A stretch of DNA of 64,000 nucleotides from Phycomyces nitens (Eukaryota > Mucoromycota > Mucoromycetes > Mucorales > Phycomycetaceae), in NCBI GenBank assembly GCA_022702545.1, contig JAHRBC010000002.1, forward strand, positions 4,402,001 through 4,466,000. The letters are read 5' to 3'. Each line of letters begins with the position of its first letter. Position 1 is the first letter of the stretch. The position numbers and the translations under genes are program-made. Below the pieces are notes generated by a model, which was not told the origin of the DNA, made no database searches, and worked only from the letters and a program-made list of their open reading frames with translations. Below, piece after piece: positions 1-64,000 of the stretch.

Positions 1-718
1 GTGCTCAAGAACGGAATTGATAAAGGTAATCAAAATGGCGCTGCCCTTATCAACAACAAAACAAGATATGAACATGATAATAAACACTGTTATCAGTTGG
101 TGCCATGGATCTTGAGGAAGGTTTGGTAAATTATCTATAAGTTGATTGAGCTGCATGTTAATGTATTCCTTTTAGTAATAACATCATCCTTTTTTTATTT
201 TGCACCTGTTTCTTCATCCTGGTCCTGCTCTTCATCGTCATCACTCTTCTCATAGTCTTCAGAGTCAGAGAAAGCATCAAGATCTTCTTCACCTGTTCCA
301 AAAATAGACTCTTCCACTGAAAGAGGTAAGAAGAACTCTATATTCTCAATTGGTAAAGGTGTACCAGGAGAAGAAATATTGTCTATAGATACACAATTTA
401 AATACAGTTGAATATCCCTTTGGTAAATAAAATAAAATTACACTCAAAACTCTCTTCAGTCTGGTCTATGTCCATAGTATTATTGATAGTGTTTACTTGG
501 CTTGAATATGCTATTTGGTTTGGATTATATATTATTATTATTAAGGTCTATATTTCTGTAGCTTATTTACTATTAATCTGGCTGTTAAACAATTTGTCCT
601 CATCACTTTGGACATGGCGTGCTGCAGTTGTTTTGCTCGTCATTGTGAAGCCAGAATGATTGCGAGAGCATTTCGAGCATCTGCATTGCACTTCATTGGA
701 ATTACGAATGGAAGACAT
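1..718 (-). CDS. Tnp2-like transposase gene, 5' exons only (element G, runs off left edge)
   Basis: The ATG is at 718-716. Exon 1 (718-571) encodes MSSIRNSNEVQCRCSKCSRN, with the same CxC..C pattern as exon 1 of the transposases at 3726 and 48801. It ends at a GTAAAT donor. A short second exon near 500-460 contains a Met-Asp-Ile-Asp peptide, as in the other copies. An acidic exon (about 386-203, rich in Glu/Asp) follows. The final piece (about 148-1) encodes a hydrophobic stretch with VVDKG..LI.FIN, which aligns with the VVDKGAVVLIEFIN block starting the long exon of the other transposases. The sequence is clearly diverged from elements 1-5, and the C-terminal catalytic part lies outside the window. 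Exon limits are inferred from splice motifs and homology. Confidence 0.6.
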
Positions 719-956
719 TTTTCTTGTTACTTAGTATAGTAAAGAAGGAGTACAAAGTATCCAGTACTAATAATTAAAAAATACTTTTTTACTTGAGAAT
801 AATAAATCAAATGATTGAATATCATTCAGCCAATAAAAACATTCAAATCAATCTCTATTGTTAATGCAAGATTTTGCCTGAGTTATAAATATTTTTACTC
901 ATGTTATTGATAATTCCAGATAACTATTAAATTATGATTTAAATTGATTTTTGCAG

Positions 957-1202
957 TGTGCTAGTATATAAAGTAATATAAAAGAGAGGCTGTAGTATAT
1001 AAAGAAACAATTTTGGTTGGATAAAAAAAACGGTAGCTGTGCCTATTCCTGCCTCATAACTACCCTTTTTTTTGCACTAAAAAACGGTAACAGCTACCGA
1101 AATCGCCTTATACAGAGTCTTTACTACTGTTTTTTTTGGTGGGAAAAAACGGTAGTAATGCTACCAAAACGGTAGTTAGCTACCGTTTTTTCCACCATAG
1201 TG
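957..1202 (-). repeat. CACTA terminal and subterminal region of element G
   Basis: The right edge reads CACTATGGTGG on the minus strand. It is followed inward by repeated ACGGTAG/CTACCGT motifs in both orientations, as is typical of CACTA subterminal transposase-binding repeats. The whole ~246-bp block is nearly identical to 39785-40030. It lies about 240 bp upstream of the transposase start at 718, so it probably holds that gene's promoter and the element's 5' terminus. The terminus abuts the broken Tnp2 reading frame at 1203, marking an insertion point. Confidence 0.7.
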
Positions 1203-1848
1203 ATGTATGGGAACCCAGAAGCAATTTTGTTTGACAATACAGCATATCCAGGAGGAACAAGGATTGAATCTGCCAGATGTTGCATGTGGACAAGTGTGGT
1301 GCTGGGAAAATAGCCAAGGTCTCTCCAAATGTTGACCATCCGTTTGGCTGTGCCAAGAAACAAGTTGTGCATAGGATCCACAATTGTATACCGAACAGGA
1401 TCAAAGTAATGTAGGTGGTGCAATCCTGAATACTGGGTACCATTGTGCTTCTCCAACTCTGCTCGTTCGACGTCTGATTCTGCATTGAACCATATTTTAG
1501 CATCCACAGCATTGGTGACCTTTTCTCTTGGTGTCTAATTCTCAACGTCAAATCCAGAGTAATCAATCTTGCTTGATCCATCAATCACCAAAAACTGACG
1601 TGCACACTTGTGACAGGCGTTGGTGCTTGCATGTCCTGTAAATCCCATGGTTTTTCTTGCAGCAGGTATATTGCAGGCAACACACATGAGAGCAGCACGA
1701 ACACAAACACCACCAGGGAACATAGCCGTCTTGATTGTCATTCCAGTGTAAAAGTCAACCAATTCGTCAACAAGAGGCTCAAGAAAGTTGTTCATCTGAT
1801 TGGTCTTTGCTTCCTTTGGCCCTGGCATGATACCAACAAGAATGATAT
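1203..1848 (-). pseudogene. Tnp2-like transposase fragment (middle part)
   Basis: On the minus strand the translation contains ILVGIMPGPKEAK, an ARKTMGF motif, NACHKC, and DPMHNLFLGTAKRMV. These are the core motifs of the transposases at 4316-5640 and 58256-60735. The frame runs from about 1848 to 1203 with one in-frame TAG near 1535, where relatives have coding sequence. It stops at GFPYI, exactly where the CACTA terminus of element G begins. Relatives continue with MKADEWKSW, so the gene was interrupted there. The N-terminal half is absent. This is an old remnant of a subfamily distinct from elements 1-5. Confidence 0.8.
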
Positions 1849-2764
1849 TTCACACCCACTGACTTTTTACACGTTTTAGGCAATTATTTTGCTAAAAAAA
1901 ATTATTATTGGCTGTGAGTTTGTAATCACTGTTTTTTTGTACTTTTGGTCTATTTTTTGATATATTTTTTAATCTCCTATGCTTTTCTGGGGGTTTATCT
2001 TAAAATAAATAATAGCTAACCAATTATATTTTATCACTGATATTGAAGCATTTTTATTGGATAATAAAAAGATGGGCATTCAGAATTAATGACCAATAGG
2101 AACTGAATTTTGATACATTAATTACATGAATGTTTCCATGCCCATTAACGGCTGTTGTAAATGAGTATTGATCACTGCTGAATCTGAGAGTAAGACTGAA
2201 GGATAAAATAATATCCTCAGCTATTCCAGTCAAACGGATCTGCCTTTATGAGATTATCCAATACACAGATCATCATACACATAATTGATTATTATTTATT
2301 ATTATTATCGTTATCACCATAATATGGGATATACAGATATACACATATTTATCTAATGGCATCATCATATTCCATCTACATATTTCGTTGATTATATGAA
2401 TACTTGATTGAGAGACTACAACTACAATGAATTAATAATTCTAAAAACATTACCCAAGTATCTGGGTCGGAATATTAAAATATTACCAATAGCATAAATG
2501 CTCTTCTTTACCAAAGCTCTCTGGCTGATCTGACTGGAGAAGTATCATATCAATAGGTCTCTCTGGATCTTTCCAGAAAGACAATACTCCTGGAAGATGA
2601 CTCATTGTGATAAATATTACCAAAGCATATACTGAATTATAAATCAGAAAACATATAAATATCAGTAGTTAGTTCTGTGTAGAAACATAACCTTTTTCTT
2701 TTGAATAAACACCCTACACAAGTTCTCACGAATTCTTTCGTATCTTTCCAAGTTTATTTCTACC
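1849..2764. other. AT-rich spacer without recognisable gene
   Basis: About 0.9 kb of AT-rich DNA between the Tnp2 fragment and the truncated edge of element 2. I see no convincing reading frame, splice-linked exons, tRNA or terminal repeat. Decayed transposon sequence is possible but not demonstrable by eye. Confidence 0.4.
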
Positions 2765-3483
2765 CACAACAAAAGCGATGATGAAGAAGATGAAGGCAAA
2801 GATGTAGTTGAGATTGCAGTTGAGGAATTTGACAGTGAAGGTGTGTGTTGAATAGCCAAAAGCAAAGAGAAAGCAGCAAAGAAAAAAGCCTGAAAAAAAT
2901 TGAATATTAATTTTTTCGATTTTAAAATAGACCCTTTCCCAACCCCCAATATGCCTGAAATTCCTGTGCACAGGTTTATCGCCGTTTTTGTTGTCCTCTT
3001 TGCATCCCGCTATGTGGTCAACAAGGGTGCTGTTGTCTTGATCGAGTTCATCAACACACTCTTGACGATTTACAAGCAGGATTTCCAGCTCCCATCCAGT
3101 CTTCTTGGTCTGCAAAGAATGACAGGATATTCTGCAATTGCCAATGGTATCAGGAGATTCGTAGCCTGCCCCAATTGTCATGCAGTATATGAAGAGAACC
3201 AGTCTGTCCCCCCTTGTTGTGTTTTCACAAAAGTTGGTGCACGCTTGACATGTAACTGCAAGTTGACCAAGGTCACATCGTCTGGATCATTGATTTCCAA
3301 GCGTGTGTTTCAATACCAATCATTGAAGCATGCCTTGAAAATTCTTTTCCTTCGCCCTGATTTTGAAGCAAGCATTCAACACTGGAATCAGGAGCTCAAG
3401 ATCATGGATACAATGTGCGACATCTTTGACGGCACAATGTGGAAGGAGTTGAAAGATACCAATGGTGAATCCTTTGTTGCACG
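2765..3483 (+). pseudogene. Tnp2-like transposase, element 2, 5' part
   Basis: The remnant includes the end of the acidic exon (to about 2851), an intron ending in AAAATAG at 2930, and the start of the long exon at 2931. That exon begins DPFPTPNMPEIPVHRF and is closely similar to the element 4 protein encoded from 60735 downward. The frame is open to residue 184 of the long exon, then runs into the CACTGG terminus of element 1 at 3484. Exons 1-2 and most of the acidic exon are missing. The rest of the gene resumes at 9853. Confidence 0.85.
3481..3483. repeat. Target-site duplication of element 1, left (ACG)
   Basis: ACG immediately precedes CACTGG at 3484 and recurs directly after CAGTG at 9850-9852. 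The restored codons match the Val-Ala/Thr-Arg/His-Pro-Arg-Ser context of related transposases. Confidence 0.85.
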
Positions 3484-3725
3484 CACTGGAAAAACCCCTC
3501 GATTTCACCTAGTATAAATGGTGCAGATGGGTACTAGAAACATAGAGCTTTTTTTCATCTCAGACATTATTTTTTTTAAAAATAAAAAGTATAATTTTGA
3601 TGCATCCTATTGGTTCGGGCAAAGGATCAAAGAACAATAGCCTTTTTCTTGTCTATAAAATGACAGCAAATAAAAATATGTAGCACTTGTTTCCTTTTTT
3701 ATCTCACAATCAAATAATATAAACT

Positions 3726-6700
3726 ATGTCTTCTATTTCCGCACAAAACACTACTGCCTGTTACTGCAACAAATGCAGCAATAACCAGCAAGGATTCACT
3801 ATTGTATCCAAGCGCACTTACCAACGCCATAGTAAGAGAGCAAGAACTGAAGAAACTGGCGAATTTGAGAGCAGTATGTATACTAGTGTTAATTTTCATT
3901 TACTGCGCAATAATAACTTGTATTTTTCAATTGAACTCAGGCACACAAAGTGATATGATGGATTTGGACGTTGAGGGTAAAATATATTTATTTGAAAACC
4001 AGTGCAGAGTAATAAACTAATCTAACCCATATTTGCAGCAATGCCGATTATTGAATCCGAATCCGTGGCAGTTGACAGTCAGCCCAGCTTACCTTTTGGG
4101 GATTATGACCAAATGGTTGATGCCGATCAACTTGACAATGAGGTCAATGGCGATGGTGCCGAAATCACCAACGACTCTGACAATGACAGTGATGATGAAG
4201 CCGATGTCGAGGAGATTGAGGTCGAGGAGTTTGATAGTGAAGGTCAGTATTGAATAGCTATAATACAAAAGCAAGCAAAAATTGAGTGTTAATAATTTTC
4301 CTTTTTAAATAATAGACCCTTTTGCTACTCCTGGTATGCCCGAAAACCCAGTGCACAGAGCAATTGCCATTTTCGTTGTTCTGTTTGCATCCCGTTATGT
4401 GGTCGATAAGGGTGCTGTTGTCTTGATTGAGTTCATCAACAAACTCTTGACGATTTACGGACAGGACTTCCAATTGCCCTCAAGCCTTTCTGGTCTCCAA
4501 AGCATGACGGGTTTCACTGCCTTGACCAAGGGTGTAAAGAGATTCGTTGTGTGCCAGGATTGCCACACGGTGTATGAGGAAGCTGGGTCTGCTCCACTTC
4601 GGTGCGATTCTGCTAAGCTCGGTTCCCAATCTGTATGTGGTTGTCAATTGATGAAGCAATCGTCATCTGGTGCTTTGGTTGCCAAGAGATCGTACGTCTA
4701 TCAGTCCGTCAAGCAGGCGTTGAGAGTCCTTTTCCTCCGCCCGGATTTTGAGACCAAGATTCGTCACTGGAACCAGGAGCTAAAAGTTGTAGACACCATG
4801 TGCGATATCTACGATGGTGCAATGTGGAAGGGTCTCCAGGACATGGGTGGTGTTTCGTTCGTTGCAGATCCACGTTCTTTGATGCTGACACTGAACATTG
4901 ACTGGTTCCAGCCCTTTGATGGAATCAGCTATTCTTGTGGTGCCATCTATCTTGTAATCAATAATTTGCCTAGGGAGGAAAGGTTCAAGGCCGAAAATAC
5001 TATTCTCGTCGGTCTGATGCCTGGACCCAAGGAGCCAAAGACAGATGAGATCAACAGTTATCTCAAGCCGTTGGTCGATGAACTGGAGCAGTTGTTTGTT
5101 GGAATAAGGATCCCGACCTACGAGTGCCCGTCTGGTGTCAATGTCCGTGCTGCATTGTTGATGGTGGCGTGCGATATCCCAGCTGCAAGGAAGACGAGTG
5201 GGTTTACGGCACACAACAGCACCAATGCATGCTACAAGTGCAATCGTCAGTTCTCTCGTTTGGAGGGGTCAAACCAGGTGGATTTCCGTGGATTTGACTA
5301 TTCACAATGGTCTCTTCGGACATCAGTTGACAACAGACACCATGCAACACTTTGGAAAGATGCCCAGACGATTTCCGAAAGGCATGGACTTGAAGTTGAG
5401 AATGGTGTACGATGGTCAGAGCTTCACCGCCTCCAGTATCTTGATCTTGTCCGCGCAACTGTGGTGGACCCCATGCACAACCTCTTCCTGGGAACCGCCA
5501 AGAGAATGGTTGAAAACTGGATCTCTGGTGGTGATTTGTCCAATGACGATCTTCTTGTGATGCAGGAGATAGCAGACACCATGGAGCTGCCAAGTGATTA
5601 CAGTTCACTAAAGACAAAGATTGCCAGGGATTTCCATTCATGAAAGCAGACGAGTGGAAATCTTGGGTGCTGGTATATTCGCCTGTTGCATTGAAGCCCG
5701 TTCTCCTGCGTCAAAAGTTTAACAGTTGGATGAACTTTGTGGATGCCTGCCGCCTGATTGTCAAGCCATCTGTGTCCTTCCAGGATGTTGACAATGCCCA
5801 TCACCACCTTCAGCAATTCTGCCAAGAGTGCGAGCGCCTTTACCCTCCAAGTCTTCTCACCTGCAACATGCACCTGCACCTCCATCTTCATAAGACCATC
5901 AATGATTTTGGACCGGTGTACGGCTATTGGCTCTTTGGGTTTGAGAGGTACAACGGATTGCTAAAGAACGTGAGCACGAATGGAAAGAATGGGTTTGAGG
6001 CAACCTACATGCGGAAATTTGTCCAGGACGTATTCAAGAATGATTATGTCAATGCTGTTCTACAATCTCCAAGCCAAGACATCTTCACTCCTCTCTTTTC
6101 AAACCTCCTCTCTGCCTCCACCTCTGCCTCTATCCCTACCCCCACACCCACACCCACACCAACACCAACACGACGCCCGTTCAGATTGCTGGATTTCATC
6201 GAAGCTTCAGAGAATTCTGAATTCCCAATCAAGGGTAACGAGCCTCTTCCCCCTCTGCGTTTCCTCTGCTTCAAAAGTCTGCCACAAAAATGAGTGATAT
6301 TGACTATCCTCAATTGTTGGCTTACTATGTGGATACGTATGACATTGACACCCTCCAGCATTATCAACATGCCACTTCTTCTTCGTTGTTTGTTGACAAT
6401 CAGATCGTGAAGCTGAAATCGATAAATCTCCTTGGCCAAGTTTATCGTGGACACAATAGCTCTGGAAATGGTGGATCTCGTGTACAAGCTTTGTTTGGTA
6501 GCAGCACTGGTGAGAACCAGACCGCCTATACTGGGCAGATACAGTATATTTTTGTTCATCAGTTTACGCCGCCTCTCTCTGCCTCTGTCCGTTTAAATCG
6601 TCGTGGCTATCAAAGCCAGCATGTCTTTGCCTTTGTGCGATGGAATGGTGTCTGTTATGAACGATCACGCGAAGATGAAGGTGTTGACATCTGTTTGCCC

Positions 6701-6838
6701 AGTTTTTCTCCTGCTACCAATGAGTGCATCTTGCCAGTGCATCGCCTTCTTTTGGAAGTTGCGACTGCCACACACACAAGCCGAAATGGTATAAAGAGGA
6801 TGCTGGTCATTCCTTTGCCAAAGAAACTTTGCGTGTAA
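3726..6838 (+). pseudogene. Tnp2-like transposase, element 1 (two frameshifts)
   Basis: There are four exons: 3726-3873 (148 nt, CxC..C zinc-binding pattern and basic tail), 3941-3976, 4039-4242 (acidic, ends VEEFDSEG) and 4316-6838. The long exon carries VVDKGAVVLIEFIN, DIDWFQPFD-like and MPGPKEPK blocks, ARKTSGF, NACYKC and DPMHNLFLGTAKRM. Further on come MKADEWKSWV, the FGPVYGYWLFGFERYNGLLK block and a C-terminus ending in LVIPLPKK. Two single-base losses break it: near 5636 (ARDFHS instead of ARGFPFMKADEW) and near 6255 (after NEPLPP). Both lie in short base runs, so assembly error is possible. A Thr-Pro repeat occurs near 6143-6170. Family known: Tnp2/CACTA-type transposase domain, nuclear DNA cut-and-paste. 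Catalytic residues cannot be assigned from sequence alone. Confidence 0.88.
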
Positions 6839-6965
6839 TAAAAAAAAATAAATATCTTTTCTCTTTTATAAAGAACAAACAGAAATAGCATTGCCTTTAT
6901 AAATGTCGTCAAAACGTAACGCGTGTCAAAAAAAAATAGATGGAGAGATAAAAAAAATTATTTTA

Positions 6966-8154
6966 TTAAAGCCCATGTCTAAGAGCCCACTGAGCAAGAC
7001 TGGGATTTAAATTGGTCGGGACTGCCACGTCCACAGTTCTGCCATAAACCCTTGACAGCAACTGGTGAGAGTTTGCTCCAAGTTGGAGACCAACGAATCT
7101 ATCAATGACTTGGATAAATCGGTTGTACTATCAATTGCACATTAGTAATCTAAAGTCATCCAAAATATTATTTATAATCAGCTCAACAACTCACTTCATC
7201 GCTTCTCCAACTTGGGCGGACGGTCCGAATCACACGTCTTCTTCCAGTTTCGGAGACTTCGTCATCCGATTCTCCTCCGGACATTGCTTCCTTGGGGAGT
7301 GCATTGGCACAATCCCGGCCCATCTCTTGGTTGATGGCAACCATGTTGCTGCCGTATGCCTTTGTTCGGCGCTTGTGGTTCTAATAATAACCTTGTTATT
7401 ATTTTTTGGAATAGATTTTTAATATATCAAGGATAACTTACTTCACCAGCACGTCTGGCTCTCCGTGAACGTGTGTTCGTGATCTCTTTTGCAGCAGCAG
7501 AGATCTTCTCCTGTTTGCATCTGTTGATGAAGTTTTTGTGGAGCTTATCACGAAGATCCTTGATTCTCATCCCATCACCAGCAAACTTGCGCTCCAGGAC
7601 GACAAGAAGCCTGTTCACTAACTCCTTGTTTGGAGTCACATTAAAGTGAACATCCGTGTTCCACCTGGGCTTGTTAGTGTTGGCCAAGATCTCTGCTGGA
7701 GTATTTGCATGGAAATTTGGCTCCCACAAGAACTCACGGATCTTTCTCTGATATAGTAAACAAGTTAATGAATTGATAATATAGTATAAGGTATAATACT
7801 TACATTGACCTCCACTGATGTTTTATGGCTGGGTCCGGCCAAACCAATGGCCTCCACAACCGCAACATTGCTGGGTTCACTGGTGGCAGTGGTAGGAACC
7901 TCTTCTCCAAAATTGTCAATGGCCTTAATGGCTTCACGGGTTCCAGCAATGATGACACCAAGTCTGGCATCCATCGTTACCAGTTTGGTGTTGGAGGTCA
8001 CCAACTCGCCTTCTACATTGGTGACCTTATCTTCCACTCTGGTCATGTTGTCTTGAATTCCAGAGAGCATCTCGACAATTTGCTCCATGTTGGCAGGAGT
8101 GAGAGCAGGAGCAGGAGTGGGACGAGGAGCAATCGATCTTCTTTGGTTAACCAT
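6966..8154 (-). CDS. ORF2, conserved accessory protein of CACTA-like element 1
   Basis: Four exons, 8154-7804, 7747-7442, 7380-7195 and 7127-6966 (351, 306, 186 and 162 nt), give 334 codons with every intron in phase 0. The frame is open throughout. The N-terminal exon starts MVNQRRSIAPRP and has heptad-like leucine/valine spacing suggesting a coiled coil. The second exon carries the conserved NKPRWNTDVHFN..PNKELV block and a basic Arg/Lys tail. The third has an acidic EAMSGGESDDE patch followed by RTVRPSWRSDE. The gene is convergent with the transposase, with 127 bp between stop codons. Homologues occur in elements 2-5. The function is unknown; by analogy with two-gene CACTA elements it may bind terminal repeats or DNA. 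I recognise no named domain. Confidence 0.8.
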
Positions 8155-8264
8155 TTTCTAGAATATGGTAAAGTATATTTCGATTATAATTATTAGTTTT
8201 TGTTCAATTGAAATAAAAATAAATATAATATACATACAAAAACTGTTTTGTTGGGTGGGTGAGT

Positions 8265-8266
<2 letters not shown>

Positions 8267-8297
<31 letters not shown>
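8267..8297. repeat. (GT)n microsatellite in the ORF2/ORF3 intergenic region
   Basis: A run of GT dinucleotides about 30 bp long lies between the divergent ORF2 and ORF3 genes of element 1. No function is claimed. Confidence 0.9.
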
Positions 8298-8299
<2 letters not shown>

Positions 8300-8592
8300 G
8301 GTAAGAGAGGTTGAATATCAAAAAGGCCGTTATATATAGGCATTTTGAATGACTATAAAGATGTTCCTCTATTGTCTTGAAGCACTGAGATGCAAATCGG
8401 CCTTGATATTGTTTTTGGGCTCAATCCATCATGCTTTCCGCAGCATGCTTCAAAGGTGAAAAAATTTCAGACTCTCTCCTTTTTTTGGTTCCCTTTATTT
8501 TTCCTTTTGTTTGCTTTTTAATATCGGCGCCTTTCTCTGGTAAGACATTTTTTATACCTCTTTATACACACAAATTAACCTCTTTTTCATAG

Positions 8593-9103
8593 ATGTGCGC
8601 TCCCATTGCAACTCATCCTTTCCACAATGGCCATCTAGACAAATACTCACTGGCCGCATTCACTGGTACCATCATCTTGATAAAAATTATTTTCACTTTC
8701 TCTTTTAGATTGGCCAAACAACTTATATAGGGATGCCATCGGCACCAGGTAAAATTTTTTCTTTCAATCATACTTGTTCCCTCTCTGACTCTATTCCATT
8801 GTAGACTGCCCTTTCTATTCATGCCATCGGCCTCCTCCATCATTCGCAATTGTAATCATAAAGGTAATATTCTTTATAAATCTCTTTTTGCTTATCCAAA
8901 ATATTATTCAGATTATTTATTAATTATTATTATTATGTGTTTTATAGACTCACTTGGGCTTCCTTTACACACCATACCCCCTACTTTGATAACCCATTTG
9001 GCTCCTGGTATGTAAATTAAATATATCATCACTCTGTTCACCCATATTAATTTTTATTCCCTTTTTTATAGTAAAACCTGCCACACAGCCCATCCAGCCT
9101 TAA
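8593..9103 (+). CDS. ORF3, micro-exon gene of element 1
   Basis: Five tiny exons, 8593-8665, 8709-8748, 8805-8863, 8948-9007 and 9072-9103 (73, 40, 59, 60 and 32 coding nt), are bounded by canonical GT..AG introns of 43-84 nt. Spliced, they give one open frame of 87 codons from ATG 8593 to TAA 9101-9103, crossing phase-1 and phase-2 junctions. A further exon-like block (9218-9264) follows. It aligns with the terminal coding exon of element 2 (14332-14421), so the TAA may be a premature stop. The 74-nt exon at 9072-9145 has exactly the length of its counterpart at 14178-14251. The gene is divergent from ORF2 and in the same orientation as the transposase. No protein family is recognised. The gene call rests on repeated exon structure in five elements and on frame continuity. 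Confidence 0.6.
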
Positions 9104-9844
9104 AATTCAAGTCCCCTTTGCGCACTCTTGCCCATCTCTTGCAATGTAAGTATCTTTTGACACACAAAAATTTTCTCTTTGTACCCCACATCATTAACAC
9201 TTCTTTATCTTTTACAGAACACTCCTGCAGCCCAAAAAATTGCTGGATATTCATATTTTTGCAGGTATTTTTTATGTAGAAAAATATTCCATCCAAATAG
9301 CAGCAAGCAACCGGGTAGAAACGGCTAGGCATAGGAATAGGCGTAATAATAGACCCTAAACCTAGAAACATTCTATTCTTTCCAATAAAAATAAAAGCGT
9401 AAACCATTACCAATCCAATATAAACGGGAAATCAAATAATGGGTGATATATTACTGGTGAAGAAGAATAAAGAGGCTTTCAAGTGTTTGATTTGATTGGT
9501 CTTGGGTAGTAACCACTAGTAGATACATCGAGTTTCTACAACTCGCAACATAAAGATATGTGACGTATCTGAACATTTCAACGACCACGTTGAGACGACC
9601 AAAATAGAACCGTTCTTTTAAATACTTTTTTTCATCGTTCCAAATCAGATCTATATACCGAAAGTGCTAACAGACCTCACCTGCGGCACATTTTTACATG
9701 TTTCTACTACTGCAAACCACGACACCGAGGTACCTGTGAAGCTAGCATGCCTCCTAGTTGAAAAAATATTTAAACTAGGTGAAACCCACCCCTTTTCAGT
9801 ACCATAATGCCGGATTTCTGGTACTACAAACAGCCCCTCTTTTG
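9104..9844 (+). other. 3' part of ORF3 region and right subterminal DNA of element 1
   Basis: Holds the exon-like block 9218-9264 and a conserved stretch around 9380-9420 (ATTCTATTCTTTCCAATAAA), also found at 14470-14500, 41110-41140 (inverted) and 55655-55685. This is probably the ORF3 polyadenylation region. The remaining ~400 bp to the terminus has no gene I can support. Confidence 0.5.
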
Positions 9845-9849
9845 CAGTG

Positions 9850-9852
9850 ACG
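9850..9852. repeat. Target-site duplication of element 1, right (ACG)
   Basis: Second copy of the 3-bp duplication at the other edge of element 1. The interrupted transposase gene of element 2 resumes immediately afterwards. Confidence 0.85.
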
Positions 9853-11779
9853 TCCTCGTTCCTTGATGTTGACGCTGAATATCGATTGGTTCCAGCCCTT
9901 TGACAGGGTTGCATACTCTTGTGGCGCAATATACTTGGTCATAAACAACTTGCCTCATGAGGAGTGATTCAAGGCAGAAAATACAATCCTTGTTGGACTC
10001 ATGCCTGGGCCAAAGGAGCCAAAGTCTGAAGAGATAAATCATTATCTCAAGCCTTTGGTTGATGAGCTGGAGCAACTCTATGTGGGAATGACCATCCCAA
10101 CATTTGAATGTCATTCTGGAGCAACCGTCCGTGCTGCACTATTAATGGTAGCATGTGACATCCCTGCAGCCTGAAAGACAAGTGGATTCACATCCCATAA
10201 CAGCACAAACGCCTGTTACAAGTGTTGCCGCAAATTTTCTTGTCTTCCTGGGACAAGCAGTGTGGACTTCCATGGGTTTAATGAGTCTGGGTGGCGTCGT
10301 CGTCATGGTGTGGAGAACCATTTGCATGCTGAGGTGTGGAAGAGTGCAAGTACGCCCTCAGAAAGGCATGAGTTGGAGGTCGAAAATGGTGTTTGATGGT
10401 CGCAACTGCATCGCCTTGGATACTTTGATCTAGTACGTGGAACGATCATTGATCCCATGAATAACCTATTCTTGGGTACAGCCAAGAGGATGGTCGAGAC
10501 GTGGACTACTAGTGGTCTAATCACGGATAGGAAGCTGGCTTCTATGCAAGTAATGGCCGAATCGATGGTGGTGCCAACTGACTACACCATTTTGAAGACG
10601 AAGATCAGTAGAGGATTTCCATATATGAAGGCCGATGAATGGAAATCCTGGGTGTTGGTGTATTCTCCTGTGCTGCTCAGAGACGTTCTTCCTCTGGATA
10701 AGTTCAAGAATTGGATTGACTTTGTTGATGCATGCCGTCTCCTTGCAACACCAACAATCACGTTTGATGACCTTGACGACGCCCATACCCATTTGGAAAG
10801 ATTCTGTCAGAAATGTGAAGAATTGTATCCTGCTCCCACTCTCACCTGTAACATGCACCTGCACATCCATCTTTGCGAGACCATTCGTGATTTTGGACCT
10901 GTGTATGGCTATTGGCTGTTTGGGTTTGAGAGGTATAATGGCCTGTTGAAGAAGATCGACACCAATAGAAGGGATGGATTTGAGTCCACGTTCATGAAAA
11001 GTTTTGTTGAAGACATGTACAAGGGCGACTACATACAAAAAATTCTCTCCTGTCCAGACCAAGCTCCTTTCTGTCCTCTTCTGTCAAAACTCACGTCATC
11101 ATCCACAACTGCCACCTCCTCCTCTGCCCCTCTTTCACACACGCCATTTATACTTCAGCTATTTGTGCGTGCATCTTTAAAGCCTGAATTTCCGATAAAT
11201 GGGAATGAGCCCCTTCCTCCCTCTGCCTTCTCTCTCTTGGTGAGAAAGCCATCTGTAATGGATGATACTGATTATCTCCAGTTGTTGGAATACTATCGGC
11301 TATCATACAATATATCTAGTCTTCAGCACTATCATCAGGCAACATCGTCAGGTATCTTTGTTGATAATCATATCACAAAGATAAAATCCATCAATCTTCT
11401 TGGCCAGACGTATAAAGGCAAAAATGGTTCCGTAGACCGTGGGTCTTTCATTCAAGCACTCTTCCTAGGTAGAGTCGGTGATCCTCCACGAGCATACACA
11501 GGACAAATTCAGTACTTGTTCCTTCACAAGCTCAGTCTGCCATCAATCAGAAATAATTCCACTCATGTCTTTGCTTTCGTGAGATGGTTTGTCAACATGC
11601 CAAGTAGAACGCGTGAATATGAAGGAGTTGAGGTCTGCTTGCCAAGTTTCTCTCCAGATAATTATCATTGTATATTGCCAGTACATCGTATTCTTTTGGA
11701 AGTCGCGACTGCTGAGCTGGTGTCTGGTGTTAATGTAAAGATGCTGGTCATTCCTTTACCAAAAAAGATGTATGCTTAA
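9853..11779 (+). pseudogene. Tnp2-like transposase, element 2, 3' part
   Basis: Continues the gene cut at 3483. The frame starts at PRSLMLTLNIDWFQPFD, passes MPGPKEPK, NACYKC, DPMNNLFLGTAKRM (His of DPMHN replaced by Asn), MKADEWKSWV and GPVYGYWLFGFERYNGLLK, and ends LVIPLPKKMYA at the TAA 11777-11779. In-frame TGA codons lie near 9966, 10172 and 10393. The first and third sit where relatives have CGA or another arginine/glutamine codon. From 10457 onward the frame is open. It is very close to the intact element 4 protein. The gene is dead through both insertion and nonsense mutation. Confidence 0.9.
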
Positions 11780-11900
11780 AGCATTAATAAATAAATACTT
11801 GTTTCTTTTAAAAAGAGCAAAACAAAACATTCATTGCCTTTAAACATGTCTTTGGGATTAAATACGTAAGCAAGAGTAAAATAAAACAATTGTTTTTTAT

Positions 11901-13013
11901 TTAATTTCTTACGGCCCAAGGAGGCAGACGGGTGGCCAAGTCACCAGGGACTGCTAAGTCTCTGACTCCTGTGAGTTCTCTTGACAGCATCTGATGAGCA
12001 TTCATCCCCAAGTCAAGAGAAACGAATGAGTCAACGATTTCAATAAACCGGTTGAACTAAATAGCATTTGTTAATATTTCAAAAATATTATCTTAATACA
12101 TATAATTATATATTGTTTACAGAATAATTTACCTCATCACTTCTCCAGCTTGGGTGATAAACAGAGATCCGACGCCTGCCAAGAGTCTTTGAAGTATCGT
12201 TGTCTGATTCTCCTTCAGACATTGCTTCTTTCTGAAGCAGACCAGAGCAGACTTGCCCCATTACCTGCTCAATGGCCTCCTTATGTTCGAGAAAGGCAGC
12301 CATGCGACGTTTTAAATGCTAACAAATATCCAACATGTATTCATTAATATTTGTCTCTAGTTTGAATAGTATACAACCTACATCTTTTTCACGGTTTGCC
12401 CTTCTCGAACGAGCATTGGAGACTGCCTTCTTCTCAGAAGGCTTCGTCTGCTCCTGACGACGGCTACAGAAGTTCCTGTAGACCTTCTCTCGAATGTCGC
12501 TTCTTCTCAAGGGTGAGCCAACAAAATTTGGCCCAAGGTAAGCCAGTAGACGTTCTACCAGCTCCTTGTTGGGACTCTTGTCAAAGTGAGCATGGACATC
12601 CCACCTTGGCTTGTTGTTATTTGCCTGGATGTCAACCAACGCCCTTGACCTCAACTTTGGCTGCCACAAATATCCACGAATATCTCTCTGTTTGATCAAA
12701 ATAAGAATTTAGTTGATAGGATATTATATCTAGTGACACCTACAAATACACGTTTCTTTGCATCAGACATTGATTCATTTGTGGCTTCGGCAGTTGGGGC
12801 AGCAACAGAGGCAAGAGCAGGTACTGGAGCCACAACACTTGTAGCAGCAATGACGGTGAGGTTGGACTCAATAAGAGTCCCCATTCTCCTGTTCATCGTG
12901 GTCATGTTGCCTCTAATTGAGGCAAGATCCTCTTGGAGATTGGTGATGACCGTCTGCATATTGACATCATCGTCAGCAGGTCGTGGAGCAATATTTCTTC
13001 TTTGGTTTGACAT
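11901..13013 (-). CDS. ORF2, element 2 (late frameshift)
   Basis: Four exons: 13013-12744 (270 nt), 12687-12382 (306), 12318-12133 (186) and 12057-11901. The start MSNQRRNIAPRP resembles the element 1 start MVNQRRSIAPRP. The middle exons carry NNKPRWDVHAHFDKSPNKELV, a basic ARSRRANREKD tail, and EAMSEGESDND followed by PSWRSDE. Exon 4 is one base longer than in element 4 (extra T near 12000, GAATTGC against GAATGC). This shifts the frame after LDLGMN and truncates or alters the last ~30 residues. Otherwise open and nearly identical to element 4 ORF2. Convergent with the transposase and divergent from ORF3. Confidence 0.75.
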
Positions 13014-13437
13014 TTTCTATTATAAATTATATAAAAAATACCCAATATTTAATACTCGTTTGCTACTTTAAGTTTAAACATATCTTTTACTTAAAACGCA
13101 CAAGAGACAGATAGATAGAAAAATCGGATTTGAGTGGGAAGAGTGAACAAGTTGGTCAAAAGGATTTAATAATATAAAATACAGAGTATATATTAGTAAA
13201 GACAGCTTTATTTATAAATCCAAAAAGACTTCTTGTACACATTAATGAACGGCACCATTATTGCTTTTGGATTCTATCCATTACACCTATTCTGTCTCTG
13301 TTTCAAATTATATATCCTTGTATTTTTTTTTCTTTTTAGCCTTTTTTCCTTTCTCTTGTTTCCTTATATCCGCGCCTATTTTCTCTTTCTTTTTTTACAC
13401 CTCTTTAGACTAAAAAATTGGCGGCTTCTTTATAAAC

Positions 13438-14421
13438 ACACTCTCATTCCAATACATCCTGCCTGCATTGCTCCTCCAAACTAATCATGGTCAGTTAAAT
13501 GTGCCGGTGCCATCTTGCAAATTATTCTGATTCTCTCTTTCTATTTTATAGACCTCTTCAACTTGTACAGCCTATTATATGATAACGTCATCAGTCCCAG
13601 TGTAAAAAAATATTTTCGTGTCAAATTTTTTTTTCTCTAATGCTTCTTATTCTCCTATAGGCCGCCGCCATCAATCACCCTATACCCCATCTGCGTCTTC
13701 TGTCATCTACAACTGTCATCATAATGGTAATGCTGTCTTTTAGCCTTTATACTTTTTTATATTATTATTCTGACTATCTCTTTTGATCTTATAGACCTCC
13801 TCTACTGGCATGGTTTATTATATGGTATTGTCATTGGTGCTATGGTAAAAAAAATCTTTTTGTGTCAAAAAAATAATAATTTTCTTTTCTAATGTTTCTT
13901 ATTCTACAATAGGCCACCAACATCACTGTCTACCCCATCTGCCTCCCTCATCATCTACGACTGGTTATCATAATGGTAATGCCGTTTCTTGGTCTTTGTG
14001 CTTTTCCATAATATTATTCTGGCTATTTACTAATAATTTTTATACTCTTAATAAGAAGCTATTGTTGGCTGCCATATACCATCCCTCTACTTTAATCGCT
14101 AACTCTGCTTCTGGTATGTAAATTAATTATTTTATCACTCAATTCACCCATATTAATTTATTTTACCCCATCTCTAGTCAATCTAATCATACAAGATGCC
14201 ATGCCGCACAACTCAGCCCCTCTTTGTCCATTCTTGTCCATCCCTTACAATGTAAGTATAATATACCTCGCATCTTGAACAATACCCGCATTCTTGAATA
14301 TATGTCACTAATACTACCTTTATTATATAAGAACACTGCCACAACCACCCAAACTGCCGCCGGACCCTATTTTCAGGTATTGTTCAGTAGTGAAGCACCC
14401 AATCCAAGTAGTATCAAGTAG
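13438..14421 (+). pseudogene. ORF3, micro-exon gene of element 2 (start lost, 3' six exons open)
   Basis: Exons inferred from aligned GT..AG borders: 13438-13489, 13552-13601, 13661-13726, 13795-13844, 13913-13975, 14056-14113, 14178-14251 and 14332-14421. From 13661 to the TAG at 14419-14421 the six exons (66, 50, 63, 58, 74 and 90 nt) read open in one frame across five introns. The block near 13700 (TPSASSVIYNCHHN) resembles MPSASSIIRNCNHK in element 1, in the same phase. The first exon has ACA where element 3 has ATG, and the second exon is out of phase with the rest, so this copy is probably non-functional at its 5' end. The protein ends AGPYFQVLFSSEAPNPSSIK, with AATAAA-like sequence downstream. 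No known family. Confidence 0.55.
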
Positions 14422-14949
14422 GCTGGTAGAAGTGGCAAGGATAGACAGTAATAGTATTAGAGCTTGTGTATAGAACCATTCTATTCTTTCCAATAAACAC
14501 AAATATAAACCATAAACAACCTAATAAGTACAGGATATAAAATAATGGGGGGAGCATTCAATGCTTGATTACACAGTAATAGCCTTCAAATATTGGTTAA
14601 AAATTAAGAAAGCCTTCAATCTACCTGAGTATAATTGGATTTTAATCATGTCAAGAAGTTCCTTTGCTTTCAACTTTCCTCTTATATAAAGAGTATACAA
14701 CAATGAAACTTGGTTTCAAATAGACTTTTATTCTGTACATCAGGTCAAATTAATGACCCGCTCATACTAACAACCCTCACTTGGTCAGCCCATGAAGTAA
14801 ATACTCATGCAGAAACCAGGTCATAACTCATTGTGTAAAACTTGGCTTTGGCCCATACAGAAACCCATACAGCGTATCTAATAAATCTTAATTTTACTCC
14901 TTAGTAACCGCACTTTTACACATGAGTATTCGAACCCATTTTTCCAGTG
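14422..14949 (+). other. Right subterminal region and terminus of element 2
   Basis: About 500 bp of non-coding DNA after ORF3. It ends in the inverted terminus whose minus strand starts CACTGGAAAAATGGG at 14949. The terminal ~31 bp match the end of element 4 at 61579. I see no gene here. Confidence 0.7.
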
Positions 14950-14985
14950 TATCTGTGGAAGAATAAACAGGTCCAGCAGGGTACA
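14950..14985 (-). repeat. 36-bp sequence shared exactly with LINE B coding region
   Basis: Identical to 22622-22657, which encodes part of VYPAGPVYSSTD near the C-terminus of the LINE B protein. It lies directly between the terminus of element 2 and the ORF1 start of the L1-like LINE. It is probably the last scrap of a third restriction-endonuclease LINE into which element 2 or the L1 element inserted. Confidence 0.5.
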
Positions 14986-16439
14986 TGGCTTTCTCTGCTA
15001 ATACCCTGGAACCGCCAGGAACGGCAAAAAATCCAATAATCCCTCCACAGCACGCAAAACAAGATGATCTTGTTACCAATTCTTTGACCACTCCCACTCT
15101 CACTATCTGCCCTAGCTACCGAGATACTGCTAGAAAGGGTATCCAAATCGTTGCTCCCAAGAATTCTCCTCCTACTTTGACCCAACGCCGTGTATGGCGA
15201 CGTGGATCCCATAAACACTCAGTTTTCTTTGATCTTTCTGAGGTGAAGATGCCCCTTGTTCCTTTCCTCCAACTGGAAAAAGGCCAGATCCCTGAAGAAG
15301 ATGGGGAGGGTATGCTCACCCACAAAGATGGGCAAAATACCTTGGTAGAGTTTATGCTGACTTCAGCCGAAGCATGTCAGCGTCTGTTAGACACAGGTCT
15401 GAAAATCAGAGCTGTTTCTCATTACCCATCTGCTGGTTTGACCCCTGATGCTACCATCATAAAGATGCAGCTATCACGTCTTCCAGTTGTTTCAGCAGCT
15501 CTTGTTGAACAAGGCGTACGAAAAGCTTTTGAGCCTTTTGGAACTATAGTAGAGTTTGGTATTAAGCTTCAGTGTGGATGGAGATCGCATGAAGGGCATG
15601 CAATGCTAGAGCTTCCTAAAGGTAGCACGGATCCAATCGGTCTCACCCACAAGCTGTTGTGGGATGACCAACACCAGTTTTTGGTGACATGGACAAAAAT
15701 GCCTGAGTTTTGCCAATACTGTCATGCTGATGATCATCTCATCCATGCCTGTCCAGATCGCCTCAAGACAGAATGTTTCTCTTGCCATGAATGGGGACAT
15801 GTGGCTAAAGACTGCCCACACAACAACACTGACTTGACCCACAAGAAGCCAAGAGGCACCCCAGTAAAGGGGAAGTCCTCAACAATCCTGAACTCCGGAA
15901 CCCTTGTAACCAAACAAAAGATTTGATTGGACAATTTTTCCTCCCTCCTCACCACCGACCCCTTTCTTGCCAATCAAGTTGGCAAACTGATTGACAAAGC
16001 CAATAAAAGGGCTACATCGGAGCTAATTGGGCCTCTAAGTGAGGCTGGTGCCAAAGACTCTGAAGAACCACGCCGCCAGGATATCCTGTCAGAAAATGAA
16101 ATTGTAACACAAGAACAGGAATGTGCCGACGAACAGGCGGATGATACAGAAATGGGATTTTCTTCCTCTGAAGAGGAGGGAGAGCCTGATAACAACTTTG
16201 ATATCCACATGCCTTCCCACAGCAATGCTTATGATGCCGATATTGACCAGACAATTGTACCTGATGAGATACAGTCTCACGGAGACACTCTCGAGATTCT
16301 AATCCCAAAACAAACTATGTCTAAACCTATGTCCACCACACGAACCAAAAACCACATGAACCCCACTGATGCCTCCTTCAAGTCGACCTACACCACCAAG
16401 TCTGGTCACGCGGTCAAAACCCCTAATAGATACTTATGA
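14985..16439 (+). pseudogene. L1-like ORF1, zinc-knuckle nucleic-acid-binding protein
   Basis: Starts MAFSANTLEPPGTAK. The middle (around residues 60-210) resembles the RRM-like core of fungal L1 ORF1 proteins (RRGSHKHSVFFDLSEV...). Two adjacent zinc knuckles follow near residues 245-280: CQYCHADDHLIHACP and CFSCHEWGHVAKDCP, both CX2CX4HX4C. A TGA at 15924-15926 interrupts the frame. Beyond it the same frame stays open to 16439, ending NRYL, with an acidic region (EEDG/SSEEEGE). Its stop overlaps the ORF2 start by four bases (ATGA at 16436-16439), suggesting termination-reinitiation. The expected role is to bind element RNA in the retrotransposition particle. Confidence 0.85.
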
Positions 16440-18789
16440 ATAGAGTACACCACTACAATATTCAATTTGGATCCCTCAATTGTAGGGGTCTAGCCAAAGT
16501 AAATGACATGAACAAACGACGACTTTTTATTAGATTTCTAAGGATGCAATCCCTTCAACTACTTGCCCTTCAAGAAACGCATGCCTCTCCCAACTTACAA
16601 GACACCCTCCACATGGAATTCCAAGCGTCTCATAGCCTTTGGTCTGCCCACTGTGGATTGGTTTCTCTCTCTCCCAATATTATCCTCTCTCCTCACTACT
16701 CCTCCCTCGACCAACAAGTTCTTTCGGCTTTTGTCGCTCACGCTGACAACAAGTTTGAACCCTTTGAAGTCTTGGTCCTCTACGCTCCTGCTCAACCTTC
16801 CCCTCAATTTACTTTTTTCAACAGACTTACATCACTGCCCTCCTTCCAGAATCTTGATTCTTCACCTCGACTTGTGATAGCTGGGGACTACAACTACTCA
16901 ACTAACCCCAATGGACCACAACCACGAGTCCCTACCTCCTGGCTCTCTCTACTGTCTACAAACTTTACAGATTGCCATGCTTCTCCCAATGCGCGTTCGT
17001 GCCCAACTTTCCGTAGGGGAACTACATCTTCCACCATAGACTATATTTTTGCCTCCAATGACATTGCTCACTCAACACATTCTGCCCAAGTAGATTTTAT
17101 CAACGGCGAATGGACTGACCATGCATTGCTTTCCACTCATATCTCTCTTTCCTCACCTCCCAAAGGCCGTGGTATCTGGCAAGCTAACCCTTTCCTAGCA
17201 TGCAATCCTGCCTTTTGTGAGCTGTTGAGCGAGTCATTGACTGCCTTGGGCCACACCCTAGCCACCATGTCCTCTCCTCAAGAACGCTGGGAACAAGCTA
17301 AACTAGAAGTCCAGAATGTAGCTCGAAAATTTGGCAAGAAGGTTGCTGCCCAGCGTGATCGACAACTTCGCAGACTCCAAAGTCAATGCAATAAGCTACT
17401 TTGTGAATTCCACTTGACAACAATCCTTTCTTCCCTTCTCCCGGAGGTCAAGGCTCAGATCGCCAAACTCCAAGAAGAAGTTGCACAGGTTGCAGCCCTG
17501 CGTGCAGGGCGAATATGGTGAGAACAAGGCGAGCGTTCAGCAGGATACCTTAAGCGAACCATCAAAGCACGGCAAGCCAAACAGTCAATGCCTGCTCTTC
17601 AGCATCCCGATTCTGGTGAGCTATGCCAGACTTCCTCAACGATGACATCGGCGGCTTTGACTTTCTATAGTCACCTCTATAGTGCTGATCCTGTTGATGC
17701 CCAAGCTACAGAAACTCTCCTTGCCTCGATTCCAGAGGACTGTCACCTTGACAGCAACACAGCTACGTCCCTAGTTTCTGACATCACATTGGATGAAATT
17801 TTGGATGGTGTCTCCCGCTCTCCTCACAAGAGTAGCCCTGGTTTGGATGGCCTCCCATACGAGATCCTTCGGCTGGTGCTTGCCCACCCAGACATGGCAA
17901 ATACAGTTGTACAGGTATACAATGATGCTCTCTCGTGTGCGGATTTTCCTCCTAGTTGGAAGACTACTTGTATGACACTCCTTCCAAAGAAGGGTGACCT
18001 GTCTTCGCTTGCCAACTGGTGACCCATTTCATTTATTAATACAGATGCTAAAGTGTTCACTCGCTTAATCAATACGCGGATGGTTTACGCCTCTCGGCCT
18101 CTCATCAACACCTTCCAAACAGGTTTCCTCCATGACTGATTTATTGCTGACAATGGCTTACTGACAAGGTTGATCATGGATGACGCCTCTTGCACCAACT
18201 CTCAAGCCATTGGGCTACTACTTGACCAGGAAAAAGCCTATGACCAGGTACACTCCGCATACCTAGGGTCTGTTCTCCATCATTTTGGCTTTCCGGACAC
18301 TCTAGTTACTTCACTTTTGGGCCTCTTCTTTGGCACTGCCATTAATGTGAATATCAATGGGTTCCTGTCAGACCCTGTTCCGCAGCACTGGGGCTTACAC
18401 CAAGGTGACCCTCTATCACCAGTGCTTTTCAATCTAGCATTCGAGCCTCTTCTTCAATCTTTGTTGCAGGATACTTCATTTCAAGGGTACTGTTTTGGCG
18501 GCTCCCCTTCCTCTTCTTTGCAACTTGTCCCCCCCTTCCATCAAGCTTCTAGCATATGCAGATGATGCTTTAGTATTTGTTGATAATGCAAATGATCTTG
18601 ACCATCTCTACCACTGGCTTAATACGTATAGCAAAGTGTCCAATGCCAAGATTAACTTCTCAAAGACCACAGCCTTCTTGCTATCAGGTGCACTACTGCC
18701 CGACTGGTCTGATCCTCTAGCACACCACCAAATCGTAGATTGGCGAGATCGGTCCTCCAGTGTTCCAGTTACCTACCTTGGCTTCCCTT
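16436..18789 (+). pseudogene. L1-like ORF2, AP endonuclease plus reverse transcriptase
   Basis: The N-terminal apurinic-type endonuclease shows FGSLNCRGL, LQETHAS, IAGDYNYS, TIDYIFAS and a terminal DHALLS motif. The reverse transcriptase shows LLPKKGDLSSLANW, LLLDQEKAYDQV, HQGDPLSPVLFNLAFEPL and the catalytic box YADDALVF near 18555. In-frame TGA codons occur at 17519-17521, 18020-18022 and about 18138. The second reads NW-stop-PISF, where the family has NWRPISL-type sequence. A one-base slip in a C-run near 18530 moves YADD to another frame. The C-terminal part is lost at the junction with LINE A. This copy is certainly inactive. Confidence 0.88.
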
Positions 18790-21565
18790 TGAGGGCGTGA
18801 GTGATATCGTCAACACCATCCATAGGGCGAAGTCCACTTCGTTCACTGTCTTGCTTTGGCCGCGTGTACTCAGAGATCAACATGTACAACTCGTCATGGA
18901 AGGCGTTGTTCTTTTGTTCAACCGTTTGACGATTGTCAGAAGGAGTGACCAAATATTGAGAGACAAGAGAATCTATGGTCAACTCAAACAATTTACGCAA
19001 GTCAACGGTCTCAAACAGAGGAATCCGCAGATATGGACGAGATGTACGTGAAGCCATCATCTGTGCAATGGATGGATATTGGCGGCGGTTGTGTGGAGTC
19101 CATGGAGTGGGAGCAAGGCTGGTTGACACTGAAGAGGTAAGTGGAGTGGGATCAGGTTGGTTAGCATGTCCAGTATATTCCATAGGTGTATCCAAAATAA
19201 ACTCATCGTTATCCAAACGTGGAGCAGTTGGTGTTGCAGAGGTAGCTGGCACGGACAGTGGTGGAGGTGTACAGGGGGTTGGTTGCTGTGGGGCAGAGTT
19301 GGTTTGTGAAGAACGGTGCTGTGAGGTGGAAGGCTGTGGACGGGTGCGTGTGCGTCGTGGAGTGTGTGGTGTAGAGGGTGAAGGAGACGTTGACGATGTG
19401 AGTCCAATGGGTGGGGGGCAGGGTTTTGTCACATTGGGAACAGGCAGAACAGGAGGCGGCGTCAGAGTGGATATGTCAGGCGCAGGGTCCTTATCCTTTC
19501 CTTTGTTCTTTTTGTTACCACGTCTACGTCGGTTTTTAGACTTTTTAAGCACATCCACACAGATCTCCATTGCTTCTACCGCAGCACAATCACTCCCATC
19601 GTCATTCGAGGAAGAGTCCAAAGCAGCGTCAATCATGGCAATCGTCATGGGCTGTACAGAAGGAAGACATGGTTGAGCAGTCTTGACTACTCCAGTACGT
19701 TGACGACGTGATTTTCGCCGTTGAATAACGTTCACGTCCAAAGAAGAGACAACCTGATCAAGTGGGGCCAGAGAAGGACCACCACAGTCTGCAAAATCCA
19801 GCAAAGCACGTCGACTTGGGTGCATAGACACCTCGTCAAAAGGAAAAGTGACAGTTGGTGAGGGTGGCACAGCCTGGTTCGTGATGAACGCAAGTCTTTG
19901 GGGGTGGATGGTGGGGGTAGGGGTAGGTGAAGGGCGTGGTTCTGGAGGCCGTTGGGAAGTTGGAGGGGCTCTACGTTCTCTAGCAAGAGAATTCTGGCGA
20001 TCTTGGTCAGCAAAGAGACGAGCACGGCGAGCAGGGTCCATATTCCAACAGTCATGCCAGTCAACACAAGCAGGAGAGACAGCAGGGGAAGAGAAGCGTG
20101 GAGACAATGGTGTACGAGTTGGGACAGGCAAAACAACAGGAGGTACACTACCAGTGCAAGACAAAACATCAGCAGCAACTTCAACGGCACCAATTGTATC
20201 AGCATGATCAGAATAATCAGCGTCAACAGAGTTTTCGTCCAGAATATCAGCCAGAACATCGCCCTCATGGGCAGAGGAAGCAAGAAGAAGAGGCGAGATC
20301 AGAGGAGAAGGCGTTGGTGATGGTGGGGAAGGTGGTGTTGGGAGCTTGAGGTCGAGTCCACGCAGAAAGTTCGATGCTTGCTCAAAGGTAGAAACAACAA
20401 TGGGAGCAGCAGAAGCAGTCTGGGGAGTGTGAGCAACAGAGGCCAGGGTCTTTGCAGGTGGGCGTGTAAAACGATACCCAGTTGGTTGTGGTGAACGATC
20501 GTTTAGTGTACGTTTGCCCAGCATGAAAATGGTAGAGGGTTGAGGTGGCAAAGCTGGTGATGTGGCAAGTGGAGTGGTGAACCCAGAGCTATCGTTATCA
20601 TCGTTGTGTGAATCGATGTTAGAGTTGGCTGTGGCGTCCAAAACACCAATGGGTGTATCAAATGCATCAAGAGGAGTATCGTCCACATCGCTCTCACAAT
20701 CGTCACCAGTGTCCAAGGCAGTACTCAAAGCAGAGAATCGATTTTCGCCAACCAGAGAAGGAAGCAGAGGCAGTGGTGAGGAGCCCGATTTCTGTAAGAA
20801 CGAACTGATAATGTTGGGGTGTTTCCAGATACGTTTCTGACGAAGATGTTGCGTGATTGTAGCAGAATCCCAACCAACAAGTCCAATGATATCGTTCAAT
20901 GTAGAGAGTTCTGTCCCAGCAAAAGGGAGGCGCCATGTTCCTGCAAGGGCATCAACGAAACCAGGGTGTGTTTGACGATGGGAAACGAGATCACAAGAAG
21001 GGAAGTATTGGTCACAACCATAGCAAATGCTATTGTCAAGATCAACATCGTCAACGTCAGTTCCAACGGCACAATCGTACTTGACATGGTTGGTGACATC
21101 CAGTTTCTCAACTGTGGCAAAACCACAACGGCATGGGCAAGTCCAAACGATCCGCAAATATCGTTTGTGCTTGACCAGATGGTGACGTTGAAGAGAATAT
21201 GCCTCAGTGTATTGGCTTGGGCAACATGGACAGATGAAGGCCTTGGCAGTGCTGATGACAGGAAAATCGTCAATGGGTTGACAGGCAGGTGAATGGCCAG
21301 AGAGAGGAGGAACACGAACAAGGTGAGGGGCCACATAGGACAGGACACATTCATGGTGAATAAAATCATCACGACTTGTAAACGCCTTTGTACAGTCATA
21401 GCACTTCCAATTGACCACAAATTTACGTTTGTGTTTATGGGAACCATGGAGAGAGAATGCACGGGCTGAGAAAAATAATATATGGTCTGTGGGTGGGCAC
21501 AATGGACAACAAAAGTAATCAGAATCGATGTACCCATCAAAGTGTTGAGTGAGGGCTGCGGACAT
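18790..21565 (-). pseudogene. LINE A ORF, N-terminal zinc-finger half only
   Basis: Starts MSAALTQHFDGYIDSDYFCC at 21565 and carries the same four C2H2-like fingers as LINE B (CPLCPPTD..., CYDCTKAF..HHEC, CPCCPSQYTEAY..HHLVKH, CYGCDQYFPSC..HRQTH). A long Pro/Ser/Thr-rich linker follows. The frame stays open for about 925 residues, then runs into unrelated sequence at 18790 before the reverse transcriptase. It could encode only a DNA-binding fragment. Possible trans effects on LINE B are speculation. Confidence 0.85.
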
Positions 21566-21997
21566 TGCAGCGGAAATAGAGTCGGAGACAAGAAAAAAAC
21601 TTTTTCAGAGCAAGACAGGGCAGGACAATAAATAAAGGAAAAGGACCAGGTCCCAGCAAAAAATCGCGCCTAGGTACGAAACGGATAAAGGAGTTGCAGG
21701 AAGAGGTTGGGGTTTTCACAGTATATAGGTGTTGCCAAGTAGATCGAAATGTTCTTAAGAGCCAAGGCCGAATTACTTAATAATTAAAAAATGTTTTTGA
21801 CGATGTTGACAATGTTGTGATGAGCTGAGATGCTGGAATCGCGAGATTGTCGGACAGATGTCGAAAAAAAAGTATGTTGTTGATATGGCAGGAGAATGCT
21901 TCTTGCACCAAAAGATGTGTCTTGAAGAGGTTGTTCTTTTGTATTAAGTGCAAAAAGTATGTTTGTTTGTGATATTATGAGCAATCGGCAAAACTAT
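18790..21997 (-). mobile_element. LINE A: tRNA-adjacent RLE-type LINE, 3'-truncated copy
   Basis: Nearly identical to the 5' half of LINE B. The 5' UTR 21566-21997 matches 28155-28586, and coding 18790-21565 matches 25379-28154. By eye there are about twenty substitutions over ~3.2 kb (not a rigorous count). It loses its 3' half at 18790, where it meets the truncated L1-like element. LINEs usually lose 5' ends on insertion, so a later deletion joining the two elements is more likely. Its 5' boundary (21997) follows tRNA-Glu 3' sequence, as in LINE B. Confidence 0.88.
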
Positions 21998-22018
21998 TTC
22001 CGCATCGGGAATCGAACC
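21998..22018 (-). repeat. tRNA-Glu 3' fragment between LINE A and LINE B (target-site duplication)
   Basis: This 21-bp piece repeats the 3' end of the tRNA-Glu gene at 28587-28608: discriminator, acceptor strand and part of the T arm, with one G fewer. It sits between the 3' end of LINE B (22019) and the 5' end of LINE A (21997). This is the position of a target-site duplication if LINE B inserted at the junction of the tRNA gene and LINE A. Confidence 0.8.
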
Positions 22019-25000
22019 AATAATACTTTTATTTTATGCGAAGAGTGTCAATAAGAGGCAAGAGAAAGTAGTATAAAAACCTAAACTTTAAAAAAGATGA
22101 AGGAAAAGACGTAAAGTCTTAACAAGAAGTATAGCCTATGACCAGCTGCCCTAACACTGAGAGGTTGAATGGGCAGAAACAGATATAAAATAAAATAAAT
22201 AAAAAGAGACAAGGGTGTAAAGAAAAGAAGAAATGGTGTAAAAACACAGAAAAGAATTCGGACACTGGGAAAAGTAGATGAGTTAAAGGGAAGAAAGGAA
22301 CAAGTGTGTCCATCGTTGGATTCCATTATGCAGGCTGGGAAGCAGCACGACGACCTTGACGACGGCGCAGACGAGATCCTTGTCCAGAAGAAGTGTCGGA
22401 GTGATGGCCAATCTCATTTTGCGGAGATGAGGAAGGCGGAGCAGAACGACGTGGTCTGTGGGTTGGTGCACAGTGAGAGGTAAAAGTACTGGCAGCAACA
22501 GGAACAGGAGAAGGCAAAGGGGCAGGCGCAGAGGGCGAAGAGGGCACAGGTGTGGCAGGCAGAGGTTGAGTGGAGCCAGTGGGGGAACTGTTTTGGGGCT
22601 GTGACTGCTGACGCGCGTCAATATCTGTGGAAGAATAAACAGGTCCAGCAGGGTACACTCCTCTACAGCGTTGAATCCACAAACGATGACCAAAACGCAG
22701 AATGTCACAGATCAACCAACGATGAAGACGTTCAGCATAACCGCGCTTGCATTTCAACATTAGCAATTGCGAAAAATTCTCCTCATCTGTGCCACCAACA
22801 TCTCCAAAGGCAAACGCACTCATCGTCACAGAAAAACCCAAGGCCTCGTATGCATCTTTGACAGATTTATACTTGTCCAATTTTCGTTGACGGGCACGTG
22901 TCAGGCAGGAAGTTGCATCAGTTGATTGTGATGAGGACTGGGCAGTGATGACAACATCAGTGATGAACACCGTTTTCTTCTCTTCATCTACCACAACAAG
23001 ATCAGGCCGCACACTTTGGCTGGAAAGCAGTGGGGGGCGTTGGTTGACTGAGATTGTGCAAGAACGGTTGTTATAACGTGCAGCAGAGACGATTCGTTGC
23101 AACACCTTGTTGTGCCTTTCTGTTTGGAGTGTCTTGCTTTGGTTATTGCGACAGAAGCAGAGGACGTGGTGGATATCTTCGGGTAGAGAACAAGAGTGAC
23201 AATTGCGTGTCTGACCAAATCCCCATTTCACTTTATTGGCATTGGTAGGAAGCATGTCCAGGCGACTTTTGAGGGCAAATGCATATGCACCAGGGTGGAG
23301 ATCGTCTGTCCTTATCCAAGCGTTGGAGGCAGGGTGCTGGAGGGAGGAAACGGACTGGCCTTGTTTAACCTGGGTCTGCCAACGTGCAAGAAGTTTTGAT
23401 TGACAAAATCGCTTGATGCGTCCTATCATCGTTGTTTTGCGGCGTGGAGTGGTCAGAGCATCTGCAACAATAGTGTCTTCGTCAATGGCAAATTGGACAA
23501 AACTGTCAGGCAAGTGGGAATCGGCCTCAGTGAGCACAAAACGGCAACCAACGTGCTTGATGGCAGCAACAATACCAGCAGAAGGATCAACGGCGTCAAC
23601 GTATCGTCCCTTTTTCAAGTGCTCATACTGTCCAGACATGTATGCCAGTACTTGCTGATCGGTGCATAGCCCCACAGGAAAGTCAACGGTGTCATTGGAG
23701 AGAGGTTTGTTGTACCGTGTTTCTACAAGGGTGGAGATTTCCTCACGTACAAGATGTCTTACTGCTGGATCCGTTGAATTGAGCAAGCCCACAATGTGCA
23801 CGATTTGGGTACTTGCAGACCAATCCGTTGGATCATAGTATCCTAGACCGCCCTGATCAACAGGCAGGTGGAAGAGAGACAAAGAGGCACTGGCTGGGAG
23901 CTGACAGAACTTACGTACGGATTTACGCAGGGTTTGACCAAGCTGCTTGGCATGATGTGGACTGAGACCATTCAATCGAACAAAGTATTCAAGCTGAGGA
24001 AGAATGAATGTCTTGATGGCGTGATGCTTTTGAAAAATGCGCAGTTTTGAGCTGGCAACGGTCTTCAGTTCTTTGTCAATTTGCCCCAAGAGAGCCTTGA
24101 AGCTACCAAATATTCCACGACGTTGCAAGCCAACCGAATTACCCAGATACTTCCAATCGTGATTGAGGTCAATGCAGGGAATAGGTTCATTGTGGTAATC
24201 CAGTTGCATGCGACGATCACGAAGGCGACGATTACGGCTACGATGTCCAGGTTTGGTGGCAGAGAAGCAGGTCTTGTTGGCGTTGATAGTCAACTCGTGT
24301 TCATCCATAAATCCAACGACTTCGGCATGTAGGCGACGGAAATGAGCAGGGTCATGGGAAAAGATTGTCAAATCGTCAGCCAGGAGAAGGTGGTTGTGGT
24401 ATGAAGCTTGAGTGGCAGGTTGAAGGGCGTTGAGGCGATGTGTCAGTTCCAAAAGACAAAGAGTGAAGATCAGAGGGGACGAAGGATCACCCTGTTTGGT
24501 TCCACGCATTAGATTAACCAAGTCAGACGGGCCAGAAGGTGTGTGAACCCAACAAGATATATCATCATACATGCTCATAACCAATCGTACAGAACGACGA
24601 TCAAGGCCAGCATAAACCAACGCAGCACGAATTCTGGTATGAGATACACTCCCAAAGGCATCCTTGAGATCATAGGAGCAAACATACAAGGGGAGATCTT
24701 TACGGCGTGCTTTTCTGATCATGGCATGAATATAGAAGTCGTGCTCAAAGCATCCAGGTGTTGGCATGAATCCCTTTTGGTTTTTGGGAACGATGGATTC
24801 GAGCACATCACGCATGAGACGATCAATGACAGCAGAGTAAAGTTTACCAGCCGAATTTTGGAGAGCAATGGGACGCCAGTTACCAGGATCGTGTGGGTCA
24901 CCCTTCTTATACAACAGAATCGTTCGTGAGAGGCGCCAGTGTTGGGGAATCCAAGCCAAATGTTGACAACGACGGAATATAGCCAGAAGCCAACGGTTGA

Positions 25001-28000
25001 GACAGGGAAAAAGGGACCACACCTTGTACGGGATACCATCGAATCCAGGAGACGACGCCTTGTTGAACTTGCGCAGAATGTTGAGCACAAGATCCTCGTT
25101 GATCGTGGTCAATTGGCGGGTACCATATGCATGTTGCGTGGGAGGAACAGAGGCAGAGACAGAGGGAAGACCATAGCGATCGTCAAAGTGATTGTGCAAA
25201 ACAGAGGGGGCAATTGGGCAAGCTTGACGTTCAACAGGGTTAACCATATTGTCATAGGTGATCTTTGCACGATGTCTGTATTGGTGGAAGACGGTTTCAG
25301 CCTCACGACCTTCACGAAGACGATTACGACGGCGTAGGAGACGACGACGTTCACCACCTGTGAGATTGGGATTGTCATTGAGGGCGTGAGTGATATCGTC
25401 AACACCATCCATAGGGCGAAGCCCACTTCGTTCACTGTCTTGCTTTGGCCGCGTGTACTCAGAGATCAACATGTACAACTCGTCATGGAAGGCGTTGTTC
25501 TTTTGTTCAACCGTTTGACGATTGTCAGAAGGAGTGACCAAATGTTGAGAAACAAGAGAATCTATGGTCAACTCAAACGATTTACGCAAGTCAACGGTCT
25601 CAAACAGAGGAATCCGCAGATATGGACGAGATGTACGTGAAGCCATCATCTGTGCAATGGATGGATATTGGCGGCGGTTGTGTGGAGTCCATGGAGTGGG
25701 AGCAAGGCTGGTTGACACTGAAGAGGTAAGTGGAGTGGGATCAGGTTGGTTAGCATGTCCAGTATATTCCATAGGTGTATCCAAAATAAACTCATCGTTA
25801 TCCAAACGTGGAGCAGTTGGTGTTGCAGAGGTAGCTGGCACGGACAGTGGTGGAGGTGTACAGGGGGTTGGTTGCTGTGGGGCAGAGTTGGTTTGTGAAG
25901 AACGGTGCTGTGAGGTGGAAGGCTGTGGACGGGTGCGTGTGCGTCGTGGAGTGTGTGGTGTAGAGGGTGAAGGAGACGTTGACGATGTGGGTCCAATGGG
26001 TGGGGGGCAGGGTTTTGTCACATTGGGAACAGGCAGAACAGGAGGCGGCGTCAGAGTGGATATGTCAGGCGCAGGGTCCTTATCCTTTCCTTTGTTCTTT
26101 TTGTTACCACGTCTACGTCGGTTTTTAGACTTTTTAAGCACATCCACACAGATCTCCATTGCTTCTACCGCAGCACAATCACTCCCATCGTCATTCGAGG
26201 AAGAATCCAAAGCAGCGTCAATCATGGCAATCGTCATGGGCTGTACAGAAGGAAGACATGGTTGAGCAGTCTTGACTACTCCAGTACGTTGACGACGTGA
26301 TTTTCGCCGTTGAACAACGTTCACGTCCAAAGAAGAGACAACCTGATCAAGTGGGGCCAGAGAAGGACCACCACAGTCTGCAAAGTCTAGCAGAGCACGT
26401 CGACTTGGGTGCATAGACACCTCGTCAAAAGGGAAAGTGACAGTTGGTGAGGGTGGCACAGCCTGGTTCGTGATGAACGCAAGTCTTTGGGGGTGGATGG
26501 TGGGGGTAGGGGTAGGTGAAGGGCGTGGTTCTGGAGGCCGTTGGGAAGTTGGAGGGGCTCTACGTTCTCTAGCAAGAGAATTCTGGCGATCTTGGTCAGC
26601 AAAGAGACGAGCACGGCGAGCAGGGTCCATATTCCAACAGTCATGCCAGTCAACACAAGCAGGAGAGACAGTAGGGGAAGAGAAGCGTGGAGACAATGGT
26701 GTACGAGTTGGGACAGGCAAAACAACAGGAGGTACACTACCAGTGCAAGACAAAACATCAGCAGCAACTTCAACGGCACCAATTGTATCAGCATGATCAG
26801 AATGATCAGCGTCAACAGAGTTTTCGTCCAGAATATCAGCCAGAACATCGCCCTCATGGGCAGAGTAAGCAAGAAGAAGAGGCGAGATCAGAGGAGAAGG
26901 CGTTGGTGATGGTGGGGAAGGTGGTGTTGGGAGCTTGAGGTCGAGTCCACGCAGAAAGTTCGATGCTTGCTCAAAGGTAGAAACAACAATGGGAGCAGCA
27001 GAAGCAGTCTGGGGAGTGTGAGCAACAGAGGCCAGGGTCTTTGCAGGTGGGCGTGTAAAACGATACCCAGTTGGTTGTGGTGAACGATCGTTTAGTGTAC
27101 GTTTGCCCAGCATGAAAATGGTAGAGGGTTGAGGTGGCAAAGCTGGTGATGTGGCAAGTGGAGTGGTGAACCCAGAGCTATCGTTATCATCGTTGTGTGA
27201 ATCGATGTTAGAGTTGGCTGTGGCGTCCAAAACACCAATGGGTGTATCAAATGCATCAAGAGGAGTATCGTCCACATCGCTCTCACAATCGTCACCAGTG
27301 TCCAAGGCAGTACTCAAAGCAGAGAATCGATTTTCGCCAACCAGAGAAGGAAGCAGAGGCAGTGGTGAGGAGCCCGATTTCTGTAAGAACGAACTGATAA
27401 TGTTGGGGTGTTTCCAGATACGTTTCTGACGAAGATGTTGCGTGATTGTAGCAGAATCCCAACCAACAAGTCCAATGATATCGTTCAATGTAGAGAGTTC
27501 TGTCCCAGCAAAAGGGAGGCGCCATGTTCCTGCAAGGGCATCAACGAAACCAGGGTGTGTTTGACGATGGGAAACGAGATCACAAGAAGGGAAGTATTGG
27601 TCACAACCATAGCAAATGCTATTGTCAAGATCAACATCGTCAACGTCAGTTCCAACGGCACAATCGTACTTGACATGGTTGGTGACATCCAGTTTCTCAA
27701 CTGTGGCAAAACCACAACGGCATGGGCAAGTCCAAACGATCCGCAAATATCGTTTGTGCTTGGCAAGATGGTGACGTTGAAGAGAATATGCCTCAGTGTA
27801 TTGGCTTGGGCAACATGGACAGATGAAGGCCTTGGCAGTGCTGATGACAGGAAAATCGTCAATGGGTTGACAGGCAGGTGAATGGCCAGAGAGAGGAGGA
27901 ACACGAACAAGGTGAGGGGCCACATAGGACAGGACACATTCATGGTGAATAAAATCATCACGACTTGTAAACGCCTTTGTACAGTCATAGCATTTCCAAT

Positions 28001-28586
28001 TGACTACAAATTTACGTTTGTGTTTATGGGAACCATGGAGAGAGAATGCACAGGCTGAGAAAAATAATATATGGTCTGTGGGTGGGCACAATGGACAACA
28101 AAAGTAATCAGAATCGATGTACCCATCAAAGTGTTGAGTGAGGGCTGCGGACATTGCAGCGGAAATAGAGTCGGAGACAAGAAAAAAACTTTTTCAGAGC
28201 AAGACAGGGCAGGACAATAAATAAAGGAAAAGGACCAGGTCCCAGCAAAAAATCGCGCCTAGGTACGAAACGGATGAAGGAGTTGCAGGAAGAGGTTGGG
28301 GTTTTCACAGTATATAGGTGTTGCCAAGTAGATCGAAATGTTCTTAAGAGCCAAGGCCGAATTACTTAATAATTAAAAAATGTTTTTGACGATGTTGACA
28401 ATGTTGTGATGAGCTGAGATGCTGGAATCGCGAGATTGTCGGACAGATGTCGAAAAAAAAGTATGTTGTTGATATGGCAGGAGAATGCTTCTTGCACCAA
28501 AAGATGTGTCTTGAAGAGGTTGTTCTTTTGTATTAAGTGCAAAAAGTATGTTTGTTTGTGATATTATGAGCAATCGGCAAAACTAT
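22019..28586 (-). mobile_element. LINE B: full-length RLE-type non-LTR retrotransposon at tRNA-Glu
   Basis: A 6568-bp element on the minus strand has a 5' UTR of 432 bp (28155-28586), a single uninterrupted ORF of 1942 codons, and a 3' UTR of ~307 bp ending ..AAAGTATTATT without poly-A. Its 5' end directly follows the last base of an intact tRNA-Glu gene, and its 3' end is followed by a duplicated tRNA 3' segment. Single ORF, N-terminal zinc fingers, C-terminal CCHC and restriction-like endonuclease are the layout of the R2/NeSL/R4/CRE-type site-specific LINEs. It looks potentially active. Confidence 0.9.
22326..28154 (-). CDS. LINE B ORF: zinc fingers, reverse transcriptase, CCHC, restriction-like endonuclease
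   Basis: 1942 residues in order. C2H2-type fingers lie at about residues 19-45, 53-72, 112-136 and 182-200, with a Ser/Pro/Thr-rich spacer from about 300 to 900. The reverse transcriptase (about 1010-1300) has LYKKGDPHDPGNWRPIAL, SYDLKDAFGSV, GTKQGDPSSPLIFTL and the catalytic LLLADDLTIF near 1257. A CX2CX7HX4C knuckle (CHSCSLPEDIHHVLCFC) lies near 1648. The restriction-like endonuclease has RPDLVVV near 1715, TDVVI near 1731 and a downstream KLDKYKSV. This matches the PD..D..K pattern of R2-type LINEs, where the fingers and endonuclease give target specificity. Here the target is apparently the tRNA-Glu 3' end. No stop or frameshift is seen. Start chosen at the first ATG, shared with LINE A. 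Confidence 0.92.
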   Translation of the reverse strand: MSAALTQHFDGYIDSDYFCCPLCPPTDHILFFSACAFSLHGSHKHKRKFVVNWKCYDCTKAFTSRDDFIHHECVLSYVAPHLVRVPPLSGHSPACQPIDDFPVISTAKAFICPCCPSQYTEAYSLQRHHLAKHKRYLRIVWTCPCRCGFATVEKLDVTNHVKYDCAVGTDVDDVDLDNSICYGCDQYFPSCDLVSHRQTHPGFVDALAGTWRLPFAGTELSTLNDIIGLVGWDSATITQHLRQKRIWKHPNIISSFLQKSGSSPLPLLPSLVGENRFSALSTALDTGDDCESDVDDTPLDAFDTPIGVLDATANSNIDSHNDDNDSSGFTTPLATSPALPPQPSTIFMLGKRTLNDRSPQPTGYRFTRPPAKTLASVAHTPQTASAAPIVVSTFEQASNFLRGLDLKLPTPPSPPSPTPSPLISPLLLAYSAHEGDVLADILDENSVDADHSDHADTIGAVEVAADVLSCTGSVPPVVLPVPTRTPLSPRFSSPTVSPACVDWHDCWNMDPARRARLFADQDRQNSLARERRAPPTSQRPPEPRPSPTPTPTIHPQRLAFITNQAVPPSPTVTFPFDEVSMHPSRRALLDFADCGGPSLAPLDQVVSSLDVNVVQRRKSRRQRTGVVKTAQPCLPSVQPMTIAMIDAALDSSSNDDGSDCAAVEAMEICVDVLKKSKNRRRRGNKKNKGKDKDPAPDISTLTPPPVLPVPNVTKPCPPPIGPTSSTSPSPSTPHTPRRTRTRPQPSTSQHRSSQTNSAPQQPTPCTPPPLSVPATSATPTAPRLDNDEFILDTPMEYTGHANQPDPTPLTSSVSTSLAPTPWTPHNRRQYPSIAQMMASRTSRPYLRIPLFETVDLRKSFELTIDSLVSQHLVTPSDNRQTVEQKNNAFHDELYMLISEYTRPKQDSERSGLRPMDGVDDITHALNDNPNLTGGERRRLLRRRNRLREGREAETVFHQYRHRAKITYDNMVNPVERQACPIAPSVLHNHFDDRYGLPSVSASVPPTQHAYGTRQLTTINEDLVLNILRKFNKASSPGFDGIPYKVWSLFPCLNRWLLAIFRRCQHLAWIPQHWRLSRTILLYKKGDPHDPGNWRPIALQNSAGKLYSAVIDRLMRDVLESIVPKNQKGFMPTPGCFEHDFYIHAMIRKARRKDLPLYVCSYDLKDAFGSVSHTRIRAALVYAGLDRRSVRLVMSMYDDISCWVHTPSGPSDLVNLMRGTKQGDPSSPLIFTLCLLELTHRLNALQPATQASYHNHLLLADDLTIFSHDPAHFRRLHAEVVGFMDEHELTINANKTCFSATKPGHRSRNRRLRDRRMQLDYHNEPIPCIDLNHDWKYLGNSVGLQRRGIFGSFKALLGQIDKELKTVASSKLRIFQKHHAIKTFILPQLEYFVRLNGLSPHHAKQLGQTLRKSVRKFCQLPASASLSLFHLPVDQGGLGYYDPTDWSASTQIVHIVGLLNSTDPAVRHLVREEISTLVETRYNKPLSNDTVDFPVGLCTDQQVLAYMSGQYEHLKKGRYVDAVDPSAGIVAAIKHVGCRFVLTEADSHLPDSFVQFAIDEDTIVADALTTPRRKTTMIGRIKRFCQSKLLARWQTQVKQGQSVSSLQHPASNAWIRTDDLHPGAYAFALKSRLDMLPTNANKVKWGFGQTRNCHSCSLPEDIHHVLCFCRNNQSKTLQTERHNKVLQRIVSAARYNNRSCTISVNQRPPLLSSQSVRPDLVVVDEEKKTVFITDVVITAQSSSQSTDATSCLTRARQRKLDKYKSVKDAYEALGFSVTMSAFAFGDVGGTDEENFSQLLMLKCKRGYAERLHRWLICDILRFGHRLWIQRCRGVYPAGPVYSSTDIDARQQSQPQNSSPTGSTQPLPATPVPSSPSAPAPLPSPVPVAASTFTSHCAPTHRPRRSAPPSSSPQNEIGHHSDTSSGQGSRLRRRQGRRAASQPA

Positions 28587-28658
28587 TTCCGCATCGGGGA
28601 ATCGAACCCCGGTCACGACGGTGAAAGCGACGGATCATAACCACTAGACCAATGCGGA
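28587..28658 (-). tRNA. tRNA-Glu (anticodon TTC)
   Basis: A 72-nt cloverleaf on the minus strand: acceptor TCCGCAT pairs with ATGCGGA plus discriminator A. The D region is GGTCTAGTGGTTATGATC, the anticodon loop is CTTTCAC (anticodon TTC, glutamate), and the T arm is CGGGG-TTCGATT-CCCCG. One T-T mismatch is in the middle of the anticodon stem. No intron and no encoded CCA. It is the only host gene I can identify. Its 3' end abuts LINE B, and an LTR unit begins about ten bases from its 5' end. Confidence 0.92.
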
Positions 28659-28667
28659 ACTGTTGAT

Positions 28668-29347
28668 TGTGACACGTGTGTTGTGGGCAGGTTCGGTTTC
28701 GACCATGAAGCCGGACCAAGGGCCCGGAAAAGGCCTAGGAGGGGTCGGATGCCGGACCAGTCCGAAGAAGAAGTCCGAGCCGAGTAAGGATGGCCGATCC
28801 CCAAGTTTCTTTATTTCTCTTTCTTTTCAATTTTTCTTTATTTTATTTTATCACATTTTATTATTTCCTTTTTATACTCTTTCCTTTTATATTTCCTTTG
28901 TGAATCCTTTCTCACTTTCTTGCAGGATTGCACCATTCTGTACTTCTTTAGTTTATTTCCCCTACTTCTTTGTCTTACCCCTTTCTTTACTATGTTATAG
29001 TATTTTTTTTTATTATATTTTCCTTTGGCCTTGATGGCATCATTTTATTATTTTATTATTTCATTTTTCGGTTATTCTTTTAGTTATTTTCTTTGTCTAT
29101 AAAAGACATTCTTTTCTAATGAATAAATATTATCAGTCAGTTTTACGATCAATTTTACGGTTATTTTATTCTTTTGAGTTTAAGCTCTCGATCTCTGAAG
29201 AGCAGTTATATTTTGCCCGGTCATTTTGGGGATATTTCTGTTGAGTTTCGTTAGTCTTTTACTGGTTCTTTCATTGTTTCTTTTATATATTTTATTTGTC
29301 GCCCGTTCGGTTACCATACACAACCATACAAACACATCACGCGTCAA
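28668..29347 (+). repeat. LTR-like unit U1
   Basis: About 680 bp starting TGTGACACGTGTGTTGTG and ending ..CACATCACGCGTCA, repeated almost identically in U2. Near its 3' end it has a TATA-like TCTATAAAAGAC at about 29095 and AATAAATATTATCAGT, as expected of an LTR promoter and polyadenylation signal. It starts roughly ten bases upstream of the tRNA-Glu 5' end. No internal retroelement genes of this family are present. Confidence 0.7.
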
Positions 29348-29633
29348 TTGTGACACGTGTGTTGTGCACAGGTTTGGTTTCGACCATGAAGCCGGACCAA
29401 GGGCCCGGAACAGGCCTAGGAGGGGTCGGAGGCTGGACCAGTCCGAAGAAGAAGTCTGAGCCGAGTAAGGATGGCCGATCCCCGAGTTTCTTTATTTCTC
29501 TTTCTTTTCAATTTTTCTTTATTTTATTTTATCACATTTTATTATTTCCTTTTTTATACTCTTTCCTTTTATATTTCCTTTGTGAATCCTTTCTCACTTT
29601 CTTGCAGGATTGCACCATTCTGTACTTCTTTAG

Positions 29634-29784
29634 TGTGACAGTCTAGTTTCCCTTTATATAACTATCCAATATCTATTATCCCATTTCCATATATACTCAA
29701 TCGTTACACTTAATATTCTATATCTTACTCAATATTCCTATCTCAATAAAGAGAGAGGTTTTACCCGTAAAGCAGACTATCACA
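29634..29784 (+). repeat. 5' LTR of the Ty3/gypsy element
   Basis: 151 bp, TG..CA ends, containing AATAAAGAGAG near its 3' end. It differs from the 3' LTR at two positions near the start (TCTAG/TCCAG and CCC/CCT). Confidence 0.95.
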
Positions 29785-29816
29785 TTGGTGGAGAAGCTAA
29801 AAACAAGGCTTATAGA

Positions 29817-32800
29817 ATGGATCCAAATTTTCCGAATTATAATATGGATGCCAACCCGTGGGGAGGCCCCGCGGACCAGTCGCTTTATTCCTCTCACCCA
29901 GAAGGGGGGGTGAATAGCTCGTCGGGAGGACCAAGTTACCTGGAACTGCAGATGCAGAGAGAGCTGGAATTTCGAGAAGAAAGACATCGACAGCTGGAGG
30001 CTCACTATCGAGAAGAACTCAGTCAACGTGAGAGAGCCTACATGACGATCCAAGAACAGTGGCGAGAAGGACATGAACGAAAGATAAGAGAGCTGGCAGA
30101 GAAAGAACTCCAGGAACAGTTGAATCGACGAGAGGCTGAGAACCGCAGACATCTCCAGCAAGAGGCTGAGCATCTTCTTCAAAGGAGATTGGATGAAGAA
30201 AGGCGATACCAGGATAGCGAACTAGCTAGACGAGTAGAACTCGAACTACATAGCCGGATGCCCAAGGTTGAAGAAGAGTTAGCAAGACGAGAGGCACAGC
30301 ATCAGGCCGAGTTGGAACGAATGCAAACCAACATGTACGAGATGTATGAGCAAATGACATCCCACTCCCAATCTGAGAGTAGGGCAGTTCAGAAGGAGAC
30401 AACCTCCCAGAACCAGATAATGTTAGACACGATCCTCTCCCTGCAAAGAGAAGTAGAAGAGCTGAAACGAGAAAGACGAGGAACCGAAAAGTCTGTCCTC
30501 CAGAACCCTCGGTCAGAGTCTTCATATAACACAGTTGCCTCGACACGAATGGTGGACAGCCCCACAAGAACTGATACAACTCCCAGGAACAGAGACGCTC
30601 CGGTCATTCAAACACAAGTGCAGACGAGCACTCAGAGAAGTAGGCAGAGGGTGGAAGTTCAGGGTTTCTATGGAAAACCGAGCGAGGACCCATATGCATG
30701 GCTTCTGGAGTTTGAAAAAGCAGCCATCTACTTTGAATGGGACTCACACACTCAAGCATGAGAGTTTATGATGGCCATGAAAGGACCTGCGGCGTACTGG
30801 TGGGAGGCTCTCGAACCCAATTGTCGTATGGATTATGTGTTTGCCCGAGACCAGTTTAGCTCATATTTTGGAGTGGGAGGATCAGCCGTGATAGCTTTAA
30901 CGGAATTGCCAAGTATGCGACAAGGCAAAGAAAGTATGCTTACTTTTGGACCCAGATTATCTTTAGCCTTACAGCGCATCGATGGACAAATGAAAGAGGA
31001 ATTGAAGTTGTATTTCTTTTCCATACATGCCCGCAAAGATGTCAGCAAAGAAGTATCACGGCACAACCCCAAGACGCTAACCGACGCAATCAAGTATGCC
31101 ATCACACTCGAGCGAGCAGACATCACTGCAGGTGTAAAAAATAGTGAGGCAAGTAAAGAGCCAGTGAAGACATTTATCAGTGAGGGCCCAGCCCAGAATG
31201 TAGGATCGGGTCCATCACCCATGGAGGGAGTAGAGCAGGGTGCCCAAAGGTTCCACCCTTTCCAAAATAAGACACCCGCTGAAAAAGTAAATCGGTGGAA
31301 CAAGACCAAAGGAAAGGCTCCAAAATTCAAAGGACAATGTCATAACTGCCATAAAATTGGGCATAAAGCCATCAACTGTCGATCGGCCAAAAACTACCAA
31401 CAGACGACGCAAATGGCTGAGGAGGTAGAGACGGCGACTCCGGAGGAGGAAGATGAAGTTCATGGTATTCTCCATAAACTGTACCAATGTACAGCGCAGA
31501 ACCAACAACCTGCGAGAGAAGTAGACTTGGACACTTTGCGATTTTCCATTGCAGTAATGATCAACCACCAGGGAGTCAATGCGCTGATTGACACGGGATC
31601 GATGATTTCATCCATAAGCTCGAAAATTGTTGAGCATTGCCAACTCACCACAACCATAGCACTGCCATTAACCATAGAATATGGAAATCAGACAAAAGAG
31701 ACATCCAAGTTAGAAGTACTTGACCACGTCTGGATTGAGAATCAGGCATGGCAGGTGGAGCTCCGAGTGGTAGACAAACAAAGTGTAGATTTAATATTGG
31801 GTATGGATTGGCTGTTGAAGCATGACTTGCTCCTAGACCCAGTAAACAAAGCGGTTATGAAGAGAAAGGAAGACAGCACGTACCTAGTCAACAGAGCAAC
31901 CGTAATGTCAGAGATCGACAAGAGAGTGCAGGAAGTACTAAAGGAATTCCCAAGTCTTCACGATGAAAGCCCTGAACAAACAATTACCAATGCCCCAGTC
32001 TACCACCGTATTGACACAGGAGATGCCTTGCCCATAGTCACCCCAAATTATAGAAGATCTCCTGTGGAAAATAGGGCAATAAATGAAGAAACCAAAAAGA
32101 TGCTTGAACAAGGGGTAGTCAGACCAAGTAATAGTCCGTGGTCCTCACCTCCGATCCTTATTCCAAAACCAGATGGATCTTTACGTTGTTGCATCAATTA
32201 CAAGAAGCTCAACGCCGTGACCAGGAAGGATAAGTTCCCCTTACCCAGGATTGATGATTTATTAGACAAACTCACTTATGCTAAATATTTCTCGACGATT
32301 GATCTGAAATCGGGATATTGGCAAATCCCGGTTGACCCTGCAGACATCTGTAAGACGGCATACTCCACTGAAGAAGGCCTATTTGAATTCACGGTAATGC
32401 CTTTTGGCGTTACCAACGGCCCAGCTACATTTCAGCGGTTTATGCAGCAGATTATTGGTCATCAATCATTTGTTACCATCTATATTGACGACGTTCTGAT
32501 TTACTCATCAACCGAAGACCAACATTTACAGCATATCAGAACAATACTTGAGACCTTGTCGAAGTGGAACTTAAAGATCAGCTTGAAGAAGTGTCAGTTT
32601 GTGGTAAAGGAAGTACGTTTCCTTGGATTTCTAGTTTCAGGCAACGGAATACGAACCGACCCCGCAAAGACAGCCCCAATCGTGAAGTGGCCAATTCCAG
32701 AGAACATTAAGGAACTGCAACGTTTCTTAGGAATCTGTAATTTCTACCACCGTTTCCTTGCAAACCTGTCAGTAATTGCAGCGCCCTTGTATCTCTTACT

Positions 32801-34520
32801 ACGAAAAGAAAACGAATGGAAGTGGACCACAAAAACCAACAAGGCTTTTGACGAACTAAAGACAAAACTAGCACAATTACCACAACTGGTCTATCCAGAC
32901 CCAAACTACCCGTACGACTTACACACCGATGCAAGCGATTCAGGATTAGGAGCAGCCCTGGTACAGAATGGCCGACCAGTGGCGTTTGCAAGCCGATCAC
33001 TCTCACCCGCGGAGAAGAACTATAGTGCCACGGAGAGAGAATGTCTTGCCGTAGTCTGGTCTCTTCAACACTTTCATTGCTATATACATGGTGCGGTACT
33101 CACAGTATACACCGACCACGCAGCATTAAAGGACATCCTCTCTATCAAGAACCCTCGAGGCCAAATAGCTCGATGGGTGGTAAGCACGTTAACATATGAA
33201 TTTACCGTTGTGCATAGAAGGGGAGTGGACAACAAGGACGCCGACGCACTGAGCCGAGTGTGTTTAAGCAGGGAAATAACCCAACTAACTCAGGAGACAC
33301 CTCAAGACATCACAAAAGAATTGGTACGCGAATACCAGCAGTGGGACCCCGAGATCGGACAGCTCCATACAGACAAACCAGAAAACATAATAGGGAAAGA
33401 TGGTATACTTTACCATGACCCCGAGAACCCGGTAGTGGTCCTGCCTGGCGCATTAAGACAAAAGTATCTCCAGTCCGTGCATGCACACCCAACAGCCGGA
33501 CATTTTGGACGCGATAAGACTACAGCAAGAGCACAGCAAAGTGCATGGTGGCCAACATTAAATGAAGACATCGTGGAATTCATAAAGAGTTGTGAGGAGT
33601 GTCGCAAACACAAGCAACCAACGCGGAAATTTGGCAGGCTACAAAGCATCACGGTACATCACCCAGGGGAGGTATGGGCGGCCGACATCGCCGTTCTCCC
33701 AGTATCAAGTAAAGGCAACAGATATCTCTTGGTCCTTATGGAGTATCTGACAAAGTGGGTGATTACTGCCGCCTTGTCACAGTTTGATACAAATGAAATA
33801 GCCAACGTACTGCTGTTCAAAGTGGTTTTAGTCCATGGAGTCCCGCACAAGTTTATTACAGATAATGGAACTAACTTTGTTTCAGAAGCAATGAAAATGG
33901 TATGCGCCAGACTGGGAATAACCAAAGCAACGACTAGCGTGGAGCATCCACAGACAGACGGACTGGTAGAAAGGATGAACAAAACCCTGAAGACGTCTTT
34001 GGCGATATATGTAGAGAAGGAACCCCACCTGTGGGATGAATACCTTCCGTTTGTGACCTTTGCAGTCAACACAGCAAAACAAGCGTCAACTGGAAAATCA
34101 CCATTCGAGATTCTCTATGGCAGAAAAGCAACTTTACCAACTACAGCCAGTTTGACACCACCAGATAGGCAAACTCATACTACCAAGAGCTGGATTGCAT
34201 ACTTGAACCACTACTTACCGATTATCCAAAATGATATAAAAATGAACATACAAAAAGCCCAAGCACGCCAACAGCGATGGTACAATAAAAACCGACTAAA
34301 CCGACCAAACTTCCAAAAGGATGACCTAGTTTTCAAGATCAAGCCAAAGGATACATGGAAGTTCCCGAACCCCAAGTTTACCGGCCCATGGAAAATAATA
34401 AAAGAAACGAATCAAAACAGAACTAGTTTCCTACTTGCAGACCCAACGAAGAAAAAGAGAACAACAATGGCAAACCAAGATCAGCTGTACCCTTACCGCA
34501 ACAAAGAAACTCGTTGCTAG
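29817..34520 (+). pseudogene. gag-pol of the Ty3/gypsy element (one in-frame TGA)
   Basis: Starts MDPNFPNYNMDANPWGGPAD. A long Glu/Arg/Gln-rich coiled-coil region (about residues 45-225) leads into a capsid-like domain. A TGA at 30759-30761 interrupts the capsid region, and the same frame continues to 34520. Counting from 30768, the zinc knuckle CHNCHKIGHKAINC is near residue 190, protease ALIDTGS near 274, RT catalytic YIDDVLIYS near 571, RNase H LHTDASD near 718. The integrase HHCC module (HPTAGH...CEEC) is near 905-945, with Asp, Asp and Glu near 970, 1030 and 1066, and a GPW-type C-terminal module (FTGPWKII). No chromodomain. The stop lies before the zinc knuckle, so it is probably a mutation rather than a gag-pol readthrough signal. 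Confidence 0.93.
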
Positions 34521-34531
34521 AGGGGGAGTGA

Positions 34532-34682
34532 TGTGACAGTCCAGTTTCCTTTTATATAACTATCCAATATCTATTATCCCATTTCCATATATACTCAATC
34601 GTTACACTTAATATTCTATATCTTACTCAATATTCCTATCTCAATAAAGAGAGAGGTTTTACCCGTAAAGCAGACTATCACA
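34532..34682 (+). repeat. 3' LTR of the Ty3/gypsy element
   Basis: 151 bp, preceded by a purine-rich tract and followed by the TTTAG duplication and the resumed U2 sequence. Confidence 0.95.
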
Positions 34683-35083
34683 TTTAGTTTATTTCCCCTA
34701 CTTCTTTGTCTTACCCTTTTCTTTACTATGTTATAGTATTTTTTTATTATATTTTTCCTTTGGCCTTGATGGCATCATTTTATTATTTTATTATTTCATT
34801 TTTCGGTTATTCTTTTAGTTATTTTCTTTGTCTATAAAAGACATTCTTTTCCAATGAATAAACATCAGTCAGTTTTATGATCAATTTTACGGTTATTTTA
34901 TTCTTTTGAGTTTAAGCTCTTGATCTCTGAAGAGCAGTTATATTTTGCCCGGTCATTTTGGGGATATTTCTGTTGAGTTTCGTTAGTCTTTTACTGGTTC
35001 TTTCATTGTTTCTTTTATATATTTTATTTGTCGCCCGTTCGGTTACCATACACAACCATACAAACACATCACGCGTCAATTGA

Positions 35084-36270
35084 CACGGGTGTTGTAGGGT
35101 TTCCAGCTTCGCCCACTTCTCTCCATTTCACGTGACTTTTCCAAGGTCTTCCCTGCTAGAAAGCGTGACGTAGCATCCTGATCAACTTGGCAATGTCACC
35201 TTTCTCCATTTGCAAGTCACCTTATTTCTCATATCTCCCTTTTCTCTGCACTTCTTTGATTTTCCATATTTGTCACCCTCGCTCTCATTTCAAACCCCTC
35301 CTATCCATTTCCATATTTATCCATTATACACTATTTTTGTCATCTATCTTCCCTTCCCTTCTCCCCACGTTGCTGTCTGTGCGCACTTATCTTTCTCTTC
35401 ATGATTATCTACCTCTTTACACCCTCTCACACATCGGCACTTCATTTTATTCATACCCCTTCATATCTCTGTCCCTTCTCTCACACTGCTCACTTTATCA
35501 TATTACTGTTATCCATATCTTCATACTTCATATTTACATTGTCTTCGCACATTTTCATATCTCATTTTGTCTTATCATATTTGTCCTCCATTTTTATATT
35601 ATCACCTTCACTGTATATCCCATTTTCTCATACTATCATATCTTATTTTGTCTTATCATCTCATACCTCTCCCCCCAAAATCATTATTATCCTTATCCAT
35701 TATCTCATATACTGTTCTATTTTTCATTCACACACCCAATTCCTATATTTTATTATTAATCAATTCACCATTTATCACTAAGTAACATTTTACGAAGTCT
35801 ATATAAGAGACCAAAATTTCAATCAATAAACATTATCAGTTACCTCTCTCTTAATTTCCGTCCCTGAACTAGTGAATTGTCTTGTATAGAAATTCCTAGT
35901 CATACCTGTGCCAAGATTGATTTTTCTTTTCATCCAATTCCCTTTTCCGTCCAAATCTGTATCTTCCCAGTACCTTGCTGTCAACTTTAGTAATTGTCCT
36001 GAGTGAAATTATCTAGTTCCCCTCTCCTATTATATCTCTTCCTCCCTGTTTCCATTGCTGTCAAGAATATATTCAACTGTCCCGAGCGAAGTTATATATC
36101 TCTATCCATATTTTCATCTTTTCTTTCTCTTGTCCATTTCTTGCTGTCCAATTTCGGTTTCTACCCCCGTTATTGTCTATCTCTATCGCACCATCGTTAT
36201 TGTCAACGAGTGGTATTTAATTTATTATATTTTCTGACTCATTTTCACATCACAACAAACTCAACACGCG
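35084..36270 (+). repeat. LTR-like unit U3 (longer subfamily)
   Basis: About 1.19 kb, beginning GACACGGGTGTTGTAGGG and ending CAACACGCGTCA. It shares ends and the TATAAGAGAC..AATAAACATTATCAG promoter/polyA layout with U1/U2 but is otherwise diverged and pyrimidine-rich. A related copy lies inverted at 61692-62665. Long reading frames inside it come from C/T-rich sequence and do not look like genes. Confidence 0.65.
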
Positions 36271-36533
36271 TCATGATTTTGATACAGGTGTTGTAGATTT
36301 GGCAGCTGCACCACAAAACTAGCAGAAATTCCATGACATCACTAAGAGCCCCACCAAGAAAGAGTGCTACGTCACAACTAACCGTCATTACCATCGTCAG
36401 AACTTCAGCGGGACCTGAAGTTATCCCAAATTTCTGGATTTCTTGTCCAGAATATTATCTCAATTCTTTTTTCCCTTTTTATCTTTAAAGATTATTTCCC
36501 CTCACTTTGATTTACCCTGACATTTTTACCTTT
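36271..36533 (+). repeat. Partial LTR-like unit U4, cut by element H
   Basis: Begins with the same ACAGGTGTTGTAG start as U3 directly after CACGCGTCA, then ends where CACTACGG starts at 36534. The rest of the unit is not found right of element H. Confidence 0.45.
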
Positions 36534-36944
36534 CACTACGGCAGAAGGACCGGTAGCTGTGCCAAAAACGGTAGCATAACTACCATTTTTTATGATTTTA
36601 GAGCACTTTATCTCCGCAGATTGTGGTTGAAAGGTAATGTCATTGATCCCAAATCATAAAAGTCGCATGGAATGTCTTTTCATCAGGCAATGAGGTAGTT
36701 GTAGTACCATAGAAAGGGCTCGTAAGTTTTTAGGCAATGTTGTTTATTGAAATGAGCATTTTATTTGGTGTTAAAGATGTTGCACATTTTTGAGAAAAAT
36801 AATTTTTCGCCTGTGTGAACAAAACGGTAGTTATGCTACTGTTTTTTTTGAAACAATTTTTTTGTTTTTGACATTATTAGCCATTTTATTTTATTTTATT
36901 TGGTATTGATATTTATAAGGAAAGAAAAAAGAAAAAGAAAATTT

Positions 36945-37990
36945 TTATAAAGTGGCAAGGTTCCCCATGGTCACACACAGATTGTCATTAAACACGTAAT
37001 ATGGTGCAATGATAAAGAACTGATTACTACTCGGAGGGTACTGGATGAGCCCAACTTGATGCTGAATGTCATCCACATTAACAGCATATTTTGGCTGGGT
37101 TGTTTGTCCAGTTGAGCTGTGTGACCGCCGTATTACGATTGGCACAGATGAGTCATGGGCTGCTGTACCATGCTCTTTCATCACTTCAACGAATGGCAGA
37201 AAGTGCAGTGTGCCATCAACCTCTTTATGCTCAAAATAAAATTCCACGGTGCCAACAAACCAGCTTTGAATAGTTATATTGCAACGGCTAGATAAAAATA
37301 TAAAAAATGTGAGTGATCTCTATTTTATATTTTGAATAATACCAATACTCACTTTCTGTATGGACAGGTAAACATCACATGATGATTGCCACGTCTGGTC
37401 TCGTTTTTTATTCTTCGGTACATACATGAAGAATGTACGGTTGAATTTTTCCAAAGACGAGAAGCAACAACAATCGTCGGGTCATCAAGTTCAATACTGT
37501 CCATACCACTGTTTCGCACATAGTACTTTGCCAAAGTATTCTTGACAACAGGGCTGCTGACACCTTCCAAGTCATCATCATTCAAGCTGGCATGTCAGTT
37601 GAATGGCTCCCATAGCTGGGCAGCACTTACACCATCTGGAAGATCTAAGAAACTTGCTTCATTATATGTGGACGGCTGACTTGTACTAGGATAATTCTGA
37701 GAGCTGTTTGCTGAACTGACAAAGCTATGAACAGCAAAGCGCTCAACAAGCAAACTGGCATTTCTACCGCCCTTCAAGTTTGACGTGATAAGCTTGGAGT
37801 ATACTCTAATTACTTTTTCCATGGGTAGGTAAGAGATTATTTGACTAATAATAGCAACAGCAGCAAAGACACTTCTTGGTCAATGATGACAAAATCAACG
37901 TACCTGTCATCAATGATTGTGGCCAGTGAGGCACGGCTAGGACAATAGCACTCCACATTTACAAGTGCAAAAGAATGTGGTGTGCCAAGA
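36945..37990 (-). pseudogene. Tnp2-like transposase C-terminal part, element H
   Basis: Three coding blocks on the minus strand. 37990-37907 encodes LGTPHSFALVNVECYCPS. 37822-37350 starts MEKVIRVYSKLI and includes a MYRRIKNETRRGNHHVMF block. The third runs from about 37290 to 36945 (SWFVGTVEFYFEHKEVDG... ending GNLATL). A GTGAGT donor near 37355 and a CTAG acceptor near 37290 define an intron. A TGA at about 37595 interrupts the middle block in frame. The order resembles the C-terminal region of CACTA transposases outside the element 1-5 subfamily. Identification is weaker than for elements 1-5 because the catalytic part is absent. Confidence 0.5.
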
Positions 37991-38220
37991 ATCTTCTTCA
38001 AGACACCTTTAAGAGTGCAAACCAGACTTGTAAGAGAAAAATAGCAGAGAACAGCCAGGCAAGTTTATTAATTAACAAACATTTGAATATACATTATAAT
38101 TAATACAATATTTTTATTATGTTATAGCAGGAAAGAGCAAGCAGTTCTTTTCTTTCGGAAGATGAGGTATTTCAAACGGATGACGAGGCTGAATCCCCAA
38201 TCATGACAGATGTACTATAA
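37990..38220 (+). CDS. Possible small acidic exon pair in element H
   Basis: An open segment 37990-38063 (NLLQDTFKSANQTCKRK...) ends at a GCAAGT non-canonical donor. After an intron ending TTATAG at 38127, an acidic terminal exon (ERASSSFLSEDEVFQ...) stops at TAA 38218-38220. It may be the end of an element-encoded second gene. Support is limited to frame continuity and splice motifs. Confidence 0.25.
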
Positions 38221-38439
38221 GTTAGAGCTTTTTTGTTGCTCATCTATTCTCAATTTAATATTAATATAATATTTCTACTGTTTGATATAGGTTTACACCA
38301 CTAGGAATGAGCAATGAGCCTTCATCTAAGAGAAACAGACTAAGTCTTTAATATTCTTTAGGCTGCTCTTATTGGTTCTCTCATATTTTTAGTATATGTT
38401 TTAGCGCACTTTTTCTTTTCCTCTTTTCCTTTAGCTGTT

Positions 38440-38880
38440 TTATCTTTGCTTTGGTCCTCTCCTTTGAAATAAAATCGAATAACTCTCCATCACGTAAGAT
38501 TGCCACCTTAATAAATGCCCGATTGGCATCTTGTATACCACATCTTCAGCTCTGTTGTTTTTAATCTAGGAATGAAACACACATCTTGCCCTTTTTCAAG
38601 CACCAAAAAAAATGAAATTTTTTTATAGCTGTATTACGCCGAGGTTAGTTTATATTTCTTTTCTTTTCTTTGCTCTACTTTTTTGAAGTAAAACTAAATG
38701 ACCCTCCCTTATGTAAGGTTGTCAATGACATAAACATCCGATTGGAATCTTGTATACCACATCTTCAGCTCTGCTATCTTTAATCAAGGAATGAAACACT
38801 CATCTCATAATTTTTCAGACACTAAAAAAAGGTGAAATTTTTTTACAGCTATATTACACTAAAGTTTGTCGTTCCCCACC
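38440..38880. repeat. Tandem duplication, ~219-bp unit, two copies
   Basis: The segment containing CTTGTATACCACATCTTCAG recurs with an offset of 219 bp (38530 and 38749), with AATGAAACAC and a GTGAAATTTTTTTA stretch in the same order. The copies are visibly diverged. Non-coding, inside element H. Confidence 0.75.
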
Positions 38881-39128
38881 TCCCCACCTGGGAATCTCTG
38901 TAGAATATGCATATTGTTTTCTTAATGATGTACTCATTCTGCCAATTACCATTATATTCGAATTAGTTTTAAATCTTATGAGCTGACTTTACAGCAATAT
39001 ATTTTCTATGGTAAGAATATTATAATATGTTTACACTCTTTAATTAATCATATTGCGCATTCTCTATTCTCTTTCTACTGCATCTAGTATTTACATCTAT
39101 ACATTTCATATAGTGGCATTAATTCAAG

Positions 39129-39600
39129 AGATGCTTGGTATACCGATTAACAAGCACAATATATACTGGTATGCTATCCAAAACAATATGCTCGGTTTAT
39201 TTGATCGCTTCATTCTCTGACCACGATATCTTTATAGCAATTGATGAAGACCAAAGGCCTTCCAAGTCATGACAGTGATTCACAACAAGATGCTCGGCAT
39301 GCTGATTAACAAGCACAATATATACTGGTATGCTACCCAAAACAATATATTCGGTTTATTTGATTGCTTCATTCTCTGACCACAATATTTTTATAGCAAT
39401 CGATGAAGACCAAAGGTGCTATCCAAGTCATGACAGTGATCCATAACAAGATGCTTGGCACGCCGATTGACAAGCACAACATATACTGGTATGCTATCCA
39501 AAATAATAAGCTCGGTTTATTTGATTGCTTCATTATCTGACCACAATATTTTTATAGCAATTGGTGAAGACCAAAGGCCATCCAAGTCATAACAACATGT
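39129..39600. repeat. Tandem repeat, ~160-bp unit, three copies
   Basis: Units begin at 39129, 39289 and 39450 with GATGCTTGG-type sequence. Each contains AAGCACAATATATACTGG, CTCGGTTTATTTGAT and a TTTATAGCAAT block. Lies between the coding remnants and the right terminus of element H. No coding potential is evident. Confidence 0.85.
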
Positions 39601-39784
39601 TGTTGGCATCGTGTATAGATTGAGTAAAAGGTTTGTACCATATACGTTTTATAATATTAAATAGTATTTGCTTTTGGTGTTTCTATATTATTATTATATA
39701 TATTTTAATATTATTTGAAATAAATCGAAATTATAATAAAAAATAAACCATTATTTCAAATAAATGGCAGTAAAAAAAGAATGG

Positions 39785-40030
39785 GTGCTAGTATATAAAG
39801 TAATATAAAAGAGAGGCTATAGTATATAAAGAAACGATTTTGGTTGGATAAAAAAACGGTAGCTGTGCCTATTCCTGCCTCATAACTACCCTTTTTTTTC
39901 GCACTAAAAAAACGGTAACAGCTACCGAAATCGCCTTATACAGAGTCTTTACTACCGTTTTTTTTGGTGGGAAAAAACGGTAGTAATGCTACCAAAACGG
40001 TAGTTAGCTACCGTTTTTTCCACCGTAGTG
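39785..40030 (-). repeat. CACTA terminal and subterminal region of element H
   Basis: Nearly identical to 957-1202, with CACTACGG at the outer end and several inverted ACGGTAG motifs. The high identity compared with the decayed interior suggests a recent origin or conversion of this end. Confidence 0.75.
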
Positions 40031-40151
40031 TAGACAACTAAGACTTTGAGACCGAATTTTCAGGTATACCAAACAGTATCTCAAGATAGATAATGATATA
40101 GCAATCAAAAAATGTGTACGCGTAATAGAAAAAGATATCTATATTTTTCTG

Positions 40152-40385
40152 TTAGAAAAGCAATAGGAATGACTGATTACTTACCAAGACAAACTGGTTT
40201 GTTGGATATTCCATGTCTTTGTTAAAACGCGGCAATTTTCTTTGATAAAAAGGCTGATAGTAAAGACAGAATATATTAGTATTAATAGTGATAAAATATT
40301 CGAACATACCAAGTACATTCCGTCCATTCGACTTCATCATTGTCATCTTTGGCCATTGCGATTGAAAGGAGTTGTTTTGAATCTA
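40152..40385 (-). pseudogene. Small exon remnants resembling a transposase C-terminus
   Basis: On the minus strand, 40355-40310 reads DDNDEVEWTECT and ends at a GTATGT donor. After ~70 nt, 40245-40190 reads PFYQRKLPRFNKDMEYPTNQ then FVL and a GTAAGT donor. The NQFVL-type ending resembles C-terminal regions of plant-type CACTA Tnp2 proteins. It lies outside element H and probably belongs to an older element. Confidence 0.3.
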
Positions 40386-40659
40386 CAAGATGAAGATTAC
40401 TGATTAGCAACAGCAATAAAAAATAGTGCGCCCATTTACATTTTTCTTGTGCAAGCTTGAATAAAAGTGACTATAAGACACCTTTTAGATAATTGAAAAG
40501 ATGTTAAAGATTATCTTTAATTGCATGAAAAATTTTCAAGTACTTATCAGAGAGTATAAAGGAAGCAAAAAGTAAAAAGAGAGAGAAAAAGGGAAAATTG
40601 GGAAAAAAGAATCCATATGCATTTTTAGATTATAGTAAGCCCTAATAAATTATGAGAAC
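40386..40659. other. Spacer before element 5, no gene seen
   Basis: AT-rich DNA with an A/G-rich run near 40560-40610. Nothing recognisable apart from the CACTGGGAAAACGG terminus that begins at 40660. Confidence 0.4.
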
Positions 40660-41183
40660 CACTGGGAAAACGGTAAAAGTAGATCATGTGTAAAACTGTA
40701 AATAAATATGTGAAAAGTCGCGAATTTTCTATGGTAAAACACAGATATGACAGATAGGAGAACCTAGGTTCCTATCAGGTTGTAAGACTCGAAATAAACA
40801 TGGTAAAAGTTGTGACAGCGAATGGAACAAAGGTTTGTTAGCATTTTTGACATGCTTAACTGACTTGATATACTCAATTGTTACATCCGACATTATGTTT
40901 TTGGTGTACAGGTATTGTGTTTACATCTTGAAAGGGCGATCTTATTGTTGTTTTTCATACACTAATAGTGAGGGTTTATTATTGTTTACCCATTCAAACT
41001 GCCAGTATTGACCACTCTTTGAAACTCATTATTGTATAATCAAGCAATAATTACTCTTTCCATCATTTTATACCCCGTACTTAAAAGGTTTATGGTTTAT
41101 ATTTGTGTTTATTGGAAAGAATAGAATGGTTCTATACACAAGCTCTAATACTATTACTGTCTATCCTTGCCGCTTCTACCAGC

Positions 41184-41916
41184 CTATTTGATATTACTTG
41201 GATCGGATACTTCTCTACTGAACAATACCTGAAAATAGGGTCCGGCAGCAATTTGGGTGGTTGCAGTAGTATTCTGATATAATAAAAGTTATATTAGTGA
41301 CATATATTCAAAAGTGCGGGTGCTATTCAAGATGCAAGGGATATTATACTTACATTGCAAGGATTGGATAAGAATGGGCAAAGAGGGGCAGAGTTGTGCG
41401 GCATGGCATCTTGTATGATTAGATTGACTAGAGATGGGATAAAATAAATTAATATGGGTGAATTGAGTGATAGAAAAATCGATTTACATACCAAAAACAG
41501 AGTTGGCGATTATAGTAGAGGGATGGTATATGGCGGCCAACAATAACTTTTTAAGAATATAGAAAAGTATTAGTAAATAGCCAGAATAATATTAGGGAAA
41601 AGCACAAAGACCAAGAAACGGCATTACCATTATGATAACCAGTTGTAGATGATGAAGGAGGCAGATGGGGTAGACAGTGATGGCGGCGGCCTATTGTAGA
41701 ATAACAAACGTTGAGAAAAAAGAAATTGGACACGAAAAGATTTTATTTACCCTGGCACTGATGATGGCACCATATAATAGGCTGTACAAGTGGAAGAGGT
41801 CTACAGGATAGAAAGAGACAATCAGAATAACTTGCAAGATGGCACCGGCACATGTAACTGACCATGATTAGTCTAGATGGGCAATGTAGAGAGAATGTAT
41901 TGGGATGAGTATACAT
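41184..41916 (-). pseudogene. ORF3, micro-exon gene of element 5 (3' exons open)
   Basis: On the minus strand, GT..AG-bounded exons align one-to-one with those of element 2: a first exon ending at 41863, a 50-nt exon, a 63-nt exon, then 55-, 74- and 90-nt-type exons. From the 50-nt exon to TAG 41186-41184 the frame is open across four introns, in the same phases as element 2. It ends with the same GPYFQVLFS peptide. The first exon has an in-frame TAG relative to this frame, so the start is unclear. Downstream is the conserved AATAAACACAAATATAAACC region. Confidence 0.5.
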
Positions 41917-42261
41917 TTATAAAGAAGCCATTAATTTGTTAGTATAAAGAATGTCTTATTAGAAACCCACGTAGAGATAAAACAACAGAGATAAGAAGAT
42001 AGAACAAAAAGAAAGAAAGAAATGATATTTAATTTCAAGCAGAGATCCAAAATTATTTTTTTATTAATTTATACAGAGTATACAAAGGGTAATTAGGAAT
42101 CTGTTTATTAAACTCATCTGTGTATATAAAGACCATCTATTTACAATTGAATCGACCCTCCTGCACTCGCAAACCAAGTATTTTGTATGTAAAGAGTAGA
42201 GTCTATAATTTATAAAGAGAATATAAAGCTAATTTTGAAAACATATGATATTCTATAGACA

Positions 42262-45200
42262 ATGGCACCAAGATCCACTCCCACTTCTCGCTCAACCGAT
42301 GAGCAACTCCAATTGTTGGAGACCTTGCGGGATATTCAAAACATCCTTGTCAGGGTAGATTCTCGCATTGGCACCAGCATCGAAGGCAACGCCAGTACTG
42401 TTGAGGCTATTGACAGTTTGGCTGAGTTGGTGGCTGCCAACAACAGTGCAGTTCCTGCCGCCGAGCTTGCTTCTGCCTTTGGTGAGGAGCTATTCACCAT
42501 TGTTGGCCCTGCTCCTGGTCCTGTTGCCATCCCTGCCACTGGCCCAGCTCCCATCATCCCGGCTGTGGTGGAGTATAACCCTGGTGCCGCCACAGAAGCG
42601 TTTGTAAGTATTAATATTCTCAATAGCTTACCAATTCATTGGCTTATAAAAATTTAATAGCGACATATACGAGACTATCTGTGGAGGCCCAATTTCAGGT
42701 CAAACAACCCGGCTATGGTGCAAGCCAACAACAACAGGCCCAGGTGGAGAACGGAGGTTCATTTCAATGAATCTCCCAACAAGGAGTTGGTTCTTGAACT
42801 CCTTGCCTACCTGGGCCCAACGTTCATCAACACTGGCTTGCGCCAAAGGGATCTTCGGGACAGTGTCTACTGGAACTTTTGCGGAAGGCGTCACCAGGAG
42901 AGGGCGTCTCCTGAGGCACGGGTAGCCGCAAATGCTCGTGCCAGAAAAGCCGGCCGGGAAGCTGATGTATGTAATAGTATAGCATCTAAAAGACTTGAGA
43001 TTGAAAAACAATATTAAACATATGTTTGATTAGCATTTCCATCGCCGTCGAATGACATACCTCTCCAACAAGGATGCCATTGACAATGTGATAGGCAATG
43101 ATTGCTCAGCACTCATCCAAAAGGCATCAATGTCTGAGGGTGAGTCTGAGGATGAGTTTCCTGGAGTTCCTGGCCGGCGGATGATCCGCACAGTACGCCC
43201 AGGCTGGAGGAGCGATGAGGTAACATATTAGAGACATTTGGGGATTCATACTTTTTAAAATTCTTATTTTGGTAGGATAAAATATGATCTTGACAAATAT
43301 TAGTAATCCTTTTTAGTAAAATATTTAGCCAATGATATTTGAGAATAAAATAACTGCGATTTAAACAATATTATCTGAGAGTATAATTTACTTTGTTTCT
43401 TTTGCTTTCTATTACTTTCTCTTTCACTTTTCACACTTCTTTTATATATAAAAATATTCGGATATACAAGCAACTTACGCAATACCATCTACCAACTTAA
43501 TGCAGAACGTCTTGATAACTACTCTGCCGAGACTGACATCCCTCATAGCGAGTTCCAAGATGCTGTAGAAGATTATGCACTACTTAACGAGCGAAATATT
43601 TACCAACGTGCAGAGATCCAAGCTTTGGGTGATGCTTCATGTATTGAATTCTTTCGATTCACCTACTCTCAGATGGAGTACATTGTCAATGCCATGGGAC
43701 TGCCATCAACTGTCATATTACGCCAAGATACGACCCACCAATTCTCTTGGGATATACTGTCAGCATTGGCAATCACTCTTCGACGATTGTCATATCCTGG
43801 GCGGTATGCTGACCTTGAGCACTTCTTCAAGGTTAATCGCAGTACTTTATATACGGTTTTCAACACGATGGTTGATCTTCTGCATGACAAGTATGCCAGG
43901 GGACTACACTTTACCAAGGATCACTTGCATCCATTCAACTTGAGGCGCTTCAGCAATGCCATTGCTGAAAAAGGGTCGCCATACACTGGCATTATTGGGT
44001 TCATTGATGGAACCCTAAATTCCGTATGCAGACCAGGGGAAGACCAGGAGATCAACTATAATGGTCATAAGAGGGAACATGGTTTGAAGTTCCAGTCCAT
44101 TGTGACTCCAGATGGAATCACGGTGAGCATGTCTGGGCCGTTTGCTGGATCAATGCACGATCAGAGAATGCTTGAGACCAGTGGAATCATGGCTCAACTG
44201 GAACAGCAACTCTGTCATGCTGATAATGGTGATCACCATTATGCCATCTATGGTGATCCAGCATACAGAGCAAATGTATTGGTGGTCAAGCCATTCAGAA
44301 GAAGACCTGACATGACTTCTGAGGAGCGCCTCATCAATAATGCCATGTCAAAAGTTCGAGAGTGTGTTGAGTGGGAGTTTGGACATGTTGGTGCTTTCTT
44401 TGCTTATGTCAAGTTTAGAAATGGACAGCGTGTTGGGCAGAGCCGGGTAGGAAAGTTCTACCTCATTTCTACATTAATGAAGAACATTCATACTTGCATT
44501 AACAATGGAAATCAGACAAGCATGTTCTTTGATATTGCACCTCCCCAATTGCATATATACCTAGACAGAATCACCACACAATAAAATTGATTTATAAATG
44601 TTTTTTTTTTAAAAACGTTTACTACTGTGGATGGTAGAAAAAGGGATAAGATGTCCCAGAAGGTTGCTGGTAGGCAGAGGGATAGGGACTTCTGCTACTA
44701 TTTTCTAGCTTTCCCAATCGTTCATTGACCACACAAAGCTCTTGCTTGGTCTCGCAAAGCTCTTGCTTGACCTCACGAAGCTCTTGCTTGACCTCACGAA
44801 GCTCTTGCTTCATCTCAAGCATCACCTTCATCATTTCGTCGGCCAGCTTGTGCTGACGAGCTCTCTCCCTCTCATCTGCTTCCATTGCCAATGCAATGTC
44901 TTTCTCAAGAGATTCCCTGGGACTAAGCCTTTGATACATTGGAACTCTCTTAGTAGGAATCTCTTGAGAAGTGGAAGTACTGCCACTTGCATTGGATTGC
45001 TCACTATCCATCCATGCCTGTTGTGGTGATTGTGTGGGGACTCTAATAAGAGTCTCCTTCTTCTTCTTGATTGTCCCTTGCAATGCTCTGACACTCATCA
45101 TTACTTCCGCATCTCTCTTCCTAGCAATGCTCTGTGCTGCATCTTCATCATCCTTACTCTTCTTCAACTCTACAGCTGTCATCTAATATTCATAAGCAAA

Positions 45201-46098
45201 TAAAATTTCAAATAAGCATATATAAGACTGTATATTAAAAAAGCATACTAATTGATCCAAGGAAAGAACTCAGTTTTCCAGAGTAGTTTCTGAATCATTG
45301 GTACCAGTATCCCCTCTTTCTTTTCTATGCTTCTCTTTGATTTGTTTTCTGGAGTCCCGAACAAAGTTTCTGATTGTAGATATACCAACTGGGTGGGTGC
45401 TGGGATCACTCTTGTTGACTTCGTCTTGAACCATATCCCATGCCTTGATGATATTGCCTTGTAATTGCTCAAAAGGACGGTATTCAAGCATAGCTTCAAT
45501 GCAAGCTAGCTTTCTTACATCATTGAGCTTTCCACGTTTTGCAGATGGCTCTAAACTTCCTTCAACAAATTGCAAGTTGTTGGGGTTGTTGTCAACTGAT
45601 TTTCCAGACATTTGAGTAAATATGAAAAGATATATAAGTGTAAGAGTGAATAGAACAAGATAGAATAATATGAATGCCCTTTATAAATTTCAAATTTGTA
45701 TTATATTTGGCGATATAAAAGCATGCTTATAATGTGGTTGATTGGTTTATTTTAAAAGCAAGTTAGTAAAAACGTTTTTAATATTATTAATAAAAACAGG
45801 CCGAATTTTTAATAATCCTGTGTAACATTTGTTTAAAAATTACTTTTATGGCTATTAAAAAGAATCCCCAAATGTCTCTATTATTTAAATAAATTTTTTT
45901 ATTGCTTTTGAATCATAAAATAATATTCTAATGAATGTATACTAGTTCAATCAGTTGATTGAGTTGTTGGACTCGTACTTGCTCCTTGGCTTGGGTGTCA
46001 ACGTGCGCCAAATGCTCCCAAGAGTATTTGGCCGCGTTGCGGATTTAGCAGTCCCTGAGGGGCTTTCTTCCTCTCTTCCTCAATGGTCACTGAGATAA
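42262..46098 (+). CDS. ORF2, element 5 (intact, Harbinger inside intron 3)
   Basis: Exons 42262-42603 (342 nt), 42661-42966 (306), 43034-43219 (186) and 45946-46098 (153) total 329 codons including stop, open and all phase 0. The first exon starts MAPRSTPTSRSTDEQLQLLE with a short coiled-coil-like part and an Ala/Pro-rich tail. The second has NNRPRWRTEVHFNESPNKELV and a basic ARARKAGREAD end. The third has SMSEGESEDE and RPGWRSDE. The last is FNQLIELLDSYLLLGLGVN... ending PQWSLR. Intron 3 is ~2.7 kb because a complete Harbinger element sits in it; the other copies have introns of ~60-75 bp. If the intron is still spliced, the protein is unaffected. Function unknown. Confidence 0.78.
43226..43230. 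repeat. Flanking direct repeat TATTA of the Harbinger element, left
   Basis: TATTA directly before the terminal repeat, matched at 45879-45883. Confidence 0.8.
43495..44584 (+). CDS. PIF/Harbinger DDE transposase
   Basis: The frame is open from about 43495 to TAA 44582-44584. There is no in-frame ATG upstream of the conserved region, so an upstream exon or later start is likely and the 5' end is uncertain. The DDE_Tnp_4-type catalytic core is visible: first Asp in IIGFIDGTLN, second Asp in FAGSMHDQRML, Glu in VRECVEWEFG. A preceding helix-turn-helix-like stretch reads LRRLSYPGRYADLEHFF..NRSTLY. It would cut and paste the element together with the Myb-like partner on the opposite strand, whose stop lies 37 bp away. 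No stops or frameshifts in the core. Confidence 0.88.
44622..45611 (-). pseudogene. Harbinger Myb/SANT-like partner protein (one in-frame TGA)
   Basis: Exon 1 (45611 to about 45250) starts MSGKSVDNNPNNLQF and has a Myb/trihelix-like domain (CIEAMLEYRPFEQLQGNIIK..WDMVQDEVN) followed by RNFVRDSRKQIKEKHRKE. Exon 2 (45182-44622) starts MTAVELKKSKDDEDAAQSIA and has a strong Lys/Glu/Gln coiled coil with repeated ELREVKQ heptads. A TGA at 45272-45270 lies just before the GTATGC donor. The homologue at 63577 continues through this point, so the TGA is probably a mutation. In this superfamily the Myb-like protein binds terminal repeats and helps import the transposase into the nucleus. Confidence 0.8.
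45879..45883. repeat. Flanking direct repeat TATTA of the Harbinger element, right
   Basis: TATTA directly after the right terminal repeat. Removing the element and one copy rejoins intron 3 of ORF2. Confidence 0.8.
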
Positions 46099-46202
46099 TA
46101 AAACGTTTTCTTTTTCTCTTAATTTTCACCCTGTTTCACATATGCGCTATTTGGACTATATGTATATTTTACTTGGCTTTGTTTTGTTTTTTGCTTCTTT
46201 AA

Positions 46203-46219
46203 AAGAGAGAGAGAGAGAG
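46203..46219. repeat. (GA)n microsatellite
   Basis: Short GA run in the 3' flank of the element 5 transposase. Confidence 0.8.
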
Positions 46220-46236
46220 AAAAGTTTTATTTGTAT

Positions 46237-48558
46237 TTATGCATATATTTTTTTTGGCAGTGGAATGACCAGCATCCTTGCGTTGTTTTCAATTTTTAAT
46301 TCGGCCGTAGCCACTTCCAAGAGAATCCTGTGCACTGGCAAGATGCTGTCGAACGTGTTTGGTGCAAAACCAGGGAGGCAGACGTCAACTTGCTCAACTG
46401 GTCTGAGATTGTCAGGATCTGGAACAAGCCAGTGGACGAATGCAAACACATGTTGCTTGTGGTGGAAATGAGGGCGGCTGTTGGAGGGGCTGGGAGGAGG
46501 AACGAAGTTGTGGGCGAACAGGTATTGGATTTCTCCTGTGTACGCGTTTGTCTTTCTACTCTCGAAATCCAGAAAAAGAGCTTGGATATATGACCCGCAA
46601 CTGCCAGATCCACCTTTGCCCTTGTATGTCTGACCAAGAAGATCAATGGCCTTGATCTTTGTGATTCGGTCATTGACAAAGAATGGTGATGAAGATGCAT
46701 GGAGGTAGTCAACAAGGTGCTCATTGTCATATGCTCTCTTGTAATATTCTAGGAGATGGGGATAGTCGATATCACCCATCTGTGTTGTTGCTGTTGCTGT
46801 TGGTAAAGGTAATGCTGACGGAGGGAGAGCTTCGTTACCCTTAATCGTAAGACTGACATCCAACGAGGCTTGCAGGAATGCGTCAAGACGGAAATGGCGT
46901 TGAGGTGCTGGTGCTGGGGCTGGGGCTACTATAAAAGTATTGGACAAGGAGGTGAGTTTTTCAATAGTACTTTGAAGGGGACTTGGCTCTGACATGTAAG
47001 TCTTTGCACAAGATCACCCTTATACATATTTTCAGTAAAACTTTTTATGTATGTTGATTCAAACCCATCTCTCCTGTTTATATCAACATTCTTCAACAAC
47101 CCATTATATCGCTCGAACCCAAAGAGCCAATAACCATACACTGGTCCAAAATCACAAACAGTGTCGCGAAGATGGAGGTGTAGGTGCATGTTGCAGGTGA
47201 GGATGGTACTAGGGTATTGTTGTTCACACTCCCGACCGAACTTCTCCAGGTGACTATGGGCCTCATCAAGTTCGTCAAAAGTGATGGTAGGCTTGGTGAG
47301 GAGACGGCAGGCATCAACAAAGCTGATCCAATTCTTGAACTTTGTTCCAGAAAGAACAGGCCGCAGCAGAACAGGAGAGTAAATCAACACCCAGGACTTC
47401 CACTCGTCGGCTTTCATTCGGGGAAACCCCTTTCCGATCTTCGTCTTCAACATGGTATATCCCACAGGCAACACCATTGTCTCTGCCACCTTTTGCATCT
47501 GACAAAGATCCCGGTCTGTGATCAGACCACTGGCGGTCCATGTCTCGACCATCCTCTTGGCCGTACCCAGGAATAGGTTGTGCATGGGATCAATGATCGT
47601 TCCACGTACTAGATCAAAGTATCCAAGGCGGTGCAGCTGCGACCATCAAACACCATTTTCGACCTCCAGCTGGTGCCTTTCTGAGGGCGTACTTGCACTC
47701 TTCCACTCCTCAGCATGCACCCGGTTTTCTTCACCATTGGCAAGCCTCCACTTGACAAACTCGAACCCACGAAAGTCCACATGGCTCGTGCCTTCCAGAC
47801 GGGAGAAACTGCAACTGCACTTATAGCATGCCCGAGTGCTGTTATGGGCTGTGAAGCCACTAGTCTTCCTGGCAGCAGGGATGTCGCAGGCGACCATCAT
47901 CAAGGCAGCATGGACAACCACAGAAGAAGGGCACTCAAACGTTGGGATGGAAACACCAACGTACAGCTGGTTCAGGTCATTGACCAGCGGCTCCAGGTAG
48001 CTGTTTATCTCGTCTGATTTTGGCTCCTTCGGCCCAGGCATCAGGCCAACAAGGATGATATTCTCGGGCTTGAACTGCTCAGCCCTAGGAAGATTGTTTA
48101 TTGCCAAGTAGATTGCTCCACAGGAATAAGTCACCCCATCGAATGGCTGAAACCAATCGATGTTCAATGTCAGCATCAATGAACGTGGGTCAGCGACAAA
48201 GGAGACACCATCCTTATCCTTCAGGTCCTTCCACATGGCACCATCGTACACATCGCACATGGTGTCCATGACCTTAAGCTCTTTGTTCCAATGGCGGATA
48301 TTGGCCTCAAAATCCGGGCGGAGGAAAAGGACACTCAACGCCTGCTTGACGGACTGATAGTGGAATTGGCGTCTTGGAACCAAAGTACCAGAAGAGGACG
48401 CCTTCATCAACTTGCACCCACAGGAAGAGCGGGAACCAACCTTGGATGAGTTACAGAACTCAGGAACAGACCCAGCTTCCTCGTACACCTTGTGGCAATC
48501 CTGGCACACAACAGATTTCTTTATTCCTTTGGTCAAGGCTGAGAAACCCGTCATCTTT
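46237..48558 (-). pseudogene. Tnp2-like transposase, element 5 (truncated, one stop, one frameshift)
   Basis: On the minus strand the protein begins mid-domain at MTGFSALTKGIKKSVVCQDC (48554) and shows NIDWFQPFD, MPGPKEPKSDEIN, ARKTSGF, CYKCSCSFSRL, DPMHNLFLGTAKRMVE, MKADEWKSW, FGPVYGYWLFGFERYNGLLK and a C-terminus LVIPLPKKIYA. A TGA near 47646 (ENGV-stop-WSQLH) is at a CGA position in element 3. A one-base shift near 46960 separates the C-terminal segment (46995-46237). The first three exons and about 75 residues of the long exon are missing because the frame ends at 48558, where element 3 begins. Confidence 0.88.
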
Positions 48559-48800
48559 CACTGGGAAAACGGTGGGCTATTCTACTGTGCACAGTTAACT
48601 GAGAACGTGGAGAAAGCTGAAGCAAATTTGCAACTCAACACGTTTTTTTGTGATCACCTTGAAAATATTGTTTTATTGTATTTAATTGGCTCGGATATAA
48701 AGAACAGGAGATAATATTTTTATACTCTTATAAAACCGTAGCAAATAAAGCATATGTAACACTTGTTTCCTTTTTGTTTAAACTTCAATACACAAATACC

Positions 48801-51800
48801 ATGTCTTCTACTTCCGATGTCTACAATGAGAAGTGCTTTTGCCCTAGATGCAGTACAAGCAAGAATGGTTACAGTCTTGTCCAGAAACTGACTGCTCAAC
48901 GTCATGCAAAGAGAGCAAGATTAGAGCGTCTTGAAAATTGCGAAAGGGGCAAGTTACTTTTGTAAACACTCTATGAATTGTATCATAATATATTTTACTA
49001 GAAATCTCCTCTCAACGCAATATGATAGATGTTGATTTTGAACGTAAGGATTATTTATTGGCATAGCAATAGAAACTAAATAACTACTATATTCTATATC
49101 TGGCTACCTTGTTCCATAAAGTCAGGTCCTCAGATGTACTTGGTGATCAGGAGAACTCGCCGTTTTTGGAAGCTGATCCTTTTGCCGATCATGGCGAAAT
49201 TGGTGCTGACAATGAGGCTAATGCCGATGCCGATGCTGATGCCGATGCCGATGAGAATGAGATGGACGGTGGTGATGATGACGACGAGGGCGATTTGGAA
49301 GAGATCGAAGTTGAGGAGTTGGATGGTGAAGGTCAGTGTTAAATAGAGAAAAAGCCTAAAAAATTGGGTGTTAATATTTTCCATTTTAAAATAGATCCTT
49401 TTGCCTCCCCAAATGCCTGAAAACCCAGTGCACAGGTTCATCGCCATTTCTGTTGTCCTGTTTGCATCCCGTTATGTGGTTGACAAGGGCGCCGTTGTCT
49501 TGATCGAGTTTGTCAACAAGCTCTTGACAATCTATGATCAAGATTTCCAACTGCCCACAAGCCTGCTTGGTCTGCAGCGCATGACAGGATTTTCAGCCAT
49601 GTCCCAAGGAATAAGGAAATCTGTTGTGTGCCAGGATTGTCACAAGGTGTACGAGGAAGCTGGGTCTGTTCCCCTTCGGTGCGATTTCCAGAAGCCAGGA
49701 GCACGTTCCTCTTGCGATTCCCAGTTGATGAAGGTGTCATCATCAGGTGCTTTGGTAGCCAGACGCCAATACAACTACCATTCTGTCAAGCAGGCGTTGA
49801 GAGTGTTTTTCCTCCGCCCAGATTTCGAAGCAAGAATCCGCCATTGGAACAAGGAGCTGAAGGTCGAAGACACGATGTGCGATGTGTATGACGGCGCCAT
49901 GTGGAAGGAGCTCAAGGACTCGAATGGTGTTTCTTTCGTCCAAGACCCACGTTCTCTCATGCTGACATTGAACGTTGACTGGTTCCAGCCGTTCGATGGG
50001 GTGACCTATTCCTGTGGTGCGATCTACTTGGCCGTCAACAATCTTCCTAGGGCTGAGCGATTCAAGGCAGAGAACATCATTCTTGTTGGACTTATGCCTG
50101 GGCCCAAGGAACCAAAATCTGACGAGATCAACCACTATCTCAAGCCGTTGGTGGACGATTTGGAAGAGCTGTACGTTGGTGTGAAGATGCGAACTGCCGA
50201 GTGTTCATCAGGTGTTACCGTCCGTGCTGCGTTGTTTATGGTGGCGTGCGACATTCCAGCTGCCAGAAAGACGAGTGGGTTTACTTCCCACAACAGCACC
50301 CATGCATGCTTCAAGTGTAGTCGTGGTTTCTCTCGTTTGGACGGAACAAACAGCGTTGACTTTCGTGGCTTCGACTCTGCACAGTGGTCCCTTCGCAGTG
50401 GTGTCGAAAATCGGTTGCATGCTGAGGTGTGGAAGAGTGCCAGTACGCCCTCAGAAAGGCATCAGCTGGAAATCGAAAATGGCGTTCGATGGTCCCAGTT
50501 GCATCGCCTTGGATACTTTGACGTTGTTCGCTGCACGATCATTGATCCCATGCACAATCTCTTCTTGGGTACGGCCAAGCGAATGGTCGAGAGGTGGATT
50601 GACAATGGCCTGATCACAGACCGTGATCTTGCTGCCATGCAAAAGACTGCCGAGTCTATGGTTCTGCCGGCCGATTATGCTGTCCTCAAAGGCAAGATCG
50701 GAAAAGGCTTTTCCTACATGAAAGCAGACGAGTGGAAGTCCTGGGTCCTCGTATACTCTCCAGTCCTGTTGAAAGGTGTGCTCCCTCCTGACAACTTCAA
50801 CAACTGGATCAGCTTCGTTGATGCCTGCCGCCTTTTGGTCAAGCCAGCAATCTCGTTTTCCGAGGCAACCGATGCCCACGATTTCCTGGAAACGTTCGGT
50901 CGAAGATGTCAGTCCCTATATCCTGCGAATCTTCTCACTTGTAACATGCACCTACACCTTCATCTTCATACCATTATTCGTGATTTTGGACCAGTGTACG
51001 GTTATTGGCTGTTTTCATTTGAGAGATACAATGGATTGTTAAAAAACATCAAGACCAACAGACGAGACGGCTTTGAGTCCACCTACATGAAGAACTTTAT
51101 TAATGATGCATACAAGGGCGATTATGTATCTTCTGTTCTTCAATGTCCCAGTCAAACCCCCTTCCGCCCCTTTATGTCCAAGCTTACCTCCTCCTCCTAT
51201 GCCCCATCCTATGCCCCATCCCATGCCTCCTCCCATGCCTCCTCCTATGCCCCCTCCTATGCCATGTCTCAAGGCCCTTTCCGGTTGAGAGCATTTATGC
51301 AATCCTCTATGAATCCACTCTCTATCAAAGGCAACGAACCTCTCCCTCCTTCTGTGTTGCCACTCTCTATGAAACCGTATGAATCAATGAACGACCTTGA
51401 ATATCCCTATCTCTTGGAACACTATAAGCTCGTATATGCAAAGCCAGATTTAGTGGATTACCGACATGCCTCATCTTCGCCGTATTTTGTTGACAACCAA
51501 ATATGCAAGATCGCGTCTATCGATCTCCTTGGCCAGTCATACAAAGGCAAGAAGGGTACTGTCGGTCATGGTTCTTATGTTCAAGCTCTGTTCTCTGGAA
51601 ATGACGACGAAAATCCGACTGCGTACACAGGCGAGATTCAATATATGTTTGTCCATTCCCAGTCTATGCCCCCTATGTCTCATGGCCGACTAAATCGTCA
51701 TCACAATAAGCAACATGTTTTCGCGTACGTTCGCTGGTTTGTCTTTGATTCCGAGCGTACAAGAGAACATGAAAGTGTTGACATTTGTAGGCCACAATTT

Positions 51801-51932
51801 TCTCCAGCCAACTACCACAGTATTGTGCCTGTACATCGCATTCTGTTAGAAGTAACACTGGCTGAACATATGACCCAAAATAATGTAAAGAAGATACTGG
51901 TTATCCCTTTACTTAAAAAAATATATGCTTAA
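48801..51932 (+). pseudogene. Tnp2-like transposase, element 3 (nearly intact)
   Basis: Exons: 48801-48948 (148 nt, same length as in elements 1 and 4, using a GC donor), 49002-49043, 49122-49331 (210 nt, acidic, with an Asp-Ala repeat near residues 35-45 and VEELDGEG) and 49395-51932. The long exon is open for about 840 codons with all family motifs, from VVDKGAVVLIEFVN to LVIPLLKKIYA. It has two bases fewer than elements 1, 2 and 4 between the acceptor and MPENPVHRF. Spliced as in its relatives, it would therefore be out of frame at the start of exon 4. Translation from the internal ATG at 49413 could still make the core. A Ser-Tyr-Ala-Pro minisatellite (15-bp unit) lies at 51190-51270. Confidence 0.85.
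51190..51270. repeat. 15-bp coding minisatellite in the element 3 transposase
   Basis: Repeated TCCTATGCCCCATCC-like units encode alternating Ser-Tyr-Ala-Pro and Ser-His-Ala-Ser. Element 1 has a Thr-Pro repeat at the same place, so this linker tolerates repeat expansion. Confidence 0.85.
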
Positions 51933-52075
51933 GTTTTAATAAAATATGTCTTTACTCATTTTTAAACAAGATTGCATACCAGAATAAAATAAACAAGTAT
52001 AGGATTTGAATGAGTCTTTAGGATTGAGTGCATGAGAGGAGCAAAGATGAGGTTTTTTTATTTTTTTTAAATTTT

Positions 52076-53286
52076 TTAATTTCTAATGGCCCATTCAGGC
52101 GGGGGAGGGACCATTCCCTCCGGGACTGCTACTTCGTCAACGCGGCCAAACTTTCGACGAAGCATCTGACGATGTCTTGTTCCCAAGCCGGCAAGCACGT
52201 AGTCATCGACGAGTTCAAGGAAATGATTGAACTAAAATATTCATTAGTATTCTATAAAAATAATAAACAATATTCTTTGCGAATTTATTTACCTCGTTGC
52301 TTCGCCAGCTTGGGCGCGCAGTGAGGATGCGACGCCCGAACGAAGCATCGCTCCCCTCATCGTCAGACTCACCCTCAGACATTGCTGCCTTTTGGATGAG
52401 ATTGCTGCAGTCCCGGTCCATTTCTTGGTCAATCGCCGCCTTGTTATTGGAGTATGCCTCCCGGCGGCGAGTGAGATGCTGATGAAATATATGATTGTCA
52501 ATTGAGTTAATAGGAATCCTTTTCATAATAAAAATAATAACTCACGTCCGCCTGACGGCCATTTCTTCTTGAGCGAGCATTCGCTTCTGCTCGCTTCTCA
52601 AAAGACTTCTTCTCCTGAGTCCGCCTTCCATTGAAGTTGGTGTATATATACCGGCGGAGGTCAGGGTACCTCAACCCAGACTCGAGAAACCTTGGCTGGA
52701 GATAGGCCATTATCTCGAGTACCAACTCTTTGTTGGGACTCTCGTTAAAGGCCACGTCCGTTCTCCAGCTAGGCTTTCGGTTGTTAGCCTCAACCAAGTC
52801 TGGGTTGTTGGACCTGAAGTTTTGGGTCTTCAGGTAGCGTCTGATGAAGCCCTAATATATTTTTAGAAGGTATTAGACTAGCAATATATTTCAATAGTAT
52901 ATACTCACATACGCGCGGTTGGTTTCCTGCATTTGAGGAGCTTCAAACGCAGCAAGTGCAACCACAGTGGGGGAGAGAGGAGCAGCAGCAACGGGAGCAG
53001 CAACAATGAGGGCAGCAACAATGGGGGCAGCAGCAACGGAAGCAGCAGCAACGGGGGCAGAAGAAGTTGCCCCAGGGACATTTCCAAAACCATCCAAGAT
53101 GGCAATGGTACTGGCACCATCTTGGATGATAACACCAAGCCTGGTGTCCATAGTGGCTAGCCTGGTGCCAACAGAACGCACCTCTCCAGTCACATTGGAC
53201 AAACCAGCCTCCACACTGGTCAATCTGTCCATCAATTCCCTGAACTCGTCGGTTGTTCGAGGAGCAATTGCACGTCTGTTTGCCAT
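52076..53286 (-). CDS. ORF2, element 3 (intact)
   Basis: Exons 53286-52909 (378 nt), 52851-52546 (306), 52478-52293 (186) and 52231-52076 (156) give 341 residues with all introns in phase 0 and no stop. It starts MANRRAIAPRTTDEFRELMD, with a heptad-rich N-terminus and an Ala/Val/Pro-rich low-complexity segment. The second exon carries NNRKPSWRTDVAFNESPNKELV and a basic EANARSRRNGRQAD end. The third has AAMSEGESDDEGSD followed by RPSWRSNE. The stop lies 144 bp from the transposase stop (convergent), and the start is about 420 bp from ORF3 (divergent). The invariant middle exon lengths across five elements argue for selection on this protein. Confidence 0.82.
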
Positions 53287-53702
53287 AATCTACAAAATAT
53301 CAAATAATAATTTTCAATTGTTAATTGTCTTTATTTCATGGGATCTCATATAAAATATGTAATGTCTTATACATACAATTGATATTTGTTTTATTGAAAG
53401 GTTTTGGGAAGCAGAAGGGTGTGTTGTGTGTGAACAGGCCTTTGAGAATATAAAATACAGAGTATTTATAAAAAAAGAGTTTGATGAGCGGATCCAAACA
53501 CTTCTTGTACACACTAATGAATGGCTCCATTTGTTTTTAGATTCTATCCATTACACCTATTCTGTCTCTGTTTCAAATTATATATCCTTGTATTCTTTTC
53601 TTTTTGCTCTTTTTTCCTTTCCCTCGTTTCCTATATCCGGGCCCATTTTTTCTTTCTTTTTTACACCTCTTTACACTAAAAATCGGCGGCTTCTTTATAA
53701 AC

Positions 53703-55605
53703 ATGCGCTCATTCCAATACATCCTGCCTGCATTGCTCATCCAAACAATCTGTGGTCAGTTGAATGTGCCTTTAGCATCTCGCAAATTATCCTGACTCTC
53801 TTTTTTTTATTTTATAGACCTCCTCAACTCACACAGCTTTATTATATGGTTCAATCATCAATATTGGGCTAAAAAATCTTTTTGTGTCAAACGATTTTCT
53901 ATTCTAACGTTGCTTATTTTATTGTAGACCACACCACCAATCACCCCATCTACCTCTTCCTTCATGTACGATTGTAATCATAATGGTAATATCTTTTTTT
54001 GGTCTTTATATTTTTTATAATATTATTCTGATCCTCTCTTTTTATCTTATAGCCTTCCGCCACTCACACAGTCTATTATATTGGTATCGTCATCAGTGTC
54101 ATGGTAAAAAAGAACCTTTTGGTGTCAAACTTTTTTCTCTAACGTTGTTTATTCTACTTGGGTCACCCCCATCACACCCTGTCCGTCTCTTCCATCATCT
54201 ACAACTGGTTATCATAATGGTAATGCCATTTCTTGGTCTATACTTTTCTATAATATTATTGTTATTCTCTCTTTTTATTTTATAGACATATTCCGTTCAC
54301 ACGCCTATTATATGGTATGGTCATCAGTGGCATGGTAAAAAATCGTGTCAAATAATTTTCCCCTTTAACGTTTCTTATTCTACTATAGACCGCCACCATC
54401 AATCACCCCATCTGGCTTCCCCATCATCCTCAACTGTTATCATAACGGTAATGCTGTCTCTTAGTCTTTCTACTTTCCATAACACTATTCTGATTCTCTC
54501 TTTTTATATTATAGATCTCCTCTACTCAAACGGTCTATTATATGGTATCGTCATTGATGGCTTGGTAAAAAATATTTTCGTGTCAAACTATTTTATCCTC
54601 TAACATTTCTTATTCTACTATAGACCGCCACCATCAATCACCCCATCTGGCTTCCCCATCATCCTCAACTGTTATCATAACGGTAATGCTGTCTCTTAGT
54701 CTTTCTACTTTCCATAACACTATTCTGATTCTCTCTTTTTATATTATAGATCTCCTCTACTCAAACGGTCTATTATATGGTATCGTCATTGATGGCTTGG
54801 TAAAAAATATTTTTGTGTCAAACTATTTTATCCTCTAATGTTTCTTATTCTACTATAGACCGCCGCCATCAATCACCCCATCTGGCTTCCCCATCATCCT
54901 CAACTGTTATCATAACGGTAATGCTGTCTCTTAGTCTTTATACTTTCCATAACACTATTCTGATTCTCTCTTTTTATCTTATAGACCTCCTCTACTCAAA
55001 CGGTCTATTATATGGTATTGTCATTGGTGGCTTGGTAAAAACTCTTCGTGTCAAACTATTTTCTCCTTTAACGTTTCTTATTCTACTATAGACCGCCACC
55101 ATCACTGTCCACCCCATCTGGCCCCTTCATCATCTACGACTGGTTATCATAATGGTAATGCCTTTTCTTGGTCTTTATCTCTTTCCATAATATTATTCTG
55201 GCTATTTACTAATATTGTTCTATACTCTTAATAAGAATCTATTGTTGGTCATCACGTAACATCCCTCTACTTAATTGTCAACTCTGTTTCTGGTATGTAA
55301 ATCGATTATTCTATTACCCAATTCACCCATACTAATTTACTTTACCCCATCTCTAGTCAATCTAATCATACAAGATGCCATGCCATGCCGCACAACTCAG
55401 CCCCACTTTGTCCGTTCTTATCCATCCCTTACAATGTAAGTATAAAATACCTCGCATCTTGAACAACACCCGCACTCTTGAATATATGTCACTAATATAA
55501 CTTTTATTGTATTAGAATACTGCCGCAACCACCCAAATCGCTGTCGGTCCCTATTTTCAGGTATTGTTCAGTAGTGAAGCACCCGATCCAAGTAGTATCA
55601 AGTAG
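53703..55605 (+). pseudogene. ORF3, micro-exon gene of element 3, with amplified exon pairs
   Basis: Exon 1 (53703-53754) starts ATG and encodes a hydrophobic, signal-like MRSFQYILPALLIQTIC, in phase with the next exon as in element 1. Alternating ~50-nt and ~59-66-nt exons follow, each framed by GTAA.. and ..TATAG. The terminal exons match elements 2 and 5 up to TAG 55603-55605. Damage is visible. The donor after the second exon (near 53868) is lost, one acceptor near 54163 reads CTTGGG, and the 74-nt exon has a 5-bp ATGCC duplication near 55385. The third-last exon has an in-frame TAA. This copy therefore looks degenerate as a single coding gene. No known protein family. Confidence 0.45.
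53928..55155 (+). repeat. Tandem array of ~235-bp exon-pair units in ORF3 of element 3
   Basis: The longer exon of each unit starts at 53928, about 54163, 54389, 54624, 54859 and 55092, giving a period of 226-235 bp. Units at 54389, 54624 and 54859 are almost identical. Each unit holds one ~59-nt exon, an intron, one 50-nt exon and a second intron, with splice signals kept. Elements 1 and 5 have one such pair and element 2 has two. Confidence 0.88.
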
Positions 55606-56130
55606 GCCGGTAGAAGCGGCAAGGATAAACAGTAATAGTATTAGAGCTTGTGTACAGAGCCATTCTATTCTTTCCAATAAACACAAATATAAACCATAAA
55701 CCTAATAAGTACAGGGTATAAAACAATGGGGGGGATCATTCTATGTTTGATTGCACAGTAATAGTATTTGATGATTGGTTAATTGCTTGAGGATATCCTT
55801 GATACCATGGAGAAAGCCAGCTTCTCCCCAACTTTATTTGCTGTGTGTAATCGTCTTTTCAATTTATAAACACATAATCTATTACACTAAAAACATAGTT
55901 TTAAGCACAAAAATCTGGTAAACACCAAAAATCTATATGCAGAAAAAGCTAACGAACCCTACTCTCCCAAAAGTTTTCAACTTTGCACCTGTATGAGATT
56001 CGACTTTGAGCCCAGGAGAAACCTTGCTTACTCCCATACTCGTAGTATTCTGTTCTCCCCTGAAAACCTAAACTTTTCCCCTATTTATTTCTGGTTATAT
56101 ACATGGTTTTACCCCACAGTTTTTGCAGTG
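55606..56130 (+). other. ORF3 3' region and right subterminal DNA of element 3
   Basis: Includes the conserved ATTCTATTCTTTCCAATAAA stretch near 55660-55680 (likely polyadenylation region). The remaining ~450 bp to the terminus at 56130 has no gene I can support. Confidence 0.6.
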
Positions 56131-56588
56131 GTTAGAAAAGAAAATTATTATTTTTTTGACACAAAAAGATTTTTTTTTACCATAGCACCAATGACTATAC
56201 CATATAATAGACCATGCCAGTAGAGGAGGTCTATAAGATCAAAAGAGATAGTCAGAATAAATATATAAAAAAGTATAAAAGCTAAAAGACAGCATTACCA
56301 TTATGATGACAGTTGTAGATGATAGAAGACGCAGATGGGGTATAGGGTGATTGATGGCGGCAGCCTATAGGAGAATAAGAAGCATTAGAGAAAAAAAAAG
56401 TTTGACACGAAAATATTTTTTTACACTGGGACTGATGACGTTATCATATAATAGGCTATGAAAGTGGAAGAGGTCTATAAAATAGAAAGAGAGAATCAGA
56501 ATAATTTGCAAGATGGCACCGGCACATTTAACTGACCATGATTAGTTTGGAGGAGCAATGCAGGCAGGATGTATTGGAATGAGTGCGT
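56131..56588 (-). pseudogene. ORF3, micro-exon gene of element 4, 5' part
   Basis: On the minus strand, exons align with element 2. A first exon starts at about 56588 with ACG where element 3 has ATG, followed by 50-nt, ~60-nt and 50-nt exons with GTAA and TATAG borders. It breaks off in the intron after GGTGCTATG at 56131, directly at the terminus of element 3. Remaining exons are missing. Confidence 0.5.
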
Positions 56589-57008
56589 GTTTATAAAGAA
56601 GCAGCCAATTTTTTAGTCTAAAGAGGTGTAAAAAGAAAGAGAAAATAGGCGCGGATATAAGGAAACAAGAGAAAGGAAAAAAGGCTAAAAATAAAAAAAT
56701 ACAAGGATATAGAATTTGAAACAGAGACAGAATAGGTGTAATGGATAGAGTCCAAAAGCAATAATGGTGCCGTTCATTAATGTGTACAAGAAGTCTTTTT
56801 GGATTTATAAATAAAGCTGTCTTTACTAATATATAATCTGTATTTTATATTATTAAATCCTTTTGACCAACTTGTTCACTCTTCCCACTCAAATCCAATT
56901 TTTCTATCTATCTGTCTCTTGTGCGTTTTAAGTAAAAGATATGTTTAAACTTAAAGTAGTAAACGAGTATTAAATATTGTGTATTTTTGATATAATTTAT
57001 AATAGAAA

Positions 57009-58123
57009 ATGTCAAACCAAAGAAGGAATATTGCTCCACAACCTGCTGACGACGATGTCAATATGCAGACGGTTATCACGAATCTCCAAGAGGATCTTGC
57101 CTCAATTAGAGGCAACATGACCACGATGAACAGAAGAATGGGGACTCTTATTGAGTCCAACCTCACCGTCATTGCTGCCACAAGTATTGTGGCTCCAGTA
57201 CCTGTTCTTGCCTCTGTTGCTGCCCCAACTGCCGAGGCCACAAATGAATCGATGTCTGATGCAAAGAAACATGTGTTTGTAGGTGTCACCAGATATAATA
57301 TCCTATCAACTAAATTCTTATTTTGATCAAACAGAAAGATATTCGTGAATATTTGTGGCAGCCAAAGTTGAGGTCAAGGGTGTTGGTTGACATCCAGGCA
57401 AATAACAACAAGCCAAGGTGGGATGTCCATACTCACTTTGACGAGAGTCCCAACAAGGAGCTGGTAGAACGTCTACTGGCTTACCTTGGGCCAAATTTTG
57501 TTGGCTCGCCCTTGAGAAGAAGTGACATTTGAGAGAAAGTCTACAGAAACTTCTGTAGCCGTTGTCAGGAGCAGAGAAAGTCTTCTGAGAAGAAGGCAGT
57601 CTCCAACGCTCGTTCAAGAAGGGCAAACCGTGAAAAAGATGTAGGTTGTATACTATTCAAACTAGAGACAAATATTAATGAATACATGTTGGATATTTGT
57701 TAGCATTTTGAACGTCGCATGACTGCCTTTCTCAAACATAAGGAGGCCATTGAGCAGGCAATGGGGCAAGTTTGTTCTGGTCTGCTTCAGAAAGAAGCAA
57801 TGTCTGAAGGAGAATCAGACAACGATACTTCAAAGACTCTTGGCAGGCGTCGGGTCTCCGTTTATTGCCCAAGCTGGAGAAGCGATGAGGTAAATTATTC
57901 TGTAAACAATATATAATAATATATTTATTAAGATATCATTTTTGAAATATTAACAAATGCTATTTAGTTCAACCGGTTTATTGAAATCGTTGACTCATTC
58001 GTTTCTCTTGACTTGGGGATGAATGCTCATCAGATGCTGTCAAGAGATCTCAAAGGAGTCAGAGACTTAGCAGTCCCTGGTGACTTGGCCGCCCGTCTGC
58101 CTCCTTGGGTCATAAGAAATTAA
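57009..58123 (+). pseudogene. ORF2, element 4 (one nonsense codon)
   Basis: Exons 57009-57278 (270 nt), 57335-57640 (306), 57703-57888 (186) and 57968-58123 (156). Starts MSNQRRNIAPQPADDDVNMQ and matches element 2 closely. A TGA at 57530-57532 lies in exon 2 (SDI-stop-EKVYRNF), where element 2 has CGA. Otherwise open, ending PPWVIRN. The stop lies 132 bp from the transposase stop (convergent). Confidence 0.82.
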
Positions 58124-58255
58124 ATAAAAAATAAATAAAAAACAATTGTTTTATTTTACTCTTGCTTACGTATTTAATCCCAAAGACATGTTTAAAGGCA
58201 ATGAATGTTTTGTTTTGTTCTTTTTAAAAGAAACAAGTATTTATTTATTAATGCT

Positions 58256-61200
58256 TTAAGCATACATCTTTTTTGGTAAAGGAATGACCAGCATCTTCAC
58301 ATTAACACCAGACACCAGCTCAGCAGTTGCGACTTCCAAAAGAATACGATGTACTGGCAATATACAATGATAATCATCTGGAGAGAAACTTGGCGAGCAG
58401 ACCTCAACTCCTTTGTATTCACGTGTTCTACTTGGCATGTTGATGAGCCATCTCACGAAAGCAAAGACATGAGTGGAATTATTTCCAATTGATGAACAAC
58501 TGAGCTTGTGGAGGAACAAGTACTGAATTTGTCCTGTGTATGCTCGTGGAGGATCACCAACTCTACCCAGGAATAGTGCTTGAATGAATGACCCACGGTC
58601 TACGGAACCATTTTTGCCTTTATACATCTGGCCGAGAAGATTGATAGATTTTATCTTTGTGATATGATTATCAACAAAGATACCTGAAGACGTTTCCTGA
58701 TGATAATGCTGAAGACTTGGTATACCATACAATAGCCGATAGTACTCCAACAACTGGAGATAATCTGTATCATCCATTACAGATGGCTTTCTCACCAAGA
58801 GAGGGAAGGCAGAGAGAGGAAGGGGCTCATTTCCCTTTATTGGGAATTCAGGCTTTAAAGATGCACGCACAAATAGCTGAAGTATAAATGGCGTGTGTGA
58901 AAGAGGGGCAGAGGAGGAGGTGGCAGTTGTGGATGATGATGTGAGTTTTGACAGAAGAGGACAGAAAGAAGCTTGGTCTGGACAGGAGAGCATTTTTTGT
59001 ACGTAGTCGCCCTTGTACATGTCTTCAACAAAAGTCTTCATGAATGTGGACTCAAATCCATCTCTTCTGTTGGTGTCGATCTTCTTCAACAGGCCATTGT
59101 ACCTCTCAAACCCAAACAGCCAATAACCATACACAGGTCCAAAATCACAAATGGTTTTGCGAAGATGGATGTGCAGGTGCATGTTGCAGGTGAGAGTGGG
59201 AGCAGGATACAATTCTTCGCATTTCTGACAGAATCTTTCCAAATGGGCATGGGCATCGTCAAGGTCATCAAACGTGATTGTTGGTGTTGCAAGGAGACGG
59301 CAAGCATCAACAAAGTCAATCCAATTCTTGAACTTATCCAGAGGAAGAACGTCTCTGAGCAGCACAGGAGAATACACCAACACCCAGGATTTCCATTCAT
59401 CAGCCTTCATATATGGAAATCCTCTACTGATCTTCGTCTTCAAAATGGTGTAGTCAGTTGGCACCACCATTGATTCAGCCATTACTTGCATAGAAGCCAG
59501 CTTCCTATCCGTGATTAGACCACTAGTAGTCCATGTCTCGACCATCCTCTTGGCTGTACCCAAGAATAGGTTATGCATGGGATCAATGATTGTTCCACGT
59601 ACTAGATCAAAGTATCCAAGGCGATGGAGTTGCGACCATCGAACACCATTTTCGACCTCCAACTCATGCCTTTCTGAGGGCGTACTTGCACTCTTCCACA
59701 CCTCAGCATGCAAACAGTTCTCCACACCACGACAACGACGCCATCCAGACTCATTGAACCCACGGAAGTCCACACTGCTTGTCCCAGGAAGACGAGAAAA
59801 TTTGCAACAACACTTGTAACAGGCGTTTGTGCTGTTATGGGACGTGAATCCACTTGTCTTTCTGGCTGCAGGGATGTCACATGCTACCATGAACAAAGCT
59901 GCACGGACGGTTGCTCCAGAAATGCATTCAAAGGTTGAGATAGTCATTCCCACGTACAGTTGTTCCAACTCATCAACCAAAGGCTTGAGATAATGGTTAA
60001 TCTCTTCGGACTTTGGCTCCTTTGGCCCAGGCATGAGTCCAACAAGGATAGTATTATCTGCCTTAAACTGCTCCTCACGAGGTAAGTTGTTAACCACCAA
60101 GTAAATGGCCCCACAAGAGTATGTGACCCTGTCAAAGGGCTGGAACCAATTGATGTTCAACGTCAACATCAAAGAACGAGGATGGGTAACAAAAGATTCA
60201 CCACTGATGTCTTTCAACTCCTTCCACATAACACCGTCAAAGATGTCACACATTGTATCCATGATCTTGAGCTCCTGATTCCAGTGTTGAATGCTTGCTT
60301 CAAAATCAGGGCGAAGGAAAAGAATTTTCAAGGCATGCTTCAATGACTGGTATTGGAACACGCGCTTGGGAACCAATGCTCCAGACGATGTAACCTTGGT
60401 CAACTTGCAGTTGCAGGTCAGACGTGCACCAACTTTTGTGAAAACACAGTGAGGGGGAACAGACTGGTTTTCTTCATAAACTGCGTGGCAATCAGGACAG
60501 GCTACAAATCTCCTGATACCGTTGGAAATCGCAGAATATCCTGTCATTCTTTGCAGACCAAGAAGACTGGATGGGAGCTGGAAATCCTGCTTGTAAATCG
60601 TCAAGAGTGTGTTGATGAACTCGATCAAGACAACAGCACCCTTGTTGACCACATAGCGGGATGCAAAGAGGACAACAAAAATGGCAATAAACCTGTGCAC
60701 AGGATTTTCAGGCATATTGGGGGTTGGGAAAGGGTCTATTTTAAAATCGAAAAAATTAATATTCAATTCTTTTCAGGCTTTTTTCTTTGCTGCTTTCTCT
60801 TTGCTTTTGGCTATGCAACACGCACCTTCACTGTCGAATTCCTCAACCTCGATCTCAACTTCATCTTCGCCTTCATCTTCTTCATCATCGCTTTCGTCAT
60901 TGCGTTTGCCATCGGCATTGGCCTCATTAGCAACTGAATCGCCCTCATCCAGCATTACATCGGCATCCCAAAAAGGTGAGTTGGTCTGACCATCCAATAC
61001 ATCTGAGGGTCCAGACTGTTGAGTAGAAATGACCGCTTATAGAATATAATAGTTTCTTAGTCTCTATTTTTTTTCAAATAAACTTTTCTTACATTGAATA
61101 TCAATATCCATGTCTGCTTGAGTGTATGTGTTTCATACCGCCGAAATTATTATACAATACATAAAAATAAACACTGAAATTATCATACCAATCTCATTTG

Positions 61201-61336
61201 AGTTGCTCTGTTCAATTCTTGCTCTCTTGCTATGACGCTGAGCAGTTCGGCTTGCTACCAATGTGTAGCCTTGGCCATTGTTGTTGCATCTATTGCAATA
61301 GCACTTGGTGTTGTAAAAAGTATTTGAAGATGACAT
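58256..61336 (-). CDS. Tnp2-like transposase, element 4 (intact, spliced)
   Basis: Exons 61336-61189 (148 nt), 61116-61093 (24), 61035-60826 (210) and 60735-58256 (2480) join in frame to 2862 nt, 953 residues. Exon 1 starts MSSSNTFYNTKCYCNRCNNN (zinc-binding CxC..C) with a basic QRHSKRARIE tail. Exon 3 is acidic and ends VEEFDSEG. The long exon has VVNKGAVVLIEFIN, CPDCHAVYEE, NINWFQPFD, LVGLMPGPKEPK, ARKTSGFTSHNSTNACYKCC, DPMHNLFLGTAKRMVE, MKADEWKSWVLVYSP, FGPVYGYWLFGFERYNGLLKK and the C-terminal LVIPLPKKMYA. The start is supported by the identical 148-nt first exon in elements 1 and 3. Tnp2-type transposases act in the nucleus on CACTA termini. It may mobilise elements 2 and 4 in trans. Confidence 0.88.
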
Positions 61337-61579
61337 TGTGTTTGTGTTTATAATGTTAAAACAAAAGGAAACGAGTGTTACATATACTTTATTTATTATT
61401 ATTTTATAGTGGTAAAAAAGCAACGTTGTTTTATTCTTTTTAATCAAGCCAATGGGGTCAAGCAAAAGAACGTTTTTAATCAGAACACAAAAAAAGGTGT
61501 TGAGCTGCAAATTTGCCCTAATTTTCCTCAGGTAGACAGCTTTGCCTACACATGAGTATTCAGACCCATTTTTCCAGTG
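61337..61579 (-). promoter_or_regulatory. Terminus and likely transposase promoter of element 4
   Basis: Between the CACTGG terminus and the transposase start, with TATATAATAAA-like AT-rich sequence near 61380-61410. It is inferred to hold the promoter because nothing else lies upstream within the element. Confidence 0.4.
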
Positions 61580-61691
61580 GACATAGCCAGGAAGATTGAT
61601 TTTTAAAGAGAAAGAAGGGAAAATATGAAGATAAAAATTGGTAGAGGATGCTCAACACGTTGTATTTGATTAATCCTCAGCATGACCTCCA

Positions 61692-62665
61692 CTAACGCGT
61701 GTTGAGTTTGTTGTGTGTGATAACGAGTCAGAAAAATATAGAAAACTAAATACCACTCATTGACAATAATGATGGTGCAATAAATAAAGATAACAATGGG
61801 ATAGAAACCAAAGTTAGACAGCAGGAAACGGACAAGAGAAGAGAAAGGTAAAATGTGGGTAGAGATATATAACTTCACTCGGGACAGTTGAATATATTCT
61901 TGACAGCAATGAATACAAGGAGGAAGGGATATAATATGGGAAGGGAACTTAATAATTTCGCTCAGGACAATTATTAAAGTTGACAGCAAGGTACTGGGAA
62001 GATACAAATTTGGACAAAAAAGGGAAACAGATGAAAAGAAAAATCAATCTTGGCACAGGTATGACTAGGAATTTCTATACAAGACAATTCACTAATTCAG
62101 GGACGGAAATTAAGAGAGAAGTAACTGATAATGTTTATTTGATGAAGATTTTAATCTCTTATATAGATTTGTAAAATATTGCTTAATGATGAATTTCTAG
62201 ATTAATTTTTGTAAATGAGGATGAGCGTGCGAAAAATAGATGAGATAATAAAGATATGTTGGGAGGAAGTATGAATGATAAGACAAGATAATGATATGAA
62301 GGTGCAATAAGTATGAAATGTAGTGTAAAATGGTAAATGCAATGAAGGACAATGAAATAAAAGAAATGCCAATGTATGGGAAAATGACTTGAGATGTAGA
62401 TAAAGGAAGATGGTGGTTGATGCACACAGACATGGATATGGGAAAGGGAAAGGTGAGATGATGATAAAAAGGTGGGTACAAATGACAAAATAAGGAAATG
62501 ATGATGAGGGGTTTAAAATGAGAGTGAGGGTGACAAATAAGGAAAATCAAAGGAGTGCGGAAGAAAGAGGAATATGAGAGAAGTAAAGTGACTTGCGGTT
62601 GGGAAAAGGTGACGTTGCTAGTTGATCAGAAGGCTACATCATACTTTTTGGCAGAGAAGGCCTTG
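61692..62665 (-). repeat. Solo LTR related to unit U3
   Basis: On the minus strand this aligns with 35130-36270: GTAGCCTTCTGATCAACTAG near its start, CAATAAACATTATCAG-like sequence and CTGACTCGTTATCAC near its end, finishing AACACGCGTTA. No internal retroelement genes or second LTR are nearby. Confidence 0.75.
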
Positions 62666-63327
62666 ATATAATGTGCGAGAAGTCACACATTAGATAATTG
62701 AAGATAGAATGAATATGAGGATAAAGATAATATTTATTTGTGATAATAGAGAGGTTTGGGGATTTTATTTTCACTTTCGCATTCCCATAAAAGGCTATTT
62801 TTCGATGGTTTAAGCTCCGGGTAGCACAAAAAGGGAAAATAACTTGCGTTAAAAGTACAAAATGAGAAAATAATTCTCTTATTTTCCCTTTGGTATTTAG
62901 CCGAAACATCCAATAATATTACAGAAAAGGATAAATCTGACGAATTAGTTTTTGCCTTGGTAATTTTGACAGATACAATTGATAAATGATAGTTTCCAAC
63001 AAGTTCAAAAGGCAAAACGTATACAATAGAAGGGGTAGGACACTGTGATAGTGCTCAGGTATATCTAAAAGTAAAAAAATATAGTAAAATGCATATATAA
63101 AAGATAAATATATCAAGAAGTATATGTATAAGTATTGCTAAGAGTGGTTACAAGTTGGTGACAGTGAGATAGATGAATAAAACAAGATAATAAGGGCTTG
63201 ATCAATAAATAAAGGTAGATAAGAATAAAGATTCTATTACTGCTTTAACTAAAGTCTTTGGCACTAGAGAGGCATATACCAGTTTATTATAAAACTCTTC
63301 TAAGCAGTATCGATGATGAAATACAAT
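62666..63327. other. AT-rich spacer without recognisable gene
   Basis: About 0.66 kb with only short reading frames. No splice-linked exons or terminal repeats seen. Confidence 0.4.
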
Positions 63328-63396
63328 GCACAAGGGTATGCCTTGTGCAAGGGTTGAAAGAAATCCTCCAAAGTGAACTGTACTCCTTTGGAGGAT
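63328..63396. repeat. Two adjacent perfect hairpins
   Basis: GCACAAGG (63328-63335) pairs with CCTTGTGC (63341-63348) around a 5-nt loop. ATCCTCCAAAG (63363-63373) pairs perfectly with CTTTGGAGGAT (63386-63396) around a 12-nt loop. They lie about 180 bp upstream of the second Harbinger Myb-like gene. Confidence 0.85.
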
Positions 63397-63576
63397 ATAT
63401 GTAGTCTGAGAAGAACAAAGGGAGCATATACTATGCCAAGGATATATAAAACGAGTTATGATACTTAGAAGATGTCATGATATTCTAACTACTATAAAAG
63501 AAGAAGAGTTTAAGAAATTAGGCATGCTTTTATATTCTCATATATACTCAAATACTCCCAAAACCCATAAAACAAA

Positions 63577-64000
63577 ATGTCCAACGAATTTGCAAACACC
63601 TCTTCCTCTTTTTCTAGCAATGGAAATGGTAGAGCTTATGGCAAGTGGACCGCCAACTGCGAAATTGCTGCTATTGAAGCAACAATCAAGTTCCACCCTT
63701 TTGATTTGAAAAGAGGTGAAAAGGCAGCTGCATGGGAAAATGTATATAATGCAGTCAATGAAACCGACCAAGAGTGCAAGAAGCTTGGAAAGACAGCCAT
63801 CGACAGGAGGATCAATAGTCTTACCAAGGCAATGAAAGAGAAGATCGTCCACAATCTCACCTATGGGACAGGAAGCAATGACTCTGAGACAAGACTTGAA
63901 CATCTTGTGTGTTCACTCATATCTCTGGTAAGAAACTCTATTTTTATAATAATAAATTTTGATTATCCACGTTCAGGTTATCACTTACACATATCATAAC
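63577..64000 (+). CDS. Second Harbinger Myb/SANT-like protein, 5' part
   Basis: Starts MSNEFANTSSSFSSNGNGRA. The Myb-like block WTANCEIAAIEATIKFHPFDLKR..AAWENVYNAVNE and the following TGSNDSETRLEHL align with the Harbinger partner at 45611-45270 (TGTNDSETTLEN). A GTAAGA donor after ICSL-type sequence at about 63929 marks the end of exon 1, and the next exon lies beyond the window. It is probably part of another PIF/Harbinger element running off the right edge. Its terminal repeat was not identified. Confidence 0.65.

Follow-up and report, generated by a model that had tools for sequence, protein, structure and literature searches.

Rows of very short exons with internal exon duplication are known from the schistosome micro-exon genes (MEGs), whose exons are mostly multiples of three nucleotides and which encode secreted protein. 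The cassette described here, ORF3, shares the rows and the duplication, but its internal blocks of 40–79 nt drift out of frame and their lengths are mostly not multiples of three. The elements that carry it resemble the CACTA/EnSpm (CMC) transposons in their tnp2-type transposase (PF02992), CACTG..CAGTG termini, 3-bp duplication and second gene beside the transposase, and differ from them by a third, many-intron cassette that is divergent from gene 2 and common to several families. Transposases of this superfamily are characterised, according to PMC12730594, by C(2)C and H(3-4)H motifs. The same paper describes EnSpm and Plavaka elements of other fungi which, as fungal CACTA-type elements with an accessory TET/JBP gene, come close to the present case, and that gene is reported there to pass between transposon lineages. 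Their accessory gene is a recognised dioxygenase, while the cassette here has no recognised domain and does not keep its frame. A short exon also occurs in the filamentous fungus Trichoderma virens, in Xlr2 (PMC11121469), although that microexon stands alone, is regulated and belongs to a host gene for a transcription factor, not to a transposon cassette. Searches of the open-access literature returned nothing relevant on a third gene in CACTA elements or on CACTA elements in the Mucorales, and the literature searched says little on such elements in this fungal group.

CACTA elements and their second gene

The window, a stretch of 64,000 nt of Phycomyces nitens DNA, holds five copies of the cassette belonging to two types, namely T1 (the copy at 8593) and a single T2-like family (copies at 13439, 41184, 53703 and 56131). 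Element 1, of type T1 (3484..9849, + strand), begins with CACTGG at 3484 and ends with GCAGTG at 9849, giving CACTG..CAGTG termini, and is flanked by a 3-bp ACG target site duplication (3481-3483 and 9850-9852), read at both ends of this one insertion. Its insertion site lies within the element 2 transposase gene, and the sequence on either side of it is similar to the transposase of the 56-61 kb element. The search word for the right end matched in 18 of 20 T1 loci, and all 18 read GCAGTG followed by differing bases. ORF1 of element 1 (4336..6838, + strand) encodes a tnp2-type transposase (Transposase_21), split across three overlapping ORFs in this copy. The PF02992 domain was found in three of four transposase-like ORFs taken from the window (2.7e-21, 3e-19 and 8.3e-23), the fourth being a partial ORF, and 150 matches were scored among 785 candidates in the genome.

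ORF2, taken from the same families as the ORF3 cassette, served as the positive control for the coding tests. It is encoded on the minus strand in element 1 (6966..8154; four exons of 351, 306, 186 and 162 nt, open over 335 codons including the stop and divergent from ORF3), in element 2 (11901..13013; open exons of 270, 306, 186 and 156 nt) and in the 49-56 kb element (52076..53286; open exons of 378, 306, 186 and 156 nt). Across families ORF2 retains its 306- and 186-nt exons, contains no internal stops and stays in frame, and the differences between T1 and T2 fall on the three codon positions as 127/110/186, with an excess at the third.

Layout and splice signals of the cassette

The blocks with GT..AG borders that an earlier note had placed on the strand opposite ORF2 are indeed present, and their intron chains exceed those of shuffled sequence in three of four copies. 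In four of the five copies, exon-like blocks of 40-79 nt run divergent from ORF2; they come with donors, branch points and acceptors, and the series closes at a poly(A)-like end. The further proposal that elements 1-5 each carry such a series thus holds for four copies; the copy at 56131..56645 (- strand) is a truncated T2-like fragment that ends after the fourth exon, and the copies represent two types rather than five independent cases. The T1 cassette (+ strand) comprises exons at 8593..8665 (73 nt, beginning with ATG), 8709..8748 (40 nt), 8805..8863 (59 nt), 8948..9007 (60 nt) and 9072..9145 (74 nt, containing the stop of an 87-codon frame), and a terminal exon (9218..9389) that runs to a poly(A)-like signal at 9369-9389. 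In element 2 the T2 cassette (13439..14497, + strand), whose first exon has no ATG in this copy, has eight exons, at 13439-13489, 13552-13601, 13661-13726, 13795-13844, 13913-13975, 14056-14113, 14178-14251 and 14332-14497 (51, 50, 66, 50, 63, 58, 74 and 166 nt, respectively). The T2-like cassette of the third element (41108..41916, - strand) has fewer exons and a poly(A)-like signal at 41108-41128. The copy at 53703..55681 (+ strand) contains tandem exon pairs and 16 exon-like blocks (52, 50, 58, 51, 58, 49, 59, 50, 59, 50, 59, 50, 63, 57, 79 and 166 nt), with a repeat unit of 235 nt made up of a 50-nt exon, a 59-nt intron, a 59-nt exon and a 67-nt intron; its first 50-nt block has GC in place of the GT donor. 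By eye, the first exon of this copy is signal-peptide-like.

Chains of intron-like units (donor, branch point, pyrimidine tract and AG, with 35-95 nt between introns) reached lengths of 4, 7 and 10 in the copies at 8593, 13439 and 53703, which were attained by 0/400 dinucleotide shuffles in each case, while the 41184 copy gave a chain of 2 (p 0.065 against shuffles). The antisense strand of the four copies tested yielded no intron-like chains. At donor hexamers and acceptor triplets, T1 and T2 agree in 29/36 positions, compared to 392/667 elsewhere (p 0.006), and the corresponding excess of T2 against L073, the 53703 copy and the 41184 copy has p values of 0.056, 0.048 and 0.14. When GT and AG alone are counted between T1 and T2, 12/16 are kept (p 0.16), the weakness of this excess being partly due to one shifted acceptor. 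Both types have the poly(A)-like end, and the word marking the cassette 3' end occurs 261 times in the genome, so that more than 200 such ends provide natural copies in which to ask what splicing gives a transposon. On its sequence signals, there is good support for a third stretch, rich in introns and resembling a transcription unit, that several CACTA families have in common.

Reading frames

The lengths of the blocks (49, 50, 51, 58, 59, 60, 63 and 66 nt) vary both between and within arrays. Exon lengths drift by 1, 4 and 5 nt, the series observed being 49/50/51, 58/59/60/63/66, 57/58 and 74/79/89 nt, and the retention of frame through multiples of three seen in ORF2 is absent from ORF3. 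The earlier claims that the exons stay in the same phases between elements, and that the 74-nt exon is length-invariant in elements 1, 2 and 5, are contradicted by these data. Block lengths differ by non-multiples of three, and the exon of 74 nt at 8593, 13439 and 41184 measures 79 nt at 53703 and 89 nt in L071, and is absent from the 56131 fragment. A shared short ORF, 46 codons long, is confined to the last two exons; the length changes in the T2-like copies that are not multiples of three lie upstream of it. As most of the micro-exons do not keep the frame, ORF3 is probably not an ordinary protein gene, although its splice signals look real.

The five exons of the 8593 copy splice into one 87-codon ORF, as had been reported, while the 401 nt said to stay open in element 2 find a counterpart close in length in a stop-to-stop frame of 138 codons in the 13439 copy. 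Compared with expectation from composition, the longest ATG-initiated ORF gave p values of 0.076 (8593), 0.073 (13439) and 0.58 (53703), and the stop-to-stop frame 0.29, 0.018 and 0.29, respectively. An open frame was therefore rejected as proof of coding, as composition mostly explains it, with the exception of the 138-codon frame (p 0.018). Stop triplets occur as in shuffles in these copies (observed against shuffled, 8 vs 5.8, 8 vs 8.7 and 12 vs 13.7), and on this lack of depletion selection for openness in all three frames was rejected. Exon divergence between T1 and T2 is approximately that of the introns, with identities of 54-63 % for internal exons and 53, 66, 80 and 53 % for introns, the best-kept stretch being intron 6 (80 %). 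Variant sites in two T2-like lineages fall on codon positions 1/2/3 as 25/21/29 and 12/14/22, and the upstream exons show no clear signal of synonymous excess.

The first part of the shared 46-codon ORF (14201..14251, + strand) reads MPHNSAPLCPFL...SSIK and resumes past the junction at 14332. Of the 46 rows looked at, 43 were modelled, and 42 of these (38/39 distinct loci) stay open in this frame as far as the same stop; when an ATG is required as well, this holds for 38/39 extracted rows (36/37 distinct loci). L012 lacks the ATG and L073 stops early. Seventeen of its 38 changes are synonymous, against 31 % expected (p 0.057), and its density of variation (0.27) equals that of the neighbouring introns (0.27 and 0.26), so that constraint on this ORF appears at best weak. 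The last exon of T1 is shifted by 2 nt relative to the frame, and in T1 a stop precedes the shared last part in 20/20 loci looked at, as it does in the one sister-family copy read; the T1 copies are 98-100 % identical (40 copies scored). A weak coding signal may remain in the cassette, mainly in its last two exons.

Similarity between families and the proposed role of the micro-exons

When three T2-like families are compared, the highest similarity falls on the cassette together with its introns (83-89 % identity), whereas two ORF2 exons reach 57-64 % and a block of ORF1 73-78 %. A stretch of 361 nt of the cassette is ~97 % identical, exons and introns alike, in T1 and in a family that has another transposase. 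As the similarity of the cassette with its introns exceeds that of ORF2, these data suggest that it has been exchanged between otherwise diverged families, although the pattern may reflect either exchange or constraint on the whole DNA stretch.

On balance we lean towards a cassette that resembles a transcription unit with many introns, in which the micro-exons are kept for their splice signals rather than as codons, and which is exchanged between families. Located in the right arm of the CACTA/EnSpm-type elements, it would probably start from a promoter region common with the divergent ORF2, be spliced at between five and about 15 short introns and end at a conserved AATAAA-type signal, with the upstream micro-exons retained through their splice signals. 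Those of the T2-like copies would act like a spliced leader, as their exon pairs are tandemly duplicated and their lengths drift freely, and at most the 46-codon ORF of the last two exons looks translated in these families. The micro-exons of T1 still make up a single open frame, as do those of the P0004 family according to its gene model, which would be compatible with an older accessory-protein gene in decay. Of the third gene initially proposed there remains a spliced-unit-like stretch common to families, while the idea of a protein gene with conserved phases does not stand up to the tests passed by ORF2. More tentatively, and with considerable doubt, the cassette might represent a third CACTA module conserved for splicing and not for coding, with tandem-expandable micro-exons whose frames vary by copy, moved between families after their transposases diverged and ending, in the T2-like copies, in a near-constant short C-terminal peptide. 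If transcribed and spliced, such a module would have been preserved with its introns by selection or exchange.

That all of the ORFs are accidental, and that the cassette is a purely non-coding spliced RNA or a DNA/RNA element of the right arm (such as a decoy, a structural spacer or a control of silencing that depends on splicing), appears unlikely, albeit the likeliest of the alternatives. The shuffle-like frequency of stop triplets, the preservation of intron 6 and the high similarity of introns and exons between the three families all agree with it. However, recent exchange accounts equally for this similarity, one open frame is common to the last two exons in nearly all modelled T2-like copies, and a scan of the window with Rfam detected only a tRNA at gathering score. 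On the same scan, membership of a known RNA family was rejected.

Predicted proteins in M. saturninus

Many junctions of the cassette blocks are in common with gene models of M. saturninus. The predicted protein P0121 (102 residues, partial) aligns without gaps to all 87 residues of the spliced T1 peptide, of which 81 are identical (93 %), and matches across all T1 junctions before carrying on in the frame used by the last T2 exons; by a 26-nt pattern, the present genome has 33 places with a version that lacks the T1 stop. T2-like cassettes account for two more predicted proteins (152 and 170 aa), and the P0121 frame outscores the other two in four exon classes (z 1.05, 1.39, 2.74 and 1.28), though not in two others (z -0.39 and 0.01). 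These observations, together with the open T1 ORF, favour a third gene built of micro-exons that encodes a functional protein, a small and rapidly evolving accessory of the element with a role, for instance, in regulation or anti-silencing; the frame-shifted T2-like copies would then be dead or make lineage-specific proteins. We nevertheless consider such a gene doubtful. The M. saturninus models derive, according to the genome paper, from ab initio prediction aided by EST and protein hints, and P0122 uses three different frames for paralogous exons; overall, the predicted proteins resemble exons taken in different frames, and gene finders can make unrelated 'proteins' from such cassettes in this way. 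The ORF lengths of the T1 and 53703 copies lie within expectation from composition, the T1 stop stands ahead of the shared last part, and exons are no better conserved than introns. The amino acid identity of P0121 was rejected as proof of selection since introns are as similar as exons over 361 nt in the one sister-family copy whose DNA was compared. No matches were found in Pfam for three cassette peptides or in PDB for P0121, and a hidden protein family was rejected on these searches. CACTA elements often carry subterminal repeats, and the 235-nt head-to-tail units in the right arm could be viewed as tandem transposase-binding sites with accidental splice-like words, but this is highly improbable given the ordered donors, branch points and acceptors on one strand only, far beyond shuffles, the T1 chain without tandem units and the poly(A)-like end in both types.

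The suggestion that ORF3 is carried by all CACTA-like elements proved too wide, with two further families (L065 and L066) giving no cassette match in blastn (E 1e-3). At the corresponding place in both of these, exon-like signals can be seen by eye.

Element structure and genomic setting

The elements in the window are of the CACTA/EnSpm type, with Transposase_21 and, as read for element 1, CACTG..CAGTG ends and a 3-bp duplication. Element 1 (3484-9849; duplication ACG, span 3481-9852) lies nested within the element 2 transposase gene. Gene order is ORF1 (transposase), ORF2 on the opposite strand, and then the ORF3 cassette, a chain of micro-exons. The genome containing the window comprises 49 Mb in 11 contigs. 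Over the best aligned stretches, predicted Mucor saturninus proteins reach 98.9 % (P0001) identity to transposases of the window, and 99.3 % (P0005) and 99.7 % (P0057) to those of loci L066 and L065, respectively, elsewhere in the genome, which places the source in M. saturninus or a near relation. A DDE_Tnp_4 transposase element (43278-45900, ends approximate; transposase at 43625-44584) splits ORF2 of the third CACTA element. The window also holds a large ORF containing a reverse transcriptase (22326-28154), a retrotransposon ORF encoding domains for protease, RT, RNase H and integrase (30768-34520) and, adjoining retroelement sequences, a minus-strand tRNA match (RF00005; 28587-28658). Near-alike short MITE-like sequences with repeated ..GGTAGC..ACCGTTTTTT.. 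words were seen by eye at 961-1200 and 39797-40030, and three tandem 156-nt copies (79 and 90 % identity to the reference copy) occupy 39102-39577.

Splice signals and distribution of the ORF3 cassette

The ORF3 exon pattern is real, as a pattern in the sequence. Cassette copies were scanned for chains of donor, branch point, pyrimidine tract and acceptor, with introns spaced 35-95 nt, against 400 dinucleotide shuffles per copy. The 8593 (type T1, element 1), 13439 (T2, element 2) and 53703 (T2-like) copies gave chain lengths of 4, 7 and 10, respectively, each reached by 0/400 shuffles, and the T2-like copy at 41184 gave a length of 2 (p 0.065). The same scan detected no chain on the antisense strand. 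GT..AG-bordered blocks lie where the earlier note put them, their chain exceeding shuffles at three copies and not clearly at 41184. Genome-wide, an internal exon/donor word was counted 190 times (control 0), and the poly(A)-like word CATTCTATTCTTTCCAATAAA with A or C as the next base 261 times (reversed pattern 0); a somewhat shortened form with G or T next was counted once. Cassette copy numbers are lower bounds, since 40 of 343 T1 and 40 of 427 T2 candidates were scored. At locus L069 the match is confined to the last 200 nt, so that some 3' ends lack a whole cassette upstream; here (L069:1-1301) a T2 3' end from ~1080 adjoins the terminus of an unrelated sequence, resembling two abutting insertions. 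Presence in all CACTA-like elements, as had been proposed, is too wide a claim, the T1/T2 cassette matching neither the L065 nor the L066 family in blastn (E 1e-3). Small exon-like blocks with a CTG/GTAAG-type first donor were noted by eye after ORF2 in both (L065:4600-5250, L066:2450-3050). By eye, a minus-strand fragment at 40035-40660 resembles the right part of the L065 family (829-aa transposase), with a cassette region differing from both T1 and T2.

Conservation of the cassette relative to ORF2

ORF2, compared across the same families, served as the yardstick for conservation of a protein gene. Its 306- and 186-nt exons are kept between families, its first and last exons vary by multiples of three, and no internal stops occur in the families compared. 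T1-T2 nucleotide differences by codon position are 127/110/186, highest at the third, with 41-45 % amino-acid identity between families. The cassette shows none of these features clearly. Its exon lengths differ out of frame both between families and inside a single array, contradicting the phases said by the earlier note to be shared across elements; the 74-nt exon, given in that note as length-invariant in elements 1, 2 and 5, measures 79 nt in the family of the 53703 copy and 89 nt at locus L071, through insertions in a 5-nt repeat. T1 and T2 are 54-63 % identical in internal exons, 66 % in the terminal part and 53, 66, 80 and 53 % in introns, and the 13439 and 53703 copies 79-96 % in exons and 84-90 % in introns. 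The frequency of stop triplets matches that of shuffles, and ORF lengths lie within or near composition expectation, the 138-codon frame of the 13439 copy being the sole one of six ORF-length values with p < 0.05. Tandem 235-nt units at 54343-55047, each exon-intron-exon-intron, are 93-97 % identical to the reference unit, and unit number varies among relatives elsewhere in the genome.

A short ORF in the last two exons and proposed expression

A 46-codon ORF is common to the last two exons, most often as MPHNSAPLCPFLSIPYN/NTTATTQIAVGPYFQVLFSREAPDPSSIK. Of the modelled rows 42/43, or 38/39 distinct loci, keep this frame open up to a common stop (46 rows taken, three without a model; four of the 43 are repeat reads, W2 = L009, L003 = L062, L004 = L063 and L007 = L064). 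A stricter 44-row extraction found no match in L013, L064, L068 and L072 and no ATG in L012; the remaining 39 rows, from 37 distinct loci, comprise 22 different sequences, and 38 of these 39 rows are open. The insertions that change the 74-nt exon out of frame fall upstream of the ATG, in keeping with a leader ahead of a short coding part. The T1 last exon has 2 additional nt, and in T1 the matching region is preceded by a stop in 20/20 loci examined; a version lacking that stop occurs at 33 genomic places (26-nt pattern).

Beyond the directly observed ordered splice signals, common ends, exon-length drift and cross-family similarity, a promoter may lie between ORF2 and the cassette, 5 to ~15 introns would be removed from the transcript, polyadenylation would occur at the conserved poly(A)-like signal, and T2-like families would translate the last two exons at most. 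As a whole, this mechanism appears narrowly probable. Synonymous changes in the 46-codon ORF number 17/38 (expected 31 %, p 0.057) and third-position changes 18/38 (p 0.05), and variation density is 0.27 in the ORF and 0.27 and 0.26 in the adjoining introns. A wholly non-coding element, at the RNA or DNA level, is a rather unlikely reading.

Frame tests and gene models

Three M. saturninus gene models join cassette blocks, P0121 (T1 type) and P0122 and P0123 (T2-like). That genome was annotated using MAKER with AUGUSTUS, GeneMark and EST and protein hints, as outlined in PMC7928374, to which the models are tied by species name only. P0122 uses three frames for paralogous exons (RRHQSPHLAPPSSSTVIIT, PPPSITPSGFPIILNCYHN and TAAITVHPIWPLHHLRLVIIM derive from one exon type), ends in the last exon and lacks the peptides of two exons preceding it; P0123 uses other frames and terminates through the last two exons. 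These two models therefore lend support to the splice signals but none to a conserved protein. In a column permutation comparing three frames per exon class, the P0121 frame ranked first in four classes (z 1.05 for the 50-nt exon, 1.39 for the 59-nt exon, p 0.08, 2.74 for the 74-nt exon and 1.28 for the last), and was not best in the E6 (z -0.39) and 63-nt (z 0.01) exons. Against T1 alone, values fell to 1.92 (74-nt), 0.18 (last) and -0.58 (50-nt), and one intron frame attained 1.88. Variant sites at codon positions 1/2/3 number 25/21/29 and 12/14/22 in two T2-like lineages. A functional protein encoded by the micro-exons, which these frame and codon-position signals favour and the comparison with ORF2 does not, is improbable. 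The likelihoods given to the three readings sum to more than one because the readings overlap.

Similarity between families and proposed right-arm exchange

Among three T2-like elements, cassette identity is 83-89 %, compared with 73-78 % in one ORF1 block, 57-64 % in two ORF2 exons, 56-72 % from ORF2 to the cassette and 51-55 % from the poly(A) signal to the right end. Repeated right-arm transfer between families is the favoured explanation and would account for the cassette similarity; constraint on the whole cassette stretch would also explain it across families. P0121 adjoins the transposase P0004 (consecutive tags INT47_005589 and 005590), and the T1 and P0121 ORF3 peptides are 93 % identical despite transposase divergence, T1 and P0004 sharing just 71 % and 63 % identity in the two parts compared. 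One sister-family copy (n=1; transposase 87 % identical to P0004) matches T1 at ~97 % over 361 nt of cassette, equally in exons and introns.
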